Source: Komagataeibacter xylinus
GTDB lineage: Bacteria > Pseudomonadota > Alphaproteobacteria > Acetobacterales > Acetobacteraceae
NCBI RefSeq assembly: GCF_009834365.1
Contig: NZ_CP041348.1
Span: 528,001-592,000 of the forward strand
DNA: 64,000 nucleotides
Direction of reading: 5' to 3'
The notes beneath the pieces were generated by a model. It saw only the letters and a program-made list of their open reading frames with translations, did no database searches and was not told the origin of the DNA. The translations under genes and the position numbers were made by a program. This document shows, in pieces, positions 1 through 64,000 of the stretch; positions within the stretch are counted from its first letter, which is position 1, and every line of letters begins with the position of its first letter.

Positions 1-480
1 CTCATAACCCGCCTTGGCCAGCAGGTTGGCAAGCACGTCACCCACCACGGCACCGCGGCAATGGCCGACATGCATCGGCCCGGTGGGGTTGGCCGAGACA
101 TATTCCACATTCACCTTCACGCCACGGCCTGCGCTGCTCGTGCCATAGGCCTCGCCCGTGCGCAGCACGTCATGCGCCACGGCCTGCCACACGGCAGGGG
201 CGAGGCGCATGTTGACAAAACCGGGGCCCGCCACCTCGGCCTGCGCAATGCCGGGCACGCTGGCAAGGGCCGTGACCAGTTCAGCCGCGATCTCGGCCGG
301 GCGGCGGCGGGCCGCCTTGGAGATGACCAGCGCCGCATTGGTCGCAAGATCACCATGGGCGGGGTCGCGGGTGGGCGTGACCTCGACGCGCTCAAGGGCT
401 GCTGGGGGCAGGTCGGGCATGATGGTGCGCAGCGCATCGCGCACATGCGTGAGGTAACGGGCGAACAGACTGTCTGACAT
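1..480 (-). CDS. argS: Arginyl-tRNA synthetase, N-terminal part (cut by window edge)
   Basis: ArgS charges tRNA-Arg with arginine in the cytoplasm. The 160 codons seen here run from an ATG at 480 to the window edge without a stop. They hold the N-terminal tRNA-recognition domain (Add1-like, about residues 1-85) and the start of the class I catalytic domain. The stretch VEYVSANPTGPMHVGHC carries the HIGH-type signature HVGH at residues 137-140, which is typical of ArgRS. The gene lies 111 bp downstream of dgt on the same strand, an arrangement common in alphaproteobacteria, so co-transcription is likely. The rest of the gene is outside the window. Confidence 0.96.
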   Translation of the reverse strand, partial: MSDSLFARYLTHVRDALRTIMPDLPPAALERVEVTPTRDPAHGDLATNAALVISKAARRRPAEIAAELVTALASVPGIAQAEVAGPGFVNMRLAPAVWQAVAHDVLRTGEAYGTSSAGRGVKVNVEYVSANPTGPMHVGHCRGAVVGDVLANLLAKAGYE

Positions 481-591
481 GCGGCTTGGTTTCCCAACAG
501 ATAACGGTAACAGGCCCTGTGGCCCGGCATGGTATGGCCCGCCGGCATCGCGCAAGGACGGTGGCAGGCGGATGATCGTGCTGCGCGTGTT

Positions 592-1764
592 TCACCCCGG
601 CGAGGACAGGTCCGTCAACCGTCGATATTCCTCCATGGCGCAGCGATCGGTCATACCGGCAATATAATCGGCCACCACCCGGCACGCACCTGCCATATCA
701 TCCGCCTCGCGGGCAGCAAGGGCAGGCTCGCGCGTGCCATCAGGCAGCAGGGTCATGTCGCTGCTGAGGATGGTAAAGATCGATTCGACCGTCAGCCGCG
801 CCTTACGCGCCATGCGGTTGACGCGCCAGTGGCGGTACAGCCGCGCATACAGGAAATGGCGGATGGCCAGATTGGCCTCGGCCATGGCGGGGCTGTAGGC
901 CACCACGGGGCGGGCGGCGTGGCGGATGTCATCAGCGCTACGCGGGGCAAGGCGTGCAAGGTTGCGCTGGGTCTGGCCGATCAGATCCATGGCAAGCGTG
1001 TTGATGACGCGCCGGATGGTTTCGTGGCGCAGGCGCGGGTCGGCATTGCTGGCACCCTGCGCCGGGGCCGCGGCACGGGCGGCTGCGAGTGCAGCACCCA
1101 CCACCGGCAGGCTGTCGAGTTCCTCGATATGCAGAAGCCCCGCGCGCAGGCCATCATCAAGGTCATGGGCATGGTAGGCGATATCATCGGACAGGGCGGC
1201 CACCTGCGCCTCGGCCGAGGCATGGCTGCCGAGTTCAAGCTCATGCCGGGCCGCGTACTGCGCCACGTAAGGGGTGGGGTGATCGACCGGGCCGTTATGC
1301 TTGGCCAGGCCTTCAAGCATTTCCCATGTCAGGTTCAGGCCATCGAAGGCGAAATACCGCCGCTCCAGCAAGGTCACCAGCCGCAGGGACTGGGTGTTGT
1401 GGTCAAAGCCGCCCCATGGCTGCATGGCACGCGCCAGCGCCTCCTCGCCCGCATGGCCGTAGGGCGTGTGGCCAAGGTCATGCGCCAGGGCGAGGCCCTC
1501 GGTCAGGTCTTCCTCCAGTCCCAGCCTGCGCGCGATGGAGCGGGCAATTTGCGCCACCTCAAGCGAATGGGTGAGCCGCGTGCGAAAGAAATCCCCCTCA
1601 TGGTTGAGGAAAACCTGCGTCTTGTACTGCAACGTGCGAAACCCTGCCGAATGCAGGATGCGGTCACGGTCGCGCTGCCACGGGCTGCGGGTGGGGGCCT
1701 CGGCCTCGGGGTGGAGCCTGCCACGGGCCGTAGCGGTCTGGACAGCGTAGGGTGCAGTGCTCAT
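592..1764 (-). CDS. dgt: Deoxyguanosinetriphosphate triphosphohydrolase-like protein
   Basis: This 390-residue HD-domain protein belongs to the dGTPase-like family, which hydrolyses dNTPs to the nucleoside and triphosphate. The metal-binding HD signature is clear: His66 in RLTHSLEVA, His95-Asp96 in LALAHDLGHTPYGHAGE, and further His99 and His104. FDHNTQSLRLV, another family motif, follows. Length and motif order match the short, type 2 dGTPase-like proteins of alphaproteobacteria. True nucleotide specificity cannot be read from sequence. Translation probably starts at the ATG at 1764. The gene is divergent from the Fe-S carrier gene at 1892 and lies just upstream of argS. Confidence 0.93.
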   Translation of the reverse strand: MSTAPYAVQTATARGRLHPEAEAPTRSPWQRDRDRILHSAGFRTLQYKTQVFLNHEGDFFRTRLTHSLEVAQIARSIARRLGLEEDLTEGLALAHDLGHTPYGHAGEEALARAMQPWGGFDHNTQSLRLVTLLERRYFAFDGLNLTWEMLEGLAKHNGPVDHPTPYVAQYAARHELELGSHASAEAQVAALSDDIAYHAHDLDDGLRAGLLHIEELDSLPVVGAALAAARAAAPAQGASNADPRLRHETIRRVINTLAMDLIGQTQRNLARLAPRSADDIRHAARPVVAYSPAMAEANLAIRHFLYARLYRHWRVNRMARKARLTVESIFTILSSDMTLLPDGTREPALAAREADDMAGACRVVADYIAGMTDRCAMEEYRRLTDLSSPG

Positions 1765-1891
1765 ATAGGATCAGGACCAAGCCATGGATGAAACGGTAAA
1801 GGCCATACCGCCGTACATCCATAACCCGCCCGCAGCCCGCAGCCAACATGAAGTGGCCCCGGCCTGCGTGCACAGATCATGGTGAAACCCG

Positions 1892-2257
1892 ATGTCCACG
1901 CCCCCTTCCCCCACGGCCGAGATGTTCCGCGTATCGGATTCGGCAGCCAGTCGCCTGCGCGAGATCCTTGATGAACAGCCTGCCACCTCCACGGGCGAAC
2001 CGGCTTTGCGGGTAGCGGTCGAAGCGGGTGGCTGCAACGGCTTTCAGTATAAATTCGCGCTTGAGCCTGAAACCCGGCCCGATGACATCATCATTGCCGC
2101 AGGCACTGCCCGCGTGCTCGTGGACCCCGCCAGCATGGACCTGCTGAGTGGCGCCGTGCTCGATTTTGATGACAGCCTGATGGGCGCGCATTTCACGGTG
2201 CGCAACCCGCATGCCGCCTCCTCGTGCGGGTGTGGCACCAGTTTCTCGGTGGAATGA
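1892..2257 (+). CDS. erpA: A-type iron-sulfur cluster carrier (IscA/ErpA/HesB family)
   Basis: This is a 121-residue A-type carrier that passes Fe-S clusters to apoproteins. The three conserved cluster-binding cysteines are present: Cys48 in GGCNGFQY, and Cys112 and Cys114 in the C-terminal SCGCGTSF. The N-terminal dozen residues are not part of the family fold. In alphaproteobacteria a single-copy gene of this type is usually called erpA, but IscA and SufA are close relatives and the exact subtype is not certain. The stop codon overlaps the start of xth (ATGA at 2254-2257), so the two genes are probably translationally coupled. Confidence 0.88.
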   Translation: MSTPPSPTAEMFRVSDSAASRLREILDEQPATSTGEPALRVAVEAGGCNGFQYKFALEPETRPDDIIIAAGTARVLVDPASMDLLSGAVLDFDDSLMGAHFTVRNPHAASSCGCGTSFSVE

Positions 2258-3039
2258 TGAAATTCGTTACCTGGAACGTCAATTCCATCCGCCAGCGCCT
2301 TGACCATGTGCTTGACTACCTTGCCCGCGAACAGCCCGACGTGCTGGCGTTGCAGGAGATCAAGTGCACCACCGAAATCTTCCCCACTGATGCCTTCAAG
2401 GCGGCAGGCTATGACAGCATCGTGGTGGGGCAGAAGAGCTATAACGGCGTAGCCATTCTCACGCGCCTGCCGCATGAGGTCACCCATACCGCCCTGCCCG
2501 GCTGGGAAACCGACCCGCCGCAGGCCCGCTACGTAGAAATTCGCGCAGGCGGCCTGATATTTGGCAATCTGTACCTGCCCAACGGCAATTCCGGCGGCAG
2601 TGCGGGCTACGACTCCAAGCTCGCCTTCATGGAGGCCCTCGCACTGCACGCCCATGCCATGCTCGCGGCCGGGCAGGACTTCGTGCTGCTGGGTGACTAC
2701 AATGTCTGCCCCACCGATGAAGACTGCGCCCCCGGGGCGCTCCCACCCGATGACGCCCTGGTGCGACCGGCCACCCGCGCGGCCTTCCGCCGCCTGCTCT
2801 GGCTGGGCCTGACCGATGCGCTGCGCGCGCTACACCCGGCAGGGCGCTTTTATACGTTCTGGGATTATCAGGCCGCCGCGTGGCAGCGTGACAGCGGGCT
2901 GCGCATCGACCATGCCCTGCTCTCGCCCCGGGTGGCCGAACGGCTGCTCACTGCCCTGCCCGCGCGCGACGAACGCGGCAAGGCCCAGCCATCGGACCAC
3001 GTGCCGCTGGCCGTTACAGTGGCCGACGCGGCGGGCTGA
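2254..3039 (+). CDS. xth: Exodeoxyribonuclease III
   Basis: XthA is an AP endonuclease and 3'-5' exonuclease of base-excision repair. The protein (261 residues from ATG 2254; ATG 2257 is also possible) has the exonuclease-endonuclease-phosphatase signatures in order: FVTWNVNSIRQRL at the N terminus, LALQEIKCT (metal-binding Glu), LLGDYNVCPTDED (catalytic Asp/Asn), LRIDHALLS and the C-terminal SDHVPL (catalytic Asp-His). An upstream in-frame GTG at 2224 exists, but it lies inside the previous gene and the extra residues are not family-like. The 3' end overlaps the convergent eipB by 26 bp. Confidence 0.95.
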   Translation: MMKFVTWNVNSIRQRLDHVLDYLAREQPDVLALQEIKCTTEIFPTDAFKAAGYDSIVVGQKSYNGVAILTRLPHEVTHTALPGWETDPPQARYVEIRAGGLIFGNLYLPNGNSGGSAGYDSKLAFMEALALHAHAMLAAGQDFVLLGDYNVCPTDEDCAPGALPPDDALVRPATRAAFRRLLWLGLTDALRALHPAGRFYTFWDYQAAAWQRDSGLRIDHALLSPRVAERLLTALPARDERGKAQPSDHVPLAVTVADAAG

Positions 3040-3904
3040 GTGGTGGTGTTGCCGGGCAGTGATCGGGCACTGGCAGCAGCCGGAACTCGCGCAACGTGCC
3101 CGCCAGCCGGAACTGCCCGAAATCAAGGTCCAGCCGGTCGGCCACGCCGTTGGTGAAATAGCGCATGCCCTGCTCGAATATCGGCCCCATGTCGCGCGTG
3201 GTGGGGTTGTAGTAGGCGATATGCACCCGCTGCGCCCCAAGGGGGGCAAGGGCTGCAAACGGCGTTGCCACCGGCGGCGCCTCGCGTGCCAGCAGTAGCA
3301 CATAGGTATTCAGCGCCCCGGTCTCGACCGTGCCATCAAACAAAGGTGGTGCGATCTCGGTCTGGGCCGCCTGCCCTGCCGCGATCACGCTGGCAGTATG
3401 GGCGACGGGGAACAGCGTGCCCGCGGGCAGCGCCACATCATGCACACCGGGGGCGGTATAATGCACCCTGCCACCACCCGGGCTCATATGGGCCTCGCCT
3501 GCTATCCGCGGGCTGGCCTGGCCGTTTTCGCTCTGGTCGGCGCGGAAGATGAGGGATGAGCCATCCTTGTCCTCCAGCACCGCGTAATCGGAATCGCTGT
3601 CATGCTCATCGCCCTCCCGGCTCACGCTGCGCACATGCAGCTGCTGCTGGGTGGACCACGCCGTGCACATGTCGGACAGCACGAAGGTCAGCCTGCCCTC
3701 CGCCGTCACCACATCGCCATCGCCCACGGCGGACAGGACAAGGTCATACACCGCCCGATGCGCCGCCATCCCTACGGGCGGGGCAGCGAGTGCCGGGCCA
3801 TGCCACAGCCCCACCGCCACCAGCCCCGCCATCATGCCGCGATAACACGCCCGCCGCACCATAATGCGGCGCGCCGTGAGGGAGGGGCCCATCACGGCGT
3901 GCAT
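3014..3904 (-). CDS. eipB: EipB-like periplasmic cell-envelope integrity protein (DUF1849)
   Basis: A 296-residue exported protein that resembles the EipB/DUF1849 family of alphaproteobacteria, periplasmic beta-spiral proteins needed for envelope integrity in Brucella. A signal peptide precedes the mature start near APPVGMAAHRAVYDL, which is the family's typical opening. Two cysteines, one in SDMCTAW and one in the C-terminal PDHCP, match the conserved disulfide of the family. FRADQSENGQ and GTLFPVAHT are other family-like stretches. It begins 5 bp after the aspS stop, so it is probably expressed with aspS. The assignment rests on pattern resemblance. Confidence 0.8.
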   Translation of the reverse strand: MHAVMGPSLTARRIMVRRACYRGMMAGLVAVGLWHGPALAAPPVGMAAHRAVYDLVLSAVGDGDVVTAEGRLTFVLSDMCTAWSTQQQLHVRSVSREGDEHDSDSDYAVLEDKDGSSLIFRADQSENGQASPRIAGEAHMSPGGGRVHYTAPGVHDVALPAGTLFPVAHTASVIAAGQAAQTEIAPPLFDGTVETGALNTYVLLLAREAPPVATPFAALAPLGAQRVHIAYYNPTTRDMGPIFEQGMRYFTNGVADRLDLDFGQFRLAGTLREFRLLPVPDHCPATPPLSPPRRPL

Positions 3905-3909
3905 GGCAC

Positions 3910-5706
3910 TCAGTCCTTCTTCTGGCCGGGCTTGGGGCGTGGCAGGTCGAGGGCGAGCGAGAGCTCCTTGAGCCGCTGCGGCTCGACAGGAGCGGGCGCG
4001 CCCATCATCAGGTCCTCGCCCTGCTGGTTGAGCGGGAACAGGATGACTTCGCGGATGTTCGGCTCATCGGCAAGCAGCATCACGATGCGGTCCACACCCG
4101 GCGCCGAGCCACCATGCGGCGGCGCGCCGTAGCGGAAGGCATTGAGCATGCCGCCAAAGCGGGCCTCAACCTCGCTGGCCGGATAGCCCGCGATCTCGAA
4201 GGCACGGATCATCACGTCCGGCTGGTGGTTACGGATCGCACCCGAGGAGAGTTCGATGCCGTTGCACACGATATCGTACTGATAGGCCTTGATGGTCAGC
4301 GGGTCCTGGTTCTGCAGCGCGTCCATGCCCCCCTGCGGCATGGAGAACGGGTTGTGCGAGAAGTCGATCTCGCCCGTTTCCTCATTGCGCTCATACATCG
4401 GGAAATCCGTGATCCAGCAGAAGCGGAAGGCGTTCTGCTCGATCAGGTCGAGTTCGGTCGCAACACGGATGCGCACAGCACCCGAGAACTTGACCATCTC
4501 GTCCCCCTTGCCCGCGACAAAGAACACGGCGTCCCCTGCCTTCAGGCCGGTTTTGGCGCGGATGGCCTCGATGCGCTCGGCCTCGAGGTTCTTGGCGATC
4601 GGCCCCTTGCCGCCCTCTTCCGCGAAGATGATGTAGCCCAGGCCACCGGCACCGGATTCACGCGCCCAGTTATTGAGCTTGTCAAAGAACGCACGCGGGC
4701 GGTCGCCAGCACCGGGGGCCGGAATGGCGCGGATCTGGCCGCCATCGGCTGCGATGCGGGCAAACAGGCCAAAGCCGGAGCCCGCGAAGGACTCGGTCAC
4801 GTCAGAGAGTTTGAGCGGATTGCGCAGGTCGGGCTTGTCGCTGCCATAGACTTCCATGGCCGTGGCGTAGGGAATGCGCTCGAACGGCCCTTCGCTCACG
4901 ATACGGCCGCCGCCGAACTCACGGAACACGCCTTCCATCACCGGCTCGAGGGTGGCGAACACGTCTTCCTGTGTGGCAAACGCCATCTCGAAATCGAGCT
5001 GGTAGAACTCACCGGGCGAGCGGTCGGCACGCGCCGCTTCATCACGGAAGCACGGCGCGATCTGGAAATAACGGTCAAACCCCGCCACCATGGCGAGCTG
5101 CTTGAACTGCTGCGGGGCCTGCGGCAGGGCGTAGAACTTGCCCGGATGCATGCGCGCGGGCACGAGGAAATCACGCGCGCCTTCGGGCGAGGAGGCAGTC
5201 AGGATCGGGGTCTGGAACTCGACAAAGCCAAGATCCGTCATCCGCTTGCGCAGGCTCGCGATCACCTGCGCGCGCAGCATGATGTTGCGGTGCACCTTCT
5301 CGCGACGCAGGTCGATGTAGCGGTAGGTCAGGCGCAGGTCTTCGGGGTAGTGCTCATTGCCCGCCACCTGCAGCGGCAGCACGTCGGCGCTGGACTGGAC
5401 CTCGATCTCGCGCGCGCGCAGTTCGATCTCGCCGGTGGGCAGGTTGGGGTTCTTGGTCGCGCCATCGCGCAGCACCACCTCGCCTGTCACGGTCAGCACG
5501 CTTTCCACGCGCACGCGCTCGGCTGTTTCCAGCACGGGGGAGCCTGCGGGGATCACGATCTGCGTCATGCCGAAATGGTCGCGCAGGTCAATGAACAGCA
5601 GGCCACCATGATCGCGCTTGGAGTGTACCCATCCGGAAAGGCGGGCCGTCTGCCCGGCATCGGCAGCCCGCAGGGCCGCGCAGCTATGGGTACGATAGGG
5701 ATGCAT
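3910..5706 (-). CDS. aspS: Aspartyl-tRNA synthetase
   Basis: AspS is the class II synthetase that charges tRNA with aspartate. The 598-residue length is right for the bacterial type, which carries a GAD insertion domain. The N-terminal OB-fold anticodon-binding domain includes [21 protein letters not shown]. Motif 2 is visible around [19 protein letters not shown], and motif 3 at the C terminus as [14 protein letters not shown]. Whether it also makes Asp-tRNA-Asn (the non-discriminating form) cannot be decided here. The start at 5706 gives the canonical beginning MHPYRTHSC. The gene is followed at once by eipB. Confidence 0.97.
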
Positions 5707-5813
5707 GCTCTTGTCCTGATTCTACCAGATTTGGGGGGCACCGCCACAAGGGGCCGCACCCGGTTGCAGGCGCGACAAAGCCAATCCCGCCCGCGCCTGT
5801 CAAGGTTATAGCT

Positions 5814-5840
5814 GCATGGCCCCGGCGCGCGGGGCCATGC
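5814..5840 (-). terminator. GC-rich hairpin directly after mtnA
   Basis: A perfect 10-bp inverted repeat, GCATGGCCCC and GGGGCCATGC with a 7-nt loop, begins at the base after the mtnA stop codon. It has no T-run, so it is not a classical intrinsic terminator. It may still stabilise the mtnA 3' end or assist termination before aspS. Confidence 0.45.
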
Positions 5841-6932
5841 TCACACGTATTCGGGGAAGAGATCGCACAGCCCGTCTGCCGTGGCGGGGCAGCGCCCGCG
5901 CTCGGTAATCAGGCCGGTCACAAGGCGCGCGGGGGTGACGTCAAAAGCCGGATTGGCGGCCTTGCTGCCATCGGGCACGAGTTGCACGCCTGTCACGCGG
6001 CCCTCCGCATCACGGCCCTGGATATGGGTGACTTCGCGGCCATTACGTTCCTCGATGGGGATTTCCTTCACGCCGTCACTGATGGTCCAGTCAATGGTGG
6101 TCGATGGCAGCGCCACCCAGAAAGGCACGTTATTGTCACGCGCCGCCAGCGCCTTGAGGTAGGTACCGATCTTGTTGGCCACATCGCCCGTGCGGGTCAC
6201 GCGGTCGGTGCCCACGATCACGAGATCCACCTGGCCATGCTGCATCAGGTGGCCGCCGGCGTTATCGGCAATGACGGTGTGCCTGACCCCATGGCGGCCC
6301 AGCTCCCATGCCGTGAGCGAGGCGCCCTGATTGCGCGGGCGGGTTTCATCCACCCACACATGCACCTCAATGCCGCGGTCATGCGCCATGTAGATGGGGG
6401 CGAGGGCCGTGCCCCAGTCCACGGTTGCGATCCAGCCCGCGTTGCAGTGGGTGAGGATATTGACCGGGCCGGGGCGGCGGGCGGCAATCTCCTCGATCAG
6501 TTCCAGCCCCTGCCGGCCGATGGCCTCGTTCTGGATCACGTCTTCATCACAGATGCGCCCGGCCTCGTCATAGGCGGCGGCCACGCGGTCGGCCTGCGGC
6601 GTGGTGCGCAGGCGGGTGAGCATGCGCCTGATGGCCCAGGCCAGGTTGACTGCCGTGGGGCGGGTAGCGGCAAGCAATGCCGCGTCACGCTCCATGGCAT
6701 CATCGCTGCTGTCATGGCGCAGCGCCAGCGCCAGCCCATAGGCCGCCACCGCGCCAATCAGCGGCGCGCCACGCACCTGCATGGTGCGAATGGCATGCGC
6801 CACCTGATCGCGCTCGGTCAGGCGCAGGATGTCGAGCGACCAGGGCAGACGGGTCTGGTCGAAGATATGGACCGACCAGCCATCATCCGCATCCACCCAG
6901 ACACTGCGATAAGAGACGTTATCAATTTTCAT
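5841..6932 (-). CDS. mtnA: S-methyl-5-thioribose-1-phosphate isomerase
   Basis: MtnA converts methylthioribose-1-phosphate to methylthioribulose-1-phosphate in the methionine salvage pathway. The 363-residue protein (start ATG 6932, giving [14 protein letters not shown]) shows the eIF2B-like fold. The catalytic cysteine lies in [13 protein letters not shown], the catalytic aspartate in [18 protein letters not shown], and [20 protein letters not shown] near the N terminus is a family signature. An in-frame ATG at 6989 exists, but the extra 19 residues are not family-like. No other methionine salvage gene is adjacent, and no SAM or SAH riboswitch was recognised upstream. Confidence 0.93.
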
Positions 6933-7239
6933 ATAAGATTTGCCGCCATCCAAAAACCGGAACACACAAAAGGGCGTGTAGGGAAGCATCCGGCCAGAGC
7001 GCGTTCAAGGCCCTGCCGCCTGAATACTTTGAATAAAGCTGCCGTTGCGGTTTTTATGCCATAAGGCAGCCTAATCCGCTCCCGCATGGACACGATCATA
7101 CAGCCACTCAGCCCGCAGGGCTACCGGAACATGAAAAGCCCCTGCTCCCGGCGTGGCTGAAACCTGCAGATAAAGAACATCCCGCCATGCAGGGCGCATG
7201 GCGGGATGGTTGTGACGCACCATTCAGCGCAAAGTGGGT
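6933..7239. other. Intergenic region between htpG and mtnA
   Basis: About 300 bp with no convincing gene. Its left part is the upstream region of mtnA (minus strand). Its right end holds the htpG terminator hairpin at 7178-7208. No further sites were recognised. Confidence 0.6.
7178..7208 (-). terminator. Intrinsic terminator of htpG
   Basis: A perfect 13-bp stem (CATCCCGCCATGC with GCATGGCGGGATG) with a 5-nt loop lies 31 bp past the htpG stop. On the minus strand it is followed by the T-rich sequence TTCTTTAT. This fits a Rho-independent terminator for htpG. Confidence 0.8.
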
Positions 7240-9126
<1,887 letters not shown>

Positions 9127-9263
9127 GGCTTATCCAGTCTGTCTGTTGCACTGCATCAGGTTACAATTTGTATTGGATATGGAAATCCCGGCTGGTTTTT
9201 CAATGGGCTGCCATCGGGGCCTGCCTGAACAGGCAGTCCAGAAAAAATCCCGTAAAGCGAAGG

Positions 9264-9340
9264 GGTTTCTGGTGAAGCATTTTCCAGAAAGCTTTCAAGA
9301 ACACCGCCTTTTTGAAAAAAGGCGGCACCCAAAAAACTTT
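9264..9340 (+). repeat. Dispersed double-hairpin intergenic repeat, copy 1
   Basis: This copy lies between the htpG start and the Nudix gene stop. It has a first hairpin (GAAGC/GCTTTC), a second hairpin with perfect arms ACCGCCTTTTT and AAAAAGGCGG, and a right terminal segment CCCAAAAAACTTT. Plus orientation is defined as the GAAGC hairpin coming before the GCCGCC hairpin. Confidence 0.85.
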
Positions 9341-9374
9341 CATCATTTTTCCAATATATTGTTTTAAAACTGTT

Positions 9375-10004
9375 TTAATCAAAATCTGTGGGCAGGTCCG
9401 GGTTGGCTGCGTGTTCGAACATGCGGGTCAACTGGCCGGGCAGCACGCGGCCAAGCGAGAGCTCGGTGGGCAGTTGGTCTGCCGCAAACCAGCCAATCTC
9501 CGATGTCTCGATACTGGTCTCGGCACTGCCGCCGGTCAGTTCGCAGATGAAATAAAGCGTGCAGCACGAAAACGGTCCAGGCGGATGGCCCTGCCGGTCG
9601 CGGTCCCACACGGCGGCGAGCTTGGTCACGCGCACGCTAAACCCGCTTTCCTCGCGCACTTCCTTTACCGTGTTTTCCACCGGGGTCAGGTTCACATCCG
9701 CCCAGCCGCCCGGCAGGGTCCAGCGGTCATGGTCCAGCACCTCGCGCACCATCAGCATGCGGCCCTGCGCATCGAACACGGCGGCGCGCACCACCAGCTT
9801 GGGCGTGGCATAGCCGTCCTGAGTGCTGAACAGATCGAGCACGCGCGTCATGTCGGCATCGCTGCCCGTGGCCATCATGTCGGCTGCAATCTGCCTTATG
9901 CTTTCATAGCGTTCGCGGTCGAACGGGCTTTCGGCATAGGTCAGGCCACTCTGGGCCAGCGCCTGCAGGTCACGGGCCCAGATAAGCCATTGCGGGGTGG
10001 TCAT
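9375..10004 (-). CDS. Nudix hydrolase with N-terminal helical domain
   Basis: A 209-residue protein with two parts. Residues about 1-65 (LIWARDLQALAQSGLTYAE, then FDRERYESIRQIAADMM) match the helical domain found before some bacterial Nudix domains, including putative ADP-ribose pyrophosphatases. The Nudix domain follows, with the box LPGGWADVNLTPVENTVKEV then REESGF. The usual first Glu of the box is Leu here (NLTP), which is tolerated in this subfamily, and the metal-binding KEVREE core is intact. Substrate unknown. Its start overlaps the stop of the upstream cupin gene (ATGA), so the two are likely coupled. No partner pathway is apparent. Confidence 0.85.
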   Translation of the reverse strand: MTTPQWLIWARDLQALAQSGLTYAESPFDRERYESIRQIAADMMATGSDADMTRVLDLFSTQDGYATPKLVVRAAVFDAQGRMLMVREVLDHDRWTLPGGWADVNLTPVENTVKEVREESGFSVRVTKLAAVWDRDRQGHPPGPFSCCTLYFICELTGGSAETSIETSEIGWFAADQLPTELSLGRVLPGQLTRMFEHAANPDLPTDFD

Positions 10005-10480
10005 GCGTTGTCTCCTTGTGGCGTCCAGCCGGGCGGGGCCAGTTCAAACTGGCTGAAAACAAAGGCGGGCGCTACCTGGCAGCCCATCAGGCTCCAGGCG
10101 CCCCAGCTTTGAGCCGCCTGCCACACCCCCGGTGGCACCACCGCCTGCAGCACCTGCCCCTGTGCGGGCAGCGGGCCGAGCACGATCCGCTCGATCGGCG
10201 CGCCCTGCCGCGCTGCCATTTCAAGCACCAGCGGGCTGCCGCCCTGCCAGCACCAGATCTCGGCCGCATCAACACGGTGCCAGTGCGAACGCTCGCCCGC
10301 TGCCAGCAGGAAGTTGATGGTCGAGACCGCGCCACGCGGGCCATCGGCGGGAGTGTCGCGCCATATTTCGCGGTAGCTGCCGCCTTCGGGGTGGGGTTGC
10401 AGGCCCAGTAGCTGCCGCACGGTCGCGGCAGGGATGTTGGGGTCTCGCAAATCTGTCATGGGGGTTGTGGCTCCGGTCAT
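10001..10480 (-). CDS. Cupin superfamily protein (DUF985 type)
   Basis: The 159-residue protein resembles the DUF985 cupin family: RQLLGLQPHPEGGSYREIWRD near the N terminus, then SHWHRVDAAEIWCWQGGSPL, whose His and Glu residues would form the cupin metal or ligand site, and VVPPGVWQAAQSWGAWSLMG towards the C terminus. Function is unknown for the family. ATG 10480 has a GGAG nine bases upstream; ATG 10459 is an alternative. The longer open frame up to 10705 runs through a dispersed repeat and is rejected. The gene overlaps the Nudix gene by 4 bp. Confidence 0.85.
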   Translation of the reverse strand: MTGATTPMTDLRDPNIPAATVRQLLGLQPHPEGGSYREIWRDTPADGPRGAVSTINFLLAAGERSHWHRVDAAEIWCWQGGSPLVLEMAARQGAPIERIVLGPLPAQGQVLQAVVPPGVWQAAQSWGAWSLMGCQVAPAFVFSQFELAPPGWTPQGDNA

Positions 10481-10543
10481 GATCGCATGCTCCGGCGTAG
10501 CTCTCCTGCTACCGGGCTGCAAACGGCAGGCTGATGGAGAATA

Positions 10544-10622
10544 AAAGTTTTGGGGTGCCGCCTTTCTGCAAAAAGGCGGCATTCTTTGCAGCTTTTTGAA
10601 AAAAGCTTCACCAAAAACTTCT
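10544..10622 (-). repeat. Dispersed double-hairpin intergenic repeat, copy 2
   Basis: A full copy in minus orientation, 15 bp from the stop of the gene at 10638 and 64 bp upstream of the cupin start. The arms TGCCGCCTTT and AAAGGCGGCA form one hairpin, and AGCTTTTTGAAAAAAGCTT forms the other. Terminal segments are AAAAGTTTTGGGG and CACCAAAAACTTC. Confidence 0.88.
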
Positions 10623-10637
10623 TTGAGACATGACTGG

Positions 10638-11297
10638 TCAGCGGTCCTCATCTGTAAAAGCAAGGGTCTGATCAGTATAGGTTTCCACCACCTCGCTAAA
10701 GGCACGTCCCTGCCCGTCGCGCAGCACCGCGCGCTGGCGCACGATCTCGGCCGGGGTCACGATCATCGCCCTGCCCTGCCCCGCAGCCGGACCGGGCCAC
10801 GGCGACCACAGCCGCGCAAATTCCAGCCGCTCGCGGGTAAAATGCAGCGGCGCCACTACATGGCCGAAGGATGTGTCCGTCCCCTCCAGCGTGGCGTTCA
10901 TCTGTGGGGTCAGCAGGGCGGGCACATACCAGTTATCCGCAACCGAAAGCACATACGACCCGCAGGTCAGCCGCACCTGCCGGTGCTGCACGGGTTGCGT
11001 GGCACTCACGCCCAGATCAGCCCGCACCCGCGCGGGCACCAGGTCCGGTTGTGGCAGGGCCGCCTTCTGCGCCACGACCACAGGGCGGGTGGCCAAATGG
11101 TGGCTCGCACACCAGTCCTCCAGCGCCAGCGTGGCGCTGGAGTGGGTGAGCAGGGTTATTTCCAGTTCCTGCACGCTCATCATCAGGCGTGCGCGCATGC
11201 CTGGCGTATCGGGCCATGAGAGGCTGGCCGCCTGCACCGGACAGGCAGCCAGCAGCCCAGCCGCCATGATCGCTGCGCCCCGCAGCCCCCTGCCCAT
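10638..11297 (-). CDS. Secreted protein with chorismate lyase/UTRA-like features
   Basis: A 219-residue protein with an N-terminal signal peptide (cleavage probably after PVQAA). The second half, including TCGSYVLSVADNWYVPALL, EGTDTSFGHVVAPLHFTRE, RAVLRDGQGRAFSEVVETY, looks like the chorismate lyase/UTRA fold as found in uncharacterised acetic acid bacterial proteins. An enzymatic role is not established, and UbiC itself is cytoplasmic, so a different ligand is likely. It starts 11 bp after the bglxA stop, and the GAGG ribosome site overlaps that stop codon, so it is probably translated from the bglxA message. Fold assignment is inference. Confidence 0.6.
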   Translation of the reverse strand: MGRGLRGAAIMAAGLLAACPVQAASLSWPDTPGMRARLMMSVQELEITLLTHSSATLALEDWCASHHLATRPVVVAQKAALPQPDLVPARVRADLGVSATQPVQHRQVRLTCGSYVLSVADNWYVPALLTPQMNATLEGTDTSFGHVVAPLHFTRERLEFARLWSPWPGPAAGQGRAMIVTPAEIVRQRAVLRDGQGRAFSEVVETYTDQTLAFTDEDR

Positions 11298-11308
11298 CCT
11301 ATGCCACC

Positions 11309-13516
11309 TCAGGGCGCCATGGTCCGGCCATGCAGGTGCATGGTGGCCTGCTGGCTGTCATCGGTGGCGCATGATGCAAGCCAGACGCGGAAGGTGCCCG
11401 ATGGCACGCTCCACCGGTTATGTTTGCCATCGAAATGCGCCAGCAGGCGCGGCTCAAGCTGCAAGGAAACCTGACGGCTCTCGCCCGGCGCCAGGCTGAT
11501 ACGCTGCCAGCCCGCCAGGCGGCGCGCGCCACCATCGGGCAGGCCAACATAGACCTGCGGCACATCCACGCCCGGGCGCGTGCCGGTATTGCGCACGTTG
11601 AACGTGGCCGTCACCTGCCCGTGGTGTTCGGCCACCTTCAGCCCATCGGTGCTGAACGTGGTGTAGGTCAGGCCATAACCGAACGGATAGAGCGGCTTGA
11701 AGTGGTTGCGGTCGAACCAGCGGTACCCGACATCGCTGCCTTCATCGTAAACCAGTTCCTGATCGGTGTGGAACTGCATCTCGAACACGTTATCCGCCGT
11801 TACCCCTGCAATATCGGGGTGGGCCAGTTGCGATTCCGCCTGCGGGAAGGTCATGGTCAGATGCCCCGAGGGCGCCACCTTGCCAAACAGCAGCCGGGCA
11901 ATGGCCGGCCCACCGCCAGAACCGGGGAACCACGCCTCAAGCACGCCCGCCACGCTGCTGTTCCACGGCATCAGCACCGGATCGCCGGTTTCCATCACCA
12001 CCACCGTGTGCGGGTTGGCTGCCGCCACTGCCGTAATCAGCGCATCAGCATTGTCATCAAGGTGCATGCTCGGCGCGTCCATCCCCTCGAAGGTGAACTG
12101 CGTTGCATACACCACCACCACGTCGGCCGCCCGCGCCGCCCGCACGGCAGAGGCGATACTGGTGCCGGAATCATAGGTGATCCGGGCCTGCGGCGCCTCG
12201 GCCTTCATGGCCTTGAGCGGCGAGGACGGGAAATAGACCGGATCACCCGGCCATTCCTTCTTGCCCGGCCCCTTCACCGCCTCGCCACCGATGGGATCGA
12301 CCTGGCTCGACCCACCGCCCGAAATCACGCCCGCATCGGCATGCCCGCCGATGACGGCAATGCGCGCAGTCGGCGAAAGCGGCAGGATGTTGCCCTGGTT
12401 GCGCAGCAGAACCGCGCCTTCCTCCTCGTCCTTCTGGGCCACGAGGGTGTCGGTCACCACATCAAGCGGCCTGCGCTGCGGCGGCTGGTCGACAAGCCCG
12501 GCGGCAAACAGCGAGCGGACAATGCGCTGCGCCATGTCGTTGATGCGCGCCTCGGGCACGCGGCCCGCCTTCACATCGGCTGCCAGCAGGGCGCGGAAAT
12601 AGGGGCGGGCATCGGTATGATCGCCCGCCGATTCCTGATCCAGACCCGCCAGCGCCGCGCGCGCAGAGGAATGCGTGCCCCCCCAGTCAGACATGACAAA
12701 GCCGGGATAATGCCAGTCCTGCTTCAGCGTCTTGGTCAGCAGGTACGGGTTTTCACATGCATAAAGGTCATTGACGCGGTTGTACGAGCACATGACCGCG
12801 CCGGGATGGCCGGTTTCAAGGGCGATCTCGAAGCCCAGCAGGTCGCTTTCGCGCATGGCTGTGGGGTCGATATCCGCACTCATGGTCATGCGCGATGTTT
12901 CGAGGTCGTTCATCGCGTAATGCTTGAGCGTGGAGATCACATGCTGCGACTGCACGCCCGCAATGTTGCTGCCCACCATGAGCCCGGTCTGCAGCGGGTC
13001 CTCGCCGGCATATTCAAAGTTGCGGCCGCCACGCGGGTCGCGCGTCAGGTCCGCGCCCCCGCCAAGTATAACGTTGAAGCCGCTCTGCCATGCCTCGCGC
13101 CCGACCATGGCACCGGCCTGCCGCGCCATGTCCATATCCCATGTGCTGGCCGTGGCCTGGCCGGACGGCAGGGAAACCGCCTCACCATTCTTGCGGATAT
13201 GCGCCGGGTTGCGCACGCCAAGCCCTGCATCCGAAATCTGCAGGTCAGGCAGGCCCGAACCCTTCGGCGCACGCAGGTAAGCCGCCGAACCCAGCCCCCC
13301 CGGGGGCGCGACGCTTCCATTGAAGCCACCGCCATCAACACTGAACAGCAGGGACATCTTGTCCTCAAGGCTCATGGTCGCGAGCAGCTGCCGCGCGCGG
13401 CTATCAGCCGGGTCGCCCCCGCCATCATGCGCATGCCGCGCAAAAGCGGGCACCTGCGCCAGCGCCACGCCACACGCCACGGCGGATAACAGGAATATCT
13501 TGCGGGACAGTCTCAT
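11309..13516 (-). CDS. bglxA: Beta-glucosidase, glycoside hydrolase family 3
   Basis: BglxA hydrolyses terminal beta-glucosyl residues of cello-oligosaccharides and is the gene classically found downstream of bcsD in Komagataeibacter. The 735-residue protein starts at ATG 13516 behind a GAAGGAG ribosome site and has a signal peptide ending near VPAFA. The GH3 N-terminal domain carries the nucleophile Asp277 in YPGFVMSDWGGTHSS and the family motifs LKHYAMND and VMCSYNRVND. The C-terminal sandwich domain and a fibronectin III-like tail (NVRNTGTRPGVDVPQVYVG) complete it. A strong terminator separates it from bcsD, so it may be transcribed by read-through or from its own promoter. It may trim cellulose or affect fibre yield. 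Confidence 0.95.
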   Translation of the reverse strand: MRLSRKIFLLSAVACGVALAQVPAFARHAHDGGGDPADSRARQLLATMSLEDKMSLLFSVDGGGFNGSVAPPGGLGSAAYLRAPKGSGLPDLQISDAGLGVRNPAHIRKNGEAVSLPSGQATASTWDMDMARQAGAMVGREAWQSGFNVILGGGADLTRDPRGGRNFEYAGEDPLQTGLMVGSNIAGVQSQHVISTLKHYAMNDLETSRMTMSADIDPTAMRESDLLGFEIALETGHPGAVMCSYNRVNDLYACENPYLLTKTLKQDWHYPGFVMSDWGGTHSSARAALAGLDQESAGDHTDARPYFRALLAADVKAGRVPEARINDMAQRIVRSLFAAGLVDQPPQRRPLDVVTDTLVAQKDEEEGAVLLRNQGNILPLSPTARIAVIGGHADAGVISGGGSSQVDPIGGEAVKGPGKKEWPGDPVYFPSSPLKAMKAEAPQARITYDSGTSIASAVRAARAADVVVVYATQFTFEGMDAPSMHLDDNADALITAVAAANPHTVVVMETGDPVLMPWNSSVAGVLEAWFPGSGGGPAIARLLFGKVAPSGHLTMTFPQAESQLAHPDIAGVTADNVFEMQFHTDQELVYDEGSDVGYRWFDRNHFKPLYPFGYGLTYTTFSTDGLKVAEHHGQVTATFNVRNTGTRPGVDVPQVYVGLPDGGARRLAGWQRISLAPGESRQVSLQLEPRLLAHFDGKHNRWSVPSGTFRVWLASCATDDSQQATMHLHGRTMAP

Positions 13517-13661
13517 GTGGCTGGCTTCTCCTTCAGGGGCTGGACAGTGACGGCACGGCGGCCTGCACCTGCCATTTGCTTGACCCATTTGTGAAGCACC
13601 CTGCCCCCGCGCCGCATGATCTAGCGCAAAAACAGGGCAAAGAGTGGGGGGCCAATACGCA

Positions 13662-13706
13662 AAAACCCTGCCTACAGGGCATGAACATGCCTGTGGGCAG
13701 GGTTTT
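13662..13706 (-). terminator. Terminator hairpin between bcsD and bglxA
   Basis: The outer arms AAAACCCTGCC and GGCAGGGTTTT pair perfectly over 11 bp. Inside them ACAGGGCATG and CATGCCTGT extend the stem with a small bulge. Read on the minus strand the hairpin ends in a run of five T, as expected for an intrinsic terminator of the bcs transcript. It lies 27 bp after the bcsD stop. Confidence 0.85.
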
Positions 13707-13732
13707 GACGCACATGGCGCGACTGACAGGAA

Positions 13733-14203
13733 TCAGGTCGCGGCGCTACGGGTGCGCATGTAAAAGATGACCGTCTGGGCGGGGACCGAGTTCAGGTCTT
13801 CCGCGTCAATATCACGCGTTACGACATAATCACCGAATGCGCCGGGCTGCGACGTGATCCAGCGGCCATAAAGCCCTTCCAGCACCGGGGCAAGCCATGT
13901 GCCGGCAGGCTCGCCCGCGCTGCCCACCTGCGGCAGGTCTTCATGCACGATGCGCATGGCCTGTTCTTCCGCCAGCAGGTCCAGCTTCACGTAGCCCCAG
14001 TTGATCATGGCCAGCAGGGCGTTCAGCTCGATCTGCAGCTGGTGGATGGTGTTGCACAGCGGCGGCTGGAAACGACCAGCCATACCACGGCCGACCTCGC
14101 GCAACAGGTCATTCCTGACCTCGATCCCGGCCTGATCATCGATCTCCCAGGACAGGGCCTGCAGGAAAAGCGAAAAGTCCGGTTTTGCGTTCAAAGTTGT
14201 CAT
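13733..14203 (-). CDS. bcsD: Cellulose synthase subunit D
   Basis: BcsD is the periplasmic subunit that forms an octameric ring through which glucan chains pass, aiding crystallisation of cellulose I ribbons. The 156-residue length and the sequence (MTTLNAKPDFSLFLQALSWE at the N terminus, WGYVKLDLLAEEQAMRIVHE in the middle, VIFYMRTRSAA at the end) match the AxCeSD protein of Komagataeibacter xylinus. There is no signal peptide, which is also true of the known protein. The start codon overlaps the bcsC stop (TAATG). It is the last bcs gene before a strong terminator. Confidence 0.97.
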   Translation of the reverse strand: MTTLNAKPDFSLFLQALSWEIDDQAGIEVRNDLLREVGRGMAGRFQPPLCNTIHQLQIELNALLAMINWGYVKLDLLAEEQAMRIVHEDLPQVGSAGEPAGTWLAPVLEGLYGRWITSQPGAFGDYVVTRDIDAEDLNSVPAQTVIFYMRTRSAAT

Positions 14204-17200
14204 TACTGGTCCATAATAAGATAGTGTGCGGAAATCATGGCGCCGCTTTCAGTCCAGTTACCGGCCTTCTGATAGCGCCCCGACAGATCAAGACGAACAT
14301 TGCGTGTAAAGCGATAGCCCACCCTAGCATTAAAGCCACCGGTAAGACCAGCAATACTATCCCCGGGATAGTAGGCGCTGTTCACCGTTTCCTGCGACAG
14401 ATAATCCGCCGGCGTGGCGCTCGCCGAGTAATTCGATGCAACGTAATTGGCACCGGACTGCATCAGCGATGACGTGGGGAAGAAGGGTGCCGAATGCTCG
14501 TGGAACACCTGATAGCCCACGCTGCCCGTCACATCCCAGTCCAGCCGCTTGTGCTGGCCCGCGTAGCGGATCGGCACCGTCGCCGCGTAATAGGACTGCG
14601 GCGAGAAGTAGCCGCCCTGCCCGTAGGTATAGAAATCCTCGTTCTTGGCATAACCGAAATAGGTCAGGCTTACACCAATGCGCACCAGCATGTTGGCGTT
14701 ATGCCACACCAGCGTGTTGGCGCCGATGCCCGCTTCGCGCTCGCTGTTGCGCTGCACGTTCTTGCCGGTCTGGATCGCGTAACCACCGCCACCATACAGG
14801 ATGGTGTTGCCCAGTGTCGCCTCGACCTGACCGTGGAAATGGTTGGTCACCACCCCACCCCATTCGCTACCCCACTGCTTGGACAGTGCCTGGCCATAGA
14901 CCTGGCGGGCATACCGGCCAAGTGCGCTGTTGTAGTTCGTATCACGCAGGCCGCCATAGGACAGCACGCTGTTGGTGATCGACCGGCGCTCGGCGCTGAC
15001 ACGGAACGTGACCGGCCCCACGCGTGGCGAGAACTCAACCCCACCCAGCACGTTGGTGATGGGGAAGCCAATGGGCGACGCGCCCACATCGGCCCGCACC
15101 CAGCTATTGCCAAACTGCACATCCGGCGCGAACCCGGCCTCGGCCGAGGCTGCGGCAATACGCTGCTGGTCCTTGCCCGCGTTGCTGTAGCTATCGTACT
15201 GGTTATAAGCCTGCACGCCCATCATCGTGCCATAACGCGGCACATCATAGACGGAAGCTGTGTTGAGGTTGCCCGACCAGATCATGGTTGGCGTGATCGA
15301 GAAAGTCAGGGCGGACGCCCCCGCCTGCAGCGGCAGGCGGCCCACGATGGGAATGTTCGCTTCCGTCAGGCGGCCCATGCCATGCTCGCCCGAACGCGAC
15401 CGGAACCCGAGGCCACCATCGATGGAGGGCGCAAGGTTTTCACGCAGCGTATGGATCTGCCCGGCAATGGAGGAGAGCATCTGGTCCGACGTATCGGGCG
15501 ATACCGCTTCGGCGCTGTACGAACCACCGGTTACTGGCGCGCCGAGTTCCGTCTGGTGGCCGTAGCCACGCGGGCGGAACGGGTTGGTCGAGGGGGGAGC
15601 AAGCGCATCTTCCTGCGTTCCGCCAGCGCCAGACGCAGCCCGCGTGCCTTCAACCTGCTGCAGGCGCAGGTCGTAGGCCCGGCGCAGATCCTCGATGGTG
15701 CGCTGCCCATGGCCATCAGCCTGATCGGCCACGGCCATGGCCAGCCAGGCGCGGGCGTCCATCGGGCTTTCCTGCACGCCATCCATGGCGAGACGGGTGG
15801 CAAGGCTGTTGTGGTTGCTGTTGACCGCCGCCTGCACCGCCGCCTGCCGCGCATCAAGATCCTGCGGGTTGTGGCGCAGCACCGCAAGGTCGATCTCGAG
15901 CGCCTTGCCCGGCTTGCCATGGCCGTTATACAGCCGCGCGAGCGCCAGCTTGGGCGATGTTGCCTCCGGGTCGGCCTGCAGGGCAGGTGCCAGGTGATCA
16001 TAGGCCTGCGCCTGATCGCCACGCTGGTTGAGCAGATCGGACTGCGCCACCGAGATGCCCATGCGCAGCTGCTGCAGCGTCTGCACCTGCTCGGGCAGCA
16101 GGGCGCTGCCAGCAGCCGAACCCGTGCCATCCCCCAGCGGGGCCAGCAGGCGCGCGGCTGCCACCGGGTTGCTGATCTTCATGTATTCGGTGGCATAGGA
16201 CAGGCGCTGGTCGGGCGAAAGGTCAATGGTGCGCGTCGAGGCGATGCGCAGCGCCATGCGCGCATGCACCATGTCGCCACGCTGGCGGAACAGGTCGGCC
16301 ACCGCCACGCCACGCGCACCGGTCGGATCAGGCTGGGAAAGGGCCTCGCGGATCAGCGGCACCGGGTTGGACACCATGGACAGGCGGCTGGCCAGATCCT
16401 GCTTGATTTCCATTTCCTCGGCGATGGAGCGGATCGCGGGGGAATAATCCGCAGGCGACAGGCCGGCCAGAAGCTGGCGGGTCATCGCATCATTGCCACT
16501 GCCATAGGTATAAAGAATACCGGCCTGGCGGTCCTGTGCGGTGACGGGGTTGGCCAGGATGGGCTGCATCACGCGCCCGGCTTCGGCCACGTCACCCTGC
16601 TGCTGCAGTGCATTGGCAAGGTTGATGCGGACCCACGGATCACGCGGGGCCTGGGCCATCGCTTCGCGCAGGATGGAAACCTTGCGCGCTGAATCCGACG
16701 TCTGGGACGCAACCGCCATCAGGCCGGAAACCTCGATTTCGCCCACCTGGCTGGCATATTGCGGGCTGACACGCGACAGGAGCTGGCGTGCTTCCGCCGT
16801 GTTGCCCTGCGCCATGTCCACCCGGGCCAGCCCCATGAGGGCCAACTGGTTATTGGGCTCACGCGACAGGATGCCACGATATTCCTGCTCGGCGGCGGCA
16901 ATCTGGCCGGTCGTGCGCTGCAGGTCGGCCAGCATCAGGGTCGCACCGGTATACTGGCCGGGCTGGCGGGCCAGCGTGGCAAGCTGCTGCTTGGCCTCGG
17001 TATACTGATGGGCAGCAATCAACTGGCGAACGGAGGCGTACTCCCCGCTGACGGCCATGCCCGCCAGCGCCGGGCGCCAGCGATCGGCGGTCTTGGGGTC
17101 GGCAGCCATCGCCTCTTCAAAATAGCGGTGCGCCTCGGCGGTATCGCCCTGCCGCATGCTCACGAGCCCCATGCCGCCAAGCGAATCAGCATCATGGGAG

Positions 17201-18162
17201 TTGATCTGCAATGCCGACTGGAAAGACTGCTCGGCAGCGGAAAGACGGCCCGCGTTAAGCTGCTGGTAACCAGCCTGGCGCGCAAGCCCCGCCTTGTCCG
17301 GCGGACCGCCGGGGGGGTGGAGCATATGCTCGCGCAGCGCAGTATCATTGGGGTGGGCGGAAAGCCACTGCTCCATGAGGGGCTGCGTATCGGGATTGAC
17401 CGGCAGCCAGCTCAGGGTCTGGCGGTAGGATTGTGCCGCGGCGGCAGCCTCGACCGGAGCCTGGCTGCGGAAGGACTGCAGATCCTTGAGCCGGGTCAGG
17501 CCTTCCATCCGGGTCGAGGTGTTATAGGTCAAGGTCTGGGCAAAGGCGAGCTGGGCGCGGTAATCCTGCGGGTTGGATGCAACGATCCCGGCAAGCCCGG
17601 CGCGGGCCTGGTCCCACTGGCTCGGCACGCCTGCCATGGTCTGGTAGTATTCCACCGCGAGAGAACGCGGCGGCTTACCACCGTGGAACAGCTTCTGGTA
17701 CCCCGCCACCGCCTGCGCGTTCTGACCCGAACCCGCCAGCGAGCGGACCTGCGACAGGTCGCCTTGGGAAATGGCCCGCTCACTGAGCAGGTCATTCAGG
17801 TTGCTGGCCGCAGTACTGCCCGGCGCCACCTGCTGCAGGTGGCGCAGCGTATCGGCGGCAGCTTCGCGGTTGCCAACGGCCGTCTGGTATTCACCCTGCA
17901 CTTCCAGCACGTCAGGGGAATTGGGGGCGATGCGCTCCGCATTCTGCAGGGCCTGGCGGGCATTCTCATACTGCTGCTGCTGAAGCCAGAAGCGTGCCTG
18001 CTGCAACAGGATCTGCCGTGGGGCCACAGCCGGGTTCGTGGCAGCAGTGGTCATGGCGGTGGAAGCCTGCTGCGCCCGCGCAACAGGAACCGCTACCAGC
18101 ACCGTCATGCAGCTGCTGGCCAGCAGGGCACCAGAAAGCGAAAGGGCGTATCGCCTGTTCAT
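14203..18162 (-). CDS. bcsC: Cellulose synthase outer membrane export protein
   Basis: BcsC exports the glucan across the outer membrane. From ATG 18162 it is 1319 residues, with a signal peptide ending near PVARAQQA. A GTG two codons further upstream (18168) that overlaps the bcsB stop is an alternative start. Residues about 40-880 are TPR repeats, for example AGYQQLNAGRLSAAEQSFQS and MGLARVDMAQGNTAEARQLL, which form a periplasmic scaffold. From about residue 930 to the C terminus lies a beta-barrel rich in aromatic and glycine alternation that ends in HYLIMDQ. Length and sequence correspond to BcsC of Komagataeibacter xylinus. Confidence 0.97.
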   Translation of the reverse strand: MNRRYALSLSGALLASSCMTVLVAVPVARAQQASTAMTTAATNPAVAPRQILLQQARFWLQQQQYENARQALQNAERIAPNSPDVLEVQGEYQTAVGNREAAADTLRHLQQVAPGSTAASNLNDLLSERAISQGDLSQVRSLAGSGQNAQAVAGYQKLFHGGKPPRSLAVEYYQTMAGVPSQWDQARAGLAGIVASNPQDYRAQLAFAQTLTYNTSTRMEGLTRLKDLQSFRSQAPVEAAAAAQSYRQTLSWLPVNPDTQPLMEQWLSAHPNDTALREHMLHPPGGPPDKAGLARQAGYQQLNAGRLSAAEQSFQSALQINSHDADSLGGMGLVSMRQGDTAEAHRYFEEAMAADPKTADRWRPALAGMAVSGEYASVRQLIAAHQYTEAKQQLATLARQPGQYTGATLMLADLQRTTGQIAAAEQEYRGILSREPNNQLALMGLARVDMAQGNTAEARQLLSRVSPQYASQVGEIEVSGLMAVASQTSDSARKVSILREAMAQAPRDPWVRINLANALQQQGDVAEAGRVMQPILANPVTAQDRQAGILYTYGSGNDAMTRQLLAGLSPADYSPAIRSIAEEMEIKQDLASRLSMVSNPVPLIREALSQPDPTGARGVAVADLFRQRGDMVHARMALRIASTRTIDLSPDQRLSYATEYMKISNPVAAARLLAPLGDGTGSAAGSALLPEQVQTLQQLRMGISVAQSDLLNQRGDQAQAYDHLAPALQADPEATSPKLALARLYNGHGKPGKALEIDLAVLRHNPQDLDARQAAVQAAVNSNHNSLATRLAMDGVQESPMDARAWLAMAVADQADGHGQRTIEDLRRAYDLRLQQVEGTRAASGAGGTQEDALAPPSTNPFRPRGYGHQTELGAPVTGGSYSAEAVSPDTSDQMLSSIAGQIHTLRENLAPSIDGGLGFRSRSGEHGMGRLTEANIPIVGRLPLQAGASALTFSITPTMIWSGNLNTASVYDVPRYGTMMGVQAYNQYDSYSNAGKDQQRIAAASAEAGFAPDVQFGNSWVRADVGASPIGFPITNVLGGVEFSPRVGPVTFRVSAERRSITNSVLSYGGLRDTNYNSALGRYARQVYGQALSKQWGSEWGGVVTNHFHGQVEATLGNTILYGGGGYAIQTGKNVQRNSEREAGIGANTLVWHNANMLVRIGVSLTYFGYAKNEDFYTYGQGGYFSPQSYYAATVPIRYAGQHKRLDWDVTGSVGYQVFHEHSAPFFPTSSLMQSGANYVASNYSASATPADYLSQETVNSAYYPGDSIAGLTGGFNARVGYRFTRNVRLDLSGRYQKAGNWTESGAMISAHYLIMDQ

Positions 18163-18164
18163 GA

Positions 18165-20567
18165 TCACGTTCTCTGCCTTTCTTCCTGCAACTCCTTACG
18201 GCGGCGCAGAGCATGCTTGGCCAGGGCGCGCACCAGGACAGCCACAACCAGTATGCACCCCAACAGGCCGACCACGATCACGCGGCTGGGGTGGTTGTGC
18301 ATATACCAGTCAGGCTTGAGCCACAGCGGCACGGTGCCAACCGTATACAGCGGCGAACTACGGTAGGATGTCAGGTCATCGCCATGCGCCAGCACCAGAT
18401 CACCCTGGATCTTGGCCTGGTTTTTCCGCTGCGCCAGGATCTGCACAAGGTTGTTGAGGCCCTGCCCGTCACCCGAAAGCAGCGCGAGAACGGTCCGCCC
18501 CGATGCCAGCGGCGATTCCGCCTCGACCATCGCGGCCACGCCACCGGTCAGCGTGCTCTCGACATCGGTCGGGGCCGTCTTGCTGACAGCCGACATGGGA
18601 TCCTGGAACAGGTTCCACACACCGCTCAGCGTCGAGCGCAGGGCCATGTGCAGCCGCCCGTCCGAAATCTGATAGGCCGAGTTGCTCAGCAGCTGCGAAA
18701 CATCGCCGCTATTGGCCAGTGTGGACAGGACAATCAGGTTCCGGTCCGCCACGTCATTCACGTGGTCGCTCGAGACCACATCCACGCCGGACACCGGATA
18801 CCATGTCGTCGCACCCATGAAGCCCATCAGGTCGAGATAGGCGCTGACGACCATGCCATTGGGGTGTTCAGGCAGCACCACGGCCGAGCGCGACAGGTCG
18901 GCGTAGGTCGTGAACGGATAGCCGGCACTGGCCATGAAGGCGAGGTTGGGCATGCGCGTGATATGATAGGAGTTGGACAGATCGATCGTCGAATCCGGGT
19001 CAACGCCCATATGGAAAGTGCTCGGGCCGGGTTTGCAGCCCGGCTCGGCCATTGCCGCCATCTCGAAATAGAACAGCAGCTGGTTCTGGCCAAAGACCCG
19101 GTAGGTCGGGATGGGCATGGTATGCTGCTGCACGCTGTCATTGCGACGGCCGATGCCCACATGCCGCAGGAGCTGGTCCAGCGTTGAATCCGGCTCACGC
19201 AGCGGATAGGCCTCAAGATAGGTATCGTTGATGCCGACATTGAGCGATGAGCGCGACACATCGACGATCGGCCCCGGCGGCGCACGGAAACGGACGTTCA
19301 GCTTGTACGGCCGATTGCGCCACGTATACAGATCGGGCGAGACACGGAACGGCACCGACAGCGCGCCAGGCGCGTAACCTTCAGCCTGCAGGGCACTGTC
19401 TGGCACCAGTTCGCCAAGGCGGACCGGGCGACTGGTGGGAATGAAGGAGGGCGCATCATTCGCCACGCGGGCACCCACATCAATCGGGGCCACATCCATG
19501 CGGTTGGCTGTGGGCAGGGTGCTCGAACCGAAGCCGATGCCCTTGCTCGCGGTAATGACTTCATCACGATCGCGCCCGGTTACGATCAGCACCGTGCCGT
19601 TGGGGTCGGATGGATTGCCCACTTCCAGGAGCGTGGGGCCATTGACCGACTGGCGCCCGAGGGCGGAAGGCAGCTCGTCAGCCACGCCAACGACAACGGC
19701 GTTGCCCGTCTGCGGAATGGTGGAGAAGACCGGGAAGGTGACGCCACGGAAATCGGTCTGCTGACCGAACCACGATGCCAGGATGCCGGTCGCCTTCAGC
19801 ACTTCGGGATCAAATGTCTGTGCGAGAACGAACGGAATGACGATCTTCTGCTTTACGTTCTTGTCGAAGAACGGCTGGGGCAGACGCGACAGCTGACGAT
19901 GCGGGGGAAGCGGTATGGTGGTGATCTGCAGTTCGGAGTGTTCGGACACACTGGCCCAGAGCAACCCGTTGCTGGGGTCCGTGCAGCCCTTCGAGCTTGA
20001 AGCGAAGCTGAAATTCAGCCGGTTGCCGCTGATAAAGAAGATGGGGTTGATATCGAACGAGAGCGGCCCAAATGTAGGATGGGTGGGGTCAGGGCGCAGC
20101 GTGCCGATGAACTGCTCGTTCAGCGTGATCGTGACCGCGCTGGTATCTGGCTGGAGGCTGGGCGACATCGCCCCCGACACTATAAGCCGTGCCGACGTGA
20201 CCAGCTGGTCGGCCGGAATGCCGAACTGCAAACCCTGCAGCGTGGCAGCGCCCTGCATTTTCAGCGCACTCTGCGCACCAAGCTCCTTGAGGGAGTATGT
20301 GTGCACTGTCGCCACGTCAGATGCGGCAATGGCGTTCTCGGCGTTATCCACGACCGCGTCAGCCGCGCTGGCTGCCGTGGCATCTGCCGCCGGGGCGGTC
20401 GTGGCGGGCTGGGCCGCGCTCGCGGGCGGAGCAGCCTGCGGTGCCGCGGCGGGGAGAGGTGGCAGGTCGGAACCTGCGGGCTGCGGGGCTGGCGCCTTGG
20501 AGGCAACAGGCGCAGCCTGTGCCCCCGTTGCAAAGACCAGCAGCGCGATCAGGGACACCATTTTCAT
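18165..20567 (-). CDS. bcsB: Cellulose synthase regulatory subunit B
   Basis: BcsB is the periplasmic, membrane-anchored partner of BcsA that guides the nascent chain. The 800-residue protein starts at ATG 20567, one base after the bcsA stop. A signal peptide ([18 protein letters not shown]) is followed by an Ala/Pro-rich linker of about 55 residues. The carbohydrate-binding and flavodoxin-like domains follow, with typical segments such as [15 protein letters not shown] and [20 protein letters not shown]-terminal transmembrane helix ([20 protein letters not shown]) anchors it. The frame remains open 87 bp upstream into bcsA, so the junction is close to an AB fusion. Confidence 0.97.
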
Positions 20568-20568
20568 A

Positions 20569-22833
20569 TCACGAGGCCGCACGGCTGATCTTTCCTTCCT
20601 GTGTCTGTCCACTCTGGATGGTTGTGGGCTCCCTGCGCTCAACCGGTAGGGCAAGTGGTTTCTTTTTTGGACGACTATTGGCCATCATTTTGCCTTTTTT
20701 GCGGAACAGCGCCTTAATGCTGAGCAGCAGGCTCCACAGGCTGCGTAGCGGCCGATCATCTTCATAATTGTTCCATTGCAGCCAGGCATCCGCCCGTCCG
20801 AACACGAAGCGGACGATATCGCGTTCCGTATCAAGGTCATTATTGTCCCATGTGAATACGGCCTTGCCATTCTTGCAGCGCAGCATGGTAGCGGGAATAT
20901 CGATCTCCTCGCCATCCAGCACGGCATGGATACGTGTCTTGATCGGCCCCGTATTGATATCTGGCCAAGGCATGTGAACGGCAACACCACCCATGGAAAC
21001 ATCCTGGGTCATGCCCTGCGTCATATGATGATAGGTATTGGGCTGCCCCTCGACCGGTGCTTCATAAACCGTTACCGGGATATGCGCCTCGATACGATGG
21101 CTGTAACGGACCTGCTTGGTCTCACGCCCCACTGCAATGGCGGCGAGGAGGATGATGAGACTGATCATCGCCCAGATGCAGTTCAGTGCGTAAGCACGCA
21201 TGGCGATGGTATCAAGCTGGGCGGAGTGGAAGCTCAGTTCGAACAGACCGATCAGCAGGCCAGCCGCCATAATGACGGCAAAGATGATGTTGGGGTAGGT
21301 CGCGCCAAGGTCGAACTCTTCCTCCTCCAGCACGCCGCCTTTTTCCGTCACGTTGAACTTGCCCTTGGAGGGGAACATCAGCGTGATGATGGTTACGCGC
21401 ACCAGGAACAGCGCCATGGTGGTTTCGTATACTTCACTCCAGAACGAATAGCGCCAGCCCTTGTTCACCTTGGCGGCGGTCGCGATGGAGTGGAACATAT
21501 GCGGAATGGCGTAGGCCAGCACGGCCACCGGCGAGGCGGCGATGATGTTCTGGCCCGCGAAAAGGAACGCCAGCGGCGAGGCAAGGAAGATGACGCGCGG
21601 AATGGCAAAGAAGAATGACGTCATGGCCGAGAGGTAGCACAGCCGCTGCCCAAGCTTCAGGCCGCTCCCGAGCATCGGATTATCCACGCGGAAGATCTGG
21701 ATCATGCCGCGCGCCCAGCGCATGCGCTGGCCGATATGGGTTGTGAGTCGTTCGGTAGCCAGACCACTGGCAACGGGAATGCGCAGGTAGGCGGTGGACC
21801 AGCCCTCGCGCTGCATGCGCAGGGCGGTATGGGCATCTTCCGTCACGGTTTCAACCGCAAAGCCGCCAATCGATTCAATCGCCTCACGCCGCAGGATGGC
21901 GCATGAGCCGCAGAAGAAGGTGGCATCCCAGAAGTCGTTACCGTCCTGAATAACGCCGTAGAACAGGTTGCCTTCCGGCGGGGTGCGATACCCCACGGCC
22001 AGGTTACGCTGGAACGGATCGGGAGAGTAGAAGTGATGCGGCGTCTGCATCAGGGCAATCTTGCGATCAGCGACCATCCACCCCATGGCGATCTGCAGGA
22101 ACGCGCGTGTCGGAATATGGTCACAATCCAGAATGAGGATGTAATCGCCGCTTGTCTGCTTAATGGCGTGGTTGAGGTTACCTGCCTTGGCGTGCGCACT
22201 GTCCACGCGCCCGATGTAAAGGGCACCGCAATCCTTGGCGAACTGTTCGAATTCGGGGCGGACACCGTCATCAAGGATATAGACATTCACTTTATCGGGC
22301 GGCCAGTCGATGCCCAGCGCGCCCAGAACGGTCAGGCGCACGATGCTCAGCTGTTCATCGTAGGTCGGGATGAAGATATCGACGGTCGGCCACTCATCAA
22401 CATTGTCCGGCAGGGGCAGCGGCGCGCGATGAAGTGGCTGGATTGTCTGGAAATAGCTGAGAAACAGCATGTACAGGGCGTAGAGCTCGGCCATGAGCAG
22501 GGTTACGCCAAGCCCGCCCTGAATCCATGTATCGAAGTCCAGCGTTTCGGTCAGGCGCCATGTCAGGTAACGCAGGGAGACCAGTGCAGAGAGCACCTCC
22601 AGAAAAATCTGGGTGCGCCGGCTTTTGCCCCGCCCAACAATAAAAAAGACGAGCACACACACAAGTGCCACAATCAGCTGCTCATTAATGGACAACGTGA
22701 CCGTGGTCGCGGCAATAAGTGCACAAAGCCCCAGCGCTCCAACTATATAGTTGGCCCCACGCAGTGACAGTATCTTGTTGGAAAAGCGGTCTAGCCTACT
22801 CTCCGCGGGTACTGGCGACTGAACCTCTGACAT
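20569..22833 (-). CDS. bcsA: Cellulose synthase catalytic subunit A
   Basis: BcsA polymerises UDP-glucose into beta-1,4-glucan and moves the chain across the inner membrane. From ATG 22833 it is 754 residues. Two or more transmembrane helices lie within residues 28-130. The GT2 domain has DDG (188-190), DCD (236-238), TED (331-333) and QRMRW (369-373). Further helices follow within 400-570. The C-terminal PilZ domain binds c-di-GMP through R576 and R580 in RYSHR and DVSMGG at 611-616. A TTG one codon upstream is not the likely start. The gene is separated from ccpAx by 178 bp, which may hold its own promoter. Confidence 0.98.
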
Positions 22834-22948
22834 CAATAGCTCGTCCGATAATAAATACTGATAAAACAGATAGTTATATATTCAAAAGAAAACCGTCAGA
22901 CGCATTCGGTCCGTCATGTCGCCTTTCGGCCCGCAGTCGGTGCGGGAC

Positions 22949-23006
22949 GGGGGAAAACCTTCCCCCTCCTTTCCTTTGGCATGCCGGGAGCAGGTCATTC
23001 CCGGCA
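22949..23006 (-). promoter_or_regulatory. Two hairpins between ccpAx and bcsA
   Basis: Two inverted repeats follow the ccpAx stop. One (22982-23006) has 9-bp arms TGCCGGGAG and TTCCCGGCA including a terminal wobble. The other (22949-22966) has GGGGGAA and TTCCCCC around a 4-nt loop. Neither is followed by a T-run. They could stabilise or process the message between ccpAx and bcsA, or mark the end of a cmcAx-ccpAx transcript. Confidence 0.45.
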
Positions 23007-23011
23007 CGGTT

Positions 23012-24001
23012 TCAGGAGTCGCCGTTCGCATCTTCACGCTTGCGCAACAGGGCGTCACGCAGGCTGGGCTTGGGCACCAAACGGTCCGTGGCCCGACCGC
23101 CAAGGGTCATGAACACTTCGGTCAGGGTCGGAGAGTTGTCGGTCGGCGCGGGGCGGCCAGCCTGACTGCCATTCGGGGAAATCTTGTCAACTTTGGTCAT
23201 TGTGGTCACCTTGGAAACAGGTTTTGAAACAGGACGGGACACCGGTGCCGACTGGAACAGCCTTGCTGCGGGCGCCCGCTCGCTTCCCGCACCAAAAAAG
23301 AAGCCAGGCCCTGTCAAACGCTGCCCACGCTGCTGCTGGGCCTTGGGCACGGGGGCCCAGTCTTCCACCGCCGCGGGGGGCGTGACTGACGCCGTCGTGC
23401 CAAAAACCGGAGCCGGACGGGGCGCCATGAAGGAAGACACCGCAGGCTTGGGCGGAGCGGGCGGCGCCACGGCTGCAGGCTGCTGCGGTGCGGCCTGCGC
23501 AACGGCGGCTGCGGCTGGCTGTGGCGCAGGCTCATATTCCGGAACCGTTACGGCTTCGGCGTGAGTCGCCACATAGGTCTCGGGCGCGGCTGCGGGCGCA
23601 TTGTCAGGTGCGGCATAGGCTTCGGGTGCGGCCTGTTCAGGCTCTGGCTGCACGGCATAGGTATCATGCGCAGCAGGCGTATACGTCGTTTCCGCGTAGT
23701 CATGCGTCTGCTCTGCAACCTCGGCGGGCGCAGCCTCAGGCGCTGAGTGGGTGGAATAGGTCTCATCGTAGGAAGAAACGTGATGCTGCGACGTTTCTTC
23801 AGCAGCATGCCCGGTCGCTGCGGCCTGCGCTGCGCCGGACTCGTCGTGCCTGACCTCGGGCCGGGACGGACGTTTCTGCTTGAAAGGGCGGTAGTGGAAA
23901 CCTGCGGCGCTAATACCATAGCCATCGGTCAGCATACGATCGACATCCTGCTGGTTGTCGACATTCACCGGTGTTCCCGCTTCCTTTTCAGGTGTGCTCA
24001 C
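23012..24001 (-). CDS. ccpA: Cellulose-complementing protein CcpAx (BcsH)
   Basis: CcpAx is found only in Komagataeibacter-type producers and is required for ordered cellulose ribbons; it is known to interact with BcsD. The 329-residue protein has no signal peptide. An N-terminal segment (residues 13-50, with QDVDRMLTDGYGISAAGFHY) and a C-terminal segment (residues 290-322, with TEVFMTLGGR and PSLRDALLRKRE) look structured. The 200-residue middle is rich in Ala, Pro and Glu with spaced tyrosines, and is probably disordered. The start overlaps the cmcAx stop (ATGA). The gene symbol ccpA here is unrelated to the Gram-positive catabolite regulator. Confidence 0.93.
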   Translation of the reverse strand: MSTPEKEAGTPVNVDNQQDVDRMLTDGYGISAAGFHYRPFKQKRPSRPEVRHDESGAAQAAATGHAAEETSQHHVSSYDETYSTHSAPEAAPAEVAEQTHDYAETTYTPAAHDTYAVQPEPEQAAPEAYAAPDNAPAAAPETYVATHAEAVTVPEYEPAPQPAAAAVAQAAPQQPAAVAPPAPPKPAVSSFMAPRPAPVFGTTASVTPPAAVEDWAPVPKAQQQRGQRLTGPGFFFGAGSERAPAARLFQSAPVSRPVSKPVSKVTTMTKVDKISPNGSQAGRPAPTDNSPTLTEVFMTLGGRATDRLVPKPSLRDALLRKREDANGDS

Positions 24002-25092
24002 ATCCCATCTCCCTGGTTCCGGGCGATATAGGCCAGCATGGTCAACGCGGCCGAATAATAGTCGGGCGCATGATCGAGCGTGGGCAGTTCACCCGCCGAT
24101 GCCAGCCCCGTGCATGATGCCACGGCCAGATAGCCCGGCGGCGCATTATAGGGCGAACGCGCCCCGTTGGTCAGGTCAACCCAGCCCGGCAGGGCGGACG
24201 CGCCATAATGGTTCCAGAACAGGCTGAAATCAGCCTGCAGTTCCGGGGTCAGCATATGCGCCCAAGACAGGTAGAGCGGCACGCGAATCGCATCATACGA
24301 GAAGCGTGGCGGCCAGCCCTTGGCAATGGAGAAGGCATTGGTGTGCAGGTTGATCGACAGCCAGTCCGGCGGGAGCTTCCACTCACCGAATCGCCCTTTG
24401 GCAATGATGAGCAGCCCGTCGCCCATCACCTTTGTCCACTGCGCGTCACCCGTCAGCGCGAAGGCCTGCATGAGCGAGGGCATGACGTAATAGGACAGGT
24501 TGAGGGTGACCGCATCCTTGGTGACAAACCCGACAGCGCCCGGCAGCAGCACCGTATAGGGACCAACGGTCTTGGTCATGAGTTTCAGCACATCGCTGTA
24601 GATGGCCATGGCATCCTGGATATAGTCGGCACGTTTCCAGCGCTTGCCAGCCCAGGCGAGGCCGAGGGCGATCAGCAGGTCGCCATCGGTTGCGTTGTTC
24701 TTGTCTGCTACGGGCGGGTTATGCCCATCAAGGTAACGCCAGGAGAACAGGGCATCCCCCTTGTGCTGCAGGTTGGCGCGCGCCCAGGTCCAGATCGCCT
24801 CGAACGCCGCCCGGTCGCCTGCTGCGGCGGAGAAGAGCATGCCGTAGCCCTGCCCCTCGCTGTGGGATTCACCGCTATTGCCCGTATCGACAATGCGCCC
24901 GTCAGAATGAAAATACTTGTTGCGGAAAATGGTCCATTGCTGGGCGATCTGCGGGTTCACGCCAATGGCGTCATCGGCCTGGGCGCCAGAAGAAAGCACG
25001 GGAAAGCTGCCTGCCACTGCCATGGCGGACAGAAAGGAGCGGCGCCCCATTCCGGATACATGTTTTTGCAGCTTCATAAAATCCAACAGCAT
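23998..25092 (-). CDS. cmcAx: Endo-beta-1,4-glucanase, glycoside hydrolase family 8
   Basis: CMCax (BcsZ type) is the secreted cellulase encoded upstream of the bcs operon and needed for normal fibre assembly. The 364-residue protein from ATG 25092 carries the proposed general acid Glu79 in GESHSEGQGYGM and the GH8 signature NATDGDLLIALGLAWAGKRW (133-152). The C-terminal GWVDLTNGARSPYNAPPGYL and LDHAPDYYSAAL match Komagataeibacter CMCax closely. The N terminus contains GRRSFLSA with a hydrophobic stretch and SSGAQA, which looks like a twin-arginine signal peptide. ATG 25077 is an alternative start. The stop overlaps the ccpAx start. Confidence 0.96.
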   Translation of the reverse strand: MLLDFMKLQKHVSGMGRRSFLSAMAVAGSFPVLSSGAQADDAIGVNPQIAQQWTIFRNKYFHSDGRIVDTGNSGESHSEGQGYGMLFSAAAGDRAAFEAIWTWARANLQHKGDALFSWRYLDGHNPPVADKNNATDGDLLIALGLAWAGKRWKRADYIQDAMAIYSDVLKLMTKTVGPYTVLLPGAVGFVTKDAVTLNLSYYVMPSLMQAFALTGDAQWTKVMGDGLLIIAKGRFGEWKLPPDWLSINLHTNAFSIAKGWPPRFSYDAIRVPLYLSWAHMLTPELQADFSLFWNHYGASALPGWVDLTNGARSPYNAPPGYLAVASCTGLASAGELPTLDHAPDYYSAALTMLAYIARNQGDGM

Positions 25093-25622
25093 CTACCACC
25101 ACACCCTCAAGAAGTCTGAACCCACGCCACTGCCTGGCTGAACGCATGCCGCGCCCTCGATACCCTGCCGTGCCATGACGCCTTAATCGGAAACTCCTCC
25201 ATCCTGCAAGTCGAAGGCGACCATTCCGGGACAGACTTTATTACTGAAAAGGACCATAACGTCTCTTCCCCCAACGGCGAAACCGCCACCAGCGCCAAAC
25301 CGGAGACAGGGAGGAAAAAGTTGCATTTTTGTCACGCAGGAGCAAATGCCTCTCTGCAAAAACCGTTTGATAATTCCTAGAGAAATTAAAGAAGAGAAAT
25401 ATGGCGAATGATCGCTGTTCACTATGGTGCCATCTTTTGCAAAATTAAAAGACGGAAAATATTTTAAATTTCAAACACGCTTGATCTGAATCAATGCTTT
25501 TTAGGACATAGGCGGCCGCAGTATATAAGATGCCTTTATTATATATTAATATAAAAAAAGTTGCCTTGCCATAGCGCACCTACACTTATCGCAAAGATAT
25601 TTGCCAAAATGCAGTACATACG
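25093..25622 (-). promoter_or_regulatory. AT-rich control region upstream of the cellulose operon
   Basis: No gene is visible in these 530 bp. The segment from about 25436 to 25620 is strikingly AT-rich for this genome. It contains a perfect TATAAT on the minus strand at 25538-25543 (its -35 partner is weak), TAAAAT at 25461-25466, and an FNR-type palindrome at 25481-25494. If either -10 element is used, cmcAx has a leader of more than 350 nt. The part nearest cmcAx (25093-25300) has ordinary base composition and no recognised site. Confidence 0.6.
25481..25494. promoter_or_regulatory. FNR/CRP-family binding site
   Basis: TTGATCTGAATCAA matches the FNR consensus TTGAT-N4-ATCAA at every specified position. 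It lies about 390 bp upstream of cmcAx, between two candidate -10 elements on the minus strand. No other perfect match was noticed in the window. The site may couple cellulose production to oxygen through an FNR-like regulator. Confidence 0.7.
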
Positions 25623-25648
25623 AAAAACCCGCCTTGCGGCGGGTTTTT
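25623..25648 (-). terminator. Terminator after tRNA-Glu
   Basis: AAAAACCCGCC and GGCGGGTTTTT flank a TTGC loop, making an 11-bp stem with T-runs on both strands. It lies 34 bp past the tRNA-Glu 3' end and would isolate the tRNA from the cellulose control region. Confidence 0.85.
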
Positions 25649-25681
25649 ATTCAATCAGTCTTTTATTCAGCCAAAGCTGGC

Positions 25682-25757
25682 TGGCGTCCCGTAGGGGATT
25701 CGAACCCCTGTTGCCGCCGTGAGAGGGCAGTGTCCTAGGCCTCTAGACGAACGGGAC
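25682..25757 (-). tRNA. tRNA-Glu (anticodon CTC)
   Basis: The 76-nt gene has a 7-bp acceptor stem (GTCCCGT with ACGGGAC), discriminator G and an encoded CCA. The anticodon stem CTGCC/GGCGG encloses the loop CTCTCAC, with CTC at positions 34-36. The T-arm reads AGGGGTTCGAATCCCCT. It decodes GAG. Confidence 0.93.
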
Positions 25758-25834
25758 AAAAGGCCGGTAGGCGCGTTCTAGGCGATGTCACTGCGGCATG
25801 CAAGCAAAGAATCATGCATGCCGCACATTTCCGT

Positions 25835-26188
25835 TCAGGGCTGCCCCAGCACAAGCCGCGCTGTGATGCGCCGCGTGGCGGGGTCCCACACGATGATGCG
25901 CTCAGCCACGCCACCGCCTGTCAGCGCCACGGCCAGCAGCCCGTCCGCCCGTGCCGTGACCGAACGCACGCTCGTGCCGGGCGGCTCTTCAACCACAAGC
26001 GCTGCCTGTGCCGCCATGTCCGGACCGGCCACCACGGGGCCCGCCACTGCCATCGCAGCCGCGTGCGGGGGGGAAGGATGCATCATGCGATGCACCAGCA
26101 CCCCTACCAGCGCCAGCGACCCGAGGAACAGCAGAACCCCCATGCCGATCACTGCAGCGAGCAGCGCGCGCGATCCCTGTTTTTCCAT
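25835..26188 (-). CDS. Small single-pass membrane protein (DUF6476-like)
   Basis: A 117-residue protein with one transmembrane helix at residues about 7-32 (ALLAAVIGMGVLLFLGSLAL onwards), then an Ala/Pro/His-rich linker and a small C-terminal domain in which ERIIVWDPATRRITARLVLG suggests a beta-rich fold. The start at ATG 26188 is chosen because it begins directly before the helix; the frame is open upstream to 26443, but that part overlaps the divergent rluD. Small membrane proteins of this type sit beside rluA-family genes in other alphaproteobacteria. Function is unknown. Confidence 0.65.
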   Translation of the reverse strand: MEKQGSRALLAAVIGMGVLLFLGSLALVGVLVHRMMHPSPPHAAAMAVAGPVVAGPDMAAQAALVVEEPPGTSVRSVTARADGLLAVALTGGGVAERIIVWDPATRRITARLVLGQP

Positions 26189-26236
26189 TCCGTGCTTTCC
26201 GTTCCCGAATACCGTTTTTTCCGATAGACACATGCC

Positions 26237-27208
26237 ATGAATGACACTGCCCCCCCTGCCCCGATCATCGCCACTGCCGATGATGCAGGCCAGCGCACCG
26301 ACCGCTTTCTTGCCAACGCGGTCGAAAGCCTTTCGCGCTCGCGCGTCAAGTCCCTTATGGAAAGCGGGCACCTGCTGCGCAATGGCGATCCGCTGCGCGA
26401 CCCGGCCGAACCCGTGCGGGCAGGCATGTGTTATGAAATTCACCTCCCCCCCGCAATCCCCGCAACGCCGCAGGGCCAGGACATCGCACTCAACATATTA
26501 TATGAGGACCGCGACCTGATCGTGCTCGACAAGCCCGCCGGCATGGTGGTGCACCCCGCACCGGGCAACGAGGATGGCACACTGGTCAACGCCCTGCTCG
26601 CCCATTGCGGCGAGAGCCTGACCGGCATTGGCGGCGAAAAACGCCCTGGAATCGTGCACCGGCTGGACAAGGACACATCGGGCATCATGGTCGCCGCCAA
26701 GACCGAGATGGCGCATCAGGCCCTGTCCCTCGCCTTTGCCGAGCGGCGGATCGACCGCGCGTACGAGGCCCTGTGCTGGGGCATTCCCACACCGGGCAGC
26801 GGGTCGTTCGATGGTGCGATCGGGCGTGACAGGCGCGACCGCAAGCGCATGGCGGTGGTGACCGGCAGCAGCGGCAAGCACGCGCTCACCCATTACCGGG
26901 TTCTGGGCACCTTCCACGGCGGGCTTGCGCATGTGGAATGCAAGCTGGCTACCGGACGCACGCACCAGATCCGGGTGCATTTTGCTCATGCCGGGCATGC
27001 ACTGGTGGGCGACCCGGTCTATCTGCGCCGCGTTCCCGCTGCCGCCCGCGCCCTGCCGCCTGCGGCAAAGGCCGCAGCGCTGGATTTTGGCCGCCAGGCA
27101 CTGCATGCGCGCAGGCTGGGCTTCATCCACCCGCGCAGTGGCGAGGAGATGCTGTTTGAAAGCGCGCCGCCGGAAGACTTCCGCCAGCTTCTGACCGATA
27201 TTGCCTGA
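26237..27208 (+). CDS. rluD: RluA-family 23S rRNA pseudouridine synthase (RluD-like)
   Basis: The 323-residue enzyme isomerises uridine to pseudouridine in 23S rRNA. An N-terminal S4 RNA-binding domain (RTDRFLANAVESLSRSRVKS) is followed by the catalytic domain. The catalytic Asp lies in VHRLDKDTSGIMVAAKT, and LVLDKPAG-type DLIVLDKPAGMVVHPAPG and TGRTHQIRVHFAHAGHALVG are family signatures. It is the larger of two RluA-family genes with S4 domains here (see rluC at 49420), so RluD rather than RluC is inferred and not certain. Divergent from the DUF6476-like gene. Confidence 0.88.
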   Translation: MNDTAPPAPIIATADDAGQRTDRFLANAVESLSRSRVKSLMESGHLLRNGDPLRDPAEPVRAGMCYEIHLPPAIPATPQGQDIALNILYEDRDLIVLDKPAGMVVHPAPGNEDGTLVNALLAHCGESLTGIGGEKRPGIVHRLDKDTSGIMVAAKTEMAHQALSLAFAERRIDRAYEALCWGIPTPGSGSFDGAIGRDRRDRKRMAVVTGSSGKHALTHYRVLGTFHGGLAHVECKLATGRTHQIRVHFAHAGHALVGDPVYLRRVPAAARALPPAAKAAALDFGRQALHARRLGFIHPRSGEEMLFESAPPEDFRQLLTDIA

Positions 27209-27224
27209 TTAACAGGCATATTCA

Positions 27225-27253
27225 TTGACAGGAGCAGGAACAATGCCTATGTT
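27225..27253 (+). promoter_or_regulatory. Candidate sigma-70 promoter upstream of rpoH
   Basis: TTGACA (27225-27230) and TATGTT (27248-27253) are separated by exactly 17 bp. The -35 box is perfect and the -10 box matches at 4 of 6 positions. Transcription would start near 27260, leaving a leader of about 190 nt before rpoH. Confidence 0.6.
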
Positions 27254-27275
27254 CGGTGATTGTTCGCCGGGGCCG

Positions 27276-27353
27276 ACGTCCCCAGGCTAACTGGACGTCC
27301 TGCATGGAACTGCCCAGGATGGGGGTTGCATGCGGGGACGTGAGAAGTCCAGT
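27276..27353 (+). ncRNA. Possible pseudoknotted leader RNA upstream of rpoH
   Basis: ACGTCCCC (27276-27283) pairs with GGGGACGT (27334-27341) over 8 bp. ACTGGAC (27290-27296) lies inside that stem but pairs with GTCCAGT (27347-27353) outside it, which is a pseudoknot topology. A further nested hairpin, GCATG (27302-27306) with CATGC (27329-27333), sits inside. No known RNA family was recognised, and the alternatives may be mutually exclusive folds. Confidence 0.35.
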
Positions 27354-27451
27354 CGTGCGTCTAGCAGAGTGATGATGCAACCCGCCCGGTCACAATGACG
27401 TTGAGCCGGATTACAGCTGCCCCCATCCCTCTGGTACAGGAGTCCGTTGCA

Positions 27452-28348
27452 ATGGCCTCTTCTGCTCTTATTTCCGGTCCCGAAAACAACCTGTCCAAAT
27501 ACCTTCGGGATATCCGCAAATTCCCCATGCTCTCCCCCGAGGAGGAACTTCGCCTTTCCCATCGCTGGAAGGACAAGGGCGACACCGAAGCCGCCCATAA
27601 GCTTGTCACCTCCCACCTGCGCCTCGTGGCCAAGATCGCCATGGGCTATCGCGGCTATGGTCTGCCGGTGGGCGAACTGATCAGCGAAGGCAATATCGGG
27701 ATGATGCAGGCCGTGCGCCGCTTCGACCCCGATCGGGGCTTCCGCCTGGCAACATATGCCATGTGGTGGATCCGTGCTGCGATACAGGAATACATCCTGC
27801 ATAGCTGGTCACTTGTGAAGATCGGCACAACCGCCGCCCAGAAAAAACTTTTCTTCAACCTGCGTCGCCTCAAGGGCCAGATGCAGGCAATTGATGATGG
27901 CGACCTCCAGCCCGAGCAGGTCAACAAAATCGCCCAGTCCCTCGGCGTGCCCGAGCAGGACGTGGTAAACATGAACCGCCGCCTCGCCGCACCCGACCAC
28001 AGCCTGAACGCGCCACTGCGCATGGATGGCGAGGGCGAGTGGCAGGACTGGCTGGTGGATGACAACGACAACCAGGAACAGACCCTTGCCGAGAGCGAGG
28101 AATATTCCGGCCGCCAGGCGCTTCTGGCCAATGCCATGAAGTCGCTCAACGACCGCGAGCGTCACATCCTGAGCGAGCGCAGGCTCAAGGATGAACCGGC
28201 TACACTTGAAGAGCTGTCGCATGTCTATAACATCTCACGCGAGCGGGTGCGCCAGATCGAGGTCCGCGCCTTTGAAAAGGTGCAGGCCGCAATGAAGGCC
28301 GAAGTCACCTCCCGCCGCGCCCGGCACGCTGAAGGGGCGGAAGCCTGA
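27452..28348 (+). CDS. rpoH: RNA polymerase heat-shock sigma factor RpoH (sigma-32)
   Basis: RpoH directs RNA polymerase to heat-shock promoters. The 298-residue protein from ATG 27452 has an AGGAG ribosome site nine bases upstream. Region 2 includes HLRLVAKIAMGYRGYGLPV and MWWIRAAIQEYILHSWSLVK. The RpoH box, QKKLFFNLRRLK, distinguishes it from other group sigma factors. Region 4 has the helix-turn-helix TLEELSHVYNISRERVRQIE. An in-frame ATG at 27395 is less likely because it lacks a ribosome site. A promoter-like element and structured leader lie upstream, and an intrinsic terminator follows at 28395. Confidence 0.95.
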   Translation: MASSALISGPENNLSKYLRDIRKFPMLSPEEELRLSHRWKDKGDTEAAHKLVTSHLRLVAKIAMGYRGYGLPVGELISEGNIGMMQAVRRFDPDRGFRLATYAMWWIRAAIQEYILHSWSLVKIGTTAAQKKLFFNLRRLKGQMQAIDDGDLQPEQVNKIAQSLGVPEQDVVNMNRRLAAPDHSLNAPLRMDGEGEWQDWLVDDNDNQEQTLAESEEYSGRQALLANAMKSLNDRERHILSERRLKDEPATLEELSHVYNISRERVRQIEVRAFEKVQAAMKAEVTSRRARHAEGAEA

Positions 28349-28352
28349 AATA

Positions 28353-28387
28353 AAGGCGGCGTTCTTCAGAAGCTTTACCAAAAACTT
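28353..28387 (-). repeat. Dispersed intergenic repeat, half copy 3
   Basis: A shortened copy in minus orientation starting 4 bp after rpoH. It keeps AAAGGCGGCGTTCTT, a collapsed AGAAGCTTTACC and the terminal CAAAAACTT, but lacks the left half of the GCCGCC hairpin. Confidence 0.7.
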
Positions 28388-28394
28388 GTAAATC

Positions 28395-28429
28395 AAAAGC
28401 CCCGCAAGCGACTGGCCTGCGGGGCTTTT
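28395..28429 (+). terminator. Intrinsic terminator of rpoH
   Basis: AAAAGCCCCGCA and TGCGGGGCTTTT form a perfect 12-bp stem with an 11-nt loop, followed by further T. It lies 46 bp after the rpoH stop, in a convergent region with purA. Confidence 0.88.
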
Positions 28430-28453
28430 TCTTTGAATCTTTTGGGAAATAAG

Positions 28454-28532
28454 AAGTTTTTTGGTGAAGCTTTTTTCCCAAAAGCTTCAAAGAAATGCCG
28501 CCCTCCGGAAAAAGGGCGGCACCCAAAAACGT
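28454..28532 (+). repeat. Dispersed double-hairpin intergenic repeat, copy 4
   Basis: A full copy in plus orientation that ends 14 bp before the purA stop. The second hairpin arms are GCCGCCCT and AGGGCGGC. Compared with the common arms, T to C on one side is matched by A to G on the other, so pairing is preserved. Terminal segments are AAGTTTTTTGGTG and CACCCAAAAAC. Confidence 0.88.
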
Positions 28533-28546
28533 CTATTGGACCCCGA

Positions 28547-29836
28547 TCAGTCCTCGAACGGGTCGCGCATCAGGATGGTATCATCACGCTCGGGGCTGGT
28601 GGAAAGCAGGGTCACCGGCGCCTCCACCAGTTCCTCGATGCGGCGCACGTATTTGATGGCCTGCGCGGGCAGCTCTGCCCAGGAGCGCGCGCCCTTCGTG
28701 CTGTCTTTCCAGCCTTCCATCGTCTCGAACACCGGGCGGATGCGCTGCTGCGCGCCGGGAGCCGAGGGGAAGTGCCTGGTGGTCTTGCCATCGAGCTCGT
28801 AGCCCACGCAGATGCTGATCTCGTCCAGCCCGTCCAGCACATCCAGCTTGGTCAGGGCCAGGCCATTCACGCCGCCCACACGCACCGCGCGGCGCACCAG
28901 CACGGCATCAAACCAGCCACAGCGGCGGGGGCGGCCCGTCACGGTGCCGAATTCATGCCCGCGCTCGCCAATGGTGCGCCCCATCTCATCATGCAGTTCG
29001 CTGGGAAACGGCCCCTCGCCCACGCGGGTGGTGTAGGCCTTGGCAATGCCCAGCACAAAGCCGATGCTCGTCGGCCCCACGCCAGCGCCGGTGCCCGCAT
29101 TGGCGGCAACGGTGTTTGATGAGGTCACGTACGGGTAGGTGCCGTGGTCCACATCCAGCATGACTGCCTGCGCGCCCTCGAACAGGATGCGCGAGCCGCC
29201 ACGGCGGCTGTCATCGAGCAGATCCCACACAGGCGCCATGAAGGGCAGCACGCGGGGGGCCACGGTGTTGAGGAAGTCGAGCAGTTCCTGCTTGGTGAAG
29301 GTCTCGGCACCCAGCCCCTTGAGCAGGGTGTTGTGGTGCAGCAGCAGTTCGTCGAGCTTCCAGTCCAGCGTTTCCGGCTCGGCCAGATCACACAGGCGGA
29401 TGGCGCGGCGGGCCACCTTGTCCTCATAGGCCGGGCCGATGCCACGCCCGGTGGTGCCGATCTTGCGCTCGCCACGGGCGGCTTCACGCGCGCGGTCGAG
29501 CGCGCCATGCACGGGCAGGATCAGGGGGGCGTTTTCTGCAATCTTCAGCGTCTCGGGCGTGACCTTGAGGCCCTGGGCGGTCACGCGGTCGATTTCCTTG
29601 AGCAGCGCCTCGGGGTCAACCACCACGCCATTGCCGATCACGCCCATCTTGCCGCGCACGAGGCCCGAGGGCAGCAGGGAGAGCTTGTAGGTCTGCTCGC
29701 CCACAACCAGCGTGTGACCCGCATTGTGGCCACCCTGAAAGCGCACGACCACATCGGCGCGGCTGGCCAGCCAGTCCACGATCTTTCCCTTGCCCTCGTC
29801 ACCCCACTGGGTGCCGATCACGGTGACGTTGGACAT
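28547..29836 (-). CDS. purA: Adenylosuccinate synthetase
   Basis: PurA makes adenylosuccinate from IMP, aspartate and GTP, the first committed step to AMP. The 429-residue protein starts at ATG 29836 behind an AAGGAG site. [15 protein letters not shown] carries the GTP-binding loop and catalytic Asp, [13 protein letters not shown] carries the catalytic His, and [18 protein letters not shown] and [10 protein letters not shown] are further signatures. The gene lies 90 bp downstream of hisZ on the same strand, a pairing seen in many alphaproteobacteria. Confidence 0.97.
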
Positions 29837-29926
29837 TTCATGCTCCTTGATATGCTGCCCGGCAGCCACTGCGCGGCCAGCCGGAAAAAACGGGGTCGGT
29901 TCAGAAAAAAGAAATCAGTGTAAACT

Positions 29927-31078
29927 TCAGGCGTCATTCACCGGCACAAGCTGGCCATCCACCACCACCAGCGCACAGGCCAGCAGGGCCGCCTGCGCCA
30001 GCGGGTCTTCATCCGGCCCGAGGGCGCTGACCGTGGCATAGCCCGCCGCCCGCAGGGCAGCCGCCTTTTCCGCTGGCGTGCGCCATGGCAAGTAGATGCG
30101 CGTGCGGCTGGGCAGGGACGGCGCCGCGCGCAGGATGATGTCGGGCCGCAGGGTGATGCCACAGGCCGGTTCATCATCATTGGACAGATAGCGTCCGCCC
30201 CGGCCCAGCTCTTCACGCTGGCCAGCAGCATAAACGCTGACGCACACGCCGGTATGATACTGCCAGCCCCGGAACTCCACCGGGTCCACCGTCAGGCGGA
30301 TGCCGGGCACGCGGGCCTCGATGGCAGCTACGGTGGCCGCCAGCCGCTCGCTCAGCGCGCGCACGGCGGGGGGCAGGTCAACCGCTGCCAACTCGGCCAG
30401 CGCGCCCTGCGCCGGGCCTGCCGCATGCAGAAGGCGGATCAGCACATCGGCCAGGTCGCCGCCATGCCGCGCCACGGCGGCCGCATCCTTGCGGTCAAGC
30501 GCGCGCATGAGCGCGCCACGCACATTGCCCTCGAACCCGCCTGCATCAAGCAGGGCGGTGGTGAGCGCTGGCATGGTCAGGTCAAACGAAACACCGCGCA
30601 CCTGCAGGGTTGCCAGGCACTCGGCGGCAAGGGCCACGATTTCCGCATCCGCATGCGGGCCGTCAGGCCCGATCAGTTCCACGCCCGCCTGCGAGATCTG
30701 CCGATCCCCCTCGCCCCGGTTGCTGGCCATGAGAATGCATGGCCCGGCATAGGACAGGCGCAGCGGGCGCGGCACGTCAGGCAGGCGCGTTGCGGCAATG
30801 CGGGCGATCTGGGGCGTCATGTCCGGCCGCAGCGCCATCATGCGCCGCGTATCAGGGTCCATCAGGCGGAAGGTCTGCGCGGCCACCGCCGCACCCGAGC
30901 CGGAGAGCAGGGTGGTCTCGAATTCCAGCAGCGGCGGGGTCACACGGTCATAACCATGGGCTGCGAACACGCGCATCAGGGTTTCGACGCCCGCAGCCTC
31001 GGCCTCGGCCTCGGGAGGGAGCCGGTCCACGAACCCGGCAGGCAGAAGGGCTGGGTTGAACGGCGGATCATCAGTCAT
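29927..31078 (-). CDS. hisZ: ATP phosphoribosyltransferase regulatory subunit
   Basis: HisZ is a catalytically inactive histidyl-tRNA synthetase paralogue that activates the short form of HisG in the first step of histidine synthesis. The 383-residue protein from ATG 31078 retains class II synthetase-like motifs (AAHGYDRVTPPLLEF, MALRPDMTPQIARIAATR, SYAGPCILM) but lacks the histidine A motif of true HisS. GRGGRYLSNDD near the C terminus resembles the HisS-like fold end. Its presence implies a short HisG elsewhere in the genome. It lies between serC and purA on the same strand. Confidence 0.92.
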   Translation of the reverse strand: MTDDPPFNPALLPAGFVDRLPPEAEAEAAGVETLMRVFAAHGYDRVTPPLLEFETTLLSGSGAAVAAQTFRLMDPDTRRMMALRPDMTPQIARIAATRLPDVPRPLRLSYAGPCILMASNRGEGDRQISQAGVELIGPDGPHADAEIVALAAECLATLQVRGVSFDLTMPALTTALLDAGGFEGNVRGALMRALDRKDAAAVARHGGDLADVLIRLLHAAGPAQGALAELAAVDLPPAVRALSERLAATVAAIEARVPGIRLTVDPVEFRGWQYHTGVCVSVYAAGQREELGRGGRYLSNDDEPACGITLRPDIILRAAPSLPSRTRIYLPWRTPAEKAAALRAAGYATVSALGPDEDPLAQAALLACALVVVDGQLVPVNDA

Positions 31079-31162
31079 GGCAGGGCCTATCGTGCTGCAA
31101 TCATGCCCGCAGGCACGCGGCCTGGGCATGATGGATCGGACATGGAAGGAGAAAGGGAGAGA

Positions 31163-32335
31163 TCAGGCGTGTTCGTGCCGCACCTGCTCATAAGCCCAGT
31201 CAAGCCACGGCAGCACGGCCGCAAGGTCCGCGGTTTCAACCGTGGCGCCACCCCACAGCCGCAGGCCCGGCGGTGCATCGCGGTAGCTGCCCACATCCAT
31301 GGCCACACCTTCCTTGCCCAGCAGGGAAACGATCTTCTTGGCTGCTGCCGTCTGGGCGGCATGATCAAGCGCTGTAAACCACGGGGCGACAATACGCAGG
31401 CAGATGGCCGTGCTTGAGCGGTGCGCCGGGTTGGGGGCAAGGAACTGCGCCCAGTCGGATTTCGCCTCCCATGTGGCGATCGCTGCTAGATTGGCTTCAC
31501 TGCGGGCGATCAGCCCTTTCAGCCCGCCAATGCCCTCGGCCCATTTCAGGCCATCCAGCGCATCTTCCACGCACAGCATGGAGGGCGTGTTGATGGTATC
31601 GCCCTTGAAGATACCCGCGATCAGGCCCTTGCTGTTGGTCAGGCGGAAGATCTTGGGCAGCGCGCGGGGGGCTGGCGTGGACACCAGGCGTTCCACCGCG
31701 CGCGGAGAGAGGGCCAGCATGCCGTGGGCTGCCTCGCCACCAAGCACCTTCTGCCATGACCATGTCACCACATCCAGCTTCTCCCACGGCAGGTCCATGG
31801 CGAAGGCGGCGGATGTGGCGTCACAGATCACCAGCCCGTCGCGCTGCGTGGGGATGGCGGCATCATAGGGCAGGCGCGCGCCCGATGTGGTGCCGTTCCA
31901 GGTCAGCACCACGTCGCGCGACCAGTCCACCTGCGCCAGATCCGGAATCTCGCCATACTCAGCCTTGAGCACGCGGGCCTCGGGCAGCCTGAGCTGGGCA
32001 ATGATGTCATTGGCCCATGTGGCGGAGAAGCTCTCGAACGCCAGCACATCCACCGGGCGCGTGCCCAGGATGGACCACAGCACCATTTCGACCGCACCAG
32101 TGTCGGACGCGGGCACGATGCCAAGCACCCAGTCCTCGGGCATGCCCAGCATGGCCTTGGAGCGGGTAATGACCTCGTTGAGCCGCGCGCGCCCCTCGGT
32201 CGAGCGGTGCGAGCGCCCTACCAGCGCATCGGCCAGGGCATGGAGCGACCACCCCGGGCGTTTGGCGCACGGACCGGAGGAAAAGCGCGGATTGGCAGGC
32301 CGCACGAACGGCTTTGCAGTAAGGGCTTCAGGCAA
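31163..32335 (-). CDS. serC: Phosphoserine aminotransferase
   Basis: SerC converts 3-phosphohydroxypyruvate to phosphoserine with PLP. The protein (390 residues) belongs to the archaeal/alphaproteobacterial type, with [18 protein letters not shown] at the N terminus, the PLP lysine in [18 protein letters not shown], and [15 protein letters not shown] near the end. No in-frame ATG precedes the conserved region. The best start is TTG 32335, with an AGGA about a dozen bases upstream; the frame stays open to 32431, inside the tRNA-Leu gene. It lies only 66 bp after that tRNA on the same strand, so it may share its transcript. Confidence 0.9.
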
Positions 32336-32401
32336 GGGAGATAACGTCCTGTTCGCGACACGGGCATTGGCACGGCAACACCGCCAACCGGTGCGCCAGA
32401 C

Positions 32402-32485
32402 TGGTGCGAGAGGGGGGATTCGAACCCCCATGCCTTTCGGCGGTCGATTTTGAGTCGACTACGTCTACCGTTCCGTCACTCTCGC
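32402..32485 (-). tRNA. tRNA-Leu (anticodon CAA)
   Basis: The 84-nt gene has acceptor arms GCGAGAG and CTCTCGC, discriminator A, encoded CCA and a long variable arm (CGCCGAAAGGCAT), as expected for leucine. The anticodon stem GTCGA/TCGAC encloses CTCAAAA, with CAA at 34-36. It reads TTG codons. Confidence 0.94.
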
Positions 32486-32561
32486 ATACAGGCACCCCGC
32501 CCGGAACGGGACGGATGATACCACGGCAATCAGTCCATGGACGTCTTGCGGACCCGCTATA

Positions 32562-33497
32562 TCACACCGGCGGCGGCGGCTCCAGCCCCAGCATCAACGC
32601 CAGATTCTGGATCGCGGCCCCTGATGCGCCCTTGCCCAGATTGTCCAGCCGCGCGGTCAGAACGGCCTGCCCCAGCTCTTCATTGCCATGCACGCGCAAC
32701 TCCATCCGGTCGGTGCCCGCCAGCGTATCGGCCACCAGCTTGGCGCAGGGTTCGGCCACCGTAATGCGGTCGGAGCCTGCGTAATGCGCGGCCAGCACCC
32801 CGTGCAGGTCGGCAAGGCCAACAGTGCCGGGCAGCAGGTCAAGATGCAGCGGCACGGACACGATCATGCCCTGCGCAAAATGCCCGACCGAGGGCACGAA
32901 CAGCGGCAGCTGGGCAAGGCCGGCATACAGCTTCATTTCCGGAATGTGCTTGTGCCCAAGCCCCAGCCCGTACAGCTCGAATGCCGGGCCGCCATCACGC
33001 TCATGCGCCTCGATCATGCTGCGGCCGCCGCCGCTGTAGCCGCTTACGGCATTGACCGTGACGGGATAGTCATCAGGCACCAGCCCGGCTTTTACGAGCG
33101 GGCGCAGCAGGCCCACCAGCCCGGTGGGGTAGCAGCCAGGGTTGGATACCCTTGCTGCCTTGCGGATGCGCTCCGGCTGGGCCGCATCCATTTCGGGGAA
33201 GCCGTAAACCCAGGCCGGGTCGGTGCGAAAGGCGGTACTGGCATCAAGGATGCGGGGTGCCTCGGCACCCATGCCATCAGCCATGGCCACGGCCTCCTTT
33301 GCCGCCGCATCCGGCAGGCACAGGACCACCACATCAGCAACTGCCATCATCTCGCGCCGGGCGTCGGGGTCCTTGCGGCGGTCAGGGTCGATGGAGCGCA
33401 GCGTGACCGGCAGGTGCTGGAGCCGCTCGCGGATACCAAGCCCCGTAGTGCCTGCCTCGCCATCGATAAAGACCGTTGCCTGTCCGTCGCTGCTCAT
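32562..33497 (-). CDS. argC: N-acetyl-gamma-glutamyl-phosphate reductase (short type 2)
   Basis: ArgC reduces N-acetylglutamyl phosphate to the semialdehyde in arginine synthesis. The 311-residue length marks the shorter type 2 enzyme. The nucleotide-binding start [18 protein letters not shown] and the catalytic Cys122 in [15 protein letters not shown] are clear, and [12 protein letters not shown] is a typical substrate loop. The start is ATG 33497. It is divergent from mazG and lies 76 bp upstream of tRNA-Leu on the same strand. No other arginine gene is adjacent. Confidence 0.95.
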
Positions 33498-33593
33498 GTG
33501 CCATCCATCCTGATAAGAACTTCCCGCCCTGCGGTGCGCGATCTATACAAAACCTGCGCCCGACCGCAACATAAACAGGCAGGAACCCCCCTT

Positions 33594-34388
33594 ATGCAAG
33601 ATGCTGCCCCTCCCCTCCAACGCCTGCTCGACATCATGGCCCGCCTGCGCGACCCCGAAAGCGGCTGCCCGTGGGACAAGGCGCAGGATTTTGCCTCCAT
33701 CGCGCCCTACAGCATTGAAGAAGCCTATGAGGTGGCCGACACCATCGCCCGTGAAGACTGGGACGGCCTGCCCGATGAGTTGGGCGACCTGCTGCTCCAG
33801 GTCGTCTATCACGCGCAGATGGCCGATGAGAAAGGCCTTTTCGACTTCGCCACCGTCGCCACCCTGATTGGCGACAAGATGATCCGCCGCCACCCCCATG
33901 TGTTTGGCGAGGCCGAAGCACAGGCCGGGCAGTGGGAAAACGGCAAGGCGCTTGAACGCCTCGCCCGCAACCGGCGCGGCACGTTAGACGACGTGCCCGT
34001 GGGCCTGCCTGCGCTGATACGCGCGCGCAAGCTCTCGGCCCGTGCCGCCCGCGTGGGCTTTGACTGGGATACGGCAGGCGAGGTTGCCGCCAAGGTGGAT
34101 GAGGAACTCGATGAACTGAAGGTCGAGCTTGCAAGCGGCGACCGCGAGAAGATCTTTGATGAACTCGGCGATGTGCTGTTCACGCTGGCGACACTGGCCC
34201 GCAAGCTGGACATGGACCCCGAGGCCTGCCTGCGCCAGGCCAACGCCAAGTTCACCCGCCGCTTTACCGCCGTCGAGCATGATCTGGCCGACCGGGGGCT
34301 CGCACTGTCCGATGTGGACGTAAAAACCATGGAGGAAGGCTGGCAGGCGGTCAAACGCCAGGAACGCGCGGCAGCAAAAAAGACTTAA
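33594..34388 (+). CDS. mazG: Nucleoside triphosphate pyrophosphohydrolase MazG
   Basis: MazG hydrolyses NTPs to NMP and pyrophosphate and is linked to nucleotide house-cleaning and ppGpp control. The 264-residue protein from ATG 33594 has two MazG domains. The first has CPWDKAQDFASIAPYSIEEA and DELGDLLLQVVYHAQMA; the second has VDEELDELKVEL and EKIFDELGDVLFTLATLARK. The EExxE-type metal sites are intact. An upstream open frame to 32688 is an argC shadow. It ends next to a dispersed repeat in a convergent junction. Confidence 0.95.
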   Translation: MQDAAPPLQRLLDIMARLRDPESGCPWDKAQDFASIAPYSIEEAYEVADTIAREDWDGLPDELGDLLLQVVYHAQMADEKGLFDFATVATLIGDKMIRRHPHVFGEAEAQAGQWENGKALERLARNRRGTLDDVPVGLPALIRARKLSARAARVGFDWDTAGEVAAKVDEELDELKVELASGDREKIFDELGDVLFTLATLARKLDMDPEACLRQANAKFTRRFTAVEHDLADRGLALSDVDVKTMEEGWQAVKRQERAAAKKT

Positions 34389-34395
34389 AAATCAG

Positions 34396-34472
34396 AAGTT
34401 TTTGGTGACGCTTTTTTCAAAACGCTTCAAAAGAACGCCGCCTTTTTGAAAAAAGGCGGCACCCTGAAACTT
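34396..34472 (+). repeat. Dispersed double-hairpin intergenic repeat, copy 5
   Basis: A full plus-orientation copy fills the convergent gap between mazG and the gene ending at 34479. The second hairpin arms are perfect (GCCGCCTTTTT with AAAAAGGCGGC). The first hairpin has two mismatches (GACGC and CGCTTC). Terminal segments are AAGTTTTTGGTG and CACCCTGAAACTTT. Confidence 0.88.
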
Positions 34473-34478
34473 TCATCT

Positions 34479-35315
34479 TTATTCCGCCGTCAGCAGCAGG
34501 TCGTGCAGCGCCTGCCAGCTTGCACGGTCAGGCGCATAAAGCAGGCCACCGCTGCGGTCGGTCACGCGGTAGGGCGAGCCATCAAAATGGGCGCTGTAGC
34601 CGCCTGCCTCCTGATGGATCAGCCAGCCTGCCAGATGGTCCCACGGCAGGGTGCGGTTGAACAGCAGGAAGTGACAGCGCCCATCGACGAGCATGAGGTA
34701 TTCATGCGCCGCACAGCGGAAATCCCACGATCCCGCCACCTTGGGCAGGTTATGGGTCACCACGTCGCGCACGGGGGCCGGCAGATAACGCCATGAGGCA
34801 TTGCCCGCCATCTCGCGTGCGGGCACGGCGAGGGCGACCTGCAGGCGGCGCTCGCCCCCCCTGCCATCATCAAGCCACGCGCCCTGCCCGCGCGCGGCCA
34901 CGGCAGCAATGTTGCAGATGGGGTCCACAATCGCCCCGCCAACCACTTCACCACCCGATAAGGCAGACACCATCACACCAAACAGCGGCACGCCCGCCGC
35001 GTAATTGGCGGTGCCATCAATGGGGTCGATCACAAAGGCCAGTTCAGCCGTAGCCAGACCATCAAGCAGGTCGGGGCCGGCGGCCACCGCCTCCTCTCCC
35101 ACCACGAGGGCTTTGGGCCAGACGGCCTGCAGGGCTGTGGTCAGATCGCGCTCGGTAGCTTCATCCGCCACGGTCACAATATCCATCGGCCCGCTCTTGC
35201 TGCGGATATCGGCATGGTCAAGGCAACGGAAGGACGGCATGACATGGCGCTGTGCTGCTTCACGCATCATCGCCACCACCTTGTGCATATCCGCCAGTGT
35301 GATCCGTTGCGTCAT
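34479..35315 (-). CDS. Inositol monophosphatase family phosphatase
   Basis: A 278-residue magnesium-dependent, lithium-sensitive type phosphatase. The metal-site motifs are present: VGEE (Glu), FVIDPIDGTANYAAGVPLFG (the Asp-x-Asp-Gly-Thr signature) and LPWDHLAGWLIHQEAGG (Asp of the third motif). Members act on inositol phosphates, 3'(2'),5'-bisphosphates, histidinol phosphate or FBP. The sequence does not say which. It begins in MTQRITLADMHKVVAMM. A degenerate repeat lies upstream (35460-35533), and the gene converges on mazG. Confidence 0.85.
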   Translation of the reverse strand: MTQRITLADMHKVVAMMREAAQRHVMPSFRCLDHADIRSKSGPMDIVTVADEATERDLTTALQAVWPKALVVGEEAVAAGPDLLDGLATAELAFVIDPIDGTANYAAGVPLFGVMVSALSGGEVVGGAIVDPICNIAAVAARGQGAWLDDGRGGERRLQVALAVPAREMAGNASWRYLPAPVRDVVTHNLPKVAGSWDFRCAAHEYLMLVDGRCHFLLFNRTLPWDHLAGWLIHQEAGGYSAHFDGSPYRVTDRSGGLLYAPDRASWQALHDLLLTAE

Positions 35316-35459
35316 TGCTGCCTCCGCCTCTGTCCGTTGTTTAACCCGTCATTCCTGCGCTGCCGGGCGCCACTTTTCCACCCCACGCGCCATCATGGCC
35401 GGCTCCCCCAAAAGCCCACCTGTGCGGCCCGTTTGGAAAGAATCCTGTAGTCATAAGGC

Positions 35460-35533
35460 AGTTTCCGGCGAAGCTTTCCGGGAAACGCTTCAGGAAATGC
35501 CGCCTTTTTGAAAAAAGACGGCCCCCTCAAACT
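35460..35533 (+). repeat. Dispersed intergenic repeat, degenerate copy 6
   Basis: A diverged plus-orientation copy 19 bp from the hflX stop. The GCCGCCTTTTT arm is intact, but its partner reads AAAAAGACGGC with one substitution, and the first hairpin and terminal segments have several changes (GTTTCCGGCG, CTCAAACTC). Confidence 0.75.
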
Positions 35534-35552
35534 CTCGCTTATTCTACAGTTC

Positions 35553-36863
35553 CTAATCGACCAGACAGGTCACGACACGACCGAACTGCATCTCGAAACG
35601 CGCACGGTTGGCGGGCGAAAGGCGCACGGTCATCTCGGCCCCTTCCTCCCCATCACTGCGCTCTGTCACCTCGCCGTGCTCATGCAGCCAGGCCATAGCC
35701 GCGCCCTCGGCGATGGGCACGCGATAACGCACCACTTCCATCGCGCGGGTCATGCGTTCATCGATTGCAGCCAGCAGATCAGGCAGGCCATCGCCAGTAA
35801 TGGCGGAAATGACCACGTTGCCCGGCCGCGCGCCCACGGCATCGCGCCCGCCCACCAGGTCGGCCTTGTTCAGCACCTCGATCACGCGGCCCTGCCAGTC
35901 GGCCTCGATCGTGCCGTTGCGCGCCATGCCCTCAAGCACCTCGATCACGTCATTGCGCTGGGATGCGCTATCGGGGTGCGAGACATCGCGCACATGCAGG
36001 ATGATGTCAGCCTCGGCCACCTCTTCGAGCGTCGCGCGGAATGCGGCGATGAGTTCGGTCGGCAGGTCGCTGATGAAGCCCACCGTATCGGACAGGATCA
36101 CCCGCCGCCCCGAGGGCAGCTGGATGCCGCGCATGGTGGGGTCCAGCGTTGCAAAAAGCTGGTCCTGCGCATACACGCTCGCCCCGGTCAGGGCGTTGAA
36201 CAGGGTGGATTTGCCCGCATTGGTGTAACCCACCAGCGCCACGATGGGGAACGGCACCCGCCTGCGCGCCTGCCGGTGGAGGCCGCGCGTGCGGCGCACC
36301 TGCTCAAGCTCGCGCTTGAGGCGCACGATCCGGTCGCCGATCATGCGGCGATCGGCCTCGATCTGCGTCTCGCCAGGGCCGCCGAGGAAGCCAAAGCCAC
36401 CGCGCTGGCGCTCAAGATGGGTCCAGGTGCGCACCAGCCGGCTGCGCTGGTATTCCAGATGGGCGAGTTCGACCTGCAGCGTGCCTTCACGCGTGGCCGC
36501 GCGCTCGCCAAAGATATCAAGGATCAGCGCGGTCCGGTCGATCACCTTGCAGCCCAGCGCGCGCTCAAGGTTGCGCTGCTGCACGGGCGTAAGCCGGGAA
36601 TCGATGATGACAACGGTAATGTTGTCGGCCTTGACCGTCTCTTTAAGCGAATCGACCTGTCCGCCGCCAAGCAGGGTGGCAGGGCGCCGGGCGCGCAGCA
36701 GCAGCACCGCCTGGCACACCACCACCAGCCCGATGGAGGCGGCAAGGCCTACCGCTTCCTCCAGCCGGGCTTCGGCCGCGCGGGCATCATCGTGCCGGTC
36801 GGGGCGCTCCCATGGCAGGATGACTGCGGCGCGCGTGGCGGATGAAGGCGCCGCCACCGTCAC
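35553..36863 (-). CDS. hflX: Ribosome-associated GTPase HflX
   Basis: HflX splits stalled or heat-damaged ribosomes. The 436-residue protein has the N-terminal HflX domain with [12 protein letters not shown] and [20 protein letters not shown], the linker [19 protein letters not shown], and the GTPase motifs G1 ([12 protein letters not shown]), G3 (LSDTVGFI) and G4 (LNKADL). The start overlaps the hfq stop (ATGA), so the conserved hfq-hflX pair is translationally coupled. The stop lies next to repeat copy 6. Confidence 0.97.
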
Positions 36864-37138
36864 GACGGGCTGCCATCCGTGGCTGCCGGTTCTTCCGTTT
36901 CCTCAGCCGGGGGATCGAACAGGCTGACGGGGGTGGCGGGCATGACGGTGCTGATCGCGTGCTTGTAGACCAGCTGCGTATGGCCGTCGCGCCTCAGCAG
37001 GACGGAAAAATTGTCAAACCAGGTAATGATGCCCTGAAGCTTGACGCCATTGACGAGGAAAATGGTGACCGGCGTTTTCGACCGGCGGACATGGTTCAGA
37101 AACACGTCCTGTACATTCTGTGAAGGTTCTTTTGCCAC
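36860..37138 (-). CDS. hfq: RNA-binding protein Hfq
   Basis: Hfq is the hexameric RNA chaperone for small-RNA pairing. The 92-residue protein contains the Sm1 region ([20 protein letters not shown]) and the Sm2 motif ([10 protein letters not shown]). The C-terminal tail is short, acidic and Pro-rich ([10 protein letters not shown]), as in many alphaproteobacteria. It lies 127 bp downstream of ntrX and overlaps hflX by 4 bp. Confidence 0.97.
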
Positions 37139-37265
37139 GGCAGGGCCTTACTTGTTGTTTGTTGGGCGAAAATCAACACGGCACAGTCACGTGTCATGCT
37201 ACGGCGTTGCCACCATCCGTATCACGGTTCGTTGTCTAGCAGGCATGCGTCAGGTGGGCAAAAGC

Positions 37266-38646
<1,381 letters not shown>

Positions 38647-38657
<11 letters not shown>

Positions 38658-40914
38658 GGTCGTCCTTTATCGGCAAAATCAACGTCGACACAGCTCCCCT
38701 GCCCCCGGCATTGTCCTCAAGCCCGATGCTGCCGCCATGATCTTCAAGAATCTTCTTGACGATCGCAAGGCCCAGGCCGGTTCCCTTGGGCTTGTGCGTC
38801 ACATAGGGCTCGGTCAGCCGGGCGCGATCTTCGACCGGTAGCCCGATCCCGTCATCCTCGACGCGCAGGCGAACATGCGCGCCGTCATTTTCCAATGTAA
38901 TACGGATGTGGCCAATGACGCCATCCCCGCCCGGCGCCACGCCCGGCGCGCGCATGGCAATGGCGTCGGCCGCGTTCTGCAGCAGGTTGGTCAGCGCCTG
39001 GCCCACCAGCCTGCGGTCGCAGCGCACCAGCGGCCCCCGGTCGGGCAGGTTTACATCATAGACCAATTCGGGGTGGGCGTTGCGTTGCAGGATCAGCGCC
39101 TCGCGCACGATGCGCGAGAGATCCTCGTTGCGCATCACCGGCTGAGGCATGCGGGCGAAGGCGGAAAATTCATCCACCATGCGCCCGATATCGCCCACAT
39201 GGCGGATGATGGTGTCCACGCATTGCACAAACGTATCGGGGTCGGATGAAATCTCGCGCAGGAAGCGGCGCTTGAGCCGCTCGGCCGCAAGCTGGATGGG
39301 GGTGAGCGGGTTCTTGATCTCATGGGCGATGCGGCGCGCCACGTCCGCCCAGGCCGCCTTGCGCTGCGCCACCTGCAGGGCTGTTATGTCATCAAACGTA
39401 ACCACATAGCCCTCGGCCGAGACACCGGCCACGCTGCCCTGCATTTCCGCGCCGATTCGCACCAGCAGCGTGCAGGCACGCCCCCCTGCCAGCACCTGCA
39501 CCTCGCCCGTCAGTTCACGCGCGCCATCCTGGGCGATGCGGTCAAGCATGTCGGCAAGTTCGGGCACCACCTCGATCAGCGGGTGGCCCACGTAATCCGC
39601 CATGTCGCGGTGCAGCAGCACGCTGGCCGCCCGGTTGGGCAGTTCGATCATGCGCTGCGAATCCAGCCCGATCACCCCGGCCGAAACACCGGACAGCACG
39701 GCCTCGGTAAAGCGGCGGCGTTCATTGATCTGGTTGTTGGCCTGGATCAGCTCGGCGCGCTGGGTGGCAAGCTGGGTGGTCATGCGGTTGAAGGCGCGTG
39801 ACAGACTGGCCACCTCGTCATCACGGTCGCCCTCAGGCACGTTGCTGTCGAGATCGCCCTTGCTCACCCGCTCCGATGCCAGGATGAGCAGGCCGAGCGG
39901 GCGCACGATCTGATTGGCCAGCATCAGCCCGATCAGGATGGCCGCACCAAGCACCAGCACCGCCACGAGGGCGAATATGAGCACGAAAGTGAACTGGATC
40001 TTGCCGCGATTGCCATTGAGCCGCTGGTAGTCGGCCACAACCTGTTCGGTGCGGTGCATGTGCTCGAGAATGTCGGGATCGACAGGGCGGGCGATCATGA
40101 GCATGAGCGGCGGCGTGTCACCCAGCGTCACCACCGCGCGGACGGTCTTTTCATCCGCCGAATCCAGGATCGCGATCTCGTTGGTGCGGGCCATGAGGGT
40201 GGCGGCTGGCGGCGGCAGGTCCTTCATGTTGGCCGCGCGCCCCATCAGCCCGCCCGAGGCCACGACGGTGTTGGTGAACGGGTCGTACACCACCGCCACG
40301 TCCAGCCCGCGCAGGGTGGCCTGTGAATCCAGCACCTGCGAGAGCGCATCGGGGTTGTGCAGCAGGTCATCGCCCGAGCCGGCCAGCGCGGTCTGGGCGC
40401 TGACCAGATAGTTGGCCAGCGAGAAGGCCTCCGTGCGGATATTGGCGTTATGCTCCTGCAGGTAGCCGCGCGAGGTTTCCAGCGCCTCGTTCAGCGCGGT
40501 GTTCACCCGGTCGCTGAACCAGATCTGGATGCCGTAATGAAAGAACACGGCAGCAAACGTGCCCACCACGATGGTGGGCGCCACCGCCACGATGCCGAAC
40601 AGCGTGACCAGCCGCACATGCAGCCGCGCGCCCGCCAGCCCGCTGCGCCGCTCGGCCAGCACGCGCCCCACCTTCTCGGTCAGCGATGTGGCCAGCAGCA
40701 GCAGCACCAGAAAGTTGAGGATGAACACCAGCGCCTGGATTTGCGGGTGGTGGGCCAGCGAATTGCCGCCCGACAGCACCACGAAGGTCGCCACACCCAG
40801 CACGAGTGCGAGCAGCACCAGCACCAGGGCCACGTTGCGGCGCACGAGCATGTCGAGCATGCGCTGCGCCAGGCGGTAGGCAACGCCGGTGCGCGGCGGG
40901 GCGGGCGTGGTCAT
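38647..40914 (-). CDS. ntrY: Sensor histidine kinase NtrY
   Basis: NtrY is the membrane sensor for NtrX. The 755-residue protein has four predicted N-terminal membrane segments around a periplasmic region: three in residues about 28-140 and one near 310-335 ([18 protein letters not shown]). A HAMP domain, a PAS domain, and the HisKA motif [20 protein letters not shown] follow. The HATPase_c domain carries the N box ([12 protein letters not shown]) and [13 protein letters not shown]. It overlaps ntrC by 4 bp upstream and ntrX by 11 bp downstream. Confidence 0.95.
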
Positions 40915-42365
40915 GCCCCCCCGCGCACCACGGGAATGTCGAGATCGCGGATTTTCTTGCGCAGCGTATTGCGGTTCAGCCCCAGCATGGCGGCGGCGCG
41001 GATCTGGTTGCCGCGCGTGGCCGAGAGCATCATGGCAATGAGCGGACGCTCCACCTCGGCAATCACCTTGTCATAGATATCGCTCATGGGCATGTCATCC
41101 TGCCCGGCACCCGCGGCGAGGAAGCGCCTGAGGTGCCGCTCGACCGCCTCGGCCAGGGTTTCGGTGCTGTTGCCCCCCTCGCCCGGCGCGCCGCAACTGC
41201 TCACCTCGGCAAGTTCGGCATCGATGATGTCGGCCCCGATGCTCTCCTGCGGGTGGAGTGCGGTGATGCGGCGCATCAGGTTTTCAAGCTCGCGCACGTT
41301 GCCCGGCCAGCGATAGGCCTGCAGGCGGGCCATCGCCTCCTCATCAAGCACGCGCACATTGCCCGCGCCATCGGCGTTCTCGTTAAGGAAGTGGCGCGCC
41401 AGCAGCGGAATGTCCTCCACCCGCTCGCGCAGCGGCGGCAGGCGCATGGGCACCACGTTCAGGCGGTAATACAGATCCTCGCGGAAGTTGCCTTCACGGA
41501 TGGCCTGGCGCAGGTCGCGATGGGTGGCGGCGATGATGCGCACATTGGCGCGTATGGGCACGGTGCCGCCCACTGTGGTGAATGCGCCATCCTGCAGCAC
41601 GCGCAAAAGCCGGGTCTGGGCCTCGGGTGGCATGTCGCCAATCTCGTCAAGGAACAGCGTGCCGCCCGCAGCCTGCTCGAAGCGCCCCGCCACACGGCTC
41701 GTCGCCCCCGTAAAGGCCCCGCGCTCGTGGCCGAACAGTTCGCTCTCGATCAGGTTACGCGGAATGGCGGCCATGTTGATGGCCACGAACGGCCCCGCGC
41801 GGCGCGGCCCGTAATCATGCAGGGCGCGGGCGACGAGTTCCTTGCCGGTGCCGCTCTCACCCGTAATCATCACGGTCAGGTCCGATGTCGTGAGGCGGGC
41901 AATGATGCGGTAGATGTCCTGCATCACCACCGAACGCCCGATGAGCGACATCTGCTCCTCGGGCCGGGGGGCGACGGCTGCGGGCTGCACCGGCATGGCG
42001 GGGGTTGCCAGCGCGCGGGCCACGACGGCCAGCACCTCCTTGAGGTCAAACGGCTTGGGCAGATATTCGAACGCGCCGCGCTGGGTTGCCTTGACCGCCG
42101 TCATGAGCGTGGACTGCGCGCTCATGACCACCACCCGCAGGTCGGGGCGGATGCGGCGGATGCGCGGAATGAGGTCCAGCCCGTTCTCATCGGGCATGAC
42201 CACATCGGTAATCACGAGGTCGCCCTCGCCCTCCTCCACCCACTGCCACAAGGTGGAGGCCTGGGCCGTGGCGCGGACCTGATAGCCCGCGCGGCCAAGC
42301 GCCTGGCTCAGCACCGTGCGGATGGAGCGGTCATCATCGGCAACAAGAATGGTCGGCAGCGACAT
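40911..42365 (-). CDS. ntrC: Nitrogen regulation response regulator NtrC
   Basis: NtrC activates sigma-54 promoters under nitrogen limitation. The 484-residue protein has a receiver domain (phospho-Asp in [14 protein letters not shown]), an AAA+ domain with Walker A ([13 protein letters not shown]), the sigma-54-contacting loop GAFTGA in [19 protein letters not shown] and Walker [14 protein letters not shown], and a C-terminal Fis-type DNA-binding helix-turn-helix ([18 protein letters not shown]). The contrast with NtrX, which lacks GAFTGA, supports the naming. It follows ntrB by 31 bp and overlaps ntrY. Confidence 0.96.
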
Positions 42366-42396
42366 ACGCTATAAATCTCTCAACTCTGGCGGGGCT

Positions 42397-43542
42397 TCAG
42401 GGCGTGCCGCGGTCTTCGGTCACGACAGGCAGGTGCAGCAGGACCTCGGTGCGGCCGGGGCGGCTTTCCACCTCGATCACGCCGCCATGGTCGCCCACGA
42501 TCTTGCCTGCCAGCGCAAGCCCCAGCCCGCTGCCCGTGGTCTTGGTGGTGAGGAACGGCTCGAACAGATGCGGGCGGATGTTCTCGGGAATGCCCGGCCC
42601 GTTATCACGCACCGAAACCAGCAGCGGCAGCTGCACGCGCTGGCTGCCCGCCCCGGTGGAAACCCAGATGCCGGGGCGGTAGCTGGTGGTGAGCGTGATC
42701 TGTGGCGGCGCATCGCCCTCAGGGTGGTCGTGCAGGGCCTCGGCGGCGTTTTTCACCAGATTGAGCAGCACCTGCACCAGTTGGTCGCGGTTGCCCCACA
42801 CCGGCGGCAGCGAGGGATCGTACACTTCCTCAAAGCGGATATCGGCGGCAAAGCCCTGCTGGGCCAGCCTGCGCACATGCTCGAGCACGCGGTGGATGTT
42901 GACCGGCCTGCGCTCGATCGGGCGGTCGCTGAACATGTCCATCCGGTCCACGAGGTCGCGGATGCGGTTGACCTCATCCTGAATCAGCACCGCAAGTTCA
43001 CGGTCTGATTCGCCTACCGAGGTTTCAAGCAGTTGTGCTGCCCCCCTTATGCCCGAGAGCGGATTCTTGACCTCATGCGCCAGAATGGCCGCCATGCCAG
43101 CAACACTGCGCGCCGCCGAGCGGAAGGTGAGCTGACGGTCGAGCACCTTCACGGCCGAGAAATCATGGAATGTCAGCACGACAGAGCCCGGCTCCTCCAT
43201 CACGGGGGCACCCTGCACGGTCACGCCCTCATGGCGCAGGCGCGGGCTTTCCAGCGTGACCTCGTGCTCGACCACGGTGTGATCCTGTGCCCGCACCTGC
43301 TCCATGAGCAGGAAGAGCGGACTGTCACCGGGCAGGATGTCGGTCAGGCGCATCTGCACCAGATGCACGCGCGACATGCCAAAAAATGGCTCGGCGGCGC
43401 TGTTGACGTAGCCAATGGCGTTATCGGCACGCACCACCACCACCGGCAGCGCCAGCGAATCGAGTATGACCCGCCCGTTGCCCGTTACGTTATCGGGCGC
43501 GCAGGGCACATGGCCGGAGGGTGCGGGCGGGGTATGGTTCAT
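42397..43542 (-). CDS. ntrB: Nitrogen regulation sensor kinase NtrB
   Basis: NtrB phosphorylates or dephosphorylates NtrC according to PII signals. The 381-residue cytosolic kinase has a PAS domain ([20 protein letters not shown]), the HisKA phospho-site [20 protein letters not shown] and a HATPase_c domain ([37 protein letters not shown]). There is no transmembrane segment. The start overlaps the dusB stop (ATGA), the classical nifR3-ntrBC arrangement of alphaproteobacteria. Confidence 0.96.
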
Positions 43543-44600
43543 GCCGCGCGCGCTGCGGCCCTTTCCGCCTCCACGGTGGAGGGGCGCGGCCCGCGCACAT
43601 GGCCTGCGGCGATCTGCCCGTCATAGAATTCATGGATCATGCCGATCACGCCATCGACCGTGTCCATCTTGTTCACGGCAGCGCGGAAGCCTGCCGAACC
43701 GGGCAGCCCCGCCGAGTACCATGACACATGCTTGCGCGCGAGCCGCAGGCCGGGATGGGCGCCAAAATGGTCGATCATCATGCCGTAATGCCTGAGCACA
43801 ATGGCTTTTTCCGCCACCAGATCCGGCTCGGGAATATCCTCGCCATGCATGAGCGCGCGTGCCACCTGGGCCAGAAACCACGGGCGGCCATAGCAGCCGC
43901 GCCCGATCATGACACCCTGCGCGCCCGAGCGCTCGAGTGCCACACGGGCATCCTCCACGCTCAGGATATCACCATTGACGATAACCGGCAGGTCCACCGC
44001 ATCGACCACATTGCGCACGAAGTGCCAGTCCGCCGTGCCGTTATAGAACTGCTGGCGGGTGCGACCGTGCACGGTTACCATGCGAATGCCCGATTCCTGT
44101 GCAATTCGGGCCAGCGTAGGGGCGTTGAGGCTGTTATGATCCCAGCCCATGCGCATTTTCAGCGTAACGGGCACATTGACCGCGCGCACCACGCCTTCAA
44201 GCAGGCGGCCCGCATGCGCCTCATCCCGCATCAGGGCGGAACCGGCAAGCTGGCCCACCGCCACTTTCTTGACCGGGCAGCCGAAATTGATGTCGATGAT
44301 GTCCGCCCCGCGATCAACCGCAATCCGGGCCGCCTGGCCCATCGCCTCGGGGTCGCACCCGGCAAGCTGCACGGAATTTGGGCCATCATCCGCCACTTCG
44401 GCCATGCGCAGCGTGGTCTCGTTCTCGCGGATCATGGCCCATGACGCGATCATCTCGGACACGACCAGCCCCGCGCCGAGGCTGCGCGCCAGCCTGCGGA
44501 ACGGCAGGTCGGTCACGCCCGCCATGGGGGCCAGAATGACCGGCGCCCTGAGAATGACCCCGCCACCCAGATCAATGGGCGAGAGCAGTTGAGACGACAT
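43539..44600 (-). CDS. dusB: tRNA-dihydrouridine synthase (DusB/NifR3)
   Basis: DusB reduces uridines in tRNA to dihydrouridine with FMN. The 353-residue protein shows [20 protein letters not shown] at the N terminus, the catalytic Cys in [37 protein letters not shown] and [19 protein letters not shown]. It is the first gene of the nitrogen-regulation operon dusB-ntrB-ntrC-ntrY-ntrX. The 235-bp gap to the divergent ispDF must contain both promoters; no specific site was recognised there. Confidence 0.96.
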
Positions 44601-44835
44601 GAACCCTACTTCCCCGCCGGCTTTCCAGCCGCATGCGGCAACGTGGAAACAGGCCAGCTACACTATCCATCAAGAATGCTTATGATTTAGGCAGAATACC
44701 TGCTCCCGCTGCCCCGTGCAATCAGCTTCGGTGCATGCAGGGAACATTTTTGCCCGCGCGTGACAACCCGAAAGGACGGCCGAAACAGACCCGACATTGC
44801 CCCTGCCCGCGCACAATGCTTGACGCGCGGCCCAC

Positions 44836-46026
44836 ATGGCCGCATTGCTCCGCATCATGCGTGTTGCAGCCATTCTTCTCGCCGCGGGCCAGGGCAGCCG
44901 GTATAGCGCCCAGACCGCGACCCCCGTCGCCAAGCAGTATGTCACGCTCGGCGGCTGGCCCGTCATCCGCCACGCGGCGGATGCCCTTGCCCCTCATGTC
45001 GGCCTCATTCAGCCGGTAGGCGATCCAGCCCTGCTCGCCCGTGCGCTTGAAGGCTTTGCGCCTGAAAGCTGCGTCATCCTGCCCGTGGTGCCCGGTGGCG
45101 AGACCCGCCAGGCCAGCGTGCGCGCGGGGCTTGAGGCGCTTGACCGCCTGCCCGAGGCTGAGCGCCCCGACCTTGTGCTGATCCATGACGGCGCGCGACC
45201 TTACGTGCCCGCCAGCGTGACGCAGGGCGTGATCGCAGCGCTTGCCGAGCATGCGGGCGTGATCCCTGCCGTGCCGGTGGCCGATACCATCAAGCGCGCG
45301 AAGGATGGCATCATTACCGATACCGTGCCGCGCACCGACCTGTTCCGTGCCCAGACGCCGCAGGGCTTCCGCTTTGGCCTGCTGCGCGACCTGCACCGCG
45401 CGGCCGAAGCCGCCGACGCCACCGATGACGCCGCCCTGCTGGAAAACGCGGGCCACCCCGTGGCCATCGTGCCGGGGGCGGAAGACAACATCAAACTGAC
45501 CTACAAGGAGGATCTGGTGCGACTGGAACGCCTGATCGGCCCGACCCTGCTGCCGCGCACCGGCACGGGCTACGATGTGCATGCCTTTGCCGAGAACCGC
45601 CCGCTCATCATGTGCGGCATCAACGTGCCGCACACGCGCGGGCTTGCGGGCCACTCCGATGCGGATGTGGGCATCCATGCGCTGTGCGATGCCATTTATG
45701 GCGCTCTGGCCGAGGGCGATATCGGCCGCCACTTCCCGCCCAGCAAGAATGAATGGAAGGATGCCGACAGCGCGCGCTTCCTCGTGCATGCGGGCGAACG
45801 CATTCGCGCGCGCGGCGGCATGCTGGTCAATGCCGATGTGACGCTGATCTGCGAGCGCCCCAAGATCGGCCCGCATTCCGAGGCGATGCGCGCCCGCCTT
45901 GCCGAACTGCTCAAGGTTGATGTCGACCGCATCTCGGTCAAGGCCACCACCTCCGAGCGCCTCGGCTTTACCGGCCGCGAGGAAGGCATTGCCTGCCTGG
46001 CCAGCGCCACGGTGCTGGTGCCCTGA
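44836..46026 (+). CDS. ispDF: Bifunctional IspD/IspF enzyme of the MEP isoprenoid pathway
   Basis: The 396-residue fusion catalyses two non-consecutive MEP steps. The IspD part (about residues 1-225) makes CDP-methylerythritol and contains [23 protein letters not shown] and [20 protein letters not shown] [20 protein letters not shown]. The IspF part (from about 235) makes the cyclodiphosphate and contains GTGYDVHAF with the metal-binding Asp-His, [16 protein letters not shown] and [18 protein letters not shown] 44836 is given, but neither it nor ATG 44857 ([13 protein letters not shown]) has a clear ribosome site, so the start is uncertain. A repeat follows the stop. Confidence 0.95.
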
Positions 46027-46052
46027 GGCACGGATAAAACGGACAGTAAATG

Positions 46053-46127
46053 CTTTTTGGGCCGCCTTTATTTTAATAAAGGCGGCCTTTTTTGAAGCTT
46101 TTTGAAAAAGGCTTCACCAGAAACTTT
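46053..46127 (-). repeat. Dispersed double-hairpin intergenic repeat, copy 7
   Basis: A minus-orientation copy filling most of the convergent gap between ispDF and the ATP12 gene. The GC hairpin has longer arms than usual, GGCCGCCTTTAT and ATAAAGGCGGCC, with the extra pairs perfectly complementary. The second hairpin reads GAAGCTTTTTGAAAAAGGCTTC with one bulged G. Confidence 0.88.
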
Positions 46128-46143
46128 TATCATTAAGGTGGTT

Positions 46144-46905
46144 TCAAACTGCCCGGCAGAGCTGGAGAAAGCGCGCTGCATCCTCCACTTCCACCGCCTG
46201 CAGGCGCAGGGCTTCAAGCAGTTTCGCGTCCTCGCCCCAGATTTCCATCTGGCTGCGCTCATCCACGCTGGCAATCTCGGCCGCCCTGGCCGCGGGGAGT
46301 GCACCGGTCACCACCGCCAGCCCCAGCACGATGCTTTTCATTGCGGGCACCATCACCCCCAATGCGGCAAGGGTGGCGTTATCCATTTGCGTCAGCAGCG
46401 CCCGCCACGCGTCATGCACGGCGGGTGACTGCACGAGCGGCATGATGCCCGTCGTCACCGCCATGTCGATGTCATGACGCGCGCGCAGCCACGCAAGCTG
46501 CGGGTCCCATAACGCCTGCTGCTCGCGGCACAGGGGGGCAGGATAATCGGCGCGGTAGCACAGCAGTTCCCCATCCACGTAATGCAGCAGGGCCGCGACC
46601 TGTGCTGCGGGATCAGGGGCCACGCGCTCGATCATGGTGCCCGCGATGCGCGTCATGGGCAGGTCATCGGGCGTGAAATGACCGCCCTTTTCCCCACCTG
46701 CCTTCGCCCATTCATCGGCAATGGCCTGTGCCAGCGCGCGCGAGGGCACGCACAGCGCGGTGCCACCGGGCAGGCGGATGCCCCGCCCGTCGAGTTCCAC
46801 CGTAAAACCGCCACCGGCCACCGGGCTGATCGCGGCCGCGACCCAGAACCGCCTGCGCTTGCCTGCGGTCTGGGGCGTGGGGGGGCGTACGCCGTCCTTC
46901 ATCAT
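46144..46905 (-). CDS. ATP12-family F1-ATPase assembly chaperone
   Basis: A 253-residue protein of the ATP12 family, which in mitochondria binds the F1 alpha subunit during ATP synthase assembly; alphaproteobacteria carry homologues. Typical stretches are FTVELDGRGIRLPGGTAL, IADEWAKAGG and LPMTRIAGTMIERV, followed by YRADYPAPLCREQQALWDPQ. Start is ATG 46905 (46902 is possible). The start overlaps the asmA stop, so it is the last gene of the rarA-rluC-asmA-atp12 operon. No ATP synthase genes are nearby. Confidence 0.92.
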   Translation of the reverse strand: MMKDGVRPPTPQTAGKRRRFWVAAAISPVAGGGFTVELDGRGIRLPGGTALCVPSRALAQAIADEWAKAGGEKGGHFTPDDLPMTRIAGTMIERVAPDPAAQVAALLHYVDGELLCYRADYPAPLCREQQALWDPQLAWLRARHDIDMAVTTGIMPLVQSPAVHDAWRALLTQMDNATLAALGVMVPAMKSIVLGLAVVTGALPAARAAEIASVDERSQMEIWGEDAKLLEALRLQAVEVEDAARFLQLCRAV

Positions 46906-49388
46906 TTGAGGATGCCCAGCCCCTTGAGCAGCCCGCCCACCTTCTTCACATCAGGCGAGGCCTTGGAGTTGTTCAGCAGGCCAGCCGCGCCATTGGCGCC
47001 ACCTTCCGCCTTGGGCGCAGCCGTGGTGGGCTCGGGGCCGGTTGCCCCTTCACGCGCGGCCTTGAGAGTGGCCGGGCACGGATCGGCCACGGCGTTGCTG
47101 TTCGAGCCGCCGAGCAGCAGGCCGATGGCGTAGCGCCCGTCAGACCCCGCATCCATCTTGGGGCGCGGTGCGCTGAGCGTGCCACCCACGCGCAGCGGCA
47201 CGGAGGCCCCGGTGCCGCTGATCATGAGCTGCGGCACCAGATGCAGGTCAAGCGCCTGCGACGCCATGCCCACCGTGCCCTTGCCGGTCACGGTCAGCGC
47301 ATTGGTCTGCACGCCGATGGTATCGACATTGGCCGTGCCATCGGCCATGGCCATGTGCAGGCCGAAGCAGCGCAGCGCAATCGGGCCGGAACCCAGTGCG
47401 CCACGTGCAGCATCACCCAGCAGTTCGCCCAGCGCGCTGCCGCTGACCGTGCCATTGACCATCGACACGCCCAGATGCCCGTTCATGCCGTTACGCAGTT
47501 CGGTGCGGGTGTTGCCCTGCGTCTTGACCGAACCCACGACCTGCAGAGCACCCTGCACCATGTTCGAAAGCCCGGCCTTGCTCTCCAGCCAGGCGGCAGG
47601 CAGCACCAGCGTGCCGATCGTGCCGGAAACGGTGGGGGTCCTGCCCGCCGTCGCATCGACCTCGAACTGCCCCGACAGGCGGCGGCCCGTGCCTTCGGCC
47701 TGCAGGGGGTCAACCTTCAGCACGCCGCTGCGCAGGTTGATGTGGGTCAGGGCATTGCGGTACGTATCGCCCTCGAATTCCATCTGCGCGACCGTCAGGC
47801 GCAGGTCCATGTCCAGCTTGCGCAGCTCATCGAACGGCAGGGCATCGTCATTCGCCTTGGCCTGCGCGGGAGCCGCCGTGACCCCTTTTGCATCCGCCTT
47901 GGCGGGCGGGCCCATCAGGGCATCCGCATTGAGCCAGCTTGCATCAATCGTGCCGCTGACCAGCGGCACACCGCCTGTGCCACCATGCACGGACAGGTCA
48001 AGCCCGCCCTTGAGCGCAAGCTGCGTGCTCTTGACCACCAGATCGGAAAGCTGGAAATGCGCGCCGTTATCCTCGCTCACCAGATGGGTCGAGGCATCAA
48101 GATGATCGAGCACCGCGCCATTGGGCAGCGGAAGCTGCCCGGCCGAGGCCGTGACATTGACCACCGCGCGCGAACCGCCCAGCGTGCCCGCCACCCGCAG
48201 CGAGCCCGGATCACCCGACAGGTCGAGCGACAGCGGCAGCGCCTCGGCCAGGTGCGACATCACCGCCGCATCAAGCTGCTGCAGCGAGCCGAGCGTGCCG
48301 GTCAGCTTCAGCCCCTTGCCCTGCCACTGGCCCTGGCTGTTGATGGTGACCGCATCCTTCGGCCCCGGCGCATCGATCGACAGGCCCTGCAGGGTCAGGC
48401 CCGACAGGTACTGCCCCGCATCGACCGCGCCCGTGTCGAGATGCAGCGAATTGAGCAGTGGCACGCTGCCTTCCTTGTCGGCAGCGCTGCCGTCAACCAC
48501 ATTAGCCTTGAGCGTGAGGCGACGCACGTCGGGCAGGCTCAGCCCCGGCACGAAGGCGTCGATCGCCTTGAGGCTGGCGATGTTGCCATCAACCGTGACG
48601 TTATAGCCCTTCATGTGGTCAGGATCAGCCACGGTGCCGTCAAGTGCCACCTGCCCCACCTGCTCGCCGCCTGCCTTGAAGGCCGCCTTGAGCGCCACCG
48701 GCCAGCCGGAGCGTGCGGTGGAGGTGAGGTTGATCGATCCCGTATGCCCCGCCAGCGTAAAGCTGCCGGTATCGTTGTGGCCCGCCACGTCGATCTCGGG
48801 CTTGCTGCCATCCACATCGGTCAGGTTGATGTGGTCGAGCACCACCTTGCCCTTGCTGCCCGAAAGGCGGTCATCCCAGTCCACATCGGCATTGCTGATG
48901 CGGATGCTGCCGATCTGCACCTTCCAGTCTGATGCCGCCTGCTGGGTCGTGGCATCGGGCTTCGCGGTGGCCTGCGCGCCGGTGGGGGTGAGGCGCCAGT
49001 TGGCCATGCCCTGCTCGGTGCGCTCGAGGTGGATGACCGGATGATCGAGCTTGAGGCCATCAAGCTGGATCTCGTGGTGCAGCAGCGCCATCAGGCCCAC
49101 GCTGGCCTGCAGGCTGTCGGCCGTGACCATGTCGGTATAGGCCCCGCCCGCCATGTCCGACAGGCCCACATCCTTCACCGAAAGCGAAAGGGTGGGAAAG
49201 ACATGAAAGTCCAGCGCGCCCATGCGGACCTGCCGGCCGGTCTGTTTTTCAATCGCGGCAATGGCCTTGGCGCGCACGGCATCGGGGTCGAGCATGGATT
49301 TGAGCACCAGCCCCCCGCCGCCCGCTATCACCACAAGGGCGACCGCGCCCCCGATCAGGATCCGTTTTGCATTTCCGTTCTGTGCCAT
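46902..49388 (-). CDS. AsmA family protein
   Basis: An 828-residue inner-membrane anchored protein of the AsmA/TamB-like superfamily, whose members are thought to carry lipids between membranes or affect outer-membrane assembly. A transmembrane helix near the start (ILIGGAVALVVIAGGGGLVL) is followed by DPDAVRAKAIAAIEKQTGRQ, typical of AsmA, then DFHVFPTLSLSVKDVGLSD. The C-terminal AsmA-like region includes NGHLGVSMVNGTVSGSALGE. Start is ATG 49388 with an AGGAAG site; the frame opens further upstream into rluC. The protein is mostly beta-rich and periplasmic. Its role in this operon is not known. Confidence 0.88.
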   Translation of the reverse strand: MAQNGNAKRILIGGAVALVVIAGGGGLVLKSMLDPDAVRAKAIAAIEKQTGRQVRMGALDFHVFPTLSLSVKDVGLSDMAGGAYTDMVTADSLQASVGLMALLHHEIQLDGLKLDHPVIHLERTEQGMANWRLTPTGAQATAKPDATTQQAASDWKVQIGSIRISNADVDWDDRLSGSKGKVVLDHINLTDVDGSKPEIDVAGHNDTGSFTLAGHTGSINLTSTARSGWPVALKAAFKAGGEQVGQVALDGTVADPDHMKGYNVTVDGNIASLKAIDAFVPGLSLPDVRRLTLKANVVDGSAADKEGSVPLLNSLHLDTGAVDAGQYLSGLTLQGLSIDAPGPKDAVTINSQGQWQGKGLKLTGTLGSLQQLDAAVMSHLAEALPLSLDLSGDPGSLRVAGTLGGSRAVVNVTASAGQLPLPNGAVLDHLDASTHLVSEDNGAHFQLSDLVVKSTQLALKGGLDLSVHGGTGGVPLVSGTIDASWLNADALMGPPAKADAKGVTAAPAQAKANDDALPFDELRKLDMDLRLTVAQMEFEGDTYRNALTHINLRSGVLKVDPLQAEGTGRRLSGQFEVDATAGRTPTVSGTIGTLVLPAAWLESKAGLSNMVQGALQVVGSVKTQGNTRTELRNGMNGHLGVSMVNGTVSGSALGELLGDAARGALGSGPIALRCFGLHMAMADGTANVDTIGVQTNALTVTGKGTVGMASQALDLHLVPQLMISGTGASVPLRVGGTLSAPRPKMDAGSDGRYAIGLLLGGSNSNAVADPCPATLKAAREGATGPEPTTAAPKAEGGANGAAGLLNNSKASPDVKKVGGLLKGLGILK

Positions 49389-49419
49389 TTTTCTTCCTGT
49401 CCTGTGGTGCCGGGCCGCG

Positions 49420-50397
49420 CTATTTGCGCCGTGCCGGGGCGGCGGCCGGGGCAACGAACCCGATCTGCCTGAATGTCTCGCGCATGTGGGGCGAAAGGTC
49501 CGCCTCGACCACCAGCGTGCCGCCAGCGGGGTGCGGTATCTCGAGCCTGCGGGCGTGCAGGTGCAGCCTGTCGGTAAAGCCTGCGACATGCGCCGCATCA
49601 CCGCCGTATTTCGGGTCGCCCAGTATCGGGTTGCCCAGCGCCTCGCAATGCACGCGCAGCTGGTGGGTGCGACCTGTCAGCGGCGAGAGCGCCAGCCACG
49701 ACATCTTGCGCGCCGCCGCATCAAGCACCTCGTATTCCGACAGGGCATGCACTGCATCCGCATCGCCACGCTCGGCCACCACGCTGATGGCGCCAGCACC
49801 CGCGCCAAGCTTGGTCAGGGGCTGGTCGATGATGCCGGTAGCAGGCGAAGGCCGCCCCACCACCACGGCCCAGTAGACCTTGTGCACGTCACGCCCGCGG
49901 AAGGCGGCAGCAAGCTTGGCGGCAACGCCCGGCGTGCGGGCTACGAGCAGCAGGCCCGACGTGTCACGGTCAATACGATGGACAAGGCGGGGGCGCGGAT
50001 CATCGGGGTTTTCACGCAGCCCCTCGAGCAGCGCGTCGATATGGTGGGTAATGCCGGGGCCACCCTGCACGGCAATGCCCGCGGGCTTGTTGAGCACGAT
50101 CACGTGGTCATCGCGGTAGATGACCATTTTGTTGATCTCGCGCACCTGCCGCTCATCGAGCGGCTTGACCGCGAGCGGCGGCGGGCGGCTGGCATTGGGG
50201 ATGGGCGGCACGCGCACGGCCTGCCCGGGTGCCAGGCGGGTGGCGGCGGTGGCGCGCCTGCCATCCACGCGCACCTGCCCCGTGCGGCACAGCTTTTGCA
50301 GCGCACCCTGCGTCAGGTGCGGGTAATGCCTGCGGAACCAGCGGTCGAGGCGGATATCGGCTTCGTCATCACTGACGGTAAGGGTAACGACACTCAT
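49420..50397 (-). CDS. rluC: RluA-family 23S rRNA pseudouridine synthase (RluC-like)
   Basis: The 325-residue protein (ATG 50397) has an N-terminal S4 domain (ADIRLDRWFRRHYPHLTQGA) and a pseudouridine synthase domain with the catalytic Asp in LVHRIDRDTSGLLLVART. VIVLNKPAGIAVQGGPGITH and SPLTGRTHQLRVHCEALGNP are typical of RluC. An in-frame ATG at 50427 would overlap rarA further and is not favoured. The start overlaps the rarA stop (ATGA), and asmA follows 31 bp downstream. Confidence 0.9.
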   Translation of the reverse strand: MSVVTLTVSDDEADIRLDRWFRRHYPHLTQGALQKLCRTGQVRVDGRRATAATRLAPGQAVRVPPIPNASRPPPLAVKPLDERQVREINKMVIYRDDHVIVLNKPAGIAVQGGPGITHHIDALLEGLRENPDDPRPRLVHRIDRDTSGLLLVARTPGVAAKLAAAFRGRDVHKVYWAVVVGRPSPATGIIDQPLTKLGAGAGAISVVAERGDADAVHALSEYEVLDAAARKMSWLALSPLTGRTHQLRVHCEALGNPILGDPKYGGDAAHVAGFTDRLHLHARRLEIPHPAGGTLVVEADLSPHMRETFRQIGFVAPAAAPARRK

Positions 50398-51782
50398 GAC
50401 CCACGGCTTTCGCGCACTCTGTTCCAACTGTCCAGCCGTCGCGCGACTTCACGTTCATATCCCCGGTCGGTCGGCTGGTACAGTTTTGGCCTGCGCATGC
50501 CATCGGGGAAGTAGTTCTGCCCCGATATGCCGCCCTCCGTATCATGGTCGTATTCATAGCCCTTGCCGTAGCCGATATCCTTCATCAGCGCGGTCGGCGC
50601 GTTGAGGATATGGGCGGGCGGCATGAGGCTGCCAGTGGCGCGCGCGGCCCGGCGGGCCATGTTGTAGCCCTTGTATACCGCGTTTGACTTGGGCGCCGTG
50701 GCCAGATGCACCACAAGCTGCGCAAGGGCCAGTTCCCCCTCCGGCGAGCCAAGGCGCTCGAACGTCTCCCACGCGGCAACGGCCAGCGGCAGGGCCTGCG
50801 GGTCGGCCATGCCCACGTCCTCGGCAGCGAAGCGGGTCAGGCGGCGGGCGATGTAGCGCGGATCCTCGCCGCCCTCGAGCATGCGGGCAAACCAGTACAG
50901 CGCGGCATCGGGGTCGGAACCGCGCAGGGATTTATGCAGGGCCGAAATGAGGTTGTAATGCTCCTCGCGGTCCTTGTCATACAGTGCCGCGCGGCGGGCG
51001 AGCAGGCGCGACAGGGCGGCGGGATCAAGCGCCTCACGCTGCGGCGGCAGGGCCAGAAGCTGTTCAACCATGTTGAGCAGGTAACGCCCGTCGCCATCGG
51101 CCATGGCGCGAAGGGTTGCGCGGGCCTCGGGCGTGAGCGGCAGGGGCCTGCCGGTGGTGGCCTCGGCGCGGTCGAGCAACTGCTCCATCACCGCATCATC
51201 GAGCCTGTGCAGCACCAGCACCTGACAGCGCGACAGCAGGGCGCTGTTGAGCGCGAAGGACGGGTTCTCGGTCGTGGCGCCGACCAGCACCACGGTGCCA
51301 TCCTCCACCACTGGCAGGAAGCCATCCTGCTGGGCGCGGTTGAAGCGGTGGATTTCATCAACGAATAAAAGCGTGCCCCCGCCCGAGGCCGCCGTACGCC
51401 GGGCCTCCTCAAACGCGCGCTTGAGATCGGCCACGCCGGAGAACACGGCGGAAAGCTGCACGAAGCGCAGCCCTGCGGCAGCGGCCAGCAGGCGGGCGAT
51501 GGTGGTCTTGCCCACGCCGGGGCCGCCCCACAAAATCAGGCTGGCAAGCGAGCCACGCGCGAGCATCTGCCGCAGGCTGCCATCGGGGCCGAGCAGATGG
51601 TCCTGGCCCACCACCTCATCAAGCGTGGTGGGGCGCAGGCGGTCGGCCAAAGGCTGGTTGCGGGCGGGCTGGGCCGAGGGTGCCTGCGGAAACGCGACCG
51701 GGCCACGCGCGGCAGGCTGCGGAGCCGTGTTGCCAAACAGGTCCGCCGGGCCCTCATCCATGCTGTCTCGCCTGCCTGCCAT
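50394..51782 (-). CDS. rarA: Replication-associated recombination protein RarA
   Basis: RarA (MgsA) is an AAA+ ATPase acting at stalled replication forks. The 462-residue protein has a variable N terminus, then LADRLRPTTLDEVVGQDHLL, Walker A WGGPGVGKTTIARLLA, Walker B LLFVDEIHRFNRAQQDGFLP, the sensor VLVGATTENPSFALNSALLS and a C-terminal region with SLRGSDPDAALYWFARMLEG. Start ATG 51782 has GGAG five to six bases upstream; ATG 51761 is an alternative. It is the first gene of an overlapping four-gene operon. Confidence 0.95.
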   Translation of the reverse strand: MAGRRDSMDEGPADLFGNTAPQPAARGPVAFPQAPSAQPARNQPLADRLRPTTLDEVVGQDHLLGPDGSLRQMLARGSLASLILWGGPGVGKTTIARLLAAAAGLRFVQLSAVFSGVADLKRAFEEARRTAASGGGTLLFVDEIHRFNRAQQDGFLPVVEDGTVVLVGATTENPSFALNSALLSRCQVLVLHRLDDAVMEQLLDRAEATTGRPLPLTPEARATLRAMADGDGRYLLNMVEQLLALPPQREALDPAALSRLLARRAALYDKDREEHYNLISALHKSLRGSDPDAALYWFARMLEGGEDPRYIARRLTRFAAEDVGMADPQALPLAVAAWETFERLGSPEGELALAQLVVHLATAPKSNAVYKGYNMARRAARATGSLMPPAHILNAPTALMKDIGYGKGYEYDHDTEGGISGQNYFPDGMRRPKLYQPTDRGYEREVARRLDSWNRVRESRGS

Positions 51783-52105
51783 GTGCTCCTGCCTGTGCGT
51801 GGTGCAACCATGCCCTGATTATGGGCTGTATCTGCATAGATTGGGAAGCATCATGACCAATACCAGTCCCGGTTGCATGATACTGGCGTATGATATCTTG
51901 AAAAACGGGATCTTTTGAAGCTTTTTGGAAAAAGCTTCACCAAAAACTTTCTTTTGATTTTTAGCAGGTTTGGAGGCTGGTTTTAAAATTTCATGGATTG
52001 CGCAATGGGCAGCGTGAATATTGCAATAGATCCACAGAATAAAACGAATAAACGTTTTTGCATGCCACTTTTTTTTCAAACAGATGGCATTGGCTGCACA
52101 GGCTT
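51783..52105. other. Intergenic region upstream of rarA with repeat and short palindromes
   Basis: No gene was found. It contains half repeat copy 8 and two perfect short palindromes, ATTGCGCAAT (51997-52006) and ATTGCAAT (52020-52027). The part near 51960-52070 is AT-rich and could hold the rarA promoter on the minus strand. Confidence 0.5.
51909..51950 (-). repeat. Dispersed intergenic repeat, half copy 8
   Basis: A half copy in minus orientation, with the GAAGCTTTTTGGAAAAAGC hairpin and the terminal CACCAAAAACTTT, but without the GCCGCC hairpin. It lies 127 bp upstream of rarA. Confidence 0.72.
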
Positions 52106-53482
52106 TCAGAACTGGAAATAAATGAACGCTTCTGGCGGCCTGCCCCCCACCAGAAACACCAGCAGCACAAAGGCGATCCCCGCTACCACGGCCAGCCAGG
52201 GCGCAGGGCGCACGCGCTCCAGCACCACCTGCTGCGAGGCGGGGCCGATCACCGCAATGGCCAGCGCAAGGCCCAGCACCACGGGGTGCGCCACCACCAT
52301 GCTCCTGCCACCATAGGCGCCCAGCATCCCCGCCAGCACGTGCCCTGCCGTGGGCAGGTCGGCAGCGCGGAACACCACCCATGTCAGCAGCACGAAAAGC
52401 ATGGTCAACGCGTAGCCCACGCCGCGCGGCAGAACGCGCCCGGTGCGGTCCCACCCGTGGGCTGTGGCGAGGGCTGCGCCATGCAGCAGGCCCCAGACCA
52501 CGAAATTCCACCCTGCCCCGTGCCACAGCCCGGCCAGCCCCATGGTAACCATGACGTTCACCGCCTGCCGCGCGGGCGCGCAGCGGTTGCCACCTAGCGG
52601 GATATAGACGTAATCACGCAGAAAGCGTGACAGCGTCATGTGCCACCGCCGCCAGAAGTCACGCACCGATACGGCACGGTAAGGCGCATTGAAATTGAAT
52701 GGCAGGCGGATGCCCATCATCAGCGCCATGCCGATCGCCATGTCCGAATAGCCGGAAAAATCGAAATAGATCTGGAGCATGAAGCTGAGCGCTGCCAGCC
52801 ATGCCGCACCAAATGCGGGCGCGTGGCCCATATGGGCGGCCTCGAATACCGGCGTGCAGATGCTGCCCAGCGTATCGGCCAGCCCCACCTTCTTGCCCAG
52901 CCCCACCAGCAAAAGCAGGCCGCCCCGGCCAAGGTTCTCCCACATAGCGGGGCCGCGCGGGCTGGCATCGAACTGCGGAATCAGTTCGTTATGCCGCACG
53001 ATGGGGCCAGCCACGAGTTGCGGAAAGAAGGTTACGAACTCCACAAAATCCGCCAGCCGGTACACCCGCGCCTGCCCGCGCCCGAGGTCAACGAGGTAGG
53101 ATATTTTCTGGAACACGAAAAACGACAGCCCCAGCGGCAGGATCACTGACCACGGCGCAGGGGCACGGCCCATGGCGGCCAGCACGCAACCTGCCAGCCA
53201 GCCTGCGTATTTGAAGCCGAACAGCACCGCCAGATTGCCCGCAATGCCCAGCCACAGCCAGCCCCGCCACCGCGTGCGCCCCCATAATACGGCAATGCCC
53301 TGGCTGAAGCCGGTCATGCCCAGCAGCAGGGGCACGAACCGCCAGTCCCACAACCCGTAAAAGACAAGGGAGGCGGCAATGAGCACGGCCTGCCGCGCGG
53401 CCCTGCTGGCGGCTATGGCATAATACAGCCCCAGCACCACCGGCAGGAATAGGAGCAGGAAAGGCTGGGCCGCAAACAGCAT
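52106..53482 (-). CDS. MBOAT family membrane O-acyltransferase (AlgI/DltB-like)
   Basis: A 458-residue multi-pass membrane protein with about ten predicted helices. SFFVFQKISYLVDLGRGQAR, DFWRRWHMTLSRFLRDYVYI and the catalytic-His motif GLWHGAGWNFVVWGLLHG match AlgI-type MBOAT proteins that transfer acetyl groups to exported polysaccharides. The C terminus FIYFQF is typical of the family. The AlgJ/AlgX or SGNH partner usually encoded alongside is missing here, so its substrate is open. The start follows the stop of the flavoprotein gene with no gap, so it is the last gene of a tight three-gene operon. Confidence 0.9.
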   Translation of the reverse strand: MLFAAQPFLLLFLPVVLGLYYAIAASRAARQAVLIAASLVFYGLWDWRFVPLLLGMTGFSQGIAVLWGRTRWRGWLWLGIAGNLAVLFGFKYAGWLAGCVLAAMGRAPAPWSVILPLGLSFFVFQKISYLVDLGRGQARVYRLADFVEFVTFFPQLVAGPIVRHNELIPQFDASPRGPAMWENLGRGGLLLLVGLGKKVGLADTLGSICTPVFEAAHMGHAPAFGAAWLAALSFMLQIYFDFSGYSDMAIGMALMMGIRLPFNFNAPYRAVSVRDFWRRWHMTLSRFLRDYVYIPLGGNRCAPARQAVNVMVTMGLAGLWHGAGWNFVVWGLLHGAALATAHGWDRTGRVLPRGVGYALTMLFVLLTWVVFRAADLPTAGHVLAGMLGAYGGRSMVVAHPVVLGLALAIAVIGPASQQVVLERVRPAPWLAVVAGIAFVLLVFLVGGRPPEAFIYFQF

Positions 53483-54715
53483 TCAGCCGCGACGGTCGGC
53501 CACGGCCTGCCCTGCCGCGTGCCCGCTTGCCCACGCCCACTGGAAGTTGTAGCCGCCCAGCCAGCCGGTCACGTCCACCGCCTCGCCCACCATGAACAGC
53601 CCCGGCACGTCGCGCGCTTCCATGTCACGCGAGGAGAGGCAGGCCGTATCCACGCCGCCGCGCGTGACCTCGGCCTTCACGTAGCCTTCCGTGCCATGCG
53701 GGTTGAGCCGCCAGGCCCCGAGCGTGCTCGCCATGTCGGTCAGCACCGAATCGGGCAGACCCGCAAGCTGGCCCTCGGGCAGGCAGGACTGCGCGAAAAG
53801 CTGGGCCAGGCGCTGCGGCAGCAGCATGGACAGCATGGCAACCCCGCCCGCGCGCGGGCGGTCACGCTTGATCTCGAGCAGCCGCGCGGCCGCGTTGATG
53901 CCGGGCAACAGGTCGAGCTCGAGCACCTCGCCCGGCTGCCAGTACGATGAGGCCTGCAAGATGGCAGGCCCCGACAGCCCGCGATGGGTGAACACCATGC
54001 CATCGCGGAAGGTGACATGCCGCGCCTGCCGCCCCGTGCCCTCATGGCAGGCAATGCCCACATTGACCGAAAGCCCGGCCAGCGGCTCCATCCACTCCCG
54101 GTCGCGCGCGCCAAAGGTCAGCGGCACGAGCGCTGGTGCCGGGGCCACCATGCCCAGACCAAAGCGGCGCGCGAGGTCATGCGCCAGCCCCGTGGCCCCG
54201 AGCTTGGGAATCGACAGCCCGCCCGTGGCCACGATCAGGTTAGAGGCATGAAACACGCCATGATCGGTCTCGACGCGGTACTGCCCCGCCCCATCACGCG
54301 CCACGTCGATGATGCGGTGCGACAGGCGCATCTCCACATGACCTGCAGCGCATTCGCGCATGAGCATGTCCACGATGTCGCGCGCTGAACGGTCACAGAA
54401 GAGCTGGCCCGCCGCCTTCTCGTGCCAGGGAATGCGGTGGCGCTGCACAAGGGCCAGAAAATCGGCAGGCGTGTACCGCGCCAGCGCCGACTTGGCAAAA
54501 TGCGGATTGGCGGACAGGAACTGCCCGGCACCTGCATCCATGTTGGTGAAGTTGCACCGCCCGCCACCGGAGATGAGGATCTTGCGCCCCGCGTGCTGCG
54601 CATGGTCAAGCACCACCACCCGCGCGCCACCCTGCCCCGCCGTGGCGGCCGCCATGAGCCCCGCGGCCCCGGCACCCAGCACGATGGCATCATGACCGGC
54701 ACCTTGCGTTGTCAT
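53483..54715 (-). CDS. NAD(P)/FAD-dependent oxidoreductase, BaiN/HI0933 family
   Basis: A 410-residue flavoprotein. The N-terminal dinucleotide-binding motif VLGAGAAGLMAAATAGQGGA is followed by ISGGGRCNFTNMD, a hallmark of the HI0933 family, and by LIVATGGLSIPKLGATGLAH. The C-terminal MVGEAVDVTGWLGGYNFQWA is also typical. Its substrate is unknown; family members include putative flavin reductases and BaiN. It lies 3 bp after the GST gene and directly before the MBOAT gene. Confidence 0.88.
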   Translation of the reverse strand: MTTQGAGHDAIVLGAGAAGLMAAATAGQGGARVVVLDHAQHAGRKILISGGGRCNFTNMDAGAGQFLSANPHFAKSALARYTPADFLALVQRHRIPWHEKAAGQLFCDRSARDIVDMLMRECAAGHVEMRLSHRIIDVARDGAGQYRVETDHGVFHASNLIVATGGLSIPKLGATGLAHDLARRFGLGMVAPAPALVPLTFGARDREWMEPLAGLSVNVGIACHEGTGRQARHVTFRDGMVFTHRGLSGPAILQASSYWQPGEVLELDLLPGINAAARLLEIKRDRPRAGGVAMLSMLLPQRLAQLFAQSCLPEGQLAGLPDSVLTDMASTLGAWRLNPHGTEGYVKAEVTRGGVDTACLSSRDMEARDVPGLFMVGEAVDVTGWLGGYNFQWAWASGHAAGQAVADRRG

Positions 54716-54718
54716 GCG

Positions 54719-55387
54719 CTAGAAATCCAGGTCCGCGTAATGGGCGGGCGGCGTAAAGCCCGAAATACGGTCCTGCAGCACGGAGCGGAAACAGGGCCTG
54801 CTCTTGACGCGGGCGTACCAGTCCTTGGCGGCAGGCGCACGCGACCAGTCCACATCATCAAGAAAGTCGAGGCACGACAGATGGGCGGCGGCCGCGAAAT
54901 CGGCCAGCGAGAGCTGGTTGCCCGCCAGCCACCGCCGCGTTTCCGCCAGCCAGTCGATATAGGCGAGGTGGGTGCGGATATTGGCATACCCCGCCCTTAG
55001 TGCAGCCCCATCGGGGTTGCCGGTGCCGGAGATGCGCTTGTACACCTTCTCGGTCAGCAGGTTGCGCGAGACCTCACGGCCGAATTTCTCGTCAAACCAC
55101 ACCACCAGCCTGCGCACCTCAACGCGCTCGGCCAGCGTGCGGCCAAGCAGCGGGGTATCGGGGTAGGCTTCCTCAAGGTATTCGCAGATCACCCACGAAT
55201 CCGGAATGCACAGCCCGGTGTCTTCTTGCAGCATGGGCACGGTGCCGGCGGGGTTGCGATCAAGATAGTCGGGGCGCTGTTCCCACACACGCTCGATCTT
55301 GAGTTCAAACGGCAGCCGTTTTTCACCCATCACGAGGCGAACCTTGCGGCAGTAGGGCGAAAGGGGAAGGTGGTAGAGGATGCGCAT
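54719..55387 (-). CDS. Glutathione S-transferase family protein
   Basis: A 222-residue protein with a thioredoxin-like N-terminal domain (LPLSPYCRKVRLVMGEKRLP, NPAGTVPMLQEDTGLCIPDS with the cis-Pro) and an all-helical C-terminal domain that includes LSLADFAAAAHLSCLDFLDD. The conjugation substrate cannot be predicted. It is the first gene of an operon with a flavoprotein and an MBOAT acyltransferase, and is divergent from minC. Confidence 0.88.
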   Translation of the reverse strand: MRILYHLPLSPYCRKVRLVMGEKRLPFELKIERVWEQRPDYLDRNPAGTVPMLQEDTGLCIPDSWVICEYLEEAYPDTPLLGRTLAERVEVRRLVVWFDEKFGREVSRNLLTEKVYKRISGTGNPDGAALRAGYANIRTHLAYIDWLAETRRWLAGNQLSLADFAAAAHLSCLDFLDDVDWSRAPAAKDWYARVKSRPCFRSVLQDRISGFTPPAHYADLDF

Positions 55388-55566
55388 GTTCCCGCTTTAT
55401 TGCATTGCCACGCCCTTCGCCAAGCCTTGAGTGCGCGCGCATGCCCGCATTGATGCAAAACCCGCCCTGCATGCCCTTAAAGAGTCAGGATTTCCTCGAC
55501 ACTCGCAGCCCGGCGCGGTAGCTGAAACAGACAGGCCCCATTGACCCAGAGCAGGACAGGAACACG

Positions 55567-56301
55567 TTGCCAGACGAACTGCGTCCCACACCCAAGATCC
55601 GCGCCCGTGGCCGGTCCTTCCTGGCCCTGGTCCTCTCGCCCGAACCCCTGCTGGCCGACTGGCTGGCAGGCCTTGATGCGCAGATCGCGCGCTCGAGCGC
55701 CTTCTTTGCGGGCAAGCCGGTCATTCTCGACCTCTCGCTGCTCGAGGCAGGGACCGAAGGACTGGCCGAGCTATACCCCGCGCTGCGCGCGCGCGGTATC
55801 CGCATCATCGGAATCGAAGGCGGCGATACCTCCTGGGCGGCCTGCGCCGGGTGGGACTGGCCCGCAGGCTTTCAGGGCGGACGCGCCTCGGGCGCCGTGG
55901 ACATCCCCGAAGATACGGCGCCTGCGCCCGTCGAGCCGCCACGCGGGGGCTCGATGATCATCGAGCAGCCGATCCGCTCCGGGCAGGTCATCATGAACCC
56001 TGATGGCGACATCATCATCCTCGGTTCGGTCGGCTCGGGGGCAGAGGTTACGGCAGGGGGGTCGATCCATGTCTATGGCCCGCTGCGCGGCCGCGCCATA
56101 GCCGGCATGAACGGCCAGCCCGATGCCCGCATCTTCGCCCATTCCATGCAGGCCGAACTGCTTGCGATCGACGGTTATTATATCACCGCCGAGGAAATCG
56201 ACCCGCGCTATGTTGAAAAACCGGCGCAGATCATTCTCAATAATGACACACTTGTGGTCCAGCCGCTTGTGCCGCCCCCCCTCAGGGGCCGCAAACCCTG
56301 A
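55567..56301 (+). CDS. minC: Septum site-determining protein MinC
   Basis: MinC inhibits FtsZ polymerisation and with MinD blocks division at the poles. The 244-residue protein has an N-terminal FtsZ-binding domain and a C-terminal MinD-binding beta-helix domain (SGQVIMNPDGDIIILGSVGS, then GSIHVYGPLRGRAIAGMNG). No ATG fits; translation likely begins at TTG 55567, eight bases after AGGA. It is the first gene of minCDE, with minD starting 112 bp after its stop. Confidence 0.93.
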   Translation: MPDELRPTPKIRARGRSFLALVLSPEPLLADWLAGLDAQIARSSAFFAGKPVILDLSLLEAGTEGLAELYPALRARGIRIIGIEGGDTSWAACAGWDWPAGFQGGRASGAVDIPEDTAPAPVEPPRGGSMIIEQPIRSGQVIMNPDGDIIILGSVGSGAEVTAGGSIHVYGPLRGRAIAGMNGQPDARIFAHSMQAELLAIDGYYITAEEIDPRYVEKPAQIILNNDTLVVQPLVPPPLRGRKP

Positions 56302-56413
56302 GCTTTAACTCCCGCCCCCGTTGCGCTTCAGGCGCGCCCATCCATATTACAACCGTATCCATCAGGTCATGAACAAGAAAACACCCCCCAAAAGCGCACA
56401 AGGAACTACCCCC

Positions 56414-57226
56414 ATGGCAAAAGTGCTGGTTGTCACATCCGGCAAGGGCGGCGTCGGCAAGACAACGTCTACGGCGGCACTCGGCGCGGCGCTGGCAAAG
56501 ACAGGCCAGAATGTGGTGGTGGTTGATTTCGATGTCGGACTGCGTAACCTCGACCTGGTCATGGGGGCCGAACGGCGCGTGGTGTTCGACCTGATCAACG
56601 TCATCCAGGGCGATGCCAAGCTCTCGCAGGCGCTGATCCGCGACAAGCGGATCGAGACGCTCTCCATCCTCCCCGCCTCGCAGACACGCGACAAGGATGC
56701 GCTGACCGCCGAGGGCGTGGCCAGCGTGATGGCGCAGCTGCGTGAAAAATTCGACTGGGTGATCTGTGACAGCCCCGCCGGGATCGAGCGCGGTGCACAG
56801 CTTGCGATGTACCATGCCGACCACGCCATCGTGGTGACCAACCCCGAGGTTTCATCGGTGCGTGACAGCGACCGGATCATCGGCATGCTCGACAGCACTA
56901 CCGAGAAGGCCAAGGGCGGCGGCAAGATCGAGAAGCACCTGCTGCTCACCCGCTACGACCCCGCCCGCGCCGCCCGTGGCGAGATGCTGCGCATCGAGGA
57001 CGTGCTCGAGATCCTGTCCATCCCGCTGCTCGGCATCATTCCGGAAAGCGAGGAAGTGCTGCGCGCCTCCAACCTCGGCGCGCCGGTCACCCTGAGCAGC
57101 CCCGACAGCCCGCCCGCCCGCGCCTATGCCGAAGCCGCGCGCAGGCTGGAAGGCGAGAAGCTGGAGGTCACCGTACCGGTTGAGCGCAAGGGCCTGCTGG
57201 CACGCCTGTTCAAGGGGAAAAGCTGA
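56414..57226 (+). CDS. minD: Septum site-determining protein MinD
   Basis: MinD is the membrane-bound ATPase that recruits MinC and oscillates with MinE. The 270-residue protein from ATG 56414 (AAGGA nine bases upstream) has the deviant Walker A motif [14 protein letters not shown], the switch regions [13 protein letters not shown] and [11 protein letters not shown], and a C-terminal amphipathic membrane-targeting helix ([12 protein letters not shown]). An open frame upstream to 56321 is not conserved. The stop overlaps the minE start. Confidence 0.97.
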
Positions 57227-57504
57227 TGAGCCTGTTTGGTTCCCTCTTTGGCCGTAGCGCCAAGACCTCGGCCCCTGTCGCGCGTGACCGCCTGCAGATC
57301 CTGCTGGCCCACGAGCGCACCGGCAATGGCAATGAATCCGACCTGCTGAACAAGCTGCAGGCCGAAATTCTTGAAGTGATCAAGCGGCATATTGCCGTTG
57401 ACCAGGACAAGGTTCAGGTGAAGCTGGACCGGGGCAATTCCGTCTCGATGCTGGAAATCGACATCGAAGTGCCGCAGCAGATGCGCCCCTCGGGCCAGCC
57501 TTAA
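57226..57504 (+). CDS. minE: Cell division topological specificity factor MinE
   Basis: MinE stimulates the MinD ATPase and drives Min oscillation. The 92-residue protein has an N-terminal membrane and MinD-contact region ([20 protein letters not shown] then [10 protein letters not shown]) and the C-terminal topological specificity domain ([20 protein letters not shown] then [11 protein letters not shown]). It overlaps minD by one base (TGATG). Confidence 0.97.
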
Positions 57505-57528
57505 GGCGGCCCGAGGCAGCCCCGCCGG

Positions 57529-58203
57529 TTACGACAGACGGGGCTCGATCCAGCGCCGCGCATGCTCGAAATCACGCGTGACGGCCGCCTGGGCCGCCAC
57601 CACGTCGCGCTGGCGTAGTGCGGTGATCAGGTCTTCATGCGGGTGAGTGCGGCCTTCGTGCTCGGCCAGGATCATCGGGCGCGACAGGGCGTAGATCGGC
57701 CCGATCCGCATCCACAGGTTGCGCAGGATGTTTGCCGTGAGCGGCAGTTCGGCCAGGGCTGCGACCGTGGTGTGAAAATCGGCATTGAAAGCCGCCATGC
57801 CCCCGTCATCCCGCGCGCGCGAGGCATCCATGAACTGGTGCTGCAGGATGATCAGCGCCTCGATACCGTGAGAAGAAGCGCGCTGGGCGGCAGCGGCGGC
57901 AAGGCGCATTTCCAGATCCATCCGCAGGTCATGGATCTCGGCAAAGCTGCGCTGGGTCATGGCGGGCACGACAGCGGTATTGCGATCATTCAGTTCCAGC
58001 GCATGTTCGGATACAAGCCGCAGCAGCGCCTCGCGCACCGGCGTCGGGCTCAGCCCGAGTTCAGCGGCAAGCGGGCGCAGGACCAACCGTTCGCCCGAGC
58101 GATACCGGCTACGGATCAACCCACGACGCACATGATCATAGGCCTCCTCGCTCAAGGCGCGGCGGGGAAGCTTTTCGGGCTGGCCTGCGGTGAATGCTAC
58201 CAT
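57529..58203 (-). CDS. GntR family transcriptional regulator (FCD/FadR-like)
   Basis: A 224-residue regulator with an N-terminal winged helix-turn-helix (AYDHVRRGLIRSRYRSGERL, LRPLAAELGLSPTPVREALL) and a C-terminal helical FCD ligand domain (MDLEMRLAAAAAQRAS, FNADFHTTVAAL, HPHEDLITALRQRD). The FCD domain usually binds a small carboxylic acid at a metal. The ligand is unknown. It is divergent from the bacterioferritin gene; a palindrome 40 bp before its start could be its operator. It converges on minE. Confidence 0.93.
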   Translation of the reverse strand: MVAFTAGQPEKLPRRALSEEAYDHVRRGLIRSRYRSGERLVLRPLAAELGLSPTPVREALLRLVSEHALELNDRNTAVVPAMTQRSFAEIHDLRMDLEMRLAAAAAQRASSHGIEALIILQHQFMDASRARDDGGMAAFNADFHTTVAALAELPLTANILRNLWMRIGPIYALSRPMILAEHEGRTHPHEDLITALRQRDVVAAQAAVTRDFEHARRWIEPRLS

Positions 58204-58243
58204 GCGCTTGAGTCATCCTTAATGCAAATAGGTCTTATTAATG

Positions 58244-58261
58244 CAGATCAATAATGATCTG
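58244..58261. promoter_or_regulatory. Candidate operator between gntR and bacterioferritin
   Basis: CAGATCA-ATAA-TGATCTG is a perfect 7-bp inverted repeat with a 4-bp spacer, about 40 bp upstream of the GntR gene start and 190 bp upstream of the bacterioferritin gene. TTAATGCA occurs twice just to its left. It is a plausible autoregulatory site for the GntR protein. Confidence 0.45.
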
Positions 58262-58450
58262 GCCGTGAATGGCAACGCCTGCACGGGCGAAAAACCTGCC
58301 TTACTGCTCATTTTCTTGGGTTTATGGGCGTTTTGTCATGAAAGGCAGGCCATTTGGGGGGAACCACGCGCTCTTTCGGTCCGTTACGCCTGCAACCCCT
58401 TCAATAGACCTGCCTCCTGTGCAGGCCACCACAATACAGGGAAACCCATC

Positions 58451-59017
58451 ATGGCCGATGTTGCTGAAAATACGTTCCTGACCGACGTGAAGACCCTGCG
58501 CGAACGCGCGAAGAAAGCGATTGAAAAGGGCGCGCTCACCCCCGCCTATCAGGGTAACGTGCAGACCGCCATCGACCTGTTGCAAACGGTGGTGGCGACC
58601 GAGCTTGTATGCGTGCTGCGCTATACGATGCATTCCATCTCGGTCGAGGGCATTACCAGCGAGAGCGTGGCTGCCGAGTTCGCCACCCATGCCAAGGAAG
58701 AACGCGCCCATATGATGTGGGCAGCCGACCGCATCGACCAGCTTGGCGGCGTGCCCAACCTCTCGCCCGAGGGGCTCGCCACACGCTCCGCCACCGAATA
58801 CGGCAATGGCGGCAACCTCGTTGAAATGGTGCGCCAGAACCTGGTGGCCGAACGGCTGGTGATCGAGCATTACCGTGAACTGATCCGCTATTTTGCCGAT
58901 CACGACCCCACAACGCGCATCATGCTCGAAAAGATCCTGGCGGAAGAGGAAGAACACGCAACCGACATGCACGACCTGCTCGTGGCCCATGAGGGGCGTC
59001 CGTTCCTGGAATCCTGA
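58451..59017 (+). CDS. bfr: Bacterioferritin-like ferritin family protein
   Basis: A 188-residue four-helix ferritin-like protein from ATG 58451 (AGGGA upstream). The diiron ligands are visible: Glu in VVATELVCVLRY, the ExxH motif in KEERAHMMWAADRI, Glu in LVAERLVIEHYREL and the ExxH motif in EEEEHATDMHDLLVAHEG. Such proteins store iron or oxidise it with peroxide. It is longer than classical Bfr because of an N-terminal extension, and the heme-binding Met is not obvious, so a DPS-like or non-heme ferritin role is possible. An upstream open frame to 58241 is not conserved. Confidence 0.88.
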   Translation: MADVAENTFLTDVKTLRERAKKAIEKGALTPAYQGNVQTAIDLLQTVVATELVCVLRYTMHSISVEGITSESVAAEFATHAKEERAHMMWAADRIDQLGGVPNLSPEGLATRSATEYGNGGNLVEMVRQNLVAERLVIEHYRELIRYFADHDPTTRIMLEKILAEEEEHATDMHDLLVAHEGRPFLES

Positions 59018-59140
59018 CCCGGCGCCCTGCCCCTGCTACTTTATACCCTGCGCGCATCCATCCTGCCCCATACCTCCGGGGGCGGGTAGTCTTGCCGCGC
59101 GCGTTATACTCCCCTGACCCGAACATGGAGAAACCGGACC

Positions 59141-60601
59141 ATGAACCAGATCATGTCCAAACCGAAAACCTACAACCTGTTCATTGGTGGTGAATGGAGC
59201 GCGCCCGGCACGCCCGAGCGTGACACCATCCACAACCCCGCCACTGGCGAGGTACTGGCCAAGGTGGCCGTCGCCAGCGAGGAAGATGTCAACCGCGCAC
59301 TACAGACCGCACAGAAGGCTTTCCCCGCATGGAGCAGGCTGGTTGCGACCGATCGGGCGGACTACCTGTACCGCCTGATCGAACTGATCAAACGCGACAG
59401 TGAAAAACTGGCCCGCATCATCACCTCCGAAAATGGCAAGCCGCTCAAGGAAGCCCGCATCGAGGTCAACTTCGCCATCCAGCTCATCCGCTTCGCCGCC
59501 GAGAATGTGCGCAGGCTTGAAGGCAACATCATTCCCGGCAGCCGCCCCGGCGAGAAAATCCTGATCGAGAAGATTCCCCACGGGGTGGTGGCAGGCATCT
59601 CGGCATGGAATTTTCCGCTTGCACTCACCGCGCGCAAGCTTGGCCCGGCCCTAGCTGCAGGCAACACATTCGTCATCAAGCCGCATGAACTGACACCGCT
59701 GGCCACTTTCGCACTGGCTGAACTCTCGGTCGAGGCGGGCTTCCCCAAAGGCGTGTTCAATGTCGTGACCGGCGGCGGCGCCACGGTGGGCAATGCGCTG
59801 GTGACCAATCCCATCACCAAGCTCATCACCATGACCGGCAGCACGCCCGCAGGCCGCAAGATCATGGCAGCTGCCTCGGAAGGGCTGAAGGAAGTGCGGC
59901 TTGAACTCGGCGGCAAGGCCCCATTCATCGTGATGGAGGATGCCGATATTGAAAAAGCGGTGGATGCTGCTGTTGCCGCACGCTTCATGAATTGCGGGCA
60001 GGTCTGCACGGCCAACGAGCGCACCTATGTGCACACCGCCGTATATGATGGATTCCTTAAACGCCTGCGTGAGAAGGTGGCCGCACTCAAGACCGGCAAC
60101 CCGCTTGATGAAGCCACCGACATGGGCCCCAAGATCAGCGCCGCCGAGCTCGAAAAGGTCGATGCGATCGTGCAGAAGGCCATCAAGCAGGGTGCGAAGG
60201 TCGAACTCGGCGCCAAGCGCCTGACTGGCGGCGCATATGACGCGGGCAACTTCTACGCCCCCACCCTGCTGACCGATGTCACGGCGGATATGGATATTGC
60301 GCAGAACGAAGTGTTCGGCCCCGTGCTGTCGCTGATCCGGGTGAAAGACTTCGATGATGCCATCGCCCAGGCCAACAACTCGCGCTATGGCCTGTCAGCC
60401 TACATGTTCACGCAGAACCTGAAGAACATCATGCGCATGACCAACGAGCTGAACTTTGGCGAGATCTATGTCAACCGTGAAGGTGGTGAAGCGGCACAGG
60501 GCTTCCACCACGGTTATGGCGATAGCGGCATTGGCGGCGAGGATGGCCAGTACGGGCTTGAAGCCTATGTCGATACCAAGACCGTCTATCTGAACGCATA
60601 A
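59141..60601 (+). CDS. aldA: NAD-dependent aldehyde dehydrogenase, AldA type
   Basis: The 486-residue enzyme resembles lactaldehyde/glycolaldehyde dehydrogenase AldA. Family landmarks are the NAD-binding MTGSTPAGRKIM, the general-base Glu in RLELGGKAPF, the catalytic Cys in RFMNCGQVCTANERT, and the C-terminal INREGG-type YVNREGGEAAQGFHHGYGDS, which is characteristic of AldA-like enzymes. Substrate is inferred from this resemblance; several small aldehydes are possible. A strong intrinsic terminator and a dispersed repeat follow. It converges on coaA. Confidence 0.9.
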   Translation: MNQIMSKPKTYNLFIGGEWSAPGTPERDTIHNPATGEVLAKVAVASEEDVNRALQTAQKAFPAWSRLVATDRADYLYRLIELIKRDSEKLARIITSENGKPLKEARIEVNFAIQLIRFAAENVRRLEGNIIPGSRPGEKILIEKIPHGVVAGISAWNFPLALTARKLGPALAAGNTFVIKPHELTPLATFALAELSVEAGFPKGVFNVVTGGGATVGNALVTNPITKLITMTGSTPAGRKIMAAASEGLKEVRLELGGKAPFIVMEDADIEKAVDAAVAARFMNCGQVCTANERTYVHTAVYDGFLKRLREKVAALKTGNPLDEATDMGPKISAAELEKVDAIVQKAIKQGAKVELGAKRLTGGAYDAGNFYAPTLLTDVTADMDIAQNEVFGPVLSLIRVKDFDDAIAQANNSRYGLSAYMFTQNLKNIMRMTNELNFGEIYVNREGGEAAQGFHHGYGDSGIGGEDGQYGLEAYVDTKTVYLNA

Positions 60602-60629
60602 GGCCTGGCAAACACACCCGAAGCCAGAG

Positions 60630-60656
60630 CGGCCCGGAGCAATCCGGGCCGTTTTT
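60630..60656 (+). terminator. Intrinsic terminator of aldA
   Basis: CGGCCCGGA and TCCGGGCCG form a perfect 9-bp stem with a GCAA tetraloop, followed by five T. It lies 28 bp past the aldA stop. Confidence 0.92.
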
Positions 60657-60693
60657 GTGTTGGCCTCCACGCCTGCGCCATCACGTAACGGAT

Positions 60694-60773
60694 AAAAGTT
60701 TCTGGTGAAGCTTTTTTCAAAAGCTTCAAAGAACGCCGCCTTTTTGAAAAAAGGGGACACCCAGAAACCTTTA
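60694..60773 (+). repeat. Dispersed double-hairpin intergenic repeat, copy 9
   Basis: A plus-orientation copy between aldA and coaA. The first hairpin (GAAGCTTTT with AAAAGCTTC) is perfect, while the second is partly broken because the right arm reads AAAAAAGGGGACA instead of AAAAAAGGCGGC. Terminal segments are AAAGTTTCTGGTG and CACCCAGAAACCTTT. Confidence 0.86.
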
Positions 60774-60792
60774 CTCTTTTAACAACCGTTTT

Positions 60793-61770
60793 TTAAATCT
60801 GGCGCATCCACACCGTATCGATCGCATGGCTAGGGCTTTTGTGCATGACCACGCGGGCGCGCTCGCGCGTGGGCAGGATGTTCTGCTGCAGGTTGGGCAG
60901 GTTGATGCGCCGCCAGATGTCGCGCGCAAGCTGCTCGGCCTCGCGTTCGGGCAGGTCGGCGTAATGGTGGAAATAGGATGTCGGCTTGCGGAAGGCGGTT
61001 TTCTGCAATAGCAGGAAGCGCCGGACGTACCAGTCCTCGATCACCCGCGTATCTGCATCGAGATAGATCGAGAAATCAAAGAAGTCGGACGCCATGAACG
61101 GCTGCTCGGACACGGTCTGGAGCACGTTCAGCCCCTCGAAGATCAGGATATCGGGCTGGTCGATCACCTGATGGCGGCCGGGAATGATGTCATAGGCCTC
61201 ATGCGAATAGACCGGCACCTTGAGGTTGCGCCCGCCCGCCTTCAGCGCTGAAAGGAAGCTGATCATCTGCCGCAGGTCATAACTTTCGGGGAAGCCCTTG
61301 CGGTGCATGAGGTTGCGCTTTTCCAGCTCGCGCGTGGGCAGCAGGAAGCCATCGGTCGTGACCAGCGCCACATTCGGGTGGTCGGGCCAGCGCGACAGCA
61401 CGGCCTGCAGCAGGCGGGCAAAGGTGCTCTTGCCCACCCCCACGCTGCCCGCGATGCCGATCACGAACGGCATGGTCACGCCCGGCCTGCCCATGAACGC
61501 GCTCTTGACCATGCTGTTCAGGCTGCGGGTGGCCATGACATGCAGGTTGAGCAGGCGCGACAGCGGCAGGTAAATCTCGGTTATGTCCTCGAGCGAGACC
61601 GGCTCGTTATGTCCGCGCAGCGTGGCGATATCGGCCTCGCCCAGTGATTGCGGCACATTGGCGCGCAGGGCCGCCCATTCGGGGCGGGGAAAGATCAGGT
61701 AAGGCTGCACCGGGCCGGGGGCCGGATGCGTGGAGATGACGGGACGCGCGTCCAGCATGCAGTCCTCCAT
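60793..61770 (-). CDS. coaA: Pantothenate kinase, type I
   Basis: CoaA phosphorylates pantothenate, the rate-controlling step of CoA synthesis. The 325-residue protein has the P-loop GIAGSVGVGKSTFARLLQ, VTTDGFLLPTRELEKRNLMH, HRKGFPESYDLRQMISFL, and DILIFEGLNVLQ, all typical of type I enzymes. ATG 61770 has AAGGA seven bases upstream; ATG 61758 has a GGAGG five bases upstream and is an equally good start. It converges on aldA and is divergent from the glycerate kinase gene. Confidence 0.95.
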   Translation of the reverse strand: MEDCMLDARPVISTHPAPGPVQPYLIFPRPEWAALRANVPQSLGEADIATLRGHNEPVSLEDITEIYLPLSRLLNLHVMATRSLNSMVKSAFMGRPGVTMPFVIGIAGSVGVGKSTFARLLQAVLSRWPDHPNVALVTTDGFLLPTRELEKRNLMHRKGFPESYDLRQMISFLSALKAGGRNLKVPVYSHEAYDIIPGRHQVIDQPDILIFEGLNVLQTVSEQPFMASDFFDFSIYLDADTRVIEDWYVRRFLLLQKTAFRKPTSYFHHYADLPEREAEQLARDIWRRINLPNLQQNILPTRERARVVMHKSPSHAIDTVWMRQI

Positions 61771-62061
61771 GCCCTTGTCCTTTCTGCTGTGGCAGTCTGC
61801 CCATGGGGGCAGGCCATCTGCCGCGTATCACCATCGCCTGCGCCAATCCAGAGATGGGCCGCCCAATTTAGCGTGTACGCCCTCCACAACCCGCCGCATT
61901 CCGCCCATCCTGACACAGACGTGACAATTGTGACACACCGCGCCATGCTGCATGAATGGTATGGACCCCACCGCGCCTCCACCGGGCATCCCGCCCGCAG
62001 GCAGGCCATCCGCCCCATGGCGGCTCATATGCCGCGCCACGCCAATGACAGGGATAGCGTC

Positions 62062-63387
62062 ATGAACGACCCGACCATCCACCCGTTTTCCGCCGCTCCC
62101 CGGCAGAGCATGCCTGCGGACTGGACGGACGGGCACGCCCGCGCCACCCTGCGCCGCATTCTTGATTCCGCTATCCACAGTGCCCTGCCCGCTCAGGTGC
62201 TGGAGCGCTACCTGCCTTCAAAGCCAAAGGGCCGGTGCATTGTGGTGGGCGCAGGCAAGGCGGCGGCAACCATGGCAGCCGCCCTTGAACGCGCCTGGCC
62301 GGATGTGGAAATGAGCGGCTGCGTGGTCACGCGCGATGGACACGCCGCACCCACACAGCGCATCCGCGTGCTGGAAGCCGCCCATCCCGTGCCCGACGAC
62401 CGCAGCGTGGCCGCAGGCCACGCCATGATGGCGGAAGTAGCCGGTCTGGGGCCTGATGACCTGGTCATCGCACTGATTTCCGGTGGTGGATCAGCGCTGC
62501 TGGAGTTGCCCAAAGCGGGCGTGACGCTCGATGACCTGCGCACCATCAACCGCGCCCTGCTGCATAGCGGGGCCAGCATACGCGACATGAACGTGGTGCG
62601 GCGCCACCTCTCGGCGATCAAGGGCGGCGGGCTGGCCGCGGCCGCCTGCCCTGCCCGGGTCGTGACACTGGCCATAAGCGACGTGCCGGGCGATGACCCG
62701 CTGACCATCGCGAGCGGCCCTACGATGGCGGACCCCACCACACCCGCCGACGCGCGCGCCATCATTGCCCATTACGGCATTGCCCTGCCCGAAGCCGCCC
62801 GGAACGTGCTGGAACACGATGCCGGGCCGATGGTGCTTTCGCCTGCCAATCAGGTCACGTTGATCGCAACGCCACTGATGGCGCTGCAGGCGGCAGCCAG
62901 CATGGCACGCGAATGCGGCCTGACGCCGCTGATTCTGGGGGATGCGCTGGAGGGCGAAAGCCGTGATGCCGGCACGCTCATGGCTGGCATTGCCCTGTCG
63001 GCCCGGCTGCATGGCCTGCCCGTGGCGGGGCCCGCCGTGCTGCTTTCGGGCGGCGAGACGACGGTCAGCATCAACCCGGCCGGTCCCGCGCCGGGGCGGG
63101 GCGGGCGCAATACCGAGTTCCTGCTCTCCATGGCCTGCGCCCTGCAGGGGCAAGCGGGCATCTGGGCCATTGCAGCGGATAGCGACGGTATTGATGGCAC
63201 GGAGGACGCGGCGGGTGCGATCATCACCCCCGACACGCTGGCCCGCGCCGAAGCCGCAGGCTGCAACCCGCGCGCCGCCCTGCGCGCGCATGACAGTTAC
63301 ACGGTGTTCCGACAGACGGGCGATCTGGTCATGACCGGTCCCACCCTGACCAATGTGAACGATATCCGGGCCGTGCTGGTGCTGTAA
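62062..63387 (+). CDS. Glycerate 2-kinase (type-2/MOFRL family)
   Basis: A 441-residue member of the DUF4147/MOFRL family, which phosphorylates glycerate to 2-phosphoglycerate; older annotation as hydroxypyruvate reductase also occurs. The start ATG 62062 (AGGGA upstream) precedes CIVVGAGKAAATMAAALERA, the catalytic-region ALISGGGSALLELPKAGVTL, and the C-terminal MOFRL region GPAPGRGGRNTEFLLSMA with DSDGIDGTEDAAGAI. The frame stays open upstream to 61648, but that part lacks family similarity. The 291-bp upstream gap includes the near palindrome GTGACAATTGTGAC. Confidence 0.9.
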   Translation: MNDPTIHPFSAAPRQSMPADWTDGHARATLRRILDSAIHSALPAQVLERYLPSKPKGRCIVVGAGKAAATMAAALERAWPDVEMSGCVVTRDGHAAPTQRIRVLEAAHPVPDDRSVAAGHAMMAEVAGLGPDDLVIALISGGGSALLELPKAGVTLDDLRTINRALLHSGASIRDMNVVRRHLSAIKGGGLAAAACPARVVTLAISDVPGDDPLTIASGPTMADPTTPADARAIIAHYGIALPEAARNVLEHDAGPMVLSPANQVTLIATPLMALQAAASMARECGLTPLILGDALEGESRDAGTLMAGIALSARLHGLPVAGPAVLLSGGETTVSINPAGPAPGRGGRNTEFLLSMACALQGQAGIWAIAADSDGIDGTEDAAGAIITPDTLARAEAAGCNPRAALRAHDSYTVFRQTGDLVMTGPTLTNVNDIRAVLVL

Positions 63388-63408
63388 GAGCGTATCTGGA
63401 AAACAATA

Positions 63409-63488
63409 TAAAGTTTTCAGGCGCTGCATTTTTTCAAAAAGGCAGCGTTCTTTAAAGCTTTTTGAAAAAAGCCTTACCAAAAACTTCT
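63409..63488 (-). repeat. Dispersed double-hairpin intergenic repeat, copy 10
   Basis: A minus-orientation copy in the convergent gap between the glycerate kinase and the lipoprotein. The second hairpin has CGCTGC and GCAGCG in place of CCGCC and GGCGG: the changes on the two arms are compensatory. Terminal segments are AAAGTTTTCAGG and CCAAAAACTTC. Confidence 0.87.
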
Positions 63489-63498
63489 TTACAGGCGG

Positions 63499-63879
63499 CT
63501 ATTTTCTGCCCGGCTTGCCGAAGCTGACCTGCGTGTCAGGCACAACAAAATGCTTGCCATCATCACTGTCGGACTGGTCATCATCGCCAGCCTGATTGGC
63601 GTCGTAACCCGATGAGATCATCCGCATCGCCTCAGCATCAGGGGGCGGATGATAATCCTCGGTCGCCCCGTCTTCATTGGGGGTGGGCGGCTTGGGCAGG
63701 TGGCGCGAGAGCGGGCGCAGGGCATTGTCTGCATGCGTGGCGTGGTGTCCCTCCCACGCGCTGCGGCCGAGCGGGCGGGGGGCTTCATCCACATCGGCCG
63801 GATCATTATTGTCGTCATGCCCGCCGCTACAGGCGGCAAGGCAGGCCAGCAAGCCGATCATTGCAAGACGTGGTCTCAT
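63499..63879 (-). CDS. Small acidic lipoprotein of unknown function
   Basis: A 126-residue protein with a lipoprotein signal peptide and lipobox (LLACLAAC, cleavage before Cys17). The mature protein is hydrophilic, rich in Asp, His and Pro (GHDDNNDPADVDE, QAGDDDQSDSDDGKH), and has no recognised domain; it is probably largely disordered and may bind cations. It resembles nothing I can name. The gene converges on the glycerate kinase with a repeat in between. Confidence 0.7.
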   Translation of the reverse strand: MRPRLAMIGLLACLAACSGGHDDNNDPADVDEAPRPLGRSAWEGHHATHADNALRPLSRHLPKPPTPNEDGATEDYHPPPDAEAMRMISSGYDANQAGDDDQSDSDDGKHFVVPDTQVSFGKPGRK

Positions 63880-63890
63880 TCCGGCTGCCC

Positions 63891-64000
63891 TTACCCCCGC
63901 TTTTCAGACCCTGCTTCCGCCATGGCACAGGCCACGCCAGAGCGCAGGGACGATAGCCTGTTACAATGGAACAGGCCAAGGGCAATCAGTCCGCCCCTTC
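63891..64000 (-). CDS. Possible 3' end of an upstream gene
   Basis: On the minus strand one frame is open from the window edge to a TAA at 63891-63893, 11 bp before the lipoprotein start. The 36 codons end in ACAMAEAGSEKRG. That is too short to identify, and a stretch of this length can be open by chance in GC-rich DNA. Confidence 0.2.
   Translation of the reverse strand, partial: RGGLIALGLFHCNRLSSLRSGVACAMAEAGSEKRG

Follow-up and report, generated by a model that had tools for sequence, protein, structure and literature searches.

The palindromic intergenic repeats found in a 64-kb stretch of the Komagataeibacter xylinus genome (the window) are best explained as the retained cores of a MITE, with the core kept as a candidate 3′-end structure. 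This explanation as a whole was given a probability of about 75%. All ten copies listed in the first-pass annotation were present in the window (Table 1). Eight were full length, with scores of 71–97 bits in a covariance model built on these same eight copies, and two half copies were detected with nhmmer. Convergent gaps held several copies, as had been noted, with six copies in five such gaps; four copies were located in codirectional gaps adjoining the stop of the upstream gene, and divergent gaps held none. An Rfam scan of the window returned two tRNAs only, the best weak match at one core reaching 13.4 bits against a gathering score of 44.

Table 1. Repeat copies in the 64-kb window, with positions and neighbouring genes.
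Feature	Position	Strand	Location	Remark
Full core	9261..9339	+	Codirectional gap, directly past 3′ end of Nudix gene (9375-10004 -)	Arm identity to consensus 0.69 and 0.71
Full core	10544..10622	-	Codirectional gap, past 3′ end of gene 10638-11297 - (without Pfam match)	
Half copy	28351..28386	-	Immediately 3′ of stop of sigma-70-family gene (27395-28348 +)	nhmmer, 17.7 bits
Full core	28453..28529	+	Convergent gap; hairpin on one side, end of adenylosuccinate synthetase gene (28547-29869 -) on the other	Neighbouring hairpin GC-rich, with T run
Full core	34394..34473	+	Fills convergent gap between mazG-like gene (stop 34388) and inositol monophosphatase-family gene (stop 34479)	
Full, diverged core	35457..35535	+	Past 3′ end of hflX-like gene (35553-36863 -)	
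Full core	46050..46128	-	Convergent gap between IspD/IspF fusion gene (44836-46026 +) and ATP12-like gene (46144-46905 -)	
Half copy (hairpin 1 side)	51897..51950	-	Codirectional gap past 3′ end of MBOAT gene (52106-53482 -)	nhmmer, 35.3 bits
Full core	60694..60771	+	Convergent gap between aldehyde dehydrogenase gene (59141-60601 +) and PRK-family gene (60793-61770 -)	
Full core	63410..63488	-	Convergent gap between MOFRL/DUF4147 gene (ends 63387 +) and called gene 63499-63879 - (without Pfam match)	

In relatives, the 77–79 bp unit formed the middle of a 161–165 bp element, of which 19 copies were fetched out of 21 listed pairs. The element ended in a 15-bp terminal inverted repeat, GAGACTGTTTGAAAA, which was perfect because exact matches were searched for. 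Between the terminal repeats, the 79-bp core was flanked by arms of about 30 bp on the left and about 24 bp on the right; the left arm occurred in two types around a nearly identical core. The core itself comprised an inner inverted repeat around two hairpins. This agrees with the unit as first described, except that AAGTTTTTGGTG/CACCAAAAACTT, taken for its ends, are the inner repeats. The outer ends proper are found about 45 bp further left and 39 bp further right and were absent from most K. xylinus copies examined. Identical 3-bp flanks, read as a target duplication, were present in 18 of the 19 copies and had the form TNA in 17, with TTA, TAA, TGA and TCA all represented. One exact case of a filled and an empty site was obtained, L255 being filled and L328 and L329 empty; the empty site, in two named plasmids, was identical at 193 and 195 of 197 bases without a gap. 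At six of 22 young insertion places (L255 and L256 counting as one site) the duplicated bases were the called stop codon of the neighbouring gene, so insertion was sometimes precisely on a stop codon, where TAA and TGA both fit TNA. A 162-bp element with inverted ends, TNA duplications, an empty site and matching IS5-family transposons is a MITE and not a RAYT-type REP, so that only the second half of the REP-or-MITE likeness suggested by the first-pass annotation stood.

Three transposons with an IS5-family (NF033580) transposase carried ends nearly the same as those of the MITE. Compared by eye, the ends of MITE and partner agreed in 16 of 17 bases (G060 and G131) and in 18 and 19 of 20 (G134), and we take them to be IS5-family ends of the IS1031/IS12528 type, to use the group names. 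The target duplications of the partners were TGA, TTA and TTA. All three were elements of 2.7–3.6 kb with additional ORFs and not simple ISs. Relatives of the transposase at E 1e-60 or better were present in five of 19 genus genomes; none at this threshold was detected in K. xylinus itself or in G133, the genome richest in intact copies. For two of the five transposase genomes (G125 and G127) the matching end pair was absent from the fetched flanks. Partner-IS scans with fixed end spacing and a duplication gave no hit among 257 sequences and none at 30 transposase loci, and a best-match scan pointed to L265 and L266. In G134, two outer repeats enclosed an apparent ‘IS’ of 1046 bp, which was ruled out because it consisted of two MITEs around other genes. 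Based on the match of ends and target, the MITE was most likely moved in trans by IS5-family transposases.

Enrichment beyond the window, proposed at the outset as a test of the family, was evident from the covariance model, which found at least 150 copies genome-wide; this is a floor, with 150 of 1350 first-look candidates scored. A search that did not rely on the model used the leading 25 bases of the hairpin-1 core and allowed three mismatches at most; it matched 144 sites in the 3.98-Mb genome, and a reversed-pattern control matched none. Both strands were occupied throughout, ruling out a strand bias of the copies along the chromosome. Several acetic acid bacterial genera carried the family. 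Weak covariance-model matches also occurred in genomes G020, G080, G111 and G119, and in Acetobacter musti (L039) a core was flanked by the left outer end with two mismatches.

The 53 full cores of the K. xylinus genome showed an identity of 0.89 to the consensus. For the same copies, identity was 0.615 in the left arm (0.584 when shuffled) and 0.599 in the right arm (0.537 when shuffled); older subfamilies may have arms unlike the arm consensus used for scoring. Both arms were kept at 0.7 or above in one of the 53 copies and at least one arm in eight. The outer repeat, with up to one mismatch, was present at four sites of this genome, each beside one of the model-found cores. Around nine inner arm bases were partly retained. 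The core kept edges of about 10–11 bases each, A-rich on the left and T-rich (about 11 bases) on the right; set against the hairpin and U tract of an intrinsic terminator, the right edge is T-rich, but the outer stem was AU-rich rather than GC-rich. Core identity exceeded that of the adjacent intergenic sequence in 22 of 24 ortholog pairs, and orthologous cores (0.84) were little more alike than random paralogs (0.80). Site occupancy between genomes was a comparison that the first-pass annotation had called for. All 19 genus genomes gave a core match at 28454 (E up to 0.1), the lowest flank identity being 84%, and 16 of the 19 gave one at 34396. The site at 35460 was matched in only 6 of 19 genomes, or seven counting the G136 copy.

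The proximity to gene 3′ ends held more strongly than had been claimed. In 464 kb of the K. xylinus genome, in stretches chosen from copy-dense parts and processed with a home-made gene caller, none of 86 copies was located inside a called gene; 47 were convergent, 35 codirectional and four divergent. A stop lay within 60 bp for 44 of the 47 convergent copies, and for 28 of the 35 codirectional copies the upstream stop was no farther away than this. Convergent gaps of at least 60 bp were occupied in 43 of 53 cases in K. xylinus, 29 of 38 in G132, 9 of 16 in G131, 7 of 14 in G060, 6 of 6 in G136, 5 of 6 in G135 and 4 of 6 in G125. The corresponding values for divergent gaps were 4/55, 2/35, 0/23, 0/24, 0/9, 0/10 and 0/9. 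One of 43 copies in G132 was inside a called gene. The 22 young insertion places were distributed over convergent gaps (10), codirectional gaps (6) and contig edges (6), with none in divergent gaps or genes. Young insertions thus already avoid genes and promoters, and insertion into safe havens is by itself enough to account for much of the bias.

Folding of the unit as a three-way junction, the proposal of the first pass, is possible in that 89.4% of pair cells were kept, but RNAalifold did not recover this fold on the same alignment; its consensus for 49 copies (the 50 listed minus a truncated one) held five pairs. Two-sided changes exceeded those in shuffles, with 26 cells versus 13.4 and 13 pairs versus 7.2. 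G-U pairs (86) were not clearly commoner than A-C mismatches (75), and on the transcribed strand of 22 codirectional copies the values were 44 and 36. As G-U was little commoner than A-C, no selection on the RNA strand was seen, and the wobble test lent no support to selection at the RNA level although two-sided changes exceeded shuffles.

Our reading is that the trimmed core has been retained as a 3′-end structure resembling a two-way terminator, and the cores in most convergent gaps of the examined stretches may act as two-way transcription stops. The MITE inserts with a TNA duplication, at times right on a stop codon, and IS5-family transposases most likely supply movement in trans. Copies lie 3′ of genes, outside the called genes of K. 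xylinus and seldom in divergent gaps. In K. xylinus the arms of inserted copies have eroded, leaving the core with its A-rich left and T-rich right edges. We infer that the core stays because it serves as a symmetric, orientation-independent 3′-end structure, either a bidirectional terminator or a transcript-end protector, mainly between convergent genes. Its orientation at a shared site can change, at one site by a new insertion; elsewhere re-insertion or in-place inversion may be responsible. A stronger version, in which the core, domesticated across the genome and sitting in most convergent gaps, is the main bidirectional transcription terminator of Komagataeibacter, its ends lost and decayed cores replaced by fresh insertion, is put forward tentatively, with the odds somewhat against it. 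Canonical terminators were present in five of seven empty and one of seven occupied convergent gaps of G060. The counts for K. xylinus (9 of 43 occupied, 1 of 10 empty) and G132 (7 of 29 occupied, 1 of 9 empty) were the opposite of what substitution for canonical terminators would give. The usual picture of a MITE is that of an intact mobile unit; in this genome the ends that serve mobility vanish and the core survives, filling most examined convergent gaps. If the core ends transcription, Komagataeibacter, a genus used for bacterial cellulose and vinegar, would depend on a transposon-derived terminator, and an element with a target resembling a stop codon would illustrate a way for a parasite to insert harmlessly and then turn useful. 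With at least 150 natural copies, one genome offers a test set for the terminator idea.

A neutral safe haven, in which the element lands at TNA, frequently on or beside stops, purging removes it from other places and the cores survive accidentally without function, is a serious possibility, though short of an even chance. It fits the duplicated TAA or TGA at the stop codon in six of 22 young places, the same 3′-end placement of young insertions, the lack of a clear wobble preference and the canonical terminators beside some copies. Arms and core entering together should, however, decay alike, and the arms are near the shuffled baseline while the cores are not; all four outer repeats of the genome stand beside a core, yet there are at least 150 cores, and the 28454 core persists throughout the genus genomes. 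That the core, at 79–100 bp, is an older, separate REP-like repeat with a spread of its own, taken up only afterwards by an IS5-type MITE, appears unlikely. Core-only copies do outnumber intact elements in K. xylinus and two left-arm types surround nearly the same core, but 3-bp direct repeats at a fixed offset showed no strong excess (maximum 8 of 53, inside the AT-rich edge), and the partly retained inner arm bases, the outer end in A. musti and the absence of RAYT from the K. xylinus genome also argue against it. A REP/BIME family of the classical type, mobilised by a RAYT (Y1) transposase, would likewise be palindromic, intergenic, close to 3′ ends and present in more than 100 copies; it is nevertheless highly improbable and was rejected, as PF01797 (Y1/RAYT) had no match in the K. 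xylinus genome and matches in 5 of 14 control genomes. Neither GTAG nor CGTC occurred on either strand of the 49-copy consensus, and TNA duplications with DDE-type partner transposases do not fit this reading. According to a tagged-REP survey, CGTC repeats are missing in Acetobacteraceae (PMC3733652).

For the retained MITE cores, orientation at shared sites was opposite in 9 of 68 comparisons. At 34396, four of the 16 genus genomes with a match had the core in the opposite orientation. Such differences may reflect re-insertion or in-place inversion. The view that they mostly reflect in-place flipping of the core segment flanked by the inner inverted repeats, through template switching at the palindrome, comes not far below an even chance. 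At two places, 34396 and position 87563 of the K. xylinus stretch starting at C1:820001, the flanks agreed as far as the inner repeat, and the flipped 34396 core of G134 was closer to its K. xylinus ortholog than 92% of paralogs are. Six of the nine flipped pairs were long enough for such ranking, and the paralog ranks of the other five were 0.06–0.54, whereas 27 same-orientation pairs averaged 0.72. This counterargument is weak because three of the five have a truncated K. xylinus copy, which itself lowers the rank, and re-insertion as a general cause is weaker than it looked for the same reason. At the 63410 site of G136, a flipped copy with fresh arms was found beside a remnant of the old copy; fresh arms beside an old remnant mark the flipped copy (63411) as a new insertion and not an in-place inversion.

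No description of the repeat family was found in the open-access literature searched, including parts of PMC4686929, PMC3733652 and PMC2229807, with subscription papers mostly outside its scope. REP/BIME repeats with RAYT are also high in copy number, palindromic and extragenic in the portion of their description consulted (PMC3733652); the present units differ in their length of about 79 bp, their two hairpins, the missing GTAG/CGTC tag and the missing Y1 transposase in the K. xylinus genome. Correia/NEMIS of Neisseria and ERIC of enterobacteria are, in the part of the description used, A+T-rich MITEs of about 100–200 bp with target duplication and structured transcripts (PMC2229807). By that partial description they are set apart by TA at their termini, as opposed to the TNA duplication and other ends here (PMC2229807), and the present placement is at 3′ ends, chiefly of convergent genes. 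The CIR repeat of Caulobacter and Brucella is likewise alphaproteobacterial, and each of its two sections folds into a stem-loop in the RNA model (PMC2229807, in part). It has no terminal repeat and its duplication is listed as unknown in a table of that source (PMC2229807, in part), a comparison by description only. The IS5-family MITEs are also short and non-coding, with terminal inverted repeats, a 3-bp TNA duplication and a partner IS5-family transposase in the genus. They differ in that most K. xylinus copies examined retain the palindromic core only, and the partners here, at 2.7–3.6 kb and with other ORFs, are unlike simple ISs.

All ten copies listed in the first-pass annotation were present in the window sequence, eight as full units and two as halves. 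The family extended far beyond the window. A covariance model trained on the eight complete window copies matched at least 150 places in the 3.98-Mb genome of Komagataeibacter xylinus, a lower bound since scoring covered 150 of the 1350 first-look candidates, and all of these lay on contig C1. When at most 3 mismatches were allowed, the core pattern had 144 occurrences in this genome and the reversed control had none. Density along C1 was patchy among the 150 listed copies, with 26-28 per 300 kb near 0.9-1.5 Mb versus 2-8 past 2.1 Mb; the first 300 kb held 3. Model matches at E 1e-6 were found in 12 of 120 genomes sampled from the family Acetobacteraceae. Scores above 90 bits were obtained in the K. 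xylinus genome, one congener (G060) and one genome of another genus (G073). Exact 25-mer scans matched at least 120 stretches, and the 80 among those listed all belonged to Komagataeibacter, Novacetimonas, Acetobacter, Gluconobacter or Gluconacetobacter entanii. Weak model matches in four other Acetobacteraceae genomes (G020, G080, G111 and G119), that in G020 falling on both strands of one place, are perhaps palindromes of unrelated families. The core was also present in four viral contigs (L151, L152, L153 and L154). One L151 copy was absent at the corresponding place in L152 and L153, with gaps of 11 and 19 bp versus 147 and 146, a pattern compatible with the element having moved into phage DNA. 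No description of the core or MITE family was found in the open-access titles and abstracts searched. In the available text of the sources, CGTC repeats are given as absent from Acetobacteraceae (PMC3733652), and MITEs and REPs appear merely as general terms (PMC4686929).

The palindromic unit as first described held as a core but not as the complete unit, as comparison of orthologous sites revealed a longer element of 162 bp in some relatives. We assign a probability of about 0.93 to an origin of the repeats as a MITE. Of 19 genus genomes, 18 contained exact outer repeats, and those listed included 21 pairs facing each other at a start-to-start distance of 146-150 bp. Nineteen of these pairs gave element lengths of 161-165 bp; their 15-bp ends are perfect because the search demanded exact matches. 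Identical 3-bp flanks bordered 18 of the 19 elements and a TNA duplication 17, the exceptions being one ATA/ATA and one TCG/TTA. A copy in the K. xylinus genome with decayed ends (L024) was flanked by TCA/TCA. An exact empty site was available for a plasmid insertion, filled in L255 and empty in K. medellinensis pGXY010 and K. xylinus pGX5. Once joined, the L255 flanks were identical to these empty sites at 193 and 195 of 197 bases, ungapped. Read on the opposite strand, the TTA duplicated at L255 is the TAA stop codon of a gene in the DotG/VirB10 family. Two left-arm types surrounded a nearly identical core (L238-L256), looking as if arms had been exchanged. L237 held three near-intact MITEs within 5 kb, and two of them flanked a small CxxCH ORF, cytochrome c-like by eye, a layout that might in theory allow composite movement.

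In the K. xylinus genome, most of the copies examined have lost their arms and kept their cores. Across 53 full cores of the K. xylinus genome, identity to the consensus was 0.89, and the same copies reached 0.615 in the left arm (0.584 shuffled) and 0.599 in the right arm (0.537 shuffled). Both arms were retained at 0.7 or better in one copy and at least one arm in eight. Per-position retention was limited to the inner ~9 bases (right 0.58, left 0.39, versus 0.25-0.30), leaving edges that were T-rich right and A-rich left of the core. The outer motif (up to 2 mismatches, 150 bp searched per side) lay left of 8 of 172 cores, at 43-46 bp, and right of 10, at 28-39 bp. With up to 1 mismatch, the outer repeat occurred four times in the K. 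xylinus genome, each beside a scored core, and no outer repeat without a neighbouring core was found genome-wide. The core HMM is biased towards cores in good condition, and the arms of unknown subfamilies may have been missed, although the outer 15 bp should still be recognisable.

Placement was surveyed with a home-made gene caller in 464 kb of the K. xylinus genome, partly picked from copy-dense parts. Among 86 copies, 47 were convergent, 35 codirectional and 4 divergent, and none lay inside called genes. Convergent gaps made up 17% and divergent gaps 29% of free intergenic length, giving binomial p values of 4e-15 for the convergent excess and 1.5e-8 for the divergent deficit. The previously noted position next to gene 3' ends was borne out, with 44/47 convergent and 28/35 codirectional copies within 60 bp of a stop (the upstream stop for the latter); 31/35 codirectional copies were nearer the upstream stop than the next start. 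The copy at 34396 was tallied as codirectional because the caller missed a mazG-like gene, and is truly convergent. Convergent gaps of at least 60 bp, which leaves out 10 shorter ones in the K. xylinus stretches, were occupied in 43/53 cases there. The genus relatives gave 29/38 (G132), 9/16 (G131), 6/6 (G136), 5/6 (G135), 4/6 (G125) and 7/14 (G060, its stretch picked after model matches there were known). One of 43 G132 copies lay inside a called gene. Young full-length copies at 22 places were convergent (10), codirectional (6) or at contig edges (6), with none divergent or within genes, and their duplicated bases formed a called stop codon in six places, two of them one site. Young copies thus share the 3'-end preference, and the placement bias therefore begins at insertion and early purging.

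Insertion-site occupancy, a comparison proposed in the first-pass annotation, was followed in 68 comparisons with close relatives: 51 showed a same-orientation copy, 9 an opposite one only, and 8 no copy. For G132 across the second region, the corresponding figures were 18, 6 and 3 of 27. Core matches (E up to 0.1, some partial) were found at site 28454 in 19/19 genus genomes, at site 34396 in 16/19 (12 same orientation, 4 opposite) and at site 35460 in 6/19, or 7 counting a separately found G136 copy. Descent could be tested for six of the nine opposite-orientation pairs. The flipped copy at 34396 in G134 outranked 92% of paralogs in similarity to its ortholog; the other five ranked 0.06-0.54 versus 0.72 on average among 27 same-orientation pairs, a weak test because the K. 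xylinus copy is truncated in three of the five. At 63411 in G136 an armed fresh copy lay beside an old remnant, indicating re-insertion. Core identity between orthologs was 0.84, compared with 0.68 for adjacent intergenic DNA and 0.80 for random paralogs, and exceeded the flank in 22/24 pairs.

The retained core may serve as a symmetric two-way terminator or end-protector, a role that fits the symmetric build, the T-rich edges, the high convergent-gap occupancy and the lack of orientation bias (15 codirectional copies in the direction of transcription, 20 opposite). Standard pairs filled 89.4% of pair cells in 49 aligned copies. Two-sided changes affected 26 cells versus 13.4 shuffled (0/500 shuffles reached 26) and 13 pairs versus 7.2 (1/500), a result favoured by the tested structure being drawn from the same family. 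Such covariation is also obtainable by palindrome-correcting template switching. RNAalifold predicted 5 pairs on the same alignment, and Rfam gave no match above the gathering score at the copies. G-U pairs were in small excess over A-C mismatches (86 versus 75; 44 versus 36 when 22 codirectional copies were read on the transcribed strand), which does not help the terminator or end-protector role. Canonical terminators in convergent gaps gave a divided picture, with 9/43 occupied versus 1/10 empty gaps in K. xylinus, 7/29 versus 1/9 in G132, 2/9 versus 2/7 in G131 and 1/7 versus 5/7 in G060. The odds that core retention is functional appear about even.

Coordinates of MITEs and candidate partner transposons
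Feature	Locus	Length	Duplication	Remark
G060 transposon	L265 / L293:3534-6238	2,704 bp	TGA	MITE-type ends
G134 transposon	L292:3861-7199	3,338 bp	TTA	MITE-type ends
G131 transposon	L327:7001-10628	3,627 bp	TTA	MITE-type ends
Near-intact MITE	L237:454-614			
Near-intact MITE	L237:4044-4204			
Near-intact MITE	L237:4928-5089			
Plasmid MITE insertion, same as in L255	L330:1501-2747			Novacetimonas hansenii p1; IS630-family transposase gene adjoining

Transposase relatives at E 1e-60 or better occurred in 5/19 genus genomes, and none was found in the K. xylinus genome. Two of the carriers, G125 and G127, showed no matching end pair in the flanks examined. G131 held 63 DUF4096-type transposase matches, many equal in score, an IS5-family expansion. 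One of the three transposons carried a second IS5-type transposase inside, and that of G060 additionally coded for a bPH_2-domain protein and small ORFs. The ends of these 2.7-3.6 kb transposons resembled those of the MITE by eye at 16/17 positions (G060 and G131) and at 18/20 and 19/20 (G134). The transposase of each matched NF033580, the IS5 family; the matching ends and TNA duplications suggest that the MITE was mobilised in trans by an IS5-type transposase.
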